Part shown: positions 1 to 64,000 of the stretch, piece after piece
How positions within the stretch are numbered: the stretch's first letter is position 1
Layout of the letters: every line of letters begins with the position of its first letter
Origin: Selaginella tamariscina
Taxonomy: Eukaryota > Streptophyta > Lycopodiopsida > Selaginellales > Selaginellaceae
Length of the DNA stretch: 64,000 nucleotides
NCBI GenBank assembly: GCA_003024785.1
Contig: PUQB01000516.1
Location: 99,501 to 163,500, forward strand
Direction of reading: 5' to 3'
Translations under genes and position numbers: made by a program
Notes under the pieces: generated by a model
Seen by the model: the letters and a program-made list of their open reading frames with translations, nothing else
Databases searched by the model: none
What the model was told of the DNA's origin: nothing

Positions 1-124
1 TCCTCACACACACGACAATAAATGCAGCTTCACTGTCTTCAAAGCTGCTGCCTCGAATTAAAAAGTAAATGATTCTCCTCTCTCTCACTCACTCACTCAC
101 TCTCTCTCTCACTCTCTCTCTCAC

Positions 125-161
<37 letters not shown>

Positions 162-660
162 GTTTATTACTTATATATACAAGTCTTACCGTGGTCCTTG
201 CCAAAACTTTTGAATTCCAAGAGGGTCTGACAGCTGAAAGCAGGTTGCAAACCGAAATACAACCTACACATTATTCAAATAAGCTCATATATATAAGACC
301 ATTGTCTCTCTCTATACATATAGAGAGAGAATGGTTGAGGAAGAGGTTGATATTATTTGCATGTACAATATATAATCAAGCCTTTAATTAACAGGCATTC
401 AAAGCGTTCAAAGCGTTGCGTATGTATATATGTGTGTTAGTATATTCAAGGCACACACACACGCACCTGCTGAACATAAAATCAAGCCGTTGGATGAGAC
501 GGAGGATATTATTACGTTTAAGAATGGTTTGTCACTGACTGTTAATCTAGGCCAACGTGGAGCACCGTCCTTCATATTGCATATCTCCACCGTATTACAC
601 TCCTGCCCTGTCCGTATGTACCATCGTCCATGTCTACCATCTCTTTCCACCTGTTATTTA
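1..660 (-). pseudogene. F-box-type gene copy 1 (partial, runs off window)
   Basis: On the minus strand this stretch matches exons of the copy at 31,560-32,240. Exon-like pieces lie at about 485-650 (encoding SDKPFLNVIISSVSSNGL), 185-250 and 1-60. The pattern 'SNGLILCSAG ... SVCNPLIKQCFQLSD' seen across the copies resembles the associated domain of plant F-box/kelch proteins, where the chain reaches 'NGL..C....VCNP.T..W..LP'. No F-box motif itself is in view. The product, if any, would be a substrate receptor of an SCF ubiquitin ligase; this is inferred from the family only. The copy is incomplete, and a spacer of microsatellite DNA (61-160) separates two exon pieces. Confidence 0.4.
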
Positions 661-1395
661 TTACATTATAACATGCCTGTGTATAATCATATAATTATCG
701 TATATGAAGGGGAGTTAACAGCTTTTGTGACACTTAAGTTGGATAACTTTATAAATAAGGGTTTTCAAGTATATTGAGATGCTTGTCGAATGATATTACC
801 ATGAGAGAATCCTTTTCAAGTTTAATGAGGTTATAGGAGATCATCACAATAATCCCTATAAATACAGCTACAATAAAGGGTGGTTTCTCTCAACAAAATC
901 TCATTAAAACAGCTCATAAGTTCAACATGCATGTTCACACTTTAGATTTATTATATTGCACAGTCCAAATAATGAAACAGAGATTGACTAGAATAAGGTT
1001 TTAGGAGTTAACACAAGTAGATTTAAGCTATGGAGGTATGTCAATTTCCAAGAGTATAAATCCCTCTCAACACATCCCATAACGTCGAGTACTTGCAGCC
1101 ATATACGGTAGCACCAAGAAACCAATATAAGGATATGCCGATCGATAAGTTGGAGAGAGCATGTATATATGCAAGTGTATGTCTGCATGTGACTTGCAAT
1201 TAGGATTGTTGTGTCAAAGAGGGGGGGGGGGGGGTATTAACAAAAGACGTATATATGTGTATTAACTTTGTGTGACTGTCTATGAGAGAGAGAGAGTGTG
1301 TGTGGGGGGGGGGCTGACATGTGACAGCGTAAAGCTATAAGAGTGTGTGGCTGTGCATTAATGTGTGTATGTGTGTGCTCGTGGCACGCGCGCGC

Positions 1396-1428
<33 letters not shown>

Positions 1429-1929
1429 TGTGAGTGTGTGTTGTTTGTGGCCGTGAGAACGAGAGAGAGCATTTTAATGAATGGTTCATCTGTGTGTATG
1501 TGTGTGCGCGTTTTATATACACGGTTAAAAGAGGACGAACTTCATGCCTATATGACGGGGTTAGGGTTTAGGGCACCTTACACGTAGAGGTCAACATAGT
1601 CAACTCCAATTTGAATTGTTTAAATTTTGTGCAGCTCATTTGTGAGGGGGCAAGACAACATGTGAAAAAACACTAGACGCAATCGGGTAAGATCGGATGA
1701 ATAATTCCCTTAAAATCTTGCACAACTGAATTGTGGGTTGCTTGATTTCAGATTGAATTTTATCTCTAAAGTAGGGAGCAGCGATCCAGCAAAGATTGCA
1801 CCTCTTGGGTATTCCCTTTCCAGAATTTCACTCACACTTTCGTAATGGGTGTTTTTTTTATTATAGATCAAAATTCATCTCGACAGCAGCAGGGGACGGT
1901 TCAGGCCGACAGGAACATGGATACCGAGG

Positions 1930-2462
1930 CTCCGTAGTGTCTGAGGCATGCTGTAGAACACATTTCTTGCAAAGCTTAAGTTCTCCTCATTTATACAAGA
2001 ACACAGGAGTGTTGTCCACGACACAATGTCCGCTCAGGCATATCTACAAATGTTTCGTAAGCATCCTTGCTTATGGCGAGGTTGGCATTCCAGGTAACAA
2101 GGGTCTCGTTGTTGAGTAAGTTTGAGCAGTAAATTGGCATCCTCCACATGACCAGAGACAAGGAAAGCATGGAGCATCGCATTCCAGGAAAAGACATTCT
2201 GCTCTACCATTTCTCCAAAGAGATTTAGCGCTTTATCCAACTGTCCGTTCCAGGCATTTAATGTAATCATGGCTGTCGACACCTGAGTGCTGACAGAACC
2301 ATTGCATTGTATATCTCCCCACATTGGACATAACCTTACAGAATGGTATTCCAGGAAACGGGATCTTGTTTGTACAGTCCATGTGAACATGGAACATATG
2401 TAAACATCTAACACGATGTGTGCACGTTTGCTACCACAAACGCACGCCCACGCACGCAACAT
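1930..2462 (-). pseudogene. PPR protein fragment, left arm
   Basis: On the minus strand the translation contains pentatricopeptide repeats: AMITLNAWNGQLDKALNLF, MVEQNVFSWNAMLHAFLVSG, VTWNANLAISKDAYETF and MPERDIVSWTTLLC-like stretches. PPR proteins bind organellar RNA one base per repeat and guide editing, splicing or stability. Only about four repeats remain, with no start and no C-terminal E/DYW domain, and the frame shifts near 2,110. The partner at 30,432-30,982 is equally short, so the fragment was broken before the arms were duplicated, or both decayed alike. Confidence 0.65.
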
Positions 2463-3059
2463 CGATTTTGTCCCTTAAATAAGTTGTCCTACCTAGGGTT
2501 TGTGAGATGCCTCTTGAATTAGCCGCTGTTTCAATCCCTTCTTCTTTTATAATTCAGTAAGTACATTTAATTGTGTATTTCTTGTATCTATCTCATTCGG
2601 TTTTCTACTTTTCTGTATATCACATCAGTCAGGGGATGTGGTTATTGCCGCTCCAACGAATAGTCCCAGTAACATTGATACACGTCACCTTAAGGTTTAG
2701 GTTTGCTCACAACGCTTTTCTCCCTTTTTAAACTCTGTTAGTTCTGTGTTTTGCATCTTTTCCTTGTTCTCTCTCACTTGTGTGTTTTTGTTTCTTTGCA
2801 TTAGATCTTTTTCTTGTTTTCCCCGATTGTTGTTCAACATGAAATTGATAGCGTTGTTAATTAAGCTGTATTAATCTCCTTGAGTTAGATTTCCATCACA
2901 GTGTACTTCAGTTCAACCTTTGTGAAGACCTTAGATTTCTTCTTGTGTGTGAGTATTTGCATGTTCTCATTTCGTTGTATATAATGTAAAGTAAGTGTCA
3001 CCTTGATCTACGATCCATCGTCTCTTATGTTTTGAAGGGACTCTCACGTTTAGGGTGAA

Positions 3060-3560
3060 TTGGCTGTACTAGGTGTTTCAACTGCCGAATTAATGATCAA
3101 GACGTCTCCATATGATAATGGCACCAAGGTAACACTATATTAATATGGAGAGAATTACTCACTGCTTGACAAGGGCTGGAATAAATTTCTTCATCACAAC
3201 ATTGTGGAAGCTGGAAATACCATTGTCTTTAGAGATGTTGGTGAGATGGGCTTCCCAAAAGTGAGAAAGCTATCTGCAGGTACCATATGATATTTAACTA
3301 TGTATGTAGTGTATGTTATTATATATATCCATAGATATTAACATGCTATTTTCTCTATCACGTTCCACGCCTATATATAACTTTACACGCACAAGACCCT
3401 CAATTCATGCCTTGAAGTGTCTGAGTTTGCATTGTAATACTTACGCATATGTTTTCTTACTATTCCAGATGTCAAATGTCGATGCTTTTGAGGGAATGAA
3501 AGTGGATATAACAATTGCAAATAAAATGATATGCAATACAAATGCTATCATCAGCAATAT
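3060..3560 (+). pseudogene. B3-domain-like gene fragment, left arm
   Basis: Three exon-like pieces lie on the plus strand: about 3,060-3,129 (ends GGCACCAAG before GTAACA; encodes STAELMIKTSPYDNGTK), 3,150-3,282 (encodes LLDKGWNKFLHHNIVEAG and NTIVFRDVGEMG, ends before GTACC) and about 3,469-3,545 (after CAG, encodes MSNVDAFEGMKVDITIANK). The block 'GW..F...N....G..IVF' is the core of the plant B3 DNA-binding fold found in ARF, REM and ABI3 proteins. No other domain is visible. The start and both flanks are missing. An in-frame stop follows the first donor if it is read through, but it would be removed by splicing. Confidence 0.45.
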
Positions 3561-3882
3561 GTAAGTACAAATTCTGCTAATTTATATAACATGTACACAC
3601 ACATTACTATATCATCTAGAATCACATATCTATGTCATTCTGTTGTACATAGCCTAGAGTGTAATTCTTTTAATGTTAAGAGTATGATACATAATTTGTA
3701 TTGTTCAATAGTTTTTCCCTTATTAATGTGTAGTATTATTATAAATTGTGATTATTAATGTTGGAAATAGATTACCTCTTCAAAATGTTCCTGGATTAAG
3801 TAACAATTCATGACTAAGAAGAAAAATTTTAAAAGGCAAGAGTGGGTATTACAAGGAACCTCGTTAATTATGATATACACCA

Positions 3883-3981
3883 AGTAAGATTGCATTAATT
3901 GTACACAAGGTTTTAAGAGTGAGAACACATCACTCTTTAAATCTTGTGCACGATCTAATACAGCCTTGTTTGATGTGCAGC
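3883..3981. repeat. Imperfect hairpin, possible small MITE
   Basis: The sequence folds back on itself: GTTTTAAGAGTGA at 3,910 pairs with TCACTCTTTAAAT at 3,931, and ACACCAAGTAAG-like outer bases pair less well. In the other arm the same site (29,012-29,059) has lost the middle and is now a 20-bp perfect hairpin. Confidence 0.5.
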
Positions 3982-4959
3982 ATTGTTAGTAGCGTTCTTT
4001 GCAATACACATTTTTATTTTGAAAATTTTGGTGACAACTCTTCTTACTTATGGAATAACTATCTAAGCAAATAGCATTTGGATTGAATATTTCATTATTT
4101 TCAGCACCAAGAATCATAATTTGTAATAATATTACATATTAATAAAAAAATTAATGAATAATATAAATTATGTGTCCATACATACATTTAACATAACAAG
4201 AATTACACTTTAAGCTATGTATAATAGAACGGCATATGTAATTCTAGGTGATATAATGACATGTTGTTGAACCTCACTTTTTCATGGACTCTATTGTTCA
4301 GTAAGTATACACACACATGCATGTGTGATTTGTATAATTTGGCATTCTAAACTGCTACAGCTTTACAACTTTATTTATTAAGTTTTAAAATTAAATAATG
4401 GTTTTATATTATATATGTATATTATACATACCAATTTAGGAAACTACACCATAATTACCCTTAACTTTTTCAACCTACAAACCCGACTCAGCCGACCTAG
4501 GTTGCGAACAGTTTCAAAAAATTTAAAAAAATTTCCGACTTAGGTGGAAGCTTCAAAAATAAAAGATAAGGAAATGTAAAAAAAATAAATTAACATAATT
4601 TCAAAAAAAAATAAAATTAACTCATATCATTAAAAAAAAAAAAAAACTAATAGTTTAACTTAGGCTCAACCACTCGTTCTTCTATGTTTCTTCATCATCC
4701 TCCTCTTTATATTCTTCTCCTGCTTGAGGAGTAATATATCTATTTAGATACACCTTTACCTTTGGGAAATTGTATTTACTTTTTTACATGTTCCCATGCT
4801 CAATCATCCTTCATAATGGTTTGAATGCACAAAAATCCTTAAATCCTACTTAAACCACTATTTTTTCTTTGCCCCAATGGTTTCTTTAAGTTTTTTTTAG
4901 GGCATTTCTTTAATTTTAAACAACCATCTACCTACCACCATGAACTACACAAATATGTA

Positions 4960-6010
4960 TTTTATTAAAGTCAATATATTAAGCATATATTTATACCACA
5001 GTTACTTAAACATATATGTGTGTTTGTGTGTGTGTTATATGTGTGTTATGATTTACTATAATCATGTGTTTCTTTTTTATAATAAACAAAAGTGTCTATA
5101 GCTCCACCACCTTCTCTTTATGCGATATTGACTTTATATATATATAATATATATATATATAATGTAATATATATATGATATGTGTGCGTGTGTGTGATAT
5201 ATCCAATGTAATAATGTGTGTGTGTGTGTGTGTGATATTTATAATGTGTTATGTGTACAACAACGGCTCCTTCCGGATTTAAATTTGTCAAATGAGGTAG
5301 TTTTTGTATTTTGCAACTTTTATATTGTTTTTTATTTTTTAATTAATATATATATGTAATTTATTTTACATTATTTACCTTTAACATTTTAATTAATAGG
5401 CTGTAACTACAGTTTTATACAAAGACCATATACGATCTTACGATTGCTTATACGTATATATGTTTGTGTGTGTGTGTTGATTTATATGTGTTTCTTTTTT
5501 TTAAATTAATCAACAGGCAGAAACACCTACAATTCTAACGCTACCTTTTTTCTTATAGTATTAACCTTATATACATATATAATAAAATGTAACATTTATA
5601 TAACGTGTGTGTATATATAATGTAATAATATATGTTTGTGATATTTATAATGTGTTATGTGTATAGCAATGGCTCCTTCCCGATTTGAATTGCCACATGA
5701 GGTACTTTTTGTATTTTATAACTTTTATATTGTTTTTCATTTTTTAAATTACAATATATATATAATTGATTCTACGTTGTTTACCTTTAACATTTTCGTT
5801 AATAGGCTGTAACTATAGTTCTATGCAGAGACTGTATATGATCTCTTGGTTACTTATACATATATATGTGTTTGTGAGTGTGTGTGTTATGATTATTAGC
5901 CCTTCTTTTCATATATTATAATCATTTGTTTTTTTATATGCCGGCGGTGGCGGCTCCAGCTCAATTGCCACCACTTCCTCCTCAAGTTTTAACCCCATGT
6001 ATATATATAT
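4960..6010 (+). repeat. Degenerate tandem array of exon-like units
   Basis: Roughly 300-450 bp units recur. Each has a TG microsatellite, a TTTCTTTTTT tract, a block like CGGCTCCTTCCGGATTT ending TGAGGTAGTTTTTG, a TTTACCTTTAACATTTT tract and a block beginning AGGCTGTAACTACAG. The blocks look like small exons bordered by AG and GT, but no long frame joins them. Partner sequence is at about 27,600-28,560 (inverted), and a third copy is at 35,590-36,140. Confidence 0.55.
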
Positions 6011-6645
6011 ATATAATATAATGCAACATATATATGATATATGTGTGTATGTGTGTGTATATATGTATGATATATATAATGTAACATATGTGTTAGATTT
6101 CTACGTTATTTACCTTTAACAGGCTGGACTTTTTGTTGGACTTACCAATATGCATGTATAAATAATTTACATTATATATTTTAACTTACTTCAAAACATT
6201 GGACTTACATTAATATGTTAATTTCAAATTACATTTTTTCAGCTTCAACCTAGAGGACCTCGATATGCGTTTTCATTTGCATCACTTCCAATACACAGTT
6301 TCCATGTAAGTTCTTTACACTAGAATATAATTAAGGGTCGTTTCGCACCACACTTAGCAGTCAAACCCTTAAGCATAACCTTCATTAATGCAGCCGGAAA
6401 TATATAATTACTATGCCGGAAATATGTAATAAATAAAATTAAGGGACGCTAAGGGAGGGGGAGGGGTCACTTAGCGTCCCTTAACTTACCGTCCGGCATT
6501 ATTTATTACATATTTCCGGCTGCATTAATTAAGGCCATGCTTAAGGGTTTGACTGTTAAGTGTGGTGCGAAACGACCCTTAGACACTAACTTTAGTTTCT
6601 TACAGGCTTTACCGCCCCAAGCTACGCCTTTACTGGTACATGTAC
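5941..6645 (+). pseudogene. Possible proline-rich multi-exon gene fragment
   Basis: Three exon-like pieces lie in a row: 5,941-5,996 (VAAPAQLPPLPPQVLTP), 6,241-6,306 (LQPRGPRYAFSFASLPIHSF, then GTAAGT) and 6,606-6,640 (after ACAG, ALPPQATPLL, then GTAC). The Harbinger-like MITE at 6,334-6,578 sits in the intron between the last two. In the right arm (27,230-27,640, minus strand) the pieces are damaged. I do not recognise the family, and the call rests only on splice-like borders and coding-like composition. Confidence 0.2.
6334..6578. mobile_element. PIF/Harbinger-type (Tourist-like) MITE
   Basis: This 245-bp element has ends GGGTCGTTTCGCACCA and its inverse, and its arms pair over most of their length. 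It is flanked by TTA at 6,331-6,333 and 6,579-6,581. A 3-bp TTA/TAA target duplication is the hallmark of PIF/Harbinger transposition. The equivalent place in the right arm (about 27,277-27,290) is an empty site with a single TTA, so the element landed after the palindrome formed. Confidence 0.85.
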
Positions 6646-6678
6646 ACATCACATATATGTACATCGAATATATATAAT

Positions 6679-6906
6679 GTTGTAATTAAAATAGGAATAA
6701 TACATCAAAATGAGAATATAAATTTTTTTTTAATTAATACTTATGTATTTGTTATTAATATTTTAAATATACATTTTAAAGAATTTCTTTTTAAACATAT
6801 ATTATTTTAAAAATTATTTCTTTATATTACAAAATGCTAATTAAATAATTAAAATTATTAATTATTAAGAAAATGAGATTATAGACATTTCTATTTTAAT
6901 TACAAC
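6679..6906. mobile_element. AT-rich MITE, left arm only
   Basis: The element begins GTTGTAATTAAAATAGGAAT and ends ATTTCTATTTTAATTACAAC, its near-exact inverse. The matching place in the right arm (near 27,190) lacks it. A diverged relative lies at about 34,365-34,610. The target duplication is hidden in flanking AT repeats. Confidence 0.65.
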
Positions 6907-6910
6907 GTCC

Positions 6911-6942
<32 letters not shown>

Positions 6943-7476
6943 TTAATGTGTGCATGTATGTTCTTTTACCTATCAATCCTACGTAGGCAAATGAGCTATT
7001 AGTAAAGGGACAAAGAGTGGTGCTTAGAGTACATTAATAATCGTAATAATATCGAATAAAACTACTACATACCAAATACAAAATAATATTAATTGTGTAT
7101 ATAAGTAATGTATATACTAAATTTTTATATTTGTATATGTTATACATGTAATACATTGTTATACTGTAATTTAAAGTAATACTCAATATATTATAAGCTT
7201 TTTCAATTATATTAGTGATATAATTAAGTTAAGATTATTTAAGTTTTTTATTTTCATTTTTTATTTATTACAGCACTTTTCTACCCAACTTATAAAAAGA
7301 ATATACTGGTTCACCACATATAGTTGCTATGTACAATTTACTTCACTAAGACTGTTGCTTGGCCCTTTATTATATGCAACATCTCAAATAAATCCAGCAA
7401 ATTTGGTAAATTTAAATAATACATTATTGAATATGTATTTCATTTGTATATCGTTGCCTACCTGTACATATATGTA

Positions 7477-7527
7477 CAGTATACACTAGACTTTAAAGTA
7501 AATATATGTTGTGTGTATACATATATA

Positions 7528-7561
<34 letters not shown>

Positions 7562-10384
7562 CGTATAGGATGAGACACATTTGATACACACATAGACATG
7601 AGTGAGGAAACAAAAAAAAAAGAATCAAGGAAAAAAAAGTAATTGGAAATCGAAAAGTTTGTGTGTATGTGTTTATAGAAAATATGCATACATATTGAGG
7701 ATATATTTAAATTATAAAGCAAAATAATAATGCAATAATATAAATTAACTTGTATTAATTTATGTAAAGTATTTCTAAGTTTGTTATCATTGTTGAAAAA
7801 GGCATTCTTTAAATAAAGAATATCACAAATATTTTATCTCAACTTCTTTAAAATCTTCTACAACTTAATGAGAAATTATCAAGGCTTGACAATAAGATAT
7901 TTAATGATCCTCATGTGTAAGTTTTAATATATTTTATTTTATATTAAAAATTCAACATCCACTTATAATTATTTAATTTATTTCATAATTATTAAATTAA
8001 AATTTTAAAGATAAGTTTAAATCAATATATTTTAAACTTAATTTTATAAACCATAAAGTTATATTTTTTAATATACTAACCATTTTATATTAATATCAAG
8101 TTTTTATTCACAAGAGATCAAACATAACATTAACTTCGAACGATTTTTATTATTTACTACCTATGTAATGACTAAATAATCAAGTGTGTTTATTTTATAT
8201 ATTTGAATGTAGCTTTCTTCACACATACTTTTAAGGTTTATAATTATATATTATATATAGTAAATACTCATTTATATATATTAATAATCATTTGTTTATT
8301 TATGATTTTTTAAAATAAATACTTAACATTTATTTATATTTGTAAAAACTCTAGACAATCATTTCTTCAATTTTTTTTCTTCAAAAAGATATTATATTTA
8401 TATACTTCATCTTTTCTTTAGTTTTTTTAAGATAAGAAAAAATATAATTATATATAAGTTTAAAATTGAATGATCCGTCTAAAACATACTTTTTTTTAAT
8501 ACGATAAAGTAAGCTTCTATATACACATGCATATATATATAATTATATGCATATATGTTTCAAAATGAGTGTATACATATATTAATAATTTTAATAAGTC
8601 TTTATATTTATTCATAAGGCATATAATCATTGGTGTTTAACACATTAATATAAAATAAATAATAATATAATATATTAATTTTTTATATGAAGATGATAAA
8701 GATGTATTAAATATCTTGATATATATATGTTTTATACGTATTATAATATAATACACATGTATATTATATAAACTTAAAAATTTATATACATATTATTTTA
8801 TATGTATGTGCGTGTGTATGTAGGTACAATATATAAAAATAAAGCTCATAACAAATTAAATAAAGAATAAAACATGTTTGTGTAACAAAGAAAATATTAA
8901 AAAAATATTTTTAAACAAAAAAATAAATATTTATATATTCTTAAAATATATATTATTAATACTATGTGTGTGTACATATTTGCATGTGTTTATGTTAAAT
9001 ATAAACAAGAATGCATAAGAAAAACACACACACATAACATTGATAATATATATTTCAAAAATATATAAATACTTCTTTTTTTAAAAAAAAATATTCTTTA
9101 AACATTTTCTTTATTACACAAACACGTTTCACTTTTGATTCAATTTGTCATGTACTTCATTTTTCATATATTATACCTACACACATGCATATACATATAA
9201 GATAATATGTATATAAATTTTTAAATTTATATAATATACATATACATTATATTATAATACATACCAAATAACATATATATATATTAAAATATTTAATACA
9301 TCTTCATCATTTTTATATAAAAATTTAAGATATTATATTATCATTTGTTTCATATTAAGATGTATTAAACACCATTAGTTATGCCCCTTGTGAATGGGCA
9401 CAAAGACTTATTAAAATTATTAATATATATACATACTCATTTTAAAACATATATATAAAAACTTACTTTAACATATTCAAAAAGAATATATTTTAAATGA
9501 ATTATTCAATTTTAAACCTACACATAATTATACTTTTTTTTTAAAGAAAAGATCTTTATAATGAAACAAAAATGTTATAAGAAATACAATACCTTTTAAA
9601 GAAGAAAGTGTTGACGAAATGACATTGTACAAGGACTTGTTCAAAAAAATCATAAACAAACAAATAATTATTAATATATATAAATGAGTATTTATTATAT
9701 ATAATGTATAACCATAAATCCTAAGTGTGTGTGTGAAAAAAACTAAATTCATATATGTAGAATAAACACACCTGATTATTTAGCCATTACCTTAAGTAAT
9801 AAATAACAGAAATTATTTGAAGTGAATGTTATGTTCGATCCCTCCTTAATAAACTTGTTATTAATATAAAATGGTTAGTAAATTAAAAATTTAATTTTAT
9901 AATTTATATAATTAAATTTAAAATATGCTAATTTAAATTTAACTTAATATGCTAATTTAAATTTAACTTAATTTAATAATTATAAGTGAATTTAATATAA
10001 AATAAAATATATTAAACTTACACATAAAAATCATTAAAGATCTCATCGTTGAACCTTTGATAATTCCTTGTTAAGTTACAGAAAATTTTAAAAAAATTAA
10101 AATAAAGTATTTATAACATTCTTTAAAAAATAACTCTCTTAACAATAGCAGCAAACCTAAGAATACTCTACATAAATTAATATAAATTAACTTATAATAT
10201 TGCATAATTATTTTGCTTTATAATTTACATATCCTCAGTATGTATGCATATCTTCTCTAAACACACACACACACACACACACACACTCATGTATATGTTT
10301 GTATCAAATGCGTCTCATCCTGTACGGCACATCAATATACGTATGCACACAACATATATGTACTTTAAAGTCTAGTGTATACTG
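7477..10384. mobile_element. Large foldback element (nested palindrome), left arm
   Basis: The ends read CAGTATACACTAGACTTTAA (7,477 on) and its inverse (to 10,384), each bordered by TA. The two halves are inverted copies of each other along their whole length. For example GGATGAGACACATTTGATAC at 7,568 faces its inverse near 10,300, and the axis lies close to 9,000. No transposase frame is visible. A CAG start with TA target suggests a Tc1/mariner-derived foldback element. It separates the F-box copy at 10,397 from the tandem array. Confidence 0.7.
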
Positions 10385-10396
10385 TATATATATAAG

Positions 10397-11960
10397 TATT
10401 ATCTCCTTTGGTAGCATACTCAAATACTCCCACTGCATTGCAATTAATATATCCATTTAATTAAATTCACATTGTATATTAATATGTTAATATTAATGTA
10501 AACAATATAAAAATAATAACATATAAATAACATTGCATATTAATATGTTAACTTGCATTTCATTTACACATGCATTAGTACTTACCAAGTAAACACTGAC
10601 ACATGCATTAGTACTTACCAAGTAAACGTTGACAAAATCATATACATATATCCACATAAACCTCCAAATTCCAATAGAATAATATTAAAATATAAATTTT
10701 ATAATTATATATTCTATAAGAGCTGCCTTGTAGATAATAAATTTCAGAATAAATAACTTGTAAGAATAGTTACCTGTTTGTTCCAAACAAGCAAGCACAC
10801 TGTCCCATATTTGCCACCTAGCTTGAACGCCACCATGTTTGCCAGCAGCAGTTTACCTGCAACATTGCATAGTTCAGCACCTTATAACATACACACACAG
10901 TATTTATCATTGCACACTGCTAGCCTAGGATGGTGTCGCCCTCCCCAGGTAGATCTGGTGATGGATAATCCACATAAAACGCCGTAGATTGAGGCATCCT
11001 GTAAAACATTCACTTTAAAGATGCGCAAAACACACACATGCACACACACACGCACGCACGCACACAGACGAATACGAACTCTATAGGAAGAGATGTCCAG
11101 GTACCCAAAGTGATGGCTCGCTTGTCCTCAAATATACTTAAGTGAACGCCTTCCTGAAACTGTCATAACTCCACTGCATACATATCATATGAGCATAACA
11201 TAATTTAATAACCAAAATCTTAAGACAACCAATAAAAGCTTCATATTCTTCAACCTCTGCAATGTATATAGTTAGTACATACATATGTGCACATACCTAT
11301 ATCACAGCTCCACGACCATTTTCCTTCCCTAGAGTCGTATGCTTGTAACACTGTTCCCCAGCTTCCCATGTGCTTGAAGAACGTCCTCAACAATAAATGC
11401 AGCTTCACTGTCTTCAAAGCTGCTGCCTAGAATTAAAAAGTAAATGATCCCCCCCTTCTCTCTCACAGAATTTATTACTTATATATACAAGTCTTACCGT
11501 GGTCCTTGCTCAAACTTTGAATTCCCAAGGGCACAAAATAGGCTCTATCTTGAGGGTCTGACAGCTGAAGGCATTGCTTAATCAGCGGGTTGCAAACCGA
11601 AATACAACCTACACATTATTCAAATAAGCTCATATATATAAGACCGTTGTCTCTCTCTATACATATAAAGAGAATGGTTGAGAGAGAGGTTGATATTATT
11701 TGCATGTACAATATATAATCAAGCCTTTAATTAACAGGCATTCAAAGCGTTGCGTATGTATATATGTGTGTTAGTATATTCAAGGCACACACACACACAC
11801 CTGCTGAACATAAAATCAAGCCGTTGGATGGAGGATATTACGTTTAAGAATGGTTTGTCACTGACTGTTAATTTAGGCCAACGTTATTGCATATGTCCAC
11901 CGAGTCCTGCCCTGTCCGTATGTACCATCGTCCATGTCTACCATCTCTTTCTGTTATTTA
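10397..11960 (-). pseudogene. F-box-type gene copy 2, 3' end lost
   Basis: This minus-strand copy is the partner of 22,340-23,880. It has the same exon order as the copy ending at 33,305. It includes the YDSREGKW-type exon near 11,330-11,410 and the 'CNP' exon near 11,520-11,600. The last exon is cut after the codons for VFEYATK at about 10,400, where the TA-flanked foldback element (7,477-10,384) begins. Small indels break several frames. It is probably not functional. Confidence 0.45.
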
Positions 11961-12434
11961 TTACATTATAACATGCCTATGTGTATAATCATATATATGA
12001 TATATATAGAGAGAGAGGGTATCGTATATACCGTATTACCTCTATGTTATAACAGTATATTCCATATTTAATCTAGTTTAATATTAATTAAACTGAGTTT
12101 AACGTTAACCATGAAGGGTCGTGCATACAAATGACTTACTTGTGAAGGTCGACAGGTAGAGAAGCCCAAATAAAAGAATCCAAAGGTTGTTTGCAAATGA
12201 AACCATTAATCCGTGATTTTGATCTTCTTTTAGTCCCATTTGTAAATATGTAACCAATGAACAATCTATTATAATAATAATAATAATAATAATAATAAAT
12301 GAATAATTTATGATATAAAAGATATTAATAAATATGAAACAAATACCGGATTATATCTTCCAATTTGATGGAGTATTTACAAATCTGTTCTACCCTAAAA
12401 ACAAACAACCCAATCAGCTACTCTAACTCACAAA

Positions 12435-12475
12435 GGGATTTGAACCGCGACCATCATCCAACGTTTAAGCAAGTG
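12435..12475 (-). mobile_element. tRNA-derived SINE-like sequence, left arm
   Basis: On the minus strand GGTTCAAATCCC (12,435-12,446) is a good match to the RNA polymerase III B box, preceded by GATGATGGTCGC as in tRNA-derived SINEs, with CTTGCTTAAACG further upstream. The partner lies at 21,830-21,870 in the right arm. How far the element extends (perhaps to about 12,150) is not clear. Confidence 0.4.
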
Positions 12476-12490
12476 GATAGATGTATGTTA

Positions 12491-12571
12491 TATATACACA
12501 CAAATACAAAAAAGATATGATATAACATGTACAAAATGTTATATCATATCTTTTTGTATTTGTGTGTATAT
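12491..12571. repeat. Near-perfect hairpin present only in the left arm
   Basis: The sequence GATATGATATAACAT near 12,515 is followed by a short loop and ATGTTATATCATATC, and pairing runs out to TATATACACACAAATAC on both sides. The right arm (21,765-21,830) has only one side of the hairpin. Confidence 0.75.
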
Positions 12572-12743
12572 ATATATACGTTTTACGTATATAAAAGAAA
12601 GTTTTTATACATTATATTGCGCACGAAGGAATACGTATATTATAACATGTATACGTATAGATACTTGTGTGTGTACACGTACATTTTTATATGTGTAAAT
12701 ACTTTACATAACGCACTTTCCTGTTTCCCTTTGCTATTGGCAG

Positions 12744-13245
12744 GCAGTGTGTGACTTTACGGCGTCATGGTGCGGTCCTACCCTTCTTTAATGACTTGTC
12801 TAAGAGATACGAGTCGGTCGTATTTTTGAAGGTGGACGTCGATCAGATGCAAGTAAGTTTACATTCAGAATATAGACTATAATAGTGTAGAAGTATGATC
12901 TCTCTCTCTCTCTCACACACACACATGCCTACATGTATCTTCGTAGCATACATGGTATGTATAAGCATACCTTTATAGAAATATACAAATGTAGCATGTG
13001 TGTTTGAGTGTGTACGTGTGTGTATGTGTCTTTAGTTAAACATTGCCACTTGATATTGTCTAACCACACACGCACGCACACAGAATGCACGAATTTCCTA
13101 ATTGAATTAACGTGGCTGCGGAATGGAAAGTGGAGGCCATGCCTACGTTCGTATTCATTGCAGGGGGAAGGAAGTGCACAGGATTGTTGGTGCTAACAAG
13201 ATAGAACTCCAATCCAAGCTACAAGCTCTGAGCAAAACCAGTTGA
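12744..13245 (+). pseudogene. Thioredoxin h-like pseudogene, left arm
   Basis: Two exons are visible. The first (12,744-12,852, after CAG and before GTAAGT) reads AVCDFTASWCGP, then has lost about 20 bases that the right arm keeps, so the second active-site cysteine of WCGPC is gone. It resumes with DLSKRYESVVFLKVDVDQMQ in another frame. The last exon (13,084-13,245) encodes EWKVEAMPTFVFIAGG, shifts by one base, and ends VGANKIELQSKLQALSKTS and stop. This order (CxxC motif, FLKVDVD, cis-Pro in MPTF) is that of plant h-type thioredoxins, cytosolic disulfide reductases. It lies directly upstream of the MIF-like copy, in the same orientation. The first exon with the N-terminus was not found. Confidence 0.75.
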
Positions 13246-13286
13246 CACTTCACTCTTATATAAACGCGTTAGCTTAAAGGCAATGT

Positions 13287-13332
<46 letters not shown>
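13287..13332. repeat. (CT)n microsatellite
   Basis: A pure CT run just after the thioredoxin stop. The mirror arm has only a short AG run (about 21,065-21,082). Confidence 0.95.
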
Positions 13333-13334
<2 letters not shown>

Positions 13335-13436
13335 TAAAGAAGTCTGAAGTCCAAAAAAAAATTATATCCAATATTGATTTTAGTTTAATGTAAATAAATT
13401 ATAAATAGTTTATAAATTATAAATTTTGTTGGGTTT

Positions 13437-13800
13437 ATGCCTGTATTGACAATTTGCACCAATATGGTGCTATTCGATGGAGTTTTACTGTCTTCTGTTG
13501 TAAGTAAGCTTAGTAAGGAAGTCGCTAGAGTCACTGGCAAGCCCGAATCGGTAACACACACACACACAACACACACACATATATATAATATTATACAGTA
13601 TGTCATGGTACTTCTACATGGCGGAATGAATGTGAGTTTTGGATTAGAAGAAGGATTAGAAGCTTATGGAGAATTAGTTTCAATTGGTGGGCTTAGTCCT
13701 GACTCCTGAGGTAAACAGGGACTTATCCAAACCCATCTTCCGGGTCCTTGAATGTGAACTATCAGTTCCAGCCTCTAGATGTTACATCAAGTTTTGTCCG
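13437..13800 (+). pseudogene. MIF/D-dopachrome tautomerase-like pseudogene, left arm
   Basis: Exon 1 (13,437-13,550) is intact: MPVLTICTNMVLFDGVL then SKLSKEVARVTGKPES, ending at GT. Exon 2 starts at 13,599 after CAG with YVMVLLHGGMNVSFG and AYGELVSIGGLSPDS, then hits a stop from a small indel. In a shifted frame the homology continues: NRDLSKPIFRVLECELSVPA then CYIKF. Pro-2, the GKPE turn, YVMV, the SFGG-like turn and the SIG(G)L block are those of plant MIF-like (MDL) proteins, trimeric tautomerase-fold proteins of cytosol and peroxisome. The final strand (usually with GWNGST) was not found. Confidence 0.8.
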
Positions 13801-13900
13801 TGTGCGTGTCTTTGTGTGTTTGAGTGTTGTGTGTGTGTGTGAACTGTGTCACGATGGTCCCTTTTTGCGATTTGTATATATCAAGTATGTGGCTTGGCAG

Positions 13901-13901
<1 letters not shown>

Positions 13902-13965
<64 letters not shown>
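13902..13965. repeat. Compound (CT)n(CA)n microsatellite
   Basis: A CT run passes directly into a CA run. The same compound design recurs at 51,680-51,730, 53,169-53,217, 39,252-39,293 and inverted at 14,838-14,887, 15,566-15,606 and 32,103-32,150, mostly inside introns. Confidence 0.95.
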
Positions 13966-13973
<8 letters not shown>

Positions 13974-14117
13974 CTTGCTGATTAATTTATGCTCTGAAAC
14001 AGGTGAATTCCGAACAAGCCCCGTGCCTTCATGTACTTCATCAATGAATACAGTCATGAAGAATTAATTACGAACTGCATTTTGTTAAGTTAATGTGCAC
14101 AATACAATATTAAGTTG

Positions 14118-14440
14118 TTAAGGGAAAATTATAAAACTGACCCCTTTAGTTTTGTATAATAAGGGAAAATTATCAAATTAGTTTTAAAAAAATATTCAAA
14201 TTGACCTTGAGTGAAACTTACACAGGCACACAGCCACCCACACACACATGCAACATATGTGTTTAAAGCAACGCAAATGACAAATACATTGTTAAAGTTA
14301 AAATATATCACATTGCATGTGTATGTAGGTGTGTGAATGATAAATTTGACTCAAGGTCAATTTGAATATTTTTGAAAACTACGAGGACAATTTGGAAATT
14401 ATATAAAACCTGAGGGGTAATCTATCTAGTGTGTGTCTCT
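14118..14440. mobile_element. Hairpin MITE, left-arm copy downstream of MIF-like
   Basis: This is the same family as 16,345-16,652. It begins AAGGGAAAATTATAAAACTG and its second half (near 14,340-14,430) is the inverted counterpart. The first 60 bases look partly duplicated. It lies between the MIF-like and peroxidase pseudogenes. Confidence 0.55.
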
Positions 14441-14508
14441 GTTTCTGTGTGTTCATCAAACTCGTGTAAGACAATCAAATCCACACAGACACACACAAAA
14501 CACACTTC

Positions 14509-14517
14509 TATAAAAAG
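14509..14517 (+). promoter_or_regulatory. TATA box of left-arm peroxidase
   Basis: TATAAAAAG lies 156 bases upstream of the peroxidase start at 14,673. The mirror copy is at 19,831-19,839. The third copy of this promoter region (37,960-38,160) has lost it through a deletion. Confidence 0.45.
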
Positions 14518-14672
14518 AACGCTGTTTTGAAGTCACAGTATATTCTTTATAGTGATTTGTGAGATTTATACGCTGTATCATTTCTTCAACACACATTTAT
14601 TTAAAACCCTCATATAAAACACATTAAACTTCAAAACTCACACACTAGTCTTTGATTACCTGATCTTCACAG

Positions 14673-14834
14673 ATGGCGAAATGTTTAACACTAATCATGC
14701 ACTCTCCTGCATTTGGCTTATCTCCATATTATTATTCACAAACATGTCCTAGCTTAGAATTCATTGTAGGTAGGTATTAATATCTCTCTCTCTCTTCTTC
14801 TTCGTTTACATTTTCACGATTGTTTTGTTAATGT

Positions 14835-14887
<53 letters not shown>

Positions 14888-15563
14888 TATATGCATGTGT
14901 TGTACAGGGATGCCAAACTTCACTGGTGAGAAGACTGCAGGTCCCAACTTCAACTCAGCTCGTGGGTTCGAGGTGATAGACGCCGCCAAACCGAAGTGGA
15001 AAGGTTCTGTAAAGGGATAGTCTCGTGTGCTGATATCCCGGCACTCGCAGCTAGAGAGGCAGTTCTCACAGTAAGTAATATACATCTTCACTTAAGTGTG
15101 TGCGTGCGTGCGCGTGTGTGTGATATATGAGTGCCAGCTCTATCGTCACGTACACATGCAAGCAACACAATGACAGACACACATAAGCTTATTTTTCTGT
15201 GGTCCTTTCTGGCATGTTGAGTATGGGCGGAGGGACAGCACAACAGCCAACGTAGCAGCAGCCAATCAGCAGCTCCCAGCTCCAAACTCGACAACAGATA
15301 TCCTCGTACTCCAAGGGCCTATCGTTGCAGGATATGGTGGTCCTCAGTGGCGCACACACTATTGGATTTGTAAGGTGTGGTATGTTCAAGGACAGGTCAA
15401 AGGTATCTGCCAACCCGATCCCACCATGAACAAAGAGCTCCTTGTGTACCTCCGCACGGTGTGCCCTGACCCGACTCTTGCGACAACACCGTCACGCCTC
15501 TGGATGTACGCACTCCTTTTTTGTTTGATAACACGTACTTTTCAAATCTGGCAGCAGGCAAGT

Positions 15564-15606
<43 letters not shown>

Positions 15607-15821
15607 CACGTTCTATAATAGGTACGGGTAAGTTATTATCGGATCAAACACTGGAGTCGGGTGGAAGTATTGAGACGCAGTTCTGGGTTGGTGTGTACAG
15701 CAGAGAATCGTTTAGGTTCTTTTGGGACTTTGCAGCTGCTATGTTGAAGATGGGAAGAATACAACCGTTGACTGGGATCAACGGTGAGATTAGACAGAGT
15801 TGCAGGGTGGTCAACTCTTAG
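14673..15821 (+). pseudogene. Class III peroxidase pseudogene, left arm
   Basis: Four exons of a secreted plant peroxidase can be followed. Exon 1 (14,673-14,770) gives MAKCLTLIM and then FGLSPYYYSQTCPSLEFIV, the mature N-terminus. Exon 2 (from 14,908) has lost about 26 bases covering GCDGS-LLD, then reads [20 protein letters not shown] and shifts before KGIVSCAD. Exon 3 (about 15,208-15,565) holds DMVVLSGAHTIGF, the proximal haem-ligand motif, and TPFLFDNTYFSNLAAG. Exon 4 (15,622-15,821) is intact: LLSDQTLE, FAAAMLKMGRIQPLTG, EIRQSCRVVNS and stop. Such enzymes use H2O2 to oxidise phenolics in the cell wall. The missing distal region and shifts make this copy dead as read. A long microsatellite sits in introns 1 and 3. 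Confidence 0.88.
14838..14887. repeat. Compound (GT)n(GA)n microsatellite in peroxidase intron 1
   Basis: A GT run followed by a GA run. The mirror copy is at 19,470-19,522. Confidence 0.95.
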
Positions 15822-16164
15822 TGGTATACATAATTTTTCTAACATTGCATGTGTTGCAATATTTTCGGTATGTAATAAAGCATGTAACAATTCACATTAT
15901 TATATATCTAATACATTTATATACACACTTCCACGCAATATAGATTATACTTTGTTAATGGACATGTCAGTGTGTATACGTTGCTTTATATGTTTATGTA
16001 TGTATTTGACGCATCTATGATGACCTAAAAGTAAAATTTAATGTATTATACATATATATGTATGTAATATATAAATTATTAATTTTACAATTAAATACCA
16101 AGATTTATAATCGTTTAGATGTGTTTATACTTAGTGTACGTAACTGTTCTGAATATTGTGTATA

Positions 16165-16240
16165 CAGTCGACCCTCCAATAATTTATATTCTAATAATTA
16201 ATACTTTCTATAATTTAATTTATTTTCAATAACCAATGCC
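16165..16240 (+). mobile_element. Orphan pogo-like terminal repeat ending the left arm
   Basis: The sequence CAGTCGACCCTCCAATAA starts after a TA. The next 70 or so bases match the reverse complement of 18,200-18,290 (the right end of the central MITE) better than the MITE's own left end at 17,834. The homology between the two palindrome arms ends inside this terminal repeat. Confidence 0.6.
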
Positions 16241-16344
16241 GTTTACATTATAATAAAAAGAAGAGCCTTTGTTTTGTTAAACACACCAACGCCGAGGCCA
16301 CAATAGAAGCCGCTTGAACAGAACCCGCATGTTTAAATATAATT

Positions 16345-16652
16345 AAGGGAAAATTATTAAACTGGCCCTCTAGTATTATATAATTCCCAAATTGTTCAGG
16401 TAGTTTTAAAAATGCCTAAATTGAACTTGAGTCAAATTAATTATTAATTAGCTTAACACGCGCACACACATGCAATATTATATTTTTAACTCTAAACAAT
16501 ATGTGTCATTTGTGTTATCAATATTGCATGTGTGTGTGTGTGTTGTTGAGATGATTAGAGATAAATTTGACTCAAGGTCAATTTGAACATTTTTAAAACT
16601 ACTTGAACAATTTAGGAATTATATAAACTAGAGGATCCGTTTGATTATTATG
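16345..16652. mobile_element. Hairpin MITE in the spacer of the palindrome
   Basis: The sequence starts with AAGGGAAAATTATTAAACTG and its first 100 or so bases are repeated inverted at its end; CTTGAGTCAAATT near 16,430 pairs with AAATTTGACTCAAGG near 16,565. Two more members of the family lie at 14,118-14,440 and 19,920-20,215, where they are partners in the two palindrome arms. No coding capacity. Confidence 0.6.
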
Positions 16653-17255
16653 AGAGTAATATATAGATACATGTATAAATTAAAATGTATATAAACATGT
16701 ATATATTAATTAAATCTTTAAAATTTACATTGAACCTTAAAAAAAAAAAAATTAGTTTGATTTACTTATGTATTAGCATACTAGTTACTACTAAACTTTA
16801 CTTATATTTTAAATCAAATTATGGAGAGAGTTTATAAAATTATTAATAATTAAAAATATAACATTAGAGTTCAAACTTCATAATTTAAGATGTTTATTAA
16901 AAAAGAAACCTTTAATTTATAAGTTCAAAATATATTTATAGTGTTGTATATTGTATATTATAGTATATTTATATAGTGTTGTATATGTATGAATATTTTA
17001 ATGTTAGCCTATTTGATATATTCGTCTCCGGATTTCATGAGCACGGCATTTAAATGAAATGATTTATTTATTTTTCCATTTTTTGTTTCTTTTTTATATA
17101 ATGATACCAATAACTCTTTAATAATTTATATGTCTTTTAAGACAGAGTGTCAACTGTTGAATACACGTGTGTGTGTATCACATATAGCATACGTATACAC
17201 TTGCATATGAACTACTACAATTACATATGATGCCCCTAACTTAGGAGCTTTGCGT

Positions 17256-17260
<5 letters not shown>

Positions 17261-17292
<32 letters not shown>
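17261..17292. repeat. (AC)n microsatellite near the palindrome axis
   Basis: A 32-base AC run in the spacer between the two palindrome arms. The spacer (16,241-18,199) otherwise holds AT-rich DNA, the hairpin MITE and the pogo-like MITE. Confidence 0.9.
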
Positions 17293-17299
<7 letters not shown>

Positions 17300-17833
17300 T
17301 ATGTATATATATATAATAATATCAGTGATTTTATAAAATATTTATTTTTTTGCATTGTGCTTGTAAGGTTGAGCTCAGTAGGTCTTATTGTGAATGAAGT
17401 GCTATTAATTATAGCTTTCACGTTGGTGATACATACACATACACATGCCATGCAGATCTCTCGATGTGAGTATATAAACAATTAAAAAATGCATCTTAAG
17501 CTGAAGTTTGATGTTATAGCAACATTTTACAAGTTAATGGAAGAAAAATTTCTTAAAATTGTGTTACCATATTAATATTATTCTTTTATTTATGAAACTT
17601 ATATTTTTTTTATAAATCAAAGCTCTTTCCATTTTAATGAATTAAGTTTCTTAATAAACATTAATAAATAAATACTTATAAAGTATTATTAATTTTTATA
17701 ATTTATAACTACTACTTTTTGAACTTCATTTAATATAGTATTTATTTTCATATAACGGCATGCACATTGTTGTACAATTTAAAATTAGATATAGAGTTTA
17801 AAAAATGGTTAAAATGTGGTCGTAATGAATATA

Positions 17834-18290
17834 CAGTCGACCCTCTAATAATTTATATCTTCGGTGGACGAAAATTATACAATTATAAAAAGTATAAAAT
17901 ATTAAACTCTTTAATATCTTATATTTAAGAGTATATGGGCCCAATATAAACTATTAGAGAGCATGAAATGTAAGATATATATATATATTATTCAAGTATT
18001 AATTTTTATATCTATTTAATTTAAAAAAATTAAAATTTATAATAATAATGATACAATATGGGTAAATCCACAGTAACACTCAGATCACAAGGTCTTTATA
18101 TTTATGTTCTACACTATTCTATATGATTCATCGCATATACCCTTTTATAAATTTATATACAAAAAAAAAATTTAAAACTGTATAAATATTAAATTATAAG
18201 AGTAATTATCACCTATGGAACGGTTTGAAAATAAATTAAATTATAGAAAGTATTAATTATTAGAATAATAAATTATTGAAGGGTCGACTG
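17834..18290. mobile_element. pogo/Emigrant-like MITE at the palindrome centre
   Basis: The element begins CAGTCGACCCTCTAATAA at 17,834 and ends in the inverted form at 18,290. Both ends are flanked by TA. A CAG-start terminal inverted repeat with a TA duplication is typical of Tc1/mariner elements, and the run CCTCTAATAATTTATA recalls the plant Emigrant/Lemi1 (pogo) group. It is 457 bp with no coding capacity. A second left-type end lies at 16,165, also after TA, so a longer composite element of about 2.1 kb (16,165-18,290) is also possible. Confidence 0.6.
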
Positions 18291-18573
18291 TATACACAAT
18301 ATTCAGAACAGTTACGTACACTAAGTATAACACATCTAAACGATTATAAAATCTTGAGGTCATCACAGATGCGTCAAATACATACATAAACATATAAAGC
18401 AACGTATACACACTGACATATATCCATTAACAAAGTATAATCTATATTACTTTTCCACGCGTGGAAGTGTGTATATAAATGTATTAGATATATAATAATG
18501 TGAATTGTTACATGTTTTATTACATACCAAAAATATTGCAACACATGCAATGTTAGAAAAATTATGTATACCA

Positions 18574-19468
18574 CTAAGAGTTGACCACCCTGCAACTCTG
18601 TCTAATCTCACCGTTGATCCCAGTCAACGGTTGTATTCTCCCATCTTCAACATAGCAGCTGCAAAGTCCCAAAAGAACCTAAACGATTCTCTGCTGTACA
18701 CTCCAACTCAGAACTGCGTCTCAATACTTCCACCCGACTTCAGTGTTTGATCCGATAACAACTTACCCGTACCTGTTATAAAACGTGTCTCTCTCTCTCT
18801 TTTCTCTCACACACACACACAACTTGCCTGCTGCCAGATTTGAAAAGTACGTGTTATCGAACAAAAAGGAGTGCATACATCCAGAGGCGTGACAGTGTTG
18901 TCGACGGCAAAGTCGGGCCAGGGCACACCGTGCGGAGGTACAGAAGGAGCTCTTTGTTCATGGTGGGATCGGGTTGGCCGTACCTTTGAAGTTGTACAAC
19001 CTGTCCTTGAACACACCACACCTTACAAATCCTATAGTGCTGAGGACCACCAATCCTGCAACGATAGCCCTTGGAGCCGAATATCTGTGCGAGGATATCT
19101 GTTGTCAAATTTGCCACGCACTAACCAGAAAAATAAGCTTATGTGTGTCTGTCTTTGTGTGTGCTTGCATGTGTATGTGACGATATAGCTGGCACTCTTA
19201 ATCACACGCACGCACGCACGCACAACACACACTTAGGTGAAGAATATATAGTACTTACTGTGAGAACTGCCTCTCTAGCTGCGAGTGCCAGGATATCAGC
19301 ACACGAGACTATCCCTTACAGAACCTTTCCACTTCGGTTTTGGCGGCGTCTATCACCTCGAACCCACGAGCTGAGTTGAAGTTGGGACTGCAGTCTTCTC
19401 ACCAGTGAAGTTTGGCATATCGTCTAAAAGAATAGAACCATCGCATCCCTGCACAACACATGCATATA

Positions 19469-19523
<55 letters not shown>

Positions 19524-19677
19524 ACATTAACAAAACAATCGTGAAAATGTAAACGAAGAAGAGAGAGAGATTAATACCTACCTAACAATGAATTCTAAGC
19601 TAGGACATGTTGTGAATAATAATGGAGATAAGCCAAATGCAGGAGAGTGCATGATTAGTGTTAAACATTTCGCCCAT
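18574..19677 (-). pseudogene. Class III peroxidase pseudogene, right arm
   Basis: Mirror of the left copy. It keeps the region lost on the left: [20 protein letters not shown] (near 19,400-19,455). It lacks about 80 bases in exon 3 (19,020-19,130), including much of the SGAHTIG motif, where the left arm is complete. The start has an extra G (ATGGGCGAAATG), and the last exon has an indel after the PLTG-equivalent. The two arms are thus broken at different sites, implying independent decay after duplication. Confidence 0.85.
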
Positions 19678-19919
19678 CTGTGAAGATCAGTAATCAAAGA
19701 CTAGTGTGTGAGTTTTGAAGTTTAATGTGTTTTATATGAGGGTTTTAAATAAATTGTGTTGAAGAAATGATACAGCGTATAAATCTCACAAATCACTATA
19801 AAGAATATACTGTGACTTCAAAACAGCGTTCTTTTTATAGAAGTGTGTTTTGTGTGTCTGTGTGGATTTGATTGTCTTACACGAGTTTGATGAACACACA
19901 GAAACAGAGACACACACTA

Positions 19920-20215
19920 GATAGATTACCCCTCAGGTTTTATATAATTTCCAAATTGTCCTCGTAGTTTTCAAAAATATTCAAATTGACCTTGAGTCAA
20001 ATTTATCATTCACACACCTACATACACATGCAATGTGATATATTTTAACTTTAACAATGTATTTGTCATTTTGCGTTGCTTTAAACAATATGTTGCATGC
20101 GTGTGTGGGTGGCTGTGTGCGTGTGTAAAATTAATTTGATAATTTTCCCTTATTAAACCTGGACAATTTGGGAATTATATAAAACTAAAGGGGTCAGTTT
20201 TATAATTGTCCCTTG
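19920..20215. mobile_element. Hairpin MITE, right-arm copy
   Basis: This is the mirror partner of 14,118-14,440 between the right-arm peroxidase and MIF-like pseudogenes, so the insertion predates the palindrome duplication. Confidence 0.55.
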
Positions 20216-20529
20216 TTTAAACGTAAAGTTAACAACTTGAAATTGTATTGTGCAGATTAACTTAACAAAATGCAGTTCGTAATTAATTCTTCATGACTGT
20301 ATTCATTGATGAAGTACATGAAGGCACGGGGCTTGTTCGGAATTCACCTGTTTCAGAGAATAAATTAATCAGCAAGATGTATCGTATGTGTGTGTGTGTG
20401 TGTGTGGTGTGTGTGAGGAGAGAGGAGAGAGAGAGAGGTCTGCCAAGCACAAACATACACACACTTGGTATAGACCATCATGACACAGTTCACACACACA
20501 CACACACACACAAAACACAAAACATGCCT

Positions 20530-20909
20530 TGACAAACTTGATGTAACATCTACTGATAGTTCACGTTCAAGGACCCGGGATATGGCTTTGGATAAGTCCC
20601 TGTTCACCTCAGAGTCAGGGCTAAGCCCATCAATTGAAACTAATTCTCCATAAGCTGCGAATCCTTGTTCATTGCCTCCAAAACTCTCATTCCGCCATGT
20701 AGAAGTACTGTATTATATATATATATATATATAATATTATATTATATGTATATATGTATGTATGTATGTATGTATAAAAACTGTGTGTGTTACCGATTCG
20801 GGCTTGCCAGTGACTCTAGCGACTTCCTTACTAAGCTTACTCACATTACAGAAGACAGTAAAACTCCATCGAATAGCACCATATTGGTGCAAATTGTCAA
20901 TACAGGCAT
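20530..20909 (-). pseudogene. MIF-like pseudogene, right arm
   Basis: Mirror of 13,437-13,800. The start MPVLTICTNMVLFDGVLLSS is kept, but an indel after SSV breaks the exon before SKLSKEVARVTGKPES, which is still readable in another frame. The second exon region preserves NRDLSKAISRVLERELSVDV better than the left copy, although the YVMV...AYGEL part is damaged. Left and right copies are broken at different points, so the common ancestor of the arms may have carried a working gene. Confidence 0.75.
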
Positions 20910-21128
20910 CATCCACCTCACAGAATCCCAAACCCAACAAAATTTATAATTTATAAACTATTTATAATTTATTTACATTAAATTAAAATCAAATAAAATT
21001 CATATACAGAAAATCAATATTGGATATAATTGTTTTTCGGACTTCAGACTTCTTTTAAGGACTCTGAGAGAGAGAGAGAGAGAACACATTGCCTTTAAGC
21101 TAACGCGTTTATATTAAAGAGAGAAGTG

Positions 21129-21593
21129 TCAACTGGTTTTGCTCAGAGCTTGTGGATTGGAGTTCTATCTTGTTAGCACCAACAATCCTGTGCACTTCTT
21201 TCCCCCTGCAATGAATACGAACGTAGGCATGGCCTCCACTTCCACGTCCTAACATCAATTCAATTAGGAAATTCGTGCATTCTGCGTGCGTGCGTGTGTG
21301 GTGCTACATTTGTATATTTCTATAAAGGTATGCTTATACATACCATGTATGCTACGAAGATACATGTAGGAATATGTGTTGTGTGTGGGAGAGAGAGAGA
21401 GAGATCATACTTCTAGACTTCTATATAGATATATATTCTATTATAGTCTATATTCTGAATGTAAGCTTACTTGCATCTGATCGACGTCCACCTTCAAAAA
21501 TTCGACCGACTCGTATCTCTTAGACAAGTCATTAAAGAGGGTGCAATTATTTCTACAAGGACCGCACCATGACGCCGTAAAGTCACACACTGC
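21129..21593 (-). pseudogene. Thioredoxin h-like pseudogene, right arm
   Basis: Mirror of the left copy on the minus strand. Here the active site is whole: ASWCGPCRNNCTLFNDLSKR then SVEFLKVDVDQMQ (21,471-21,593). The stretch NNCTLF replaces the usual hydrophobic 'IAPLF', which fits two small compensating frame changes. The final exon (about 21,129-21,281) keeps EVEAMPTFVFIAGGKK but shares with the left arm a one-base shift before VGANK. The shared shift suggests the gene was already dead, or mis-sequenced in both, before the arms diverged. Confidence 0.7.
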
Positions 21594-21829
21594 CTGCCAA
21601 TAGCAAAGGGAAACAGAAAGTGCGTTATGTAAAGTATTTACACATATAAAAATGTATGTGTACACACACACAAGTATCTATACGTATACATGTTATAATA
21701 TATGTATCCTTCGTGCGCAATATAATGTATAAAAACTTTCTTTTATATACGTAAAATGTATAATATATATATACACACAATACAAAAAGATATGATATAA
21801 CATATACAGACGTGCATAACATACATCTA

Positions 21830-21870
21830 AAACGTTGGATGGTGGTCGCGGTTCAAATCCCTTTGTGAGT
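21830..21870 (+). mobile_element. tRNA-derived SINE-like sequence, right arm
   Basis: GGTTCAAATCC at 21,850-21,860 is a B box match, preceded by GGATGGTGGTCGC. It is the mirror of the minus-strand copy at 12,435-12,475. The upstream half differs from the left arm. Confidence 0.4.
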
Positions 21871-22339
21871 TATTTCTTCTTAGAGTAGCGTAGCTGATTG
21901 GGGTTGTTGTTTTTAGGGTAGAACAGATTTGTAAATACTCCATCAAATTGGAAGATATAATCCGGTATTTGTTTCATATTTATTAATATCTTTTATATCA
22001 TAAATTATTCATTTATTATTATTATTATTATATTTATAATAGATTGTTCATTGGTTACATATTTACAAATGGGACTAAAAGAAGATCAAAATCACGGATT
22101 AATGGTTCCATTTGCAAACAACCTCCGTTGGATTCTTTTATTTGGGCTTCTCTACCTGTCGACCTTCACAAGTAAGTCATTTGTATGCACGACCCGTCAT
22201 GGTTAACGTTAAAACTCAGTTTAATTAATATTAAACTAGATTAAATATGGAATATACTGTTATAACATAGAGGTAATACGGTATATACGATACCCTCTCT
22301 CTCTATATATATCATATATATGATTATACACATAGGCAT

Positions 22340-23880
22340 GTTATAATGTAATAAATAACAGATGGTAGACATGGACGATGGTACATACGGACAGGGCAGG
22401 ACTCGGTGGACATATGCAATATGAAGGACGTTGGCCTAAATTAACAGTCAGTGACAAACCATTCTTAAACGTAATATCCTCCATCCAACGGCTTGATTTT
22501 ATGTTCAGCAGGTGTGTGTGTGCCTTGAATATACTAACACACATATATACATACGCAACGCTTTGAATGTCTGTTAATTAAAGGCTTGATTATTATTGTA
22601 CATGCAAATAATATCAACCTCTCCCTCAACCATTCTCTTTATATGTATAGAGAGAGACAATGGTCTTATATTATGAGCTTATTTAAATAATGTGTAGGTT
22701 GGATTTCGGTTTGCAACCCGCTGATTAAGCAATGCTTTCAGCTGTCAGACCCTCAAGATAGCCTTGGGAATTCAAAGTTTGGGCAAGGACCACGGTAAGA
22801 CTTGTATATATAAGTAATAAATTCTGTGAGAGACAAGGGGGGGATCATTTACTTTTTAATTCTAGGCAGCAGCTTTGAAGACAGTGAAGCTGCATTTATT
22901 GTCGTGTGCGTGAGGACGTTCTTCAAGCACATGGGAAGCTGGGGAACAGTGTTACAAGCATACGACTCTAGGGAAGGAAAATGGTCGTGGAGCTGTGATA
23001 TAGGTATGTGCACATATGTATGTACTAACTATATACATTGCAGAGGTTGAAGAATATGAAGCTTTTATTGGTTGGCTTGATTCTTCTCTTGGAAAGTTAG
23101 TAAAGATTTGGTTATTAAATTATGTTATGCTCATATGATATGTATGCAGTGGAGTTATGACAGTTTCAGGAAGGCGTTCACTTAAGTATATTCCGGTGCT
23201 GGCTGAGGACAAGCGAGCCATCACTTTGGGTACCTGGACATCTCTTCCTATAGAGTTCGTATTCGTCGTGTGTGTGCGTGTGTGTGCATGTGTGTGTTTT
23301 GCGCATCTTTAAAGTGAATGTTTACAGGATGCCTCAATCTACGGTGTTTTATGTGGATTATCCATCACCAGATCTACCTGGGGGAGGCGACACCATCCTA
23401 GGCTAGCATTGTGCAATGGTAAATACTGTGTGTGTGTGTGTTATAAGGTGCTAAACTATGCAATGTTGCAGGTAAACTGCTGCTGGCAAACATGGTGGTG
23501 TTCAAGCCAGGTGGTAAATATGGGACAGTTGCTTGCTTGTTTGGAACAAACAGGTAACTATTCTTACAGTTATTTATATTCTGAGGCATTTATTATAATT
23601 ATAAAATTTATACTTATAGTATTATTTTATGGGAATTTGGAGGTTTATGTGGATATATGTATATGACTTTTGTAATGTTTACTTGGTAAGTACTAATGCA
23701 TGTGTAAATGAAATGCAAGTTAACATATTAATATACAATGTTAATTTATATGTTATTATTTTTATATTGTTTACATTAATAATAACATATTAATATACAA
23801 TGTGAATTTAATTAAATGGATTATTGATTGCAATGCAGTGGGAGTATTTGAGTATGCTACCAAGGAGATAATACCTATAT
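22340..23880 (+). pseudogene. F-box-type gene copy 3, 3' end lost
   Basis: This is the plus-strand mirror of copy 2. It preserves the best 'CNP' exon: near 22,700-22,790 it encodes WISVCNPLIKQCFQLSD, followed by a GT donor. The exon near 22,860-22,985 encodes SSFEDSEAAFIVV and LQAYDSREGKW. The copy ends where the foldback element starts (23,884), so the final exon present at 33,219-33,305 is missing. Identification as an F-box/kelch-associated protein rests on the 'NGLI.C.A...VCNPL' and 'YDS..GKW' patterns. Confidence 0.45.
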
Positions 23881-23883
23881 ATA

Positions 23884-26664
23884 CAGTATACACTAGACTT
23901 TAAAGTAAATATATGTGTGTGTGTATACGTATATTTATGTGCCGTACAGGATGAGACGCATTTGATACACACATATACATGAGTGTGTGTGTGTGTGTGT
24001 GTGTGTAGAGAAGATATTCATACATACTGAAGATATATATAAATTATAAAGCAAACAATTATGCAATATTATAAGTGTATTTTTAGGTTTGTTGTCATTG
24101 TTAACATAGCTATTTTTAAGTAAAGAATGTCATAAATATTTTATCTTTAATTTTTTTTAGAATTTTCCGCAATTTCGTAAGAAATTATCAAAGGTTCAAC
24201 GATGAGATCTTTAACGATACTGTAAGTTTTAATATATTTTACTTTATATTAAAATTTAACATTCACTTATAATTATTAAATTAATTTTTTAAAGTTAAAT
24301 TTAAATCAGCATTTTTTAAATTTAATTATATAAACTATAAAATTAATTTTTTTTAATTTACTAACCATTTTATATTAATAACAAGTTTATTAAGAAGGGA
24401 TCAAATATAACATTGATTTCAAGTTTGTTGGCTAAATAATCAGGTGTGTTTATTCTACATATATGAATGTAGTTTTTTTTCACAGCACACTTAGGATTTA
24501 TGATTATACATTATATATAATAATACTCATATATATATATTAATAATCATTTGTTTATTTATGATTTTTTTAACAAGTCTTTTATCTATGTTTGTTAAAA
24601 GAATAAGAATATAAAAACTCTAAAACACTTATACAATGTTATTTCATCAACACTTTTTCTTTAAAAAGGTATTGTATTTCTTATAACATTTTTGTTTCAT
24701 TATAACGAATTTTTCTTTAGTTTTTAATGATAAAAAAAGTATAATTATGTATAGGTTTAAAATTGAACGATCTATTTAAAGTATATTTATTTTGAGCATG
24801 ATAAAGTAAGTTTTTATATATATGTTTTAAAATGAGTGTGTATATATAATAATTTTAATAAGTCTTTGTGCCCATTCATAAGGGGCATAACTAGTGGTGT
24901 TTAATATATATTAATATGAAACAAATGATAATATAATATCTTAATTTTTATATGAAAATAATAAAGATGTATTAAATATTTTAATATATATATGTTATTT
25001 TGTATGTACTATAATATAATGTAATATATATATATAAATTTAAAATTTATACATATTATCCTATATATGTATATGCATGTAGGTATAATATATGAAAAAT
25101 TAAGCACATGACAAATTGAATAAAAAGTGAAATGTGTTTGTGTAATAGAGAAAATGTTTTAAAAAATATTAAAAACAATAAATAAGTATTTATATATTTT
25201 TGAAATATATATTATCAATGTTATATGTGTGTGTTTTTCTTATGCATTCTTGTTTATATTTAACATAAAACACATGCAAATATGTACACACACATAGTAT
25301 TAATAATATATATTTTAAGAATATATAAATATTCATCTTTTGTTTAAAATATTTTTTAAAACATTTTTTTTTGTTACACAAACATGTTTTATTCTTTATT
25401 TAATTTGTTATGAGCTTCATCTTTTATATATTGTATCTATGTACACACGCATGTACATATAATATAATATGTATATAAATTTTTAAATTTGTATAATATA
25501 CTTGTGTATTATATTATAATACATATAAAATAATATATATATATCAAGATATTTAATACATCTTTATTATCTTCACATAAAAAATAATATATTATATTAT
25601 TATTTATTTTATATTAAAATGTGTTAAACACCAATAATTATATGCCTTATAAATAATACAAAGACTTATTAAAATTATTAATATTATGTACACACTCATT
25701 TTGACACTATATGCATATTATTATATACATATATGCATATGTATATAAAAACTTATTTTATCATATTAAAAAAAATGTTTTAGATGGATCATTCAATTTT
25801 AAATCTATACATAATTATATTTTTTTTATCTTAAAAAAATTTTAAAAAAAGATTTTTACAATGAAGTATATAAAAAATACAATAATCTTTTAGAAATAAT
25901 TGTCCAGAGTTTTTAATTTCTTGTTCTTTAACCAAAACATAAAATAAACGTTAAGTATTTATTCAAAAAAATCATAAATAAATAAATGATTATTAATATA
26001 TATAAATGAGTATTTACTATATATAATATATAATTATAAACCTTAAAAGTAGTGAAGAAACTACATTCAAATATATAAAATAAAACACTTGATTATTTAG
26101 CCATTGCATAGGTATAAATATAAAAATGTTCGAAAGTGTTATATTTGATCTCTTGTGAATAAACTTGATATTAATATAAAATGGTTAGTATATTAAAAAA
26201 TATAACTTTATGGTTTATAATTAAGTTTAAAATATATTGATTTAAACTTATCTTTAAAATTTTAATTTAATAATTATAAGTGGATGTTGAATTTTTATTA
26301 TAAAGTAAAAATATATTAAAATTTACACATGAGGATCGTTAAAGATCTTATTGTTAAGTCTTGATAATTTCATTAAGTTATAAAAGATTTAAAGAAGTTG
26401 AGATAAAATATTTGTGATATTTTTTATTTAAAAATAACTCTTTTGAATATGATAATAAAACTTAAAATACTCTTTATAAATTAATACAATTAATTATATT
26501 ATTGCATTAATCATTTTGCTTTATAATTTATATAGATCTTCAATATGTATGCATATTTTCTCTAAACACACACACACTGTGTATCAAATGTGTCTCATCC
26601 TGTACGGCACAATATATATATGTATAACACAGCATATATTTACTTTAAAGTCTAGTGTATACTG
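23884..26664. mobile_element. Large foldback element, right arm
   Basis: Mirror partner of 7,477-10,384 with the same TA-bordered ends and an axis near 25,260. It truncates the F-box copy 3 at the same codon as in the left arm, so the insertion is older than the big palindrome. Confidence 0.7.
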
Positions 26665-29011
26665 TACATATATGTATGAGTAAGCAACGATATACAAATG
26701 AAATACATATTTAATAGTGTATATTATTTAAATTATGAAATTTACTGGGATGCTGCTTATAATAAAGGGCAAGCAACAGTTTTAGCGAAGTAAATTGTAC
26801 ATAACCATATGTGGAATTGGTGTATTTTTATCATAGGTTGAGTAGAAAAGCGCTGTAATAAATAAAAAAGTGAAAATAAAAAATTTAAATAATATTATAT
26901 CACTAATATAATTCAAAAAGCTTACAATATATTGAGTATTACTTTAAAATACAGTATAACAATGTATCACATGTATAACATATACAAGTATAAACATTTA
27001 GTATATACATTACTTATATACACAATTAATATTGTAATGTATTTGGTATGCAGTAGTTTTATTCGATACTATTATGATTATTAACGTATTCTAAGCACCA
27101 CTCTTTGCCCTTTGCTAATAGTCATTTGCATGCGTAGGATTGACCGGTAAAAGAACATACACGCACACGTTAAATATAATATATGTATAATATATTCGAT
27201 GTACATATATGTGATGTGTACATGTACCAATAACAGATTGGGGCGGTAAAGCCTGTAAGAAATTAAAGTTAATGTCTTAATTATATTCTAGTGTAAAGAA
27301 CTTACATGGAAATTGTGTATTAGAAGCGATGCAAATGGATAGGTTGAAACTGTAAAAATGTAATTTGAAATTAGCATATTAATGTAAGTCCAATGTTTTG
27401 AAGTAAGTTAAAATATATAATGCAAATTATCTATATATGCATATTGGCAGGTCCAGCAAAAAGTCCAGCCTGTTAAAGATAAACAACGTCAAAATCTAAT
27501 TATGTTACATTATATATATCATACATATATACACACACATACACACATATATCATATATATGCATTATATTATATATATATATATATACATGAAGTTAAA
27601 ACCCGAGGAGATTGAGCTGGAGCCGCCGCGACAGCTGCTGATTAATACGAAAAAAACAAATGATTATAGTATATGAAAAAAAGGGCTAATAATCATAACA
27701 CACACACACAAACACATATATATGTATAAGTAACCAAAGATCATATACATAGAACTATAGTCACAGCCTATTAATGAAAATATTAAAGGTAAACAACGTA
27801 GAATCAATTACATATGTATTGTAATTTAAAAAATGAAAAACAATATAAAAGTTGTAAAATACAAAAAATACCTCATGTGGCAATTCAAATCGGGAAAGAG
27901 CTGTTGCTATACACATAACACATTATAAATATCACAAACATATATTGTTACATTATATAACACACACACATTATATACATATTACATTTTATTATATATG
28001 TATATAAGGTCAATATTGTAAGAAGAAAAGGTAATGTTGGAGTTGTAGACGCTTTCGCCTGTTGATTTATTTTTTTAAAAAGAAACACATGTAAATCATA
28101 ACACACACAACACAAACACATATTATATACGTATAAGTAACCGTAAGATCCTATACAGTCTTTGTATAGAACTGTAGTTACAGCCTATTAATTAAAATGT
28201 TAAAGGTAATAATGTAGAATAAATTACATATATATATTAATTAAAAAAATGAAAATAATATAAAAGTTGCAAAATACCTTATGTGACAAATTTAAATCGG
28301 GAAGGAGCCGTTGCTGTACACATAACACATTATAAATATCACACACACACATATTATTACATTAGATATATCACACACACGCACACATATCATATATATA
28401 TTATATTATATTATATATGTATATAAGGTCAATATCGAATAAAGAGAAGATGGTAGAGCTATAGCACTTTTGTTTGTTGATTAATTTTTAAAAAAAGAAA
28501 CATAAGATTATCATAAATCATAACACACATATAACACACACACAAAACACATATATATGTTTAAGTAACTGTGGTATAAATATATGCTTAATATATTGGC
28601 TTTATACAATATATATATATAATATATATATACTAGTGTAATTTCCTACATTGGTATGTATATACATATATGATATAAAACCATTATTTAATTTCAAGAC
28701 TTAGCAGATAAAACTGTAGAGTTGTAGCAGTTTAAAATGCCAAATTATACAAATCACACATGCATGTGTTGTGTATACTTATTGAACAACAGAGTCCAAA
28801 AAAATGAAGTCCAACAGCATGTCATTATATCACTTAGAATTACATATGCCATTCTATTATACATAGCTTAAAGTGTAATTTTATGTTAAATTATGTATGG
28901 ACACATAATTTATATTATTCATTAGTTTATCTTATTAATATGTAGTATTATTATAAATTGTGATTCTTGGTGCTGAAATAATGAAATATTCATATATATG
29001 TGTGTGTGTGT

Positions 29012-29059
29012 ACACCAAGTAAAACTGCATTAATCGTACAATGCAGTTTTACTTGGTGT
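29012..29059. repeat. Perfect 20-bp-arm hairpin
   Basis: ACACCAAGTAAAACTGCATT at 29,012-29,031 is followed by an 8-base loop and its exact reverse complement at 29,040-29,059. It is a shortened version of the hairpin at 3,883-3,981. Confidence 0.8.
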
Positions 29060-29349
29060 GCATCGTAATTAGTGAGGTTCCTTGTAATACACACTCTTGC
29101 CTTTAAAATTTTAATGATAAATTCTTCTTACTCATGATTATTACTTAATCCAGGAACATTTTGGAAAGGTAATCCATTTCCAACATTAATAATCACAATT
29201 TATAATAATATTACACATTAATAAGGAAAAACCATTCAACAATACAAATTATGTGTCGTACTCTTAACATTAAAAGAATTACACTCTAATCTATGTACAA
29301 CAGAATAACATAGATTTGTGTTATATGCATTTGCGATTGTTATATCCAC

Positions 29350-29790
29350 TTTCATTCCCTCAAAAGCATCGACATTTAACATCTGGAATAGTAAGAAAAC
29401 ATATGCGTAAGTATTACAATGCAAACCCAGACACTTCAAAGGCATGAATTGAGGGTCTTGTGTGTGTAAAGTTATATATAGGTGTAGAACGTGATAGAGA
29501 AAATAGCATGTTAATATCTATGGATATATATAATAACATGCACTACATACATAGTTAAATATCATATGGTACCTGCGGATAGCTTTCTCACTTTTGGGAA
29601 GCCCATCTCACCAACATCTCTAAAGACAATGGTATTTCCAGCTTCCACAATGTTGTGATGAAGAAATTTATTCCAGCCCTTGTTAAGCAGTGAGTAATTC
29701 TCTCCATGTTACCTTGGTGCCATTATTATATGGAGACGTCTTGATCATTAATTCGGCAGTTGAAACACTTAGTACAGCCAATTCACGAGT
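29350..29790 (-). pseudogene. B3-domain-like gene fragment, right arm
   Basis: Mirror of 3,060-3,560 on the minus strand. The core GWNKFLHHNIVEAG and NTIVFRDVGEMGFPK is identical at residue level. Upstream of it the sequence reads ...GTKVTWRE..., closer to a normal B3 strand than the left arm, which has an extra insertion there. A one-base frame difference lies between the two parts. Non-functional as it stands. Confidence 0.45.
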
Positions 29791-30431
29791 CCCTTCAAAA
29801 CATAAGAGACGATGGATCATAGATCAAGGTGACACTTACTTTACATTATATACAACGAATGAGAACATGTAAATACTCACCACAAGAAGAAATCTAAGGT
29901 CTTCACAAAGGTTGAACTGAAGTACACTGTGATGAAAACCTAACTCAAGGAGATTAATACAGCTTAATTAACAACGCTCAATAAGACATCAATTTCAAAT
30001 TGCCCTACAATCGGGGACAACAAGAAAAAGATCTAATGCAAAGAAACAAAAACACACACAAGTGAGAGAGAACAAGGAAAAGATGCGAAGGAACAGAAAC
30101 ACAGATAACACATGCATACTAACAGAATTTAAAAAGGGAGAAAAGCGTTGTGAGCAAACCTAAACCTTTAGGTGACGTGTATCAATGTTACTGGGACTAT
30201 TCGTTGGAGCGGCACGTGGCCTGCAATAATCACATAAAATCGAACGACTCACAATCACCTGACTGATGTGATATACAGAAAAGTAGAAGATATAAGAAAT
30301 ACACATTTAAAATGTATTATAAAAGGAGGCATCCCACAAATCCTAGGTAGGACAACTTATTTAAGGGACAAAATCGATGTTGCGTGCGTGGGCGTGCGTT
30401 TATGGTAGCAAACGTGCACATATCGTGTTAG

Positions 30432-30982
30432 ATGTTTACATCTCACAACATATGTTCCACTTGTGCCATTTTGCACAATTTATATTCACATGGACTGTAC
30501 AAACAAGATCCCGTTCCTGGAATACCATTCTGTAAGGTTATGTCCAATGTGGGGAGATATACAATGCAATGGTTCTGTCAACAAGGTACCGAAACACAGC
30601 ACTCAGGTGTCGACAGCCATGATTACATTAAATGCCTGGAACGGACAGTTGGATAAGCGCTAAATCTCTTTGGAGAAATGGTAGAGCACAATGTCTTTTC
30701 CTGGAATGCGATGCTCCATGCTTTCCTTGTCTCTGGTCATGTGGAGGATGCCAATTTACTGCTCAAACTTACTCCCTTGTTACCTGGAATGCCAACCTCA
30801 TCATAAGCAAGGATGCTTACGAAACATTTGTAGATATGCCTGAGCGGGACATTGTATCGTGGACAACACTCCTGTGTTCTTGTATAAATGAGGAGAACTT
30901 AAGCTTTGCAAGAAATGTGTTCTACAGCATGCCTCAGACCAGCGAATATCGCTGTAGTAGAATCGTGCTCCAAATATATTAG
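30432..30982 (+). pseudogene. PPR protein fragment, right arm
   Basis: Mirror copy of 1,930-2,462. Translation gives STAMITLNAWNGQLDK in one frame, a shift near 30,655, then LVTWNANLIISKDAYETF, MPERDIVSWTTLLCSC and FARNVFYSMPQTSEY, which are typical PPR-motif halves. It is truncated on both sides and cannot encode a full PPR protein. Confidence 0.65.
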
Positions 30983-31559
30983 TGTAATCAAGTTTAAATT
31001 AACTAAAACAGAATTTTTAGTGAACGTCAGTTGATTATCGGATTGTCATTACAGTAATTATGGAGTAAAAAAATGACTACAAAACACTGTAGGTAGTGAA
31101 TTGCTACCACAAAAAAAATTCGCTGCCTCAGACACTACGGAGCCTCGGTATCCATGCTCCTGTCACAGAAGCCGGCCCCTGCTGCTGTCGAGATGAATTT
31201 TGATCTATATATAAAAAAAAAACAACCCATTACGAAAGTGTGAGTGAAATTTTGAATACCCAAGAGGTGCAATCTTTGCTAGCTGCTCCCTGCTTTAGAG
31301 ATAAAATCCAATCTGAAATCAAGCAACCCACAATTCAGTTGTGCAAGATTTTAACGGAATTTATTCATCCGATCTTACCCGATTGCGTCTAGTGTTTTTC
31401 TCATGTTGTCTTGCCCCCTCACAAATGAGCTGCACAAAATTTAAACAATTCAAATTGGAGTTGACTATGTTGGCCTCTACGTGTAAGTTTCAAGGACAAT
31501 GTACCACTTGGTGCCCTAAACCCTAACCCCGTCCTATTACAGTCCTGCCCTGTCCGAAT

Positions 31560-32097
31560 GTATAATGTAATAAATAACAGGTGGAAAGAGATGGTAGACA
31601 TGGACGATGGTACATACGGACAGGGCAGGACTGTAATACGGTGGAGATATGCAATATGAAGGACGGTGCTCCACGTTGGCCTAGATTAACAGTCAGTGAC
31701 AAACCATTCTTAAACGTAATAATATCCTCCGTCTCATCCAACGGCTTGATTTTATGTTCAGCAGGTGCGTTGTGTGTGCCTTGAATATACTAACACACAT
31801 ATATACATACGCAACGCTTTGAACGCTTTGAATGCCTGTTAATTAAAGGCTTGATTATATATTGTACATGCAAATAATATCAACCTTTCTCAACCATTCT
31901 CTCTATATGTATAGATAGAGAGAAACAATGGTCTTATATATATGAGCTTATTTGAATAATGTGTAGGTTGTATTTCGGTTTGCAACCTGCTTTCAGCTGT
32001 CAGACCCTCCACAAGTAACCAAAGGTAGAGCCTATTTTGTGTTCTTGGGAATTCAAAGTTTTGGCAAGGACCACGGTAAGACTTGTATATAAGTAAT

Positions 32098-32159
<62 letters not shown>

Positions 32160-33305
32160 AGGGGGATCATTTACTTTTTAATTCGAGGCAGCAGCTTTGA
32201 AGACAGTGAAGCTGCATTTATTGTCGTGTGCGTGAGGACGTTCTTCAAGCACATGGGAAGCTGGGGAACAGTGTTACAAGCATACGACTCTAGGGAAGGA
32301 AAATGGTCGGAGCTGTGATATAGGTTCGTATTGTATATTCACATATGCATGTCCTAACTATATACATATGCAGAGGTTGAAGAATATGAAGCTTTTATTG
32401 GTTGGCTTGATTCTTCTCTTGGAAAGTTAGTAAGGGTTTTGGTTATTAAATTATGTTCTGCTCATATGATATGTATGCAGTGGAGTTCTACACGACTTCA
32501 AGTTTTACTTTCCAACTATGACAGTTTCAGGAAGGCGTTCACTTAAGTATATTCCGGTGCTGGCTGAGGACAAGCGAGCCATCACTTTGGGGACCTGGAC
32601 ATCTCTTCCTATAGAGTTCGTATTCGTCTGTGTGCGTGCGTGTGCGTGTGCATGTGTGTGTTTTGCACATCTTTAAAGCAGGATGCCTCAATCTACGGTG
32701 TTTTATGTGGATTATCCATCACCAGATCTACCTGGGGGAGGACGACACCATCCTAGGCTAGCATTGTGTGCAATGGTAAATACTGTGTGTGTGTGTTATA
32801 AGGTGCTAAACTATGCAATGTTGCAGGTAAACTGCCGCTGGCAAACATGGTGGCGTTCAAGCCAGGTGGCAAATATGGGACAGTGTGCTTGCTTGTTTGG
32901 AACAAACAGGTATTTATTTTGAAATTTATTATTTACAAGGCAGCTCTTATAAAATATAATTATAAGATTTATACTTCTAGTATTATTTTATGGGAATTTG
33001 GAGGTTTATGTGGATATATGTATACATGTGTATATGACTCTTGTCAATGTTTACTTGGTAAGTACTAATGCATGTGTAAATGCAATGTTGATATGCAAGT
33101 TAACATATTATTATACAATGTTAATTTATATCTTATTTATTTTTATATTGTTTACGTTAATATTAACATATTAATATACAATGTGAATTTAATTAAATGG
33201 ATTATTGATTGCAATGCAGTGGGAGTATTTGAGTATGCTACCAAAGGAGATAATACCGAGGAAGACTGGGAGATGGTCACTCCGTCGGTCATGGTCGTTG
33301 GGTAA
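31560..33305 (+). CDS. F-box-type (kelch-associated) gene copy 4, most complete
   Basis: Best of the four copies. Exons seen are: about 31,580-31,764, in frame and encoding CNMKDGAPRWPRL then SSVSSNGLILCSA, ending at GT; 31,967-32,085, 'CISVCNL...', starting after AG; about 32,180-32,320, with LQAYDSREGKWSEL; further pieces near 32,370-32,430, 32,480-32,620, 32,680-32,770 and 32,828-32,909; and a last exon of about 33,219-33,305 encoding VGVFEYATKGDNTEEDW and a stop. Only this copy keeps the last exon. The 'CNP' exon appears damaged compared with 22,700-22,790, so the gene may be dying too. The role as an SCF substrate receptor is inferred from resemblance to F-box-associated domains; no N-terminal F-box was found. 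Confidence 0.45.
32103..32165. repeat. Compound (GT)n(GA)n(G)n microsatellite
   Basis: It lies inside an intron of F-box copy 4. The mirror position in the left arm (75-160) is a CT/CA run. Confidence 0.95.
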
Positions 33306-34364
33306 CTAGCCGTATGAAGAATATGCTAAGGTTGTGTTTTGTATGTATATAAGTTTATTTCAATTTTTGGTAATTAAATAATAAATACCTTAACAATTTG
33401 CCATAAGCTGTTCAGGAAGTTTGAGAAAGTATTAAAGTTGTTATTATGCGTATATTGTGCATCTGTGATATTTGCTTATATTACTGTTCATAGTAAAACT
33501 CTACGCTTTTGCAAGCGTATGTGTTCGTGTGGACAATAACGACGTTATACACAGGAGATTTGGACTAATCTTCCGGTTAGGCTAGACATGTTCCGGTTCA
33601 TCCCTTATCAACCCTCTTGCATTCTTTTATTAAAATTTACTTCATTGGAGTACATAAAATTATCCTATAATCATAATTATTTAACTTAATTATTTATTAA
33701 TTATATATATATGAAGGACATACGTTTGGGGTTAATACGTATCATCTATACATGATTTAGTAGGTATAATTCATTTTTCCCTGGTTTTTAATATTTACTC
33801 ATTTTGATTAATATGAATGAGTCAAGATAGATTAATTCTTAAACTATTGTGTATTTTAAAATTATAATGTACAGACCCACACACAATATATGTGTGTGTG
33901 TGTGTGTACACAAATGCTTATATAAATTTACACATGAATTGTTTTAACATAAACAATTGCTACATACATGTGCACACAGTTATACACGTGCATGTGTTTG
34001 TGTGTATGTGTAAATATGTAATTTTGTTTCTGTAGTGGATGCAGTCTTGAACAGGGCAAACTTTATAATCTGTAAATGAGAAAAGAAAATAAAAAAAATT
34101 TAAACCTAGACTATAAATTTCAATAAATATATAAACACTCATATACATGCATTACATTCATATATATGTATGAGTTTTATTACATTCATATTTAAAACTT
34201 TTTTACATATTTATTATATACTTTTAAAATGTAAATTCATATAAAATCTCTTTCTAGTGCTAAGGAACAAACATAAAAGATGCATATTCATGATCACACT
34301 TATTTATTTATTAGCAAAAGTTACACTTGTAAATATCAATTTTGATTTAGGAATGTATAAATAA
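33306..34364. other. AT-rich intergenic DNA
   Basis: Downstream of the F-box copy 4 stop. No coding frame or recognisable repeat is seen except a short TG run at 33,890-33,908. Confidence 0.6.
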
Positions 34365-34610
34365 TATGAATGTTTTAACTAAAATGAAAATGATACATGA
34401 AAATGGGAACATAAAAAAATCTTTAATTAATACTTATATATTAATTATTAATATTTTAAATATATATTTTAAAGAATTTTTTCTTTAAACATATATTATT
34501 TTAAAATTATTTCTTTATATTAAAAATACTAATTAAACAATTAAAATTATTAATTATTAAAAAAATGGGATTATAAATATTTCTATTTTATTTACTACGT
34601 CAGTTTTTTT
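34365..34610. mobile_element. Relic of the AT-rich MITE family
   Basis: AATACTTATATATTAATTAT and the following 150 bases match the inside of the MITE at 6,679-6,906. The terminal repeats are degraded. Confidence 0.5.
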
Positions 34611-34654
34611 AGACGTACATATTAATGGTGTCCACGTTTTCCTCCTTTTCCATG

Positions 34655-35330
34655 GTTTTTAACATTTGTTAAAAGTAAAATTTATAAATGATATCATAAC
34701 AAGCAAAATACAAGATTATTCCTGAAAGATGATTATTAAATAATTTTAAAACCTTTCTTCAATTCATTCGACTAGTCAAGCAAATAATATTTAAAAATAA
34801 TAGATTAAACTTTTAAAAATTGATTTACTAATGCTTTTTTTTTTAAATTGTCTCCCTTTCCCCGTATAATCACATATTCATTTAGGTTTTAAAAGATAAA
34901 AATTATTTTTAAAATATTAAATTAAATAATATTAGATATTTAAATGTGCAATCGAAAAGTTAAAAGTAAAATTTATAAATCATATTAGAACATTGAAAAA
35001 CGATTATTAAATAATTTTAAAACCTTTTCCTGTACGTTCACTTGAACTAGTCGAGGGAAACATATGTTGAAAATATTTATTAAGATTACACTTTAATAAA
35101 ATATTAAAAAAGATACTTAAATCAAGACAACCAAAAATACTGGATTATTAAATATGTTTTTTCTTTTTTTTCTTAAATCGTCTCGCTTTCAGAACCATCG
35201 ATTCATTTTAATTTTTATTAAGAAAATTATTTTAGAAAATAAATTATTTAAATATTGTAGTTATAAACAAAGATACCAGATTGTTCCTGAAAGATTGATT
35301 ATAAAATTATTAAAAAGAATTATCTACATT
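34655..35330. repeat. Imperfect tandem repeat of roughly 300 bp
   Basis: The blocks AAAAGTAAAATTTATAAAT, GATTATTAAATAATTTTAA, AACCTTT and GACTAGTC recur at about 34,670-34,770 and 34,960-35,050, and in weaker form at 35,270-35,320 (ATTGTTCCTGAAAGATTGAT). Very AT-rich and non-coding. Confidence 0.45.
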
Positions 35331-35409
35331 TGTTTTAGGGTTCTTTCGGGTTCGGAGACGACTACTTTTCTTTTCGAGGTGCAGCTCGCCAAATCCTGAG
35401 ATTTTACAG

Positions 35410-35541
35410 GCACAATGTTGTTGGACCGACTGTGTTGTTCCAGTATATATACACACACATGCATGTGTGATTTGTCATTATGTGTATAAAACTGCTACAG
35501 CTCTATTTACTAAGTTTTGAAATTAAATAATGGCTTTATTA

Positions 35542-35583
<42 letters not shown>

Positions 35584-36140
35584 TATAAAGCCAATATATT
35601 AAGCATATATTTATATCACAGTTACTTAAATGTATATATGTGTTTGTGTGTGTGTTATGATTTATAATAATTATGTGTTTCTTTTTTTTAAATTAATCAA
35701 TAAGCAAAAGCTCTTTTAGTTTCATCACCTCTTCCTTATTTACCATATACATATATAATATAATGTAACACATATATGATGGGTGTGTATATGTAATATA
35801 TAATGTAACAATATATGTGTGTGTGTGTGTGTGATATTTATAATGTGTTATGTGTACAGCAACGGCTCCTTCCGGATTTAAATTTGTCACATGAGGTAGT
35901 TTTTGTATTTTGCAATTTTATATTATTTTTTATTTTTTAAATTAATATATATGTAATTTATTCTATGTTGTTTACCTTTAACATTTTAATTAGTAAGCCA
36001 TAACTACAGTTCTATATAGAGACCATAATGATCTCACATGTACATATGTTTTTTTTTGTGTGTATTATAATTTACATGTGTTTCTTTTTTTTATATGAAT
36101 CAACAGGTGGAAGTGCTTCTAACTTCAACACCACTTCCTC
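35410..36140 (+). repeat. Third copy of the tandem exon-like array
   Basis: TGTTGTTGGACCGACTGTG, CACACACATGCATGTGTGA and CGGCTCCTTCCGGATTT follow one another as in 4,260-5,290, and inverted at about 28,300-28,830. It ends at the foldback relic at 36,180. The AT run at 35,543-35,582 is inside it. Confidence 0.6.
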
Positions 36141-36179
36141 CTTTTGCGATATTAACCTTATATACATAAATAATATAAT

Positions 36180-36340
36180 ATTTAAAGAATATCTTTAGAT
36201 AAGAAAATGAGTATTTATATATTCTTAAAATATCTATTATAATGCTATGTATGTATACATATTTGCATGTGTTTATGTTAAATATAAACAAGAATGCATA
36301 CGAGAAAAATACACACACACACACATTGTGAATTAATTTG
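36180..36340. mobile_element. Relic of the foldback element centre
   Basis: GCATGTGTTTATGTTAAAT followed by ATAAACAAGAATGCATACGA near 36,265-36,305 matches the axis region of the element at 8,985-9,025. Only the central 160 bp or so is present, joined directly to a piece of the tandem array at 36,140. Confidence 0.6.
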
Positions 36341-36344
36341 ATTA

Positions 36345-37297
36345 ATTTACATATATAAACACACACACACACATACATGTTATTATAAAATTATACGATG
36401 AATTCACAAGCCTTGTAATGGATATTATACTTGTGGAATATACATTTTTGAATATTCAGTGTCAGAAGAGTTGAACTTCCCGTTATACATATGAAATAAT
36501 TCAGAAGAATGCTATTATAAGAAATAGCGACACAAACCACAACTTAAGCAGTAAATAATTTATTTATTAAATAAATATTTAGTGTATTAATTATTTATAG
36601 TCATTGTTTAATCAAGTTCTGTGAGGAAAATACTTTTTTTTATCTCCATAGAAATTTGTATATAGTTTTGATATATATAATATTAGCAATCATATTTTGA
36701 AGTTATATCTATATATATAGAGAGAGAGATTTTTGAGTCTTAATAAATTCATGTACCACAAAATAAAATACTTATGTAAATGTGCACATATAAATATAAA
36801 CTCATGTATGTATATCCATACGAACGAGTGAATGTAGAGAGATTTATATGTATTATTTAAGAAACTCTTATAATCGTGTTATGATTAAATAGAAAAAAGT
36901 CTGATGTGTATCTATCATTTTATAATATTTATAATTTAATAACGTTTAATAATGTTATTTAATAATGTTTCAAATATTTTAGTTTATTTGCTTTTTAATT
37001 AATAATTAAATGTGCATCTCCAGAAAGTGTACACATTTGTTCATTTCATTTAATTAATTTTAAATAAAGCTTCGAGAGTGTTACAAATAAGTGCGTCATG
37101 TAAATAGAGATTTAACAATTGTTTAATAAACTAATGTTTGAATGCTTATGTTATAATTCGGTGTTAGCATTTGAATTCAATTTGTTATATATTTAATCAA
37201 TGTGTTATACTATATATCACCATACGACTTGTATTATGGTTAATACATTTCATACATAGAATATATGTTATGCTCCTGCAATATACATACTATATAT

Positions 37298-37328
<31 letters not shown>

Positions 37329-37455
37329 TATATATAATATATATATATATATACTTGTATATGTAATATATCCTAGACCATATACATTCCTATATGTATA
37401 GATGAAGTTGGTTCTTCGTTTGAATTTTAAATTTTCTTTTAAAAGCGTTTGCTTA
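36345..37455. other. AT-rich intergenic DNA
   Basis: No coding frame or RNA gene is seen. It holds short TA and TG microsatellites (37,310-37,355). Confidence 0.5.
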
Positions 37456-37850
37456 AACTTATGAAGAATATATATGTACACAGGTATAATGGATGTTACA
37501 TATTAAATGTATGTATGCATACATAGATATACATTTATAAATAATTTTAAAATACTTGAATAATTAATGTATAGTAATATATAAATATACTAATTATAAT
37601 AATGATGTGAAAAATGAAGCTTAATCAAGCTTGTTTAATTCGTGTATATACAGAAAACATACACGAATATAACAAACTATTAATTAAACAATGAGCTTAA
37701 ATAGTTAAAAACCAAATATTTCTGCATGTTTATAAATAAACGTTTTTGCAATTGAAGTTTGTGTAAACGTTTGAAGAAAACAAAAGAGGATTTTGTATGT
37801 TACAAACTTCATTATACTTTCTTCAAGTACACGCACATATTGAATACTGC
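37456..37850. repeat. Dispersed AT-rich repeat, copy 1
   Basis: GAAGAATATATATGTACACA at 37,461 and the next 180 bases match 43,618-43,790. The part 37,660-37,850 (AATATAACAAACTATTA..., AAACGTTTGAAGAAAA, TATACTTTCTTCAA) matches 55,390-55,510. The repeat flanks both GDSL copies and the third peroxidase start. Confidence 0.65.
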
Positions 37851-37959
37851 TGCTAAACCCACTAAAGAATATGTCTGCAGAGTTGCATAACCCCCACAAA
37901 GTTAACTATGATGCATTCAGAGGATATAAATTATAAAGATCTACAGAATTACTGTTTCC

Positions 37960-38240
37960 GTGTCAGACAATCAAATGCACACAGACACACACAAACACAC
38001 AGAAAGTCACAGAATATTCTGTATAGTGATTTTGTGAGATTTATACGCTGTATCATTTCTTCAACACACATTTCCGTGTGCTAACTAAATTTAAAACCCT
38101 CATATAAAACACATTAAACTTCAAAACTCACACACTAGTCTTTGATTACCTGATCTTCACAGATGGCGAAATTAATCCTATGTTTAACACTAATCAACAT
38201 TACCTGTTACATATATATATATATATATATACCGTGTGTG
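37960..38240 (+). pseudogene. Third copy of the peroxidase promoter and signal peptide
   Basis: From GACAATCAAATGCACACAGA to CTGATCTTCACAGATGGCGA this matches 14,468-14,680 (peroxidase upstream region, left arm). The start at 38,163 encodes MAKLILCLTLINIT, a plausible signal-peptide beginning and fuller than the left-arm version. Right after it the sequence changes to a TA/TG microsatellite and no mature peroxidase follows. It is an orphan 5' end next to the MTR3-like remains. Confidence 0.65.
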
Positions 38241-38295
38241 TGTGTCTGTGTGTGACTCTAACACATATATATATTACCTGTTTTTGGATTATACT

Positions 38296-39080
38296 TGCAG
38301 ATACCGCAGAAACGAGGTCGAACATGACAATTCCAGCATCAGCAAGTGCTACTAGGCAAGTCTCCACCGTCTGATTGGAGAACGAGGGCGAATATATCGA
38401 CGGTTGTCTTGGGAAACGTGGTATTGCCTTATAAAGCATGGCAGACAGATCCTTCTCTTCTGACCCTTGGGCATTGCTAGCCCTTCTGCGCTCGTTAACA
38501 AGATTCTTAGCCTAATGCTGTTTCTCATTACATATATCTATACACACACACACACACACACACACACAAATAGACGATACCCATGTTCTCTCCCTCCCCC
38601 CCTCTCTCTCTACATACATACATACATACATATATATGGTATACATTATAGACAGATACAACTACCATACATGCGTACACACTATATATGCATATACTTG
38701 TGAAACAAACATATGTATCTGTATATTATCTGTACGTATGCATCATATACACAAATGTGTCATATTGAAGTCTACCCATGATGTAAATACACATATAACT
38801 GTATGTCTGTAAGCAGTTTATATATACCTGATGGGAGAGGCAAAAGTGCAGAATTTCACATTGAGCCTACCGATGTCACTGAATGCCTGCGCCTTCTTGC
38901 TCTCGTAAGGGCCGAAGATGGAAACAATCACTTTGGTATTGTCGATTTCTACATATGCAGATCCCGCTTAAACCTGCACTCTTGAGCTCTGCGATCAATC
39001 CTCCCATTATCTGGCCGCCTCACCTCGTACGCCACCAAGAACCCTAAACCTTTGGGCAAGAACCCTAAAACCGAGACCGT
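38296..39080 (-). pseudogene. Exosome subunit MTR3-like (RNase PH fold) pseudogene
   Basis: Minus strand. The upstream exon (about 39,060-38,829) starts around RRPDNGRIDR (family: RRPDGR), shifts frame, then reads GSAYVEIDNTKVIVSIFGPY and ESKKAQAFSDIGRLNV, ending at an AG|GT donor. This is the core of the plant MTR3/EXOSC6 branch of the RNase PH family, whose members form the six-subunit ring of the RNA exosome. The next exon (about 38,510-38,301) has EEKDLSAMLYKA, a frame break, FALVLQSDGG-like residues in another frame, and LADAGIVMFDLVSAVSASI. At least two indels are needed to read it through and the C-terminal exon was not found. It stands head to head with the LEA-type gene about 100 bp away and may share its promoter. 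Confidence 0.7.
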
Positions 39081-39159
39081 ACATACAGCCACGTAGATCT
39101 GTCTCTTGGCGGGCTTGACCATTCAAAATTTTGAAAATACTTTAATGTGCTAGATTAAA

Positions 39160-39252
39160 ATGGCGATGCTGGCAAGTGCACTCAGACGGCTCCTTCACGC
39201 CAGAACCGAATTGACACAGCCATCCATAAGCAGCTACTTAAGGTAACTAACA

Positions 39253-39294
<42 letters not shown>

Positions 39295-39800
39295 AGCGCG
39301 CTTGCGCACACGCACACATACACCTGTATTTAAGCGCTCAAGCAACCTGAAGATAGTGTTTAAAGAGATGCGTATAAGCAAAATTTGTACAGAGGTCTCT
39401 CTCTCTCTCTCCCTCTCACGTGTATACAAAAGCTATAAACTGTCAGTAGGAAGAGAATATACATACATTCAGATCGTCAACTCTAAGCAGAGGATATGCA
39501 ACCAAAGGCGGCGGAGGGAGCAAGAAGAAGAACGTTAAGAAATCCGTGAAAAACCCACAGGAGAAAAAAACGACCATTTCTGACGAGGAGAGGAAACAAA
39601 AGAAGAAGATCCCGCATGCTAAGGAGAGCTGGTGGGTTAAAGATCCCAAGACAGGTTTATGGTTACCAGAAGGCTATGTTGCTGCAAGATATCAAGACCA
39701 GCCTGACATTACGAAGAAGCTTGGTGAACGTGTTATGAACGATCCTTCTTGGTGGAGCTCTACTCCTAATACACCACCCCCAACTAAGATACTCCGCTGA
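39160..39800 (+). CDS. Mitochondrial LEA_3/SAG21-type small protein
   Basis: Two exons, 39,160-39,242 and 39,491-39,800, join in frame across a GT-AG intron to give 130 residues. The N-terminus MAMLASALRRLLHA, rich in Arg, Ala and Leu and followed by SSYLRGYATK, looks like a mitochondrial presequence. A Lys-rich middle follows (KKKNVKKSVKNPQEKK). The C-terminal domain has ESWWVKDPKTGLWLPEGY and DPSWWSSTPN, resembling the 'W.PDP.TG.Y.PE' box of the LEA_3 (SAG21) family, which is linked to stress tolerance of mitochondria. The frame is clean, unlike most neighbours. The intron has a CT/CA microsatellite (39,252-39,293). Family assignment is by motif resemblance only. Confidence 0.75.
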
Positions 39801-39885
39801 CAAACCTTCTCACCGGTGGCTTGTTTCAAGAGTGTTTACACTTAATATATTGAGTTGTACAACTTGAACAGCTGTAACTACTACC

Positions 39886-39919
<34 letters not shown>

Positions 39920-39939
39920 CACGCATGTACACACAAGAT

Positions 39940-40206
39940 TCAGAAGAGTCTCCTTCTGAAGGTCCTCGTGGTCGGCTGGTAAGTCCGAATAAGCAGGCCA
40001 ACACCAATGCCAATCCCCAAACACATTCCCAAACCAATTCCAACACCCACTCTCACTCCAGCATTGAACCACGTCATTTCCCCATCCTCGTTTTCAATGT
40101 ACGGCATGCCTTCAGGTAGTACCTCTCTTATCATGTACCTCCTCGGCATTCTCCGTCTCTTCCTGGGCAATATATTACACATTTCAGCAAATCTCTCTCT
40201 CTCACT

Positions 40207-40237
<31 letters not shown>

Positions 40238-40480
40238 GTAAATAAATAGTGTTTACCTGCTCAAGAGGGCACTGTTATTCTCTTCATCCTCTGGTATAGC
40301 ATCAAGAGTGGATCACCTGGGAGCCCGTCTCTTTGCACTAAGTTGCACAGTCTGAGTGAGGACAAGAGCATATCTCGAGTACGGACAAGGAGCCCCAATA
40401 TGACCTCTTGCACGTAGGAAACTCCCTACAGCTGATGTAAACCATACACTCTTGTCATCTGCATTATATCCCTCGGATTT
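39940..40480 (-). CDS. Conserved plant membrane protein of unknown function (C-terminal exons)
   Basis: The last exon (40,162 down to 39,940) is clear: RKRRRMPRRYMIREVLPEGM, PYIENEDGEMTWFNAGVRVG, then a Gly-rich hydrophobic segment VGIGLGMCLGIGIGVGLLI that should span a membrane once, and RTYQPTTRTFRRRLF and stop. It joins in frame to an upstream exon ending at 40,257 (LDAIPEDEENNSALLS). Further upstream KSVWFTSAVGSFLRARGHIG and PYSRYALVLTQTVQLSAKRR (about 40,440-40,320) look coding, but a stop lies between them and the next exon, so one splice or base is uncertain. Weaker coding traces run to about 40,710. I recognise the C-terminal motif as widely conserved in plants but cannot name a function. 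Confidence 0.6.
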
Positions 40481-40739
40481 CTCCAATGTTCCAGTTAGCA
40501 GAACGTCACCTCATCATGAACTTCCTAGCAAAACCGAGAAGACGGAGGTGGTCTGTACTAACGTACGTTACTTCAACAGATTCTGTTGTTACTCTGTCAC
40601 GTCTAAGTGTCAATATCGCTGCTTCCGACGGTGAATACGGCCTCCGTTAACCTCAAGTGCGGTCTGTATGCTCTAGCCTCCTGAGTCGAACAGTACATAG
40701 AGCACCTTCACCAATTCAGTATGAATAACATTCTCTCTC

Positions 40740-41590
40740 TCTCTCTCTCATATATTTACCTTCACATCAAATAAGGGGGGAGTTTGATACAGAGAATAGT
40801 TGGGAAGTAGTCTGTTTTGATGCTCCAAAGTTCCCTTGAGTTCTCGTAGGTAATTCATTGGGTATCAAAGTTGATACATGGTCATACTAGTTAAAACATT
40901 GAATTTTCTCGTCCTACAATGCTGTGAAACCTATACTGCATTTCAAAGAGCTCCTTATTGGATGCCTTGTACATTAATATATAAATCGCTACACACGCCA
41001 TTAAATTATTATGATTACTTTAGCACACACACACACACACACACTTATCACATTCACAATGCAATTCGGAACCATCGAAATTGCAAATGGCAGACACACA
41101 TTTCTGCTCCATACAAACCGTGCGCGCCAACGTTTGAAATCTGTCACAATTAGGTTGGAGTTGTGACCGGTCTTTGCCAGTATGTTCTTCGCGCAGGTAA
41201 TACCCGTGACGGATCGTTGTTGTTGCTTACATGTTTGTTTATAGCTGCCGATTTTCTAGGGCTATACTTATGTAGTCACACGTGCGATCCACCACGCACG
41301 GTCCTCAAGCGATGCAGCGGTACACTACGCAGCCTCTCCTCACGCAATTCGACGGTGTTGACATTCCCTCTGGTATCCATGTTCCTGTCACAGTATCCGA
41401 CCATGTACATGTATCTCTCTCTCATTCTCAGTGCCACAGACAACACGCACATCTCTTCTCTCTCTCCTATACGCAGGCTTTCTCTATCACACACAGCCAC
41501 ACACTCTTATAGCTTTCAACCCCCCCCCCCCCTTTCACACACACACTCACAAAGTTCATACACATATATACACTTTCTATGTACATAGAG
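40740..41590. other. Region with no assignable gene
   Basis: Short exon-like stretches occur, for example plus-strand RYTTQPLLTQFDGVDIPSGI near 41,314, but no frame or splice chain is convincing. CT/CA microsatellites and a C run (41,520-41,533) interrupt it. Confidence 0.3.
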
Positions 41591-41599
41591 CTTCCGTCT

Positions 41600-41770
41600 T
41601 TTGTTAATACTGTCTCTTTGACAAAACAGTCTTAATTGCAAACTTGCATATAAGGACTTGATCAACGGCCTAAATAATAGTTGGTGCTACCATATATGGA
41701 TGCAAGTACTAGGGTTTAGGGGTGCAATGACGTTATGGGATGTGTTGAGAGGGATGCTCTGCTTACAAGA
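41600..41770 (-). repeat. Dispersed repeat shared with 1,040-1,240
   Basis: TTGGTGCTACCATATATGGA, TGCAAGTACT and ACGTTATGGGATGTGTTGAG match the reverse complement of 1,060-1,130. This sequence lies inside the 0.9-kb insertion (670-1,555) that distinguishes the left palindrome arm from the right. Confidence 0.6.
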
Positions 41771-41796
41771 GTGGTGGCCTCAACTTGAAAGAGTGT

Positions 41797-41902
41797 AGAT
41801 GATCCGTGGGAGGAGGAAGAGGAGCATGAAATAGTTATTGAGGCTGTTCGCAAGTTTCGAGCTCCGTTGGAGACAATATATGAGGATCAAGAATATGATT
41901 AG
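41797..41902 (+). CDS. Possible last exon of an unknown acidic protein
   Basis: After TGTAG the sequence reads DDPWEEEEEHEIVIEAVRKF and then RAPLETIYEDQEYD before a TAG stop, an open and strongly biased frame that looks like a real C-terminal exon. A polyadenylation-type AATAAA lies near 41,969. Upstream exons were not identified, so the family is unknown. Confidence 0.35.
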
Positions 41903-42208
41903 TTAGTGATTTTGCTTAAACTTTCCCAAACTTTTTAATTAGTTTGTAACTACGGTTATCTTAGTAAATTTTAATAAAATTTTGGTCTGAGTTTTGTATA
42001 TGTATATGTATATGTTACATGCGTATAAGTTATATATACAATATTCTATTGAAAAGTTAGCTACCAAGAATCCGTATGTATTTTTGTTTACATACATATG
42101 CCATGTATTTCTCAAATACTCCGTTTGTGTTATATATTGCTACATACATGTATATTTAGATATGCTGCATATGTCTATAAAACCACATTCATATTCAAAT
42201 GCTTTGAC

Positions 42209-42309
42209 CATAGTTGCAGCCAAACGCGTTCGGCTGTATATCCGATCAACTTCCGAACGCGTTTGCGAACGTTCGGATATACAGCCGAACGCGTTTGGCT
42301 GCAACTATG
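42209..42309. mobile_element. Tiny hAT-type MITE with 37-bp perfect inverted repeats
   Basis: CATAGTTGCAGCCAAACG starts the element. The first 37 bases (42,209-42,245) are repeated exactly in inverse at 42,273-42,309 around a 27-base middle. The flanks GCTTTGAC (42,201-42,208) and GCTTTGAC (42,310-42,317) form an 8-bp target duplication, as made by hAT transposases. The middle repeats part of the arm, CGAACGCGTTTGCGAACG. Confidence 0.85.
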
Positions 42310-42319
42310 GCTTTGACCG

Positions 42320-43073
42320 TTAAAACAGAGCAAGGGACATAATCGAGTCTCTATCTTCACTGGTAGTTCGCCGCAGTTGTTGAATGGCATCTATTTAAAC
42401 GATCGATTCAGGTTTGTGTGTGCCTGTGTGTGTGTGTGTGTGCGTGCGTGTCGAATATGATTTATTATTTTGATCTGTGTTGTAACTTATATATATGCTG
42501 TTATGGAGGAAACAGTACAATGAACACTATGTGTCGTTTTAATTCCTTAGGGTCACAAGACTTTAATATTTCTTGTTTGTGCTGCATTCTACACACACGC
42601 ACACACACATGGAAATCTTTGTCTGCTATAAGCTGTGTTTATAATTTACCACTTTGTTAAATATGTTGCACCTATACTTCGTTTACTATTTGCGCTGTTT
42701 TCTCTATAAAGGTTGTACTTTGAGCTACATTCTGCATTTATATCTACTATATAATTAACATAAAGTAAACTCGTCTAATTGGTTTGCGTGTGTGCGTGTG
42801 TGCGTGTATGCGTGTGTGTGTTTTGTTTTCTTGGTTGGTATCATTAAGAATCAACTAAATTATCAAATCTATCAAGATTAGATGAAGAGAACATATTGCT
42901 GTGCAGGTTTGGATGGCCTTATAGCTCAGTGGTTCTATAAACTGGAGGCGTACTTACATGAATATACGTATAGTTCCGTTTGATACGTACTTTAAATACA
43001 CAACAGCACTCGTACATCTTAAGGGGTTTAAGTTATAGTGTAACGTATTTCGAGTGTATATTCTACAGTTAGT

Positions 43074-43111
<38 letters not shown>

Positions 43112-43611
43112 ATACCTACACACAGACAACATATGATAGACACGGGGCTTTCTTTGTAGGGGCTGATTGGATATAAACTATGCAAGATATTTACAATTCC
43201 CAGTTATTCTAACCAGGTTTTGCAAACTGTACATATCTTTCTTGCAATCAATATATGTACTATTTAGCTTTGATACCGCTTTCAATGTATATTGATACAT
43301 ATTTAATTAAGTTCAGAAACCATGTTCGAAATAGTTAGTGAAGACAATGCATTTCTATACTACGGAAAGGATCTTATACGATATGTTAAGACTAACACTC
43401 CATATAGGATGTATTTAGTTTTGTAGTTTATATATTGTTGATAATATGTAATTATATGTGATTAATATAAGACTTTCTTTAATCTCTCTTGTACTACGTA
43501 CATTGCTCTAAATCAGTTGGGCTCTATTCAAATGGGTGTTTTGGTAAATATATTATAAAGACCTACAGAATTAATACATTATATATATGCATGATTTGAT
43601 ATATAAATTAA
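42320..43611. other. AT-rich intergenic DNA
   Basis: No gene is seen. It contains a TG run (42,415-42,452), a TA run (43,078-43,110) and a tRNA-like A-box motif at 42,920 with no matching B box. Confidence 0.5.
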
Positions 43612-43790
43612 AAAACTTATGAAGAATATATATGTACACACATATACATATTAAATGTATGTATGCATACATAGATATACATTTATATATAATTTCAAAA
43701 TACTTGAATAATTAATGTATAGTAATATATAAATATGCTAATTATAATGATGTGAAATGAAGCTTAATCAAGCTTGTTTAATTAAAGAAC
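43612..43790. repeat. Dispersed AT-rich repeat, copy 2
   Basis: Matches 37,456-37,643 closely, including GAAGCTTAATCAAGCTTGTT. It lies just downstream of GDSL copy 1. Confidence 0.65.
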
Positions 43791-43957
43791 GATTTCATCT
43801 TAGATTCTAGGTATATTATTTCTTCTATTTCTTTTTGTTAACCTTTAAATAAAAATCTCAATCCTGGCGTGTGACTGGCGTGTGATAATACTCTTTCTTA
43901 AAATACCTAGATATTTACGAAAAAATCAGTTTATTGATCAGTTTAAAAATGATACAT

Positions 43958-45049
43958 CTAGTGCACATTCTCTGGATGAACCTCAAAGTGCTGGAACAAA
44001 GTCTGGAGGTTGTAGGGTGCAGAGAGGCTCAAGTCCTTCTCGTACCAAAACTGCTGGAACGCTTCGAAGTAGGCCTTCTCAGTTGGGTGTGCGGCGTCCC
44101 AGAAGAAGTACCTGGTCGGGTCGGGGCAGACACGAGGCTTACTCAACTCGTAGCAGAAGGAACCCGCATTGAGAACGCCCGCTCCACAGCAGGCACTGCT
44201 GGCGTCTGAAAATCCGTACACCTGTGGGCGGTTGAGGACCTTCATAACCCAGTTGTAACTTGAGCAGCACAAGCTGAGCATCTGGGAGCTCCCTAGCAAG
44301 TCCGTCGAGCATATTCTCTATTGCAGTGTTGTAAAGCTGTGCAAGGGCGTTGGCCGGTGCAAAACACCCGCGGTTCCTACCACCAGTTATCGAGATTTGG
44401 ACCGACCTAGCCCGTGGACTGCAGCCCGCTGGGGGGACAGCGAAGGTGATGATCCCTCTAGCTCCATATCTGTAGAGAGTCTCGATGGCTTCCTGTTGTG
44501 TGGCAATCATCTGCTGAGTAAACTGTGGCGGTGACATGGTGGGATGCATCAGATAGTTCTCCGACAAGTCGTTCACTCCTGAAGCGATGAGAAAGACCGA
44601 GTCATTAGAAACTCAGTGGTGGCCACCTCTCCTTTCTCTGCCCGGTACCCTTTCACAAGCTCCTCGAACTGCTCGATCTGCTTGCTGAGACTGATTACTC
44701 CTTCTTTCTGGTTAGTAGACTCCATGAGACCACTGCCAGCCGAGGCAAAGTTGGCGCCGTATTTGAAATCTGCACCTGGCTTGAGGTACGGAAGAGGCAG
44801 AGGCAGGTCCAGTGCCTGAGCTATGAAGTCTGCCAGTGTTCTCCCGTTGGTGAACCTCCCCGTGGGTTCGTTGAAGTATGTGAGTCCGTACGGGAAGTTC
44901 TTGGCCGTGATTGTGCAGTTGGGAATGAACGTGTTGGTGCCGCCGTCGAGAGATGAGTCTCCGAAGACAAAGATTGCCGCCACCTTCTTTGCTTCAGAGA
45001 CATGGAGAGAGAGCGTCAAGAGTAGAGCGAACAAGAGAATGATCTTCAT
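43958..45049 (-). pseudogene. GDSL esterase/lipase, copy 1 (two frame breaks)
   Basis: Minus strand, single-exon layout. It begins MKIILLFALLLTLSLHVSEA, a signal peptide, then FVFGDSSLDGGTN with the GDS nucleophile serine (block I), GANFASAGSG (block II), and NDLSENY (block III Asn). The C-terminus is intact: YFFWDAAHPTEKAY supplies the catalytic Asp and His of block V, and the protein ends HPENVH. Compared with copy 2, one base is missing near 44,598 (in the 'LM-SVFL' region) and two near 44,255 (after LLK), so the frame is broken in the middle. Members are secreted SGNH hydrolases acting on lipids or cell-wall esters. A TATA element lies at 45,084-45,089. Confidence 0.88.
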
Positions 45050-45083
45050 TTTTCTTTTGATGGTTTAACCAGGAAAACTCGAA

Positions 45084-45089
45084 TTTATA
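45084..45089 (-). promoter_or_regulatory. TATA box of GDSL copy 1
   Basis: On the minus strand CGTATAAATTCG lies 35 bases before the ATG at 45,049. Copy 2 has CCTATAAATTCG at the same spacing. Confidence 0.5.
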
Positions 45090-45739
45090 CGCACGAAACG
45101 CTACCGTATTTGCGTACTTGGATAGCATTTATGCGCACATATTTTGGATGCTGTCAATATGTATACCATTGCCTTATTTGAATGAAATAGCATATCCTTG
45201 GAATATTCATATTTGTTTTAATTAAATTCCCTTATATGTTTATATTGAACTTTATATGAATTTAAAGTTTTTTTTTATATAATTGAATAAAATAAACAAA
45301 GCCTCTTCAATAAGAAAAAGGGAAATATGTGGCCTACATATGTTGAGATGCTTCTTTTTCTTTCTCCCTCTCAGCCACCATAAGACCACCTGTATACACA
45401 TTCCACAATGCACACACGCACGCACACATGATGTTTTACGCACCAATAACTGCTACATTGAAGAGAAAGGAGCAAGCAACTCCAGCCTGTTGAAATCAAA
45501 GTTTCTCACTTCAGGTGCAGGAGCCGGTGTTCTAGCTGCTTACAGCAAAAATTTAACATACACATGACGCACGCATGCAGTATATATGGTGTATATAAGC
45601 AGCCTTAATAATATATTTAATTAGAGGGTCAGATTATATTATAATTACTTAGTATTATAATGTAAATACAAACATATGCAATTGATAGTGCATTTCCGAA
45701 GGAACAATCCCATTCTGCAACATAGAACTCCAGTAGTAC

Positions 45740-47073
45740 CACCATTCATTCACACGTCCATCTTTTACATGCATCTAGCAAACTCACATATGTAAGTTCA
45801 TCAGGTTGCTTATCCATCTCCTGGTACAGCTCAAGTGCAGCCTTAGCCTCCCCATTCTCTACGTATCCCATCATCATTGAGTTCCACCAAGAAGATCTCT
45901 ATTCTCCATCTTATAAAAACCTCCCTTGCGTCTTCCACAAATCTGCATTTGCAATACGCATCTATAAGCGCGTTTGCAACAGATACATTCTCCTCCATCC
46001 CAAAAACCTTCACATGCTCATGTACCATCTTCACATTCAGACCAGATCCTAAAGCAGCACACGCACGAAGAACGCCAGTAAACGTTTCACAGTCTGGTTG
46101 AACATACTGCATTCCCATGCGTGTATAGAGATCCACTGCTTCTTGAGGACTGCTTCGTGCATATGCACATATCATCGTATTCCATGTATAAACATCCTTC
46201 TTGTGTACTCTGTCGAATACCTCTCTGGCATCAATCACACTCCCACACCTACCATACATATCCACAACTGCAGCTGCAACTGTTACCTCCGACTCATACC
46301 CATATTCCACAAGTTTTGAGTGCATCTCCTTCGCCTCAGTTAGCCACTCCTCAGAACTAGCCATCTTGAGAAGATGCATGAATGTGTCTCTAGTTGGCTT
46401 CACACTCTGTGACATTTGCTTGTAGAGTTCCAGGCCTTTCTCGGTTTCCCCACATTGGGTATACGCAGAGAGCATCGAGTTCCAGGATATAACATTCTTA
46501 TTTGGCATTCCTTCAAAGACCAACCTTGCATTCTCAATGCTACCACATCTGGTGTACATTCTGACCAGAGCGTTCATCACCGCAACATCCATAGCAAACC
46601 CTTGGACAACCACACGAGTGTGCATGTTCTTGGCTTCTGGTAAGTGTGTATGCACATTGAGAAGACACAGAAGAAGTGGTTTATCGGGTTTAAAACCGTT
46701 CAGCTCCATGTAACTCAGCATTTTCATTGCCTTGTAAGGATGCCCATTCTGGGCATATGCTGAGACCATTGCAGTCCACGATAGAAAACTGGGATTCTCT
46801 AGCTTGTCAAACACTGAATGTGCTCCATCAACACTGTTGCACTTGATGTACATGTTCAGCAGGCAATTAGAGATTGATGCATTGTCCTCGTACCCGTTTT
46901 CTATTATGTGCTTGTGGATGTATTTGCCGTGTGAAAGAGCCTTTGCTTGGCCGCATTGCTCCAGGAGTTGTGTGTATGTTTGTGTGTCTGCCCCCATGAG
47001 TGCCAGTTGTAGGTTGTCTAGAGGGTTTTTTTTTGCTTTATGATTAGTCTCTGCTTTGCTGCTGCGTTGGCCA
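45740..47073 (-). CDS. PPR protein (PLS-type), frame interrupted
   Basis: Minus strand. A 384-codon open frame from 46,997 contains about ten pentatricopeptide repeats, such as NGYEDNASISNCLLNMYIKC, NPSFLSWTAMVSAYAQNG, NKNVISWNSMLSAYTQCG and KKDVYTWNTMICAYAR. Upstream, NPLDNLQLALMGADTQTY is in frame, and an ATG at 47,073 would start MANAAAKQRLIIKQ but for a slip in a run of nine A. Downstream, after DAREVF, a one-base loss followed by another lets WWNSMMMGYVENGEA and ELYQEMDKQPDELTYVSLLD continue to about 45,740. PPR proteins of this type act in chloroplast or mitochondrial RNA editing. No E or DYW domain is seen. The gene is either a recent pseudogene or carries consensus errors. Confidence 0.8.
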
Positions 47074-48954
47074 TGGAAGAAGCTTTATTACTAATCAACA
47101 TGTCTTCAAAATATAGTCTAAGAGCAAAAACAATTACTTGTTACCATTAATATTAACTTTTTAGTACTTATAGTAATTAGAAAGTTAAGAAATTAAATTA
47201 AAATGTGTAAGTATTATATAAGTATATGTAATAAATATAACTTTTGTATTAAATATAAATCAATAACTACATAATGTAATATACATTTAAAAAACCATCG
47301 CAAGACAGTATCAATGTGAAATAGTTGGAAGGGAATAAAAGAAAAGTTTAAAATATTTAAAAAGTAGCATGATACAAAGTATATTATATTATTAAATTAT
47401 TAAATTTGTTTTCATAAATTAAATTAAATATTTTGAGTTAAAAAAACTATTTTAATTCATGAAGAAAAATGATATTGTGTAAATTAAACCGTCTTAAAAA
47501 ATGTTGTTTCGGTATAAAATAATTTTTGTAATAAATTCATCGTTACTCCAATTGAAGTTTAGTCTTTAACATAAAAAATAAAGAAAAAATTAGTTTTATA
47601 TCATTAAAATATAAGATAACAATTTTAAACTAATAACTATATTACATAAGATATTAATTATTTCTGACATATTATTCATAAGTATTATTCACCAAATATT
47701 CTTAATGCATATAAATTCTTATTATTACGATTATACATGCAGCCGTAAGAAAATATTTATGTTTAACAAAGACTTAAAATTTAATTACGTTGGCATTTTT
47801 GTTTTTATTATAAATTATCTTATTTTTTAAACCTTATAAATCAAAATTAACCAAGTCCTTATAAATTATTTTGTGTAATGAATTTCCTTAAGAAATATAA
47901 AGTTAATTATAATTATCATTTATTTATATAAAATGAATATTTTAATATAGCATATGGTTCATTTTTGAATTTTTTAAATCACATAATACATTGTAATCTT
48001 CTGATACTTCTTTAACACACTCAACCTATATAATGTGTGAGGGGTTAGGCATATTTTAATACTTTTATTATTAATATATTTTAAAATTTTGATATTATTA
48101 ATATTATTATTTTTTTAAAATAAAAATATTTTAAATACTCTTATAACAATATTTCATTTTTTATACTTATCACATTTGATTTTAAACATGCCTTAATATT
48201 ACTTTTTAATTATACATTTGTTATTATATGTTTTGTAAATAATTTTTCATGAACATAATATAAAATAGTAACAAAATACTTTTAATAATATAAATACTAA
48301 CTTTAAAACAATGTATAATAAATTTATTATAATGCTTAAATTTAAGTGTATCATCTTAATATTTAATGCTTAATAAAAAAAATTAATATTCTATCTTTTA
48401 ATTTTATGTCATTTTCACATGCTAAAAAACATTTATATTATCGGGTTTGTTTCCTAAAAAAATAATTTATTTTCTTTTTAAAATTTTATTAAAATTTATT
48501 TCATAAACACAAAGTTTAAATGTTTGCGTATTTTTGCGTATTTAGTTTTCATGGAGGTTGAGACATGAATTTGTTGAAATATTTACTCTTAAATAAATTT
48601 TAAATAAAGATTAAAAACATTAAAGATATAAATTTCTTATTTTTATCCATTCTATGTTATTAAACTAGCACGGAATTTAAACAAATAATAATAATACTAA
48701 TAAATATGAAAAACATTCACACACTTTATAAAATAAGAGTAAAAAAATAAATTGTTTCCATTAAGCTCCAGTGAAGATTAATTATTGGTTAGGGGTGAAG
48801 ACATACGGTGTACTGTAGCTAAATTTAACTCAAGAATTTGAAAATGCATGTGAAAATAAACATTGGTGCTTATCATTATAAAAATAAACCCTGCAAATTG
48901 ACTTGATCTTGTATAATCTTATACATATATTCATAAACATGTGATGGATACATC
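47074..48954. other. AT-rich intergenic DNA
   Basis: No gene is seen in these 1.9 kb. Composition is strongly A+T with many short direct repeats. Confidence 0.6.
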
Positions 48955-49125
48955 CACAAACACACGCCAAAATAACATGTTGTACCGTATATACATAATT
49001 TGTAAAAGAATAGAATATCCCGTATTGCTAGGTACATAAATATTATACCTAGCAAGATGGGATTCTCTATTCTCTTACAAATTATGTATATACGATACGA
49101 CATGTTATTTTGATGTGTGTTTGTG
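48955..49125. repeat. 171-bp hairpin (MITE or small-RNA precursor)
   Basis: The first 80 or so bases pair with the last 80. TACATAATTTGTAAAAGAAT faces its inverse, and TTGCTAGGTA and TACCTAGCAA close a short loop. A few mismatches and one-base bulges are present. No target duplication is evident. It lies 0.4 kb upstream of DRC1. Confidence 0.7.
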
Positions 49126-49544
49126 AGGCCATTTGCAACTATGAACAATTAGCTCGTTTGAGATACATGCAGCGTTCTATATCGTATAATATATATACAT
49201 ATACTAAATTATTTAGAAATTAGTCTTCAAAATAAATAAATAAATAAAAATTTAAGTTCGTGCCTGAGCAATGTCTTCAAATCAGCATACACACATATCT
49301 TAGATAAATAGATAGATAGCACATACACACGCTATAATAGTGTTGAATGTAAATAGTACATCTTTGAAATAAAAACAATCAATTAAGTTAATTTAAAACG
49401 TTCGGTTTAATTATTTATTCGCCGCTGAGAAAGGGAACAAATAACGGAAGTTTTTTTATAAATAATAAAAAGAATACAACGAATTTAATTAACTTGAAAA
49501 CATTTGAATTTTAAACTTAGGGTTAGGGATTTTTGCGAGGGAAG

Positions 49545-50205
49545 ATGACGCTTCCAGGTGTGAGTTCCGCGGTGGCTATGGCTGCCGAGCAGAAGGCACA
49601 GCAAGCCAATCGTGAGGCACGTATTTCTGCTCGTCGCCAGCGCATTGCAAATCGCCTACTTGCACTGCAATCCAGCCAGGCTTCAGCTCGTGAGTACTAC
49701 ATTATGCATTATGTATCTATATACATGTACATTTACTTTTGATTCACTGTGTTAACTTGTGTGTGTATGCGCGCTGCGTGCGTGGGTGTGTGTTGTTTCA
49801 GGACCAAAGACCCACAGTGATGAAAAGGAGGCGGGGCCAGCTATTATGCAACTGTCAAGCAGTTTGCAAAACCTCTCATTTCTCAAGGTACTCACAATTT
49901 GTAAATATATGCACCTATACGCATAGAAAGTGTGCACACACACACACACACACATATATAATATAAATATAATTAATTGACTTCATATTATATATGTGTA
50001 TATTGTATTCTCACTTTGGCCATGCGTAATTAAGCTTGCAGAAAACTCTGGCGAATGAATTGAATCGCATACGAGGTTCTGTTGATGATTCCCAATGCAA
50101 GCATATAGATTTTGATAGCCAGCGTTTGCAGGTAGGTCTCCTTTATCTAACTAGTACATCGCCATAATTCTGGCATACACACATACACATTATATATACC
50201 AATCT

Positions 50206-50267
<62 letters not shown>

Positions 50268-51678
50268 AGCTTGTGATGCATATGTAGGAGCTGAGGCTTG
50301 CAGAGGAAGAGACAAACAAGTCTTGCGAGCAACAAAATCAAAGCTTAGCAGCAAAATGGGATTCTATATGTGCTTTACAAGTTCCTCAGGAACTTGCTGA
50401 GCAGCTGGCTAACCAAAGGAAGGTATATTGCACATCTGTCTGTCCGTCTGTCTGTCTGTCTGTCTCTCTGTCTCTCTCTCTCACACACACACACATGGAT
50501 TGGTAACAGGCATGTGATCAAGTTTTGGAGACGAAGGACAAGCTTGCAGAGAAAATAAAAGAGGCTTTACTTATGAAAACAGAAGAATACAATCTCGCAT
50601 GCATACAGCAATCTAAGGACGTGGACATGATGGTTGTGGCAATGGGTAAACAGGTCGTTAATCTTGCTCAAGCTTATATTAAAGAGTTTCATGAGATCGA
50701 GAGTGCATTCCTTAATCAACGTTGGAACTTCATACAAAGGTATATTAATTAGTATGTATATTGTTTATCATGTCGATTTATTATGATATAGTTTAGTTAT
50801 TATTTATTCATGTCTAGTAGTTTGTTATACATAAATGTATTTTTATACAGTAAGAAGGCAGAGATTGAGGGATTGATAAAGAAGATGCGAGCAATGGAGG
50901 CTCAGTTCCAAGAGACACTGTATGCACGGGGAGATGAATATTCTGCTGCTTTGGACGAGACTAGACTTCAAGACTCTGAGGATTATAACCAGCTCAAAGT
51001 GAAGCTTGAGACAGATCTGCAGACTCTAGAACAGCACTTGAGTCCATGCAAGCCGCTTACCAGGTTACTAGTACTATATATAGATGTCAATAGTGTTATA
51101 TATATATATATATGCATACGCAACACATATAGGCTGGTGTAGACATGCATTTGTTTATATCCCAATATAGTTTGTGCCCGTGGAATGTGGGTGCGGGTGT
51201 AAAGAGTCTTAGACATCATATATGTCCGTAGATGCACACATATACTTGCGTTTATAAGCATATATATGCATTTATGTGTACAGATGAACACTGAGAAGCT
51301 GGACTACAACTACCGAGTCCTCATTGAGCGTGAGAATGATAACTATGTAACTGCTGGTCAGCAGAAAACGGAAGTTAACAAAACTGAGGTATTTTAAACA
51401 TAAATAGACATTCTACACACACACACACACACATTCTGTGTATATGGAAAACAGGGATATCCAAGCTAATCTGAAGTCTAAGCATGCGGATCTTGAAAGG
51501 AAGTTTAAGTGGCACAATGCAAAGTTAGCAGATGATTATGCAAGGGTTACAAAATTACTACAAGATCTTCAGGGTAAAGAGCAGGAACTAACAGCTGGGC
51601 AGGAGCATCAATTTCTTAAGTTTTATGCCATGCACCAACACCAGTTAGCAGTTTCAGTGAGCAAAGTCCTGCAGGTGA

Positions 51679-51726
<48 letters not shown>

Positions 51727-53452
51727 ACATTCTTGCATCTATACACCCGTGAGTGTCTTTCAGTAATCATACAGACATATGTATGTGTGTGTGTATATTA
51801 TTTACGTATATATGCCTGTGTATCCACATATTGTATCTGTGTATATGCAAGTTCTACACAGCATATGTACTGTATATTTTGTATCTATGTGCCTGTATAT
51901 ACATTCTTATAACAGTATGTATATACATGTGTGGCACGCTACATATACATACATATATACAAACACATACACCCACATGCTAGCTATATGGGCTCATTTG
52001 TATTTGTGTAACAGGCAGACCAATATATTCACGAGCAACACTTAGGATGGAAATGGCACCCTCCAGACCCACAACTCTTCACGGATTTAGCAACACCTGG
52101 ACCAGTTGAGGCCGAGAGCAACAGTGCCAAGGACCCCAGCACGCCTGAAGCCGGCCTGGCGGAGAGCATAACTCTGGCAGTTGACAAGCCAATGCTGGAC
52201 ATGCTGTGCAATGAGCTCGCATTTTTATTGGATGAAGAAGGCAAGAAACTGGATGCAGGTCTAGAAACAGAAGATCAGAGCTTCGTGAGGAGCATTGCAA
52301 TCCTGCAAGCCCTAGGCATTTCAACAGGTATAATGTATTTGTGTGTGTGTGTGAATGTGGAATCGAGATGGAGAAACACACACACACACACATATGTATC
52401 TTTGTATGTAATTACATGCATGCACGTCTGTCTTTCTATATCGGAGTGTTCGAATGTACTCTGAAACATGTATTTATTTATGGACATGTGATTATAACTC
52501 TCGAGAAGGCTACATACACACGTCTGTGGGTGTGCGTGTCCGTGTGCATTGACACACGTCCACAAGAATCAGAAATATGTACATGTGTGTATTTTTACAG
52601 TACGTACACAGCTTCATGTGTGCTTCTATACACTTTATACATGAACTTATCACACACATACTTGTGTATATTTATGTGTTTATGTGGCTATATATTCAAA
52701 TATGTGAATACTCTTGAGAAGCTCATGTTATACACACATGAGTGTTATAAACACACTTGGCAGGTGTAACTCTGGAAAAGCTCCGGAAATTCGTAACAAC
52801 TGCGGCGGGGAGGATGATACAGAAAGAGACAGTGATAGCAAAACTCCAGCAATTCCTGATGGAGAACAAATCCGAAACAAGCACATCTCCAACCGGGGAA
52901 GGGGTCACAGTTCCAAAGTTACCAGTTGGTGGGAAACATATGCAGCAGAAGGGTGGTTCTTTTACCTCTACAGGGGAACTGAAGGTTAAGGTTAATGCCG
53001 AACAGGAGAAATGGAGGAAGTTTGCAAAGGTTATCAGCCCCAAGGTTGTCCATGTCTGGCCTGCATTGGATATTGCCATGCTCAAATATAACCATGTTCT
53101 CAAGGACCGGTAAGGATCTATATGTATGAGTTAACACATATTTATAGGTGATATACAAGTACTGACATCTCTCTCTCTCTCTCTCTCACTCACACACACA
53201 CACACACACACACACAATTATAGTAAGGCCATTCATACATGTGGTGATGTATTGTACCCAGGGTGCTAGTCGCAAAAGAGATTCAGTCACTAAGGTGGCA
53301 AAACGAGGAGCTGAAAAGGATGCTCAAGCTTTGTCTGTCTTCGAAGGTACTTGTGTGTGTGCCTTATTTGCAAAAACGGTATGATAATCTTTGTTTTACA
53401 GGCTCATGAGGAACTCCATGTTCCCACAACATTGGTTGGCCAACCTCACTAA
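49545..53452 (+). CDS. DRC1: Dynein regulatory complex subunit 1 homologue (axonemal nexin)
   Basis: Twelve exons with GT-AG borders: 49,545-49,689; 49,802-49,887; 50,042-50,131; 50,288-50,422; 50,510-50,739; 50,851-51,063; 51,284-51,388; 51,455-51,674; 52,015-52,327; 52,764-53,109; 53,262-53,346; 53,402-53,452. The product is largely coiled coil. Family landmarks in order are KLDYNYRVLIERENDN, HEQHLGWKWHPPDPQLF, MLDMLCNELAFLLDEEGKKL, KWRKFAKVISPKVVHVWPAL with KYNHVL, and LHVPTTLVG at the C-terminus; each has a counterpart in animal DRC1 (CCDC164). DRC1 is a scaffold of the nexin link that coordinates dynein in motile flagella, here of sperm. One G is missing after EQH near 51,040 and one extra base appears at the exon 7/8 joint, so the raw frame breaks twice. 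Start chosen at the ATG of MTLPGVSS. Confidence 0.88.
50204..50268. repeat. (CT)n then (AT)n microsatellite in DRC1 intron 3
   Basis: It fills much of the intron just before exon 4. Other DRC1 introns carry CT/CA runs at 50,440-50,495, 51,680-51,730 and 53,169-53,217. Confidence 0.95.
53169..53217. repeat. (CT)n(CA)n microsatellite in DRC1 intron 10
   Basis: A CT run followed by a CA run. Confidence 0.95.
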
Positions 53453-53479
53453 ACCTGAAGTTTCTGATAATATTTAATA

Positions 53480-55059
53480 TGTTACAAAATAATATTTTGT
53501 GTGCGTGTGTGTGTTGCGGTGCCGGGGGTTATACTTGGAAATATATAATGATGTAGATTTAATATGATTAAAACTTTCTTGTTAGTATAGCAATAATATG
53601 AAATGTTTTAGAGATTTATATTGAACAAAAATTAATCAACTAAGTTTAATTAAATAAGAAAAACTATTAAAACCTTCAAAATTTAAATATAAGTAACATT
53701 AATTTTAATACAATGAACTGACTCAAATTGTGTTAATATAGTATGGTTTCAACATGGTTTAACTCTTTAATGTCTCTAATAATAATAAATCCAACATATG
53801 ATAAACACAACCATGCATTATGTAGAAAAATTAGCTTGCAGTAATTCTACAATTTAAACACATTATTTATAATAACTTGAACCTCATTAATAACTTTAAC
53901 CTCTTCAAAACTTTTTATTACAACCATTTACTTGACTTATCAACTCTTAGAATACACTTTTTATAAATATATAGATGTGACTATATATATCCTTTTTGAA
54001 ATATCTGATCAATTATTTAATGACAATATTATAACTATTCTTTAACCAACCTTTATAAACTAAACGATCTCAAGTTGAAATTTTACCTATGTGTATCGTA
54101 AAACATTTAGGGTTTAGGGTTTGGGTGGCTACTAGTGTCATTGACACTTGCTTGGTCTAAGTAAAATCTAGGCATCTACATTTCTACTAACTTCCTATAG
54201 GGACTTTATGTAAATATTCCCACTTTTATACTAGTTAAAATTATCTTTATTGGTAAATAAAAATGAAATTTACAAAAAAAAAAAAAAATAATTTAAGATA
54301 TACTAAATTTCTTTTATTTGTATCTTTCAAAAATATATAAACTTGGCTACCCTTCATGTTTCACAATTATTTTAGAAATATAAAATTAAAAAATATGTAT
54401 AGGCTGTTGTATATATTAAAGTGTGTGTATACATAAATATGATACAGTTAAAGTATATTGCATGTTTCACTCATATTATAAATATAAATTTCAAGTACAT
54501 TTAAATAGTATTGTATATACATGAGTTAAACAATAAAACATCATATAAGAAATGAAATATGTCAATTGATAAATCACATATATGCAACATATGATTATGC
54601 ATATGTAATATATTAAATGTATATATGTATATAGGTAAGATGTATACATTTAATCTGTTGTCAAGAAAAATTTAATGTAAATATAAAAATTTCTACGTAC
54701 TTAATGTAATCTTCACAAGTCCGTTTTGTAAGATTAACAGTTTAATTAACAGTATAATATTCTTAAAATATTCTCGAATATGTCAAAAATATATCAGAAT
54801 ATGCCACGTTTATAAGAATGTTCTAGAATTAAGATTAATGAATTAGGTCCAGAGATATAAATATATACATACATAAGCATGTGTGTTTGTATGCATATGT
54901 TCATTTTTTAATAATATATTGTATTTGATTGTTAGTAATAAAAGAATAAACCACTATAATGTATATAAAGAATGACCATACATATAATATTTTCTTGTAT
55001 AAAATACAAAAAAGTAATTAGTAGATTTAAATCAATTTTGTAACTAATTATAAATAGTA
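53480..55059. other. AT-rich intergenic DNA
   Basis: No gene is seen. It includes a homopolymer A run at 54,275-54,289 and a short AAACATTTAGGGTTTAGGG motif near 54,102. Confidence 0.55.
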
Positions 55060-55520
55060 AAGAACTTATTGAGAATATATATGTACACTAAAATTTACAT
55101 ATAAAGGAACTTACATATTAAATGTATGTATATTTATAAATAATCTTCTAATAGTTTAATAATTAATATATACAATAATATCTTTTGGATTATTCATTTT
55201 AAATCTTAATAATTTTAAAATAAAATCTCAAATAAACTTGACATATTCCAGTCTATGAGCACAAGTAGTTAAATTTTCACACTTCATACGTACATACATA
55301 CATACATATAAATGAAAAATTAAACATAATTCTTAAATAAAATGTAGCTATTAGAGGATAAAATTTTGATACTAACTTCCATGAAAACATAAACAAATAT
55401 AACAAACTATTACTTAAATAATGCGCTTAGCAATTAAATTTTGTGTTTATAAAATAAACGTTTGAAGAAAAAAACAAGTCTGTTATTATACTTTCTTCAA
55501 TATAGGTACACGTGCATATC
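55060..55520. repeat. Dispersed AT-rich repeat, copy 3 (diverged)
   Basis: Its parts match 37,461-37,560 and 37,660-37,850 in order, with insertions. It lies downstream of GDSL copy 2, as copy 2 of the repeat does for GDSL copy 1. Confidence 0.5.
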
Positions 55521-55755
55521 CAATACACAGGCAATGCGCCATGAAACCTGTAGATCCCAGTACCTCCCACAACTACCGGCTGCGAGATCGGATCCTGACC
55601 GTGGAAACTGATGGTACGAAAGAAAGTGAATCTAGGTATATACCTTGGCCCTTAGATGGGCATTCATCAAAGACCTGTGACTCGTTGTCTGTGGTACTTG
55701 CATGTACTCCGTATATATAATGAACTCCAAGATTACTCTGATACTGGAAAAGCAT
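55510..55755 (-). pseudogene. Dirigent-like protein fragment
   Basis: On the minus strand one frame reads GVHYIYGVHASTTDN and CPSKGQGIYLDSLSF. After a shift a second frame reads TISFHGQDPISQPVVVGGTG and IYRFHGALPVYW. The pattern 'G.GQG.Y.....F......ISF.G.DP......VVGGTG.FR' is the core of dirigent proteins, secreted beta-barrels that guide phenoxy-radical coupling in lignan synthesis. The N-terminal half and the end are missing, so it is a remnant lying tail-side of GDSL copy 2. Confidence 0.55.
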
Positions 55756-55850
55756 TAATTTTGGAGCTTTTTTCTTTTAAATAATGACTACTCAGACCTA
55801 GATATTTACGAAAATATCAGTTTATTGATCACTTTTAGAACATGATACAT

Positions 55851-56941
55851 CTAGTGCACATCCTCTGGATGAACCTCAAAGTACTGGAACAAAGTCTGGA
55901 GGTTGTAGGGTGCAGAGAGGCTCAAGTCCTTCTCATACCAAAACTGCTGGAACGCTTCGAAGTAGGCCTTCTCAGTTAGGTGTGCGGCGTCCCAGAAGAA
56001 GTACCTGGTCGGGTCGGGGCAGACACGAGGCTTACTCAACTCGTAGCAGAACCCGCATTGAGAACGCCCGCTCCACAGCAGGCACTGCTGGCGTCTGAAA
56101 ATCCGTACACCTGTGGGCGGTTGAGGACCTTCATAACCCAGTTGTACGACTTGAGCAGCACAAGCTGAGCATCTGGGAGCTCCCTAGCAAGTCCGTCGAG
56201 CATATTCTCTATTGCGCTGTTGTAAAGCTGTACAAGGGCGTTGGCCGGTGCAAAACACCCGCGGTTCCTACCACCAGTTATCGAGATTTGGACCGACCTA
56301 GCCCGTGGACTGCAGCCCGCTGGGGGGACAGCGAAGGTGACGATCCCTCTAGCTCCATATCTGTAGAGAGTCTCGATGGCTTCCTGTTGTGTGGCAATCA
56401 TCTTCTGAGTAAACTGTGGCGGTGGCATGGTGGGATGCATCAGATAGTTCTCCGACAAGTCGTTCACTCCTGAAGCGATGAGAAAGACCGAGTTCATCAG
56501 AAACTCAGTGGTGGCCACCTCTCCTTTCTCTGCCCGGTACCCTTTCACAAGCTCCTCGAACTGCTCGATCTGCTTGCTGAGACTGATTACTCCTTCTTTC
56601 TGGTTAGTAGACTCCATGAGACCACTGCCAGCCGAGGCAAAGTTGGCGCCGTATTTGAAATCTGCACCTGGCTTGAGGTACGGAAGAGGCAGAGGCAGGT
56701 CCAGTGCCTGAGCTATGAAGTCTGCCATTGTTCTCCCGTTGGTGAACCTCCCCGTGGGTTCGTTGAAGTATGTGAGTCCGTACGGGAAGTTCTTGGCCGT
56801 GATTGTGCAGTTGGGAATGAACGTGTTGGTGCCGCCGTCGAGAGATGAGTCTCCGAAGACAAAGATTGCCGCCACCTTCTTTGCTTCAGAGACATGGAGA
56901 GAGAGCGTCAAGAGTAGAGCGAACAAGAGAATGATCTTCAT
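55851..56941 (-). pseudogene. GDSL esterase/lipase, copy 2 (C-terminal frame break)
   Basis: Near-identical to copy 1 at 43,958-45,049, same strand, about 11.9 kb away. The frame is open for 301 codons from MKIILLFALL through FVFGDSSLDGG, GANFASAGSG, ASGVNDLSENY and SYNWVMKVLNRPQVYGF to ACCGAGVLNAGS. A four-base deletion relative to copy 1 at about 56,050 then gives an early stop. The block V residues (YFFWDAAH, catalytic Asp and His) remain downstream in another frame, where the usual HPT has become HLT, a sign of relaxed selection. As read, the protein lacks part of its catalytic triad. TATA element at 56,977-56,982. Confidence 0.88.
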
Positions 56942-56976
56942 TTTTTGCTTTTGATGGTTTAACGAGAAAAATCGAA

Positions 56977-56982
56977 TTTATA
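56977..56982 (-). promoter_or_regulatory. TATA box of GDSL copy 2
   Basis: CCTATAAATTCG on the minus strand, 36 bases before the ATG at 56,941. Homology with the copy 1 promoter fades about 120 bases upstream. Confidence 0.5.
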
Positions 56983-57099
56983 GGCACGAGCGTTACCATA
57001 TTTGCGTACTTGAATAGCATTTATGCGCATCCATATTTGCGTGTTTTACCATATTTGAATGAATAGTATATTCTTGAAATATAAGGAGAGTGATATTAA

Positions 57100-57860
57100 A
57101 TAGATTCCCTTAGGATTTTATCTGTTATATTGAAATTTTAAATTTTATTTTTTATAGTTAATTAAATAGCCTCTTCAATTAAAAAAGGAAATAAAAGTAA
57201 AACATATTTTGGGATCTTACTTTCTATTGATTTGGGTTAATAATATTAGTAAATAAACAAATTAAACACTAATTATTAGCTTTTGGGTGACACTTCTTTT
57301 TGTTCATTTCTTCGGCAGGTGAACAGTTAAGATTAATTACACATAAGCAATATTTTTAAGATATGTTATTTTAAATAAAAAGATTTAATGTGCAATCTTA
57401 GAACTTTAATATACCGACACATATTCCAATTTTTATTTATTAAAAATATATAGTCAAAACACACACACAACACTTGTATATTCTTATAATTTTAGAACTA
57501 TCAATTAGATAATGTTATACTTAACAAATTCAAAAACATTTTTAAAATTTTATATATAACAAGTAAAAACAATACTTTTTGTTATTAATTTTAAAATTAA
57601 TAAGTTTACAATTGCATTTAATCTCATTTGTGTCAATATGTGCATATCACTTTATATTTCTTTTTACCCTATTTTTCTTTCATACTTAATATATATATAA
57701 CATATAGAATAGCCATAATTTCTAAAATATATAAATATTTTTTTTTCATCATTTTTCAAAATATATAAAATAATATATGTTAAAAGATCTTCTGGTCATG
57801 ACACAATTATTTAAAAATATGTATCACCTTACAGATATGAATGGACAAGAATAACACAAT
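57100..57860. other. AT-rich intergenic DNA
   Basis: No coding or structured sequence seen. Confidence 0.55.
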
Positions 57861-57864
57861 AGTA

Positions 57865-58035
57865 TTATATATTAAATTAAGGAACAATTGTGATAACATT
57901 ATAGAATTGATAAAGGTACATAACCATTATAAAATAAAATTAAGGAATAATTAAGGTAACAATATAGAATTGATAAGAGTACAAAATTATAAAATAAAAT
58001 TAAGGGATAATTATGATACATGTATAGAATTGATT
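57865..58035. repeat. Short tandem repeat, about 60-bp unit, 3-4 copies
   Basis: The block AAATTAAGG(A/G)A(C/T)AATT followed by TATAGAATTGATAA and ACATAA/ACAAAATTATAAAAT recurs about every 55-60 bases. One further unit opens the second 2-kb duplicate at 59,960. Confidence 0.65.
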
Positions 58036-59958
58036 TGAATAATAATGAAACATAAAATTTTTAATAAGGATGAATGAATATAGCCATGTTCTTAATTTGT
58101 TTCTTTGTTATTGTTTAATCAATAAATTAATTATTGTATACATTGTTAATTCATTTTATTATTTCTCTTGGTAGTATAATTTATTAGTTCTTCTTATTAC
58201 TATTGAATCAATAGGAATATTCTCTATATTTGATGTGTGTTATGAGTGAGTTTATACATATGATATAAAAATGTATTATTGTAAATTTCATGTACAATGA
58301 AAATTTTGAATAAATATTCATATCATTTAAATATAATATGATATTTCATGCATGAATGAATATTATGTTCATCGCATGAACAAATCTCAAGCTAGTTGCA
58401 ATATGATATCAAGTTCTTCCTCACTTAGTTGTGCAATCTAGAATAGTTGTAAATGATCTCAATGATGTACTTCAATAGTTTATATTCTTCATGTCTTCCT
58501 TAGCCAACAATCCTACAGCTACATACCGTATCCGTGCTTTGCACATGCCGCAATCACAGAGCTCCATGCAACTTTGTCCCTGTGAGCTATCTTATCAAAC
58601 ACTTGGAGTGCATCTAACGCCCTCCCATCCTGGACAACATGTTCAAGAGCGCAGTCTGCACAAGGAACTTGTCAATGCAAGCCCTGTTTCGATATGATGT
58701 ATGCATGTATGGTACTCATGCATGGCATGATATAAATGCATGGGCATTATGTTATGTAAAATACTCATGCATGTATGTATACATGCATAAATGTCCCTTT
58801 CTCTAATATTTACTTTGTGACTCAGTCGATTCACGAAATGAAAAGCCATTTCACTTTATGAGTGAGTTGATTTATGAAGTGAGATATTGTCACACTTCGT
58901 GATCATATTGAATAATAAAGTGAGAACCCTTCTCATTTCATGAAAACTCACTCATGAAGTAAGTAGTTGTCTCACTTTGTGAGCCAAATTAAATGAAATG
59001 AGCATTAGAAAATGGTTCAAATTCATTTGGATTAAGAAAAAAGATATTTTCTCGGGCTACAACTTTAGATTTATGTTTTCATTTTCATTATACATTGTTG
59101 TGTAATCTCTTTATGTTTTTTTTTTTTAGAATGTCATTCACTTAATAATCTAAGTTTTAGAACTACCATTTAAGAAATCGATTACATTTTGAAGAGTGTA
59201 CTTAATTTTTATGTTTGTTCTTTGCATGGATTGATTGGTTTATAGATTTAAAGGGGTTTCAATCTGTTTTTTCTAAAATTAAAATAATGTTGTGATAAGA
59301 TGTTACATTTTTATTGTTTATAAACTAACTGTTTCTGGTACATAAGACTTGGGAAATAAGAACACTCTATAGTTAACATTATGATTTTATTTATTTTTGC
59401 TAACAAATTATGCATGATTTTTTTGAGATCCTGTCTTCAACTATGTGGGTCATCATAACTTGCAATATGACACAATAGAGTACATTGCAAAACAGTTAGT
59501 AGAGATGCTTTTGTGCTTATTGTCATATGATAATTTTGCACTAGTTGGGGTTTAGTTGTGGCCATAAGCATGTTGTATATAGCAAGACTTAGGGTGAGTC
59601 GTGTTATTATGCATGAGGCTTTAAGGATTTTAAATCTATATGCCATGGAGATTCAAAGGAGGAAAGGGATTAAAAGAAAAATCTATTTCAATACTCAACA
59701 ATGGTTGCGCACATTGATAGTAGGTGTCAAGTGTGTTGTTGCCTATGGAATGTTTACCCATGAATTGGTCACACAATAAATGCTTCACTGAGTCACATGT
59801 TATGTTTTATTCATTTGGTTTTAGGTCATTACAAATTGGAGTGTTATGGCATATATACACATGCCATTATAGATGGTGGCACAAGTAGTTGTGGTGGTAT
59901 GGTCACCATCAAAGCAATAAACTGACACACATGAGCAGCAACCCCAGGACGGAGGTCG
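57975..59958 (+). repeat. Tandem 2-kb unit, copy 1
   Basis: Begins ACAAAATTATAAAATAAAAT and ends near GACGGAGGTCGAG. Landmarks shared in order with copy 2 are TACATGTATAGAATTGATTT, GGTACTCATGCATGGCATGA, CGAAGTGAG-rich stretches, AGACTTGGGAAATAAGAA, AGACTTAGGGTGAGTCGTG, and GGAG/GTTATGGCATATATACAC. No coding frame in common. A PPR-containing insert (58,365-58,690) is private to this copy. Confidence 0.75.
58530..58690 (-). pseudogene. PPR protein fragment inserted in the tandem unit
   Basis: On the minus strand, across one or two frame changes: DKFLVQTALLNMLSRMGG, LDALQVFDKIAHRDKVAWSS, VIAACAKHGYG. This is one and a half PPR repeats. The surrounding 58,365-58,690 is absent from the second tandem unit, so the fragment was carried in as an insert. 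Confidence 0.65.
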
Positions 59959-59959
59959 A

Positions 59960-62350
59960 GACAAAATTATAAGATAAAATTAAGGGATAATTAAGATACA
60001 TGTATAGAATTGATTTGAATAATAATGAAACATAAATATTTTAGTAAGGATGAATGAATATAATCATGTTCTTAATTTGTTTCTTTGTTGTATTGTTTGA
60101 TCAATAAATTAATTATTGTACACTTGTTAATTATTTTTATTATTTCTCTTGGTAGTATAATATTTTAGTTCTTTCTATTACTATTGAATCAATAAGAATA
60201 TTCTCTATGTACAATCTTTCTCTCTCCGAGCCAATTTGTGTTTATGAGATCATGATAACTTAGTTACACTGATCTTTCTCACATATCACAATATTTACCC
60301 AGGTGGTCAACCCAGGTTAGAATTATGACATTCTCCACCCATTTGAGAAAGTAGATGCCCTCATCCACAGACTCAAGGGTTGCTACTATGCCTTACTTTT
60401 CACCCATTTGAGTCTTTCCCACAATCTTTACCTATGTGGTCAACCTACCAGGTGATCAACCCACCATGTTAGAATTATAATACTCTCCACCCATTTGAGA
60501 AAGTGGATGCCCTTATTCACAGACTCAAGGGTTGCTATTATGCCTTCCTCCATAATGCGCAGCTTAGAGACGATCTCAGAGACGCATCACATGTCAATCG
60601 AGTTAGAGGCAATCTCAGAGACGCATCACATGTCAATCAAGTCAGGTGCCAACCTTAGTGGCATGAGCTTTACTCATAAGTTCACCCTTAATGGGAATCG
60701 AACCTGAAACCACTCCAATACCAAAATGTACAACCTTTTCGTCTCCCCTTAACTAAGCAAAGGGTCAATTTACCCAAGTGGTCAACCTATTAGGTTATAA
60801 CATGACATTCTAGATTTAAGATGTTTATGAGGTCTATACGTTGTTAAAATTTAATTGTATGAAATATAAAATGTCTTATTATAGATTTCATGTATAATGA
60901 AAATTTTAAAGAAATATTGAAACTCATTTAAATGTAATATGATGTTTCTCATGCATGCATGATATGATGTATGCATGTATGGTACTCATGCATGGCATGA
61001 TGTATGAATGCATGGACATTATGCCATGCAAAATACTCATGCATGCATGCATACATGCATACATGTCCCTTTCTCCAATATTTACTTTGTGACTCAGTCG
61101 GTTCATGAAGTGAAGAGTCATCTCACTTTATGTATTGTCACACTTTGTGATCGTATTAAATGACAAAGTGAGAACCTTTCTCACTTCATGAACCAATTGC
61201 TCACGAAGTGAGTAGCTATCTCACTTTGTGAACCAGATTAATGAAATGAACATTGGAGAATAGCCATGTACGTGCCAAAAATCCATTTGATTAAAAAAAA
61301 GATATTTTTCAGGGCTACAACTTTAAATTTATGTTTTGTTTTCATTATACATTGCTGTGTAATCTCTTTATGTTTTTTTTTTTTATTAAAATGTCATTCA
61401 CTTAATCCAATTCGTAAAATTACCATTTAAGAAATCGACTACGCTTTGAAGAGTGTGATTACTTAGTTTTTTTATGCTTGTTCTTTGTAGGGACTAATTA
61501 GTTTATAGGTTTAAGGGGTTTTAATATATTTTTTCTAAAACTAAAAAGATGTTATGTGGAAGATGTTACATTTCTATTGTTTACAAAGTAACTGTTTATG
61601 GTACATAAGACTTGGGAAATAAGAAACACCTTTTGCATCTTTATGGTAAGATAACGTTACGATTTTATTTATTTTTGTTAATAAGATGGTATTAATAATC
61701 ATGATTGTGCATGATTTTTTTGGGTTTCTTTGCAAAAGGTCTCTTCAACTATGTGGGTTATCATAACCTGTAATATGACACGATGGAGGACATTGCAAAG
61801 CAGTTAGGAACCAGCCATGCAACTCTATATTGTACTATGTAGGCTCACAGTTAGACTGGTGTCTTCACATCTAAGAGTGTTCATAATGTTTTAGAGATTC
61901 TTTTGCGTTTCTTGTCATATGGTAGTTTTGCACTAGGCTGGGTTTAATTGTGGCCACGAGCATGTTGTATATATAAGACTTAGGGTGAGTCGTGCTATTG
62001 TGCATGAGGCTTTAAGGATTTTAGATCTACATGTGAAGGAAAAGGATTAAAAGAAGCAACTGTTTTCAATGCTGAACAATGGTGGTTACGCACATCGATA
62101 ATAAGTGGCAAGTGTGTTGTTGCATATGGAGTGTTTACTCCATGAACTTGTCACACAATATATGCTCCACTGCATGACGTTATGACCCAATGATGTTTTA
62201 TTCATTTGTTTTTAAGTCATTGCAAGTTGGAGCGTTATGGCATATATACACACGCCATCATAGTTGGTGGCACAAGTGGTTGGTGGTGGTATAGCCACCA
62301 TTGAAGTAGATAACTGGTGCACACGAGCAGTGGCCCCTAGATGGAGGTCA
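59960..62350 (+). repeat. Tandem 2-kb unit, copy 2
   Basis: Same order of landmarks as copy 1, from 59,960 to GATGGAGGTCAAG at about 62,350. It is longer because of the SINE-like insert at about 60,220-60,830 and some extra sequence at 61,800-61,890. Confidence 0.75.
60220..60830 (-). mobile_element. tRNA-derived SINE-like element with internal duplications
   Basis: On the minus strand CAGGTTCGATTCCC (60,693-60,706) is an excellent B box, and TTGCTTAGTTAAGGGG about 50 bases upstream is a weak A box. The downstream part is internally repetitive: CACCCATTTGAGAAAGT-type blocks and ACAGACTCAAGGGTTGCTA recur at 60,345-60,390 and 60,487-60,540, and CAGAGACGCATCACATGTCA is doubled at 60,577 and 60,617. 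It is absent from the first 2-kb unit. Confidence 0.55.
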
Positions 62351-62359
62351 AGACCTTGG

Positions 62360-62700
62360 GCTGCTAGCCGGCCTTAGCAACCCTGAAATAATGGCATGGG
62401 CAGATAGTGATAGCTATCATGCGACACTGACATATCAAGATAAGTGTTAGGCGGTAGTAACAATAGGCTAGATTTGATTGCTCGGACCAACCACCCAAGG
62501 CACATAGGACGCACGTGTGGGGGAGGCGCATTAAGGTAGCTGACCCAATACTCAGTTGTATTAAAGTCATCCAACGGGAGATGCCATCGGGGTTACGGAC
62601 AAGTACCACCTGACCCACTATAAAAGCAGGCAGGCGAGTAGTGGGGAGGGATTCTTCTAATTGTCTTCTTCTTATGTTCTTGTCTAAGTACTCAAATAGA
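62360..62700 (+). promoter_or_regulatory. Possible LTR-type promoter fragment
   Basis: This is a GC-richer block with a good TATA box (CTATAAAAGCAGG at 62,619) followed by TTCTTCTTCTTATG-type pyrimidine tracts, as in the U3/R part of plant LTR retrotransposons. Its ends and partner repeat were not found. Alternatively it may be a promoter of an unseen gene beyond the window. Confidence 0.2.
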
Positions 62701-64000
62701 TTCTTTGTGCATTGGCCACCAGGGAGGGCTAATTTGTAATTTCAATTTGCAATAGACATATATTTCCTTCTATGTTTGTTACAAGCCAAGCAACAATACT
62801 CTCTCTCTCTCTCTCTCTAAAGCAAACTCGCACTTCACAATAGAACTTTAGACCTTTATAGTTCCTATACACAAACCCTCATGATGTTCAAGTAGAGGCC
62901 AACACTGCATATTCTCAAAGGGACAACCGGACCTTTGGCTTAGAACCTAAAACTAGACATTGGCAACAACATCCTAGTGACCTTCAAAACCACATGTGTT
63001 CATAGTTTCTCCAGATTTGGCCTACGGAGTCCTTGACAATTAATAAGTTACATTGTAGTAACAAGGGTGGCCATATGAAGAATGTAGATCATGTTTGATG
63101 TTTATGCTGAGATAATGAAGAAGTTCAGACAATTGAACATAATGTGATCTAATTTTGCAAGGGAGTTTAGTCTTGTGAAGGAAAACATGAATAATTCTTG
63201 GCTTGGAGAGTGAACTTTCATTCGTGGTGGTAATGTATACAACCATGTATGATAATTTATAATGAAAACTCAATGGTATTTATTATAAATTATATTGTAA
63301 CATATAAAGTGCATGTGGAGGGACATGTACAATCATGTCACATGATTTTTAGGGACCTTTTCTACAAGCTAGAGAAGTTTGACATTTTAAATCCTAAGAA
63401 CAAATTTACATGCATTGTCTTCATCTTATTTTCATCCCAAAATTATCTGAGAGACAAAAAACTGGGTTGACTGTTAAAACTTACACAAGATCAAAAAAAT
63501 AACAAATGTCTTGAATATCAATCTTCTATTCCCAACATTATTTACTATCTTATCTAGTGTACATAACCTAATTTGGATTGCACTTATACAATCTCCAAAC
63601 AACTTTATCTACCTTGGGAAAGATTAAAATAAACATAGCTAGTCTTATTGTTTATTTTTAATTGTTATAGAATTTTCAAGTTGTTTAAGATTTAGTGTAC
63701 GAGATGTATGGTATGCATGTGTAAGCTTGATAAGAGATACGAATTATTCACTTCAAGTTAGGAAGATGACTAGAGAAATATTGATCTAACTTAGTGATCT
63801 AGTCTTAATAACTGGATAACTAATTGCAAAAGGTTACAGATAGTTATGAACCATGCACATTTTAATTCTCATAATATGAATATGACTAATTTTGAATTTG
63901 TACATCACTTTTATCATGAAGAGAACCCTAATAATGACTCACACAATAGTGAATTATAATATAACTCTTTAAAAAAATTGCATATGATTATTAATCTGAA
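62700..64000. other. Non-coding or unassigned sequence to window end
   Basis: No gene or repeat was recognised. A CT run lies at 62,799-62,818. Confidence 0.4.

Follow-up and report, generated by a model that had tools for sequence, protein, structure and literature searches.

The C856 locus of Selaginella tamariscina is a real, large nuclear palindrome, in which two long inverted arms flank a short spacer. We consider it highly probable that the structure, ~62 kb long including a spacer of 2 kb, goes back to a large inverted segmental duplication and has since undergone patchy gene conversion and gene decay. The evidence for it comes from contigs of one assembly.

Structure and extent of the palindrome

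Within the window, the whole analysed stretch of 64,000 nucleotides, self-BLAST returned a colinear minus-strand chain running from 1/32,238 to 16,229/18,225, with a longest mirrored piece of 7,661-12,996 versus 26,577-21,302 (6,534 bits). Length and score of these matches exclude a chance or low-complexity origin of the mirrored arms. Global alignment of 1-16,240 with the reverse complement of 18,221-32,240 yielded 12,330 matches and 905 mismatches (93.2% identity without gaps) as well as 233 gap events, 86 of them a single base long. The arms are about 93-94% identical and ~6.5% of their aligned bases differ. Both analyses bore out the initial annotation, which had described a palindrome of more than 30 kb with mirrored arms, genes in mirror order, substitutions and indels. 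Its extent of 1..32240 held for the inner arms (1-16,232 and 18,223-32,238 in the window) but not as an end point: the left arm is cut by the window start, and 32,240 merely mirrors window base 1. When the self-comparison it had proposed was carried into the neighbouring sequence of source contig C856, the colinear inverted arms continued past both of these limits. The full mirror match spans about -16,348 to 45,371 in window coordinates, or ~62 kb, roughly twice the length given earlier, and weaker mirror matching reaches about -16.7 kb and 45.55 kb. The parts of the palindrome are:

1-16,232, plus strand: left arm, inner half; the C856 left arm extends to about -16.35 kb outside the window (self-BLAST, global alignment)
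16,233-18,222, unstranded: axis spacer of ~2 kb without mirror copy, its orientation unchanged in contig C962 (contig comparison)
18,223-45,371, minus strand: right arm, ending at ~45.4-45.6 kb at a GDSL-lipase gene (self-BLAST, contig comparison)
7,657-10,276, unstranded: nested palindrome in the left arm, more diverged, very AT-rich and 76% self-complementary
23,871-26,677, unstranded: its mirror copy in the right arm, 74% self-complementary

A second contig and the history of the arms

Contig C962 carries the same palindrome. It begins inside the left arm, and both of its axis junctions coincide with those of C856 within about 20 bases. Along the right flank the two contigs differ by 94 mismatches over 31,497 aligned columns (3.0 SNPs per kb, or 0.3%) and by 141 one-base indels. 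Inside the palindrome their divergence is patchy, ranging from 3.6 to 46 SNPs per kb across seven stretches; across the spacer (16,249-18,198), 1,981 aligned columns contain 34 mismatches along with 130 gap bases. Since the same axis junctions occur in two diverged contigs of one assembly, the support goes beyond what a single mis-join could provide.

The assembly was made with PacBio/Falcon, seemingly contains both haplotypes and has a high one-base indel noise, all of which would suit a head-to-head fusion artefact, whether of separate loci, of both haplotypes or through a fold-back read. We nevertheless regard this as very improbable. A fold-back read would leave near-identical arms, whereas ~6.5% of the aligned bases are different, and fused haplotypes should differ like the flank. 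Moreover, the junctions are common to C856 and C962, between which 13,630-19,113 shows 36 SNPs per kb. The mis-assembly of separate loci, which the initial annotation had named as the counter-case, is accordingly unlikely.

From these comparisons we infer that C962 is the other haplotype of the C856 locus. Alternatively, both contigs could be recent paralogous segments, each with a copy of a duplicated palindrome, as might be suggested by the patchy divergence of up to 46 SNPs per kb and by the left flank, for which our search found no close second copy. We think this unlikely, because the assembly (300.73 Mb according to a review table) is twice the genome size (150 Mb), so that allelic contig pairs are expected, because the flank identity persists for 31 kb, and because two further contigs, C1226 and C435, make a comparable pair.

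Among the 229 informative sites over the four arms, 200 grouped left arm with left arm and right arm with right arm, 23 grouped the arms within a contig and 6 crosswise. This predominance of arm-wise sites indicates that the palindrome is older than the haplotype split. Near the axis, past position 10,500 of the C856 left arm (L856), the pattern was 8 arm-wise, 18 within contig and 1 cross (n=27). Neighbouring sites were of the same type in 209 cases, versus a mean of 176 and a maximum of 186 in 2,000 shuffles. One run stands out:

13,617-14,853, unstranded: tract of 16 consecutive within-contig informative sites (four-arm site patterns)

This tract likely reflects arm-to-arm conversion. Over 14,682-15,822 all four arms lie at similar distances from one another (3.3-4.3%), with the outside relative 12.2-13.6% away. 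In the outer (Y) block, the left arm of C962 (L962) differs by 4.4-7.6% from the other three and groups with outside relatives in the tree (support 0.91), which speaks against simple arm-wise descent there, unless the block is locally misaligned. The patchy divergence between the contigs could alternatively stem from old haplotype mosaics or from consensus errors in repeats. Signs of arm-to-arm conversion are confined to patches, namely the near-axis tract and a GDSL pattern between palindromes; over most of the arm length we saw no homogenisation.

We propose that the palindrome had a single origin, which preceded the separation of the assembled haplotypes and may have been a template-switch or break-repair event. 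Thereafter substitutions, deletions and minor insertions would have driven the arms apart, with arm-to-arm gene conversion re-homogenising patches, chiefly close to the axis and in the GDSL-lipase genes. At a rate of 1.3e-8 per site per year, as used for S. lepidophylla, the palindrome is perhaps about 1-3 My old. It probably serves no dedicated function.

Gene content, GDSL-lipase copies and relatives elsewhere

The arms carry a repeated unit, U, along with plant gene remnants and insertions:

1-705, minus strand: unit U, outer copy of the left arm (extends to about -1,075)
10,396-12,008, minus strand: unit U, inner copy of the left arm
22,307-23,875, plus strand: unit U, inner copy of the right arm
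31,561-33,338, plus strand: unit U, outer copy of the right arm
2,037-2,474, minus strand: PPR-repeat fragment, left arm (Pfam)
6,334-6,580, unstranded: foldback (MITE-like) insertion of 247 bases, private to the C856 left arm among the four arms
13,687-13,803, plus strand: weak MIF-like exon (E 0.0026, under the Pfam cut-off)
14,987-15,449, plus strand: peroxidase exons (PF00141) in three frames, broken differently across the four arms
38,836-38,967, minus strand: RNase PH domain fragment, outer right arm (E 2.3e-5, just under the cut-off)
39,480-39,680, plus strand: LEA_3a (late embryogenesis abundant) domain, outer right arm (Pfam)

Unit U has diverged relatives on other contigs, and its outer right copy contains no Pfam match. 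The mirror copy of the PPR fragment (~30,696-30,934, plus strand) gave weak PPR matches under the cut-off. LEA_3a was found, among the family-search matches listed, in the outer right arm of C856 alone of the four arms. Scans of the window with Rfam (gathering threshold) and for tRNA returned no matches. The foldback element confirms the private insertions described earlier; we assigned it to no superfamily, its target duplication being approximately TTA(A) with sides that differ by one base. As for the claim of decayed gene sets, the peroxidase exons and their intervening introns agree with it, since they carry arm-specific deletions of about 9-80 bases. One-base frameshifts are less secure as signs of decay: given 141 one-base indels versus 94 SNPs in the right flank, they may be sequencing errors.

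The GDSL-lipase gene at the right arm end recurs in a second, smaller palindrome (P2) next to the ~62-kb palindrome (P1):

44,142-45,064, minus strand: GDSL-lipase gene at the right arm end, spread over two overlapping frames; mirror copy from about -16,086
54,167-59,962, unstranded: P2 left arm; its mirror (72,917-67,302) lies outside the window
56,036-56,977, minus strand: GDSL-lipase open frame in the P2 left arm, 313 aa

The region 60,807-62,712 also weakly matches the P2 mirror, via a direct repeat. Divergence among the seven full GDSL copies is 0.11-2.24%, and the copy in the right arm of P2 on C962 is 0.21% from a P1 copy versus 1.18% from its own allele. By this similarity pattern, the gene seems to have been exchanged between P1 and P2. 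Purifying selection on the gene is unsupported by the substitution counts: the non-synonymous rate exceeded the synonymous rate in four of six comparisons, and the full 313-aa frame is present in one of the seven copies, the longest open frame in the others being 163-306.

Among the candidates scored (40 of 589 and 40 of 234 for two of the probes), three arm probes matched at near full length only at the palindrome locus in C856 and C962; on the C1226/C435 pair, a diverged relative, the long matches of inner and outer arm probes were all on the same strand and no long mirrored copy was found. Their other hits were diverged fragments on C1226/C435, numerous short matches and, on additional contigs, a repeated section (2,853-3,460). 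A giant transposable element with the arms as terminal inverted repeats would account for the inverted arms and the nested AT-rich palindromes. Against it stand the restriction of near-full-length matches, among those candidates, to the two contigs of this locus, the plant genes within the arms and the absence of a transposase in the parts scanned against Pfam, which together leave this origin scarcely credible. On C1226 the inner and outer blocks lie on the same strand ~7 kb apart, whereas within each palindrome arm they face in opposite orientations; an extra rearrangement must therefore have happened. Because of this conflict we reconstructed no ancestral block order.

Sex linkage and known palindromes

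Discussion of large gene-bearing palindromes usually treats them as an answer to absent recombination on sex chromosomes. The initial annotation had raised, flagged as speculation, a U/V-type or otherwise low-recombining region. Size, mirrored genes and conversion-like patches do resemble sex-chromosome palindromes, for example those of the willow W, and the left flank, for which our search found no close second copy, may be hemizygous. We still give a sex-linked ampliconic palindrome almost no credence. Both contigs read as haplotypes carry the palindrome, and over the 31 kb of right flank these putative alleles differ by 3.0 SNPs per kb (0.3%), whereas in a sex-limited U or V region hemizygosity or strong divergence would be expected. 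In addition, Selaginella is heterosporous and its sporophyte bisexual (PMC8360875). Nor did we find the arm identity of about 99% or more that goes with conversion, the arms being about 93-94% identical.

The palindromes W.P1 and W.P2 of Salix purpurea, as described in PMC7023750, are likewise plant nuclear and adjacent, measure tens of kb or more, have short spacers and genes in mirror order, and show signs of conversion both inside each palindrome and from one to the other. They are female-specific, whereas the Selaginella palindrome is present in two contigs read as alleles. Furthermore, a 20-kb sequence on four willow arms averages >99% identity, far above the ~93-94% observed here, and the arms of a further willow pair are 96-99% identical. 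In Selaginella, conversion-like signals are limited to patches. Mammalian Y and X palindromes are also inverted duplications with arm-to-arm gene conversion, but they reside on sex chromosomes and have arm identities of >99.9% (human Y) or >99% (PMC3723533, PMC8981503), while the Selaginella arms are mostly without homogenisation. In Caenorhabditis, long inverted repeats that contain genes similarly hold homologous gene pairs in inverted orientation, and a mechanism preserving the inverted structure has been proposed; those of C. elegans are nearly perfect (PMC1803023), in contrast to the diverged and partly decayed structure in Selaginella.

Going by titles and opening lines of abstracts, none of the matches listed in our search of the open-access literature on plant and Selaginella palindromes concerned an autosomal plant palindrome. 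If the contigs are allelic, an old 62-kb palindrome in a plant whose sporophyte is bisexual would mean that such structures arise and are partly homogenised without sex linkage, and it would offer a natural case for relating conversion to distance from the axis. A broader reading, which we advance tentatively and hold to be possible rather than probable, is that these are adjacent, non-sex-linked lycophyte palindromes in which arm-to-arm and palindrome-to-palindrome conversion homogenises near-axis patches and the GDSL family, with decay proceeding elsewhere in the arms; such palindromes may then be a general genome feature and not a mark of sex. For S. lepidophylla, of the same genus, the available passages of the haplotype paper leave palindromes unmentioned and its main text has no occurrence of 'inversion'; they describe haplotype blocks that are ~98% alike and carry many large indels (PMC5750206).

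Structure and extent of the palindrome

Self-alignment of the window (GC 32.6% by base counts) yielded a single colinear inverted chain, 1-16,229 versus 32,238-18,225. When both stretches were aligned globally, 12,330 bases were identical and 905 different (93.2% identity without gaps, 233 gap events). The arm coordinates of the initial annotation, which had proposed a palindrome of more than 30 kb, are thus correct within the window but wrong for the whole palindrome (P1): position 32,238 merely mirrors the window's first base, and P1 extends beyond. On the source contig C856 (PUQB01000516.1; 179,483 bases, from an assembly of 1,391 contigs and 300.7 Mb, 300,702,823 bases) we covered 60 kb of left flank (the contig from about 39.5 kb onward) and the entire 16-kb right flank. 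P1 spans about -16,348 to 45,371 (negative positions lie left of the window), with arms of about 32.6 and 27.1 kb and a spacer of about 2 kb. Roughly 3 kb of the left arm (-7.5 to -4.5 kb) are without a counterpart at the matching place in the right arm.

Features in and beside P1 on C856
6,334-6,580, left arm: foldback element of 247 bases, present in this arm only
7,657-10,276, left arm: nested AT-rich palindrome, smaller and more diverged than P1
23,871-26,677, right arm: nested AT-rich palindrome, smaller and more diverged than P1
39,480-39,680, right arm: LEA_3a gene piece
54,167-59,962 paired with 72,917-67,302 (right of the window): second palindrome (P2), with weaker matches of 60,807-62,712 via a direct repeat

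In each arm a unit (U) of 1.6-1.8 kb also occurs as two direct copies, making eight strong copies at the locus over both arms of both contigs. Diverged relatives of U were found on other contigs (47 matches, counting pieces). Two of these contigs carry them as inverted pairs, C442:218,303-219,283(-) with 242,607-243,479(+) and C960:628,975-630,053(-) with 695,727-697,145(+), which we regard as a lead for further palindromes.

A second contig carrying P1

A spacer probe detected a 90% copy on another contig, C962, of whose 149,096 bases 120,000 were compared. The two contigs run colinearly from -15.4 kb to 80 kb, the axis included, and the positions of both axis junctions agree to within about 20 bases. 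Between 48.8 and 80 kb, 94 mismatches were counted in 31,497 aligned columns; SNP density was 3.6 to 46 per kb in seven measured P1 stretches, versus 3.0 in the flank. We read C856 and C962 as two haplotypes of one plant. Arms joined by mis-assembly would also produce a palindrome, but with 36 SNPs per kb over 13,630-19,113 the two contigs look separately assembled, and an axis common to both argues strongly against a mis-join.

The outer left side of P1 rests on one contig, since C962 begins inside the left arm and a left flank probe (-25 to -22 kb) turned up two matches of about 650 bases (82-84%) but no close second copy. As the assembly seemingly contains both haplotypes, the second left flank may be collapsed, missing or hemizygous. 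A published table puts the S. tamariscina genome at 150 Mb and its assembly at 300.73 Mb (PacBio, Falcon), with a GC content of 37.4% (PMC8558194). All our results derive from contigs of one assembly.

The suggested sex linkage (a U/V-type or otherwise low-recombining region) found no support, because P1 is carried by two contigs read as alleles and the right flank has barely diverged. Selaginella is described as heterosporous, with a bisexual sporophyte (PMC8360875).

Divergence and probable exchange between the arms

Over the whole alignment, left and right arms differ by 6.5% in C856 and 6.2% in C962, while between contigs the left arms (L856, L962) differ by 3.6% and the right arms (R856, R962) by 3.8%. 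Among 17,303 clean aligned positions, 229 two-state sites were informative; 200 link left with left and right with right across the contigs, 23 join the arms within a contig and 6 cross. The duplication therefore predates the haplotype split. Toward the axis, beyond left-arm position 10,500, the 27 sites comprise 8 same-arm, 18 within-contig and 1 cross, including an unbroken run of 16 within-contig sites at 13,617-14,853. Sites were clustered by type (209 same-type neighbours, where 2,000 shuffles averaged 176, sd 2.9, and never exceeded 186), and in block 14,682-15,822 all four arms lie at similar distances from one another (3.3-4.3%), with an outside relative 12.2-13.6% away. We take this run, the clustering and the near-equal distances to reflect gene conversion between the arms close to the axis. 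Against this simple picture, the outer block sets L962 apart from the other arms by 4.4-7.6% and a tree places it with the outside relatives, which may reflect misalignment around an L962 insert.

Private insertions, as initially annotated, do distinguish the arms. The empty site of the foldback element was seen in L962 and R856, and R962 lacks the element in the alignment; R856 and L962 contain further private inserts, 138-194 columns long.

The outside relative lies on two contigs, C1226 and C435, whose compared pieces closely resemble each other, with 54 mismatches over 5,810 columns. Both the inner and the outer arm probe have long matches to these contigs on a single strand (69-93% by piece with gaps counted, among the best 40 of 589 and best 40 of 234 candidates); ungapped, the relative is about 8-14% from the P1 arms. 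Minus-strand matches comprised 36-45 bases inside the same stretches, with no longer mirrored copy among these best candidates, where a weak one could escape. A third probe (1,939-3,522) matches both contigs too, its part 2,853-3,460 also matching several others at about 68-78%. Block order and orientation differ from both P1 arms.

The simplest account of P1 is one inverted segmental duplication, after which the arms would have diverged, gained small insertions and partly lost their genes, with patchy gene conversion between them. At the rate used for S. lepidophylla, 1.3e-8 per site per year (PMC5750206), 3-7% divergence would correspond to roughly 1-3 My, a minimum for converted parts because of the conversion.

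Gene content of P1 and P2

Pfam scans (six-frame over 11.8-16.6, 29.0-33.5 and 38.2-43.2 kb, plus single frames, AT-rich parts excepted) matched a peroxidase, a weak MIF-like exon, PPR repeats, a weak B3, a near-cut-off RNase PH piece, LEA_3a and a GDSL lipase. Just beyond the right end of P1, a long PPR-repeat frame (413 aa) is open at 45,846-47,084. The decayed gene sets initially proposed find support at the peroxidase, where deletions of about 9-80 bases that vary from arm to arm support decay; 1-base shifts are no sign of it in this assembly. In the C1226 peroxidase copy, the exon differences are short indels. LEA proteins play a part in desiccation tolerance. A six-frame LEA_3a search of the assembly gave six matches, four of them on C1226 and C435; among the four P1 arms R856 alone matched.

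P2 adjoins P1, is found on C962 too and shares the GDSL-lipase gene with the ends of P1. Its stretch at 57.9-62.9 kb gave no Pfam match when scanned. In and beside its left arm, 58,691-59,962 and 60,961-62,354 form a direct repeat (78-79%). P1 and P2 together contain seven full-length GDSL copies, which differ mutually by 0.11-2.24% and of which a single one keeps the 313-aa frame complete; an eighth copy is truncated by the end of C962. The right P2 copy of C962 is nearer to a P1 copy (0.21%) than to its allele (1.18%), an indication of exchange between the palindromes. Comparisons with the intact frame give no sign of selection for function, since the non-synonymous rate exceeded the synonymous one in 4 of 6. 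A frame at 52,751-53,110 matches the sperm-tail domain NYD-SP28_assoc (E 2.4e-7), consistent with swimming sperm in this plant.
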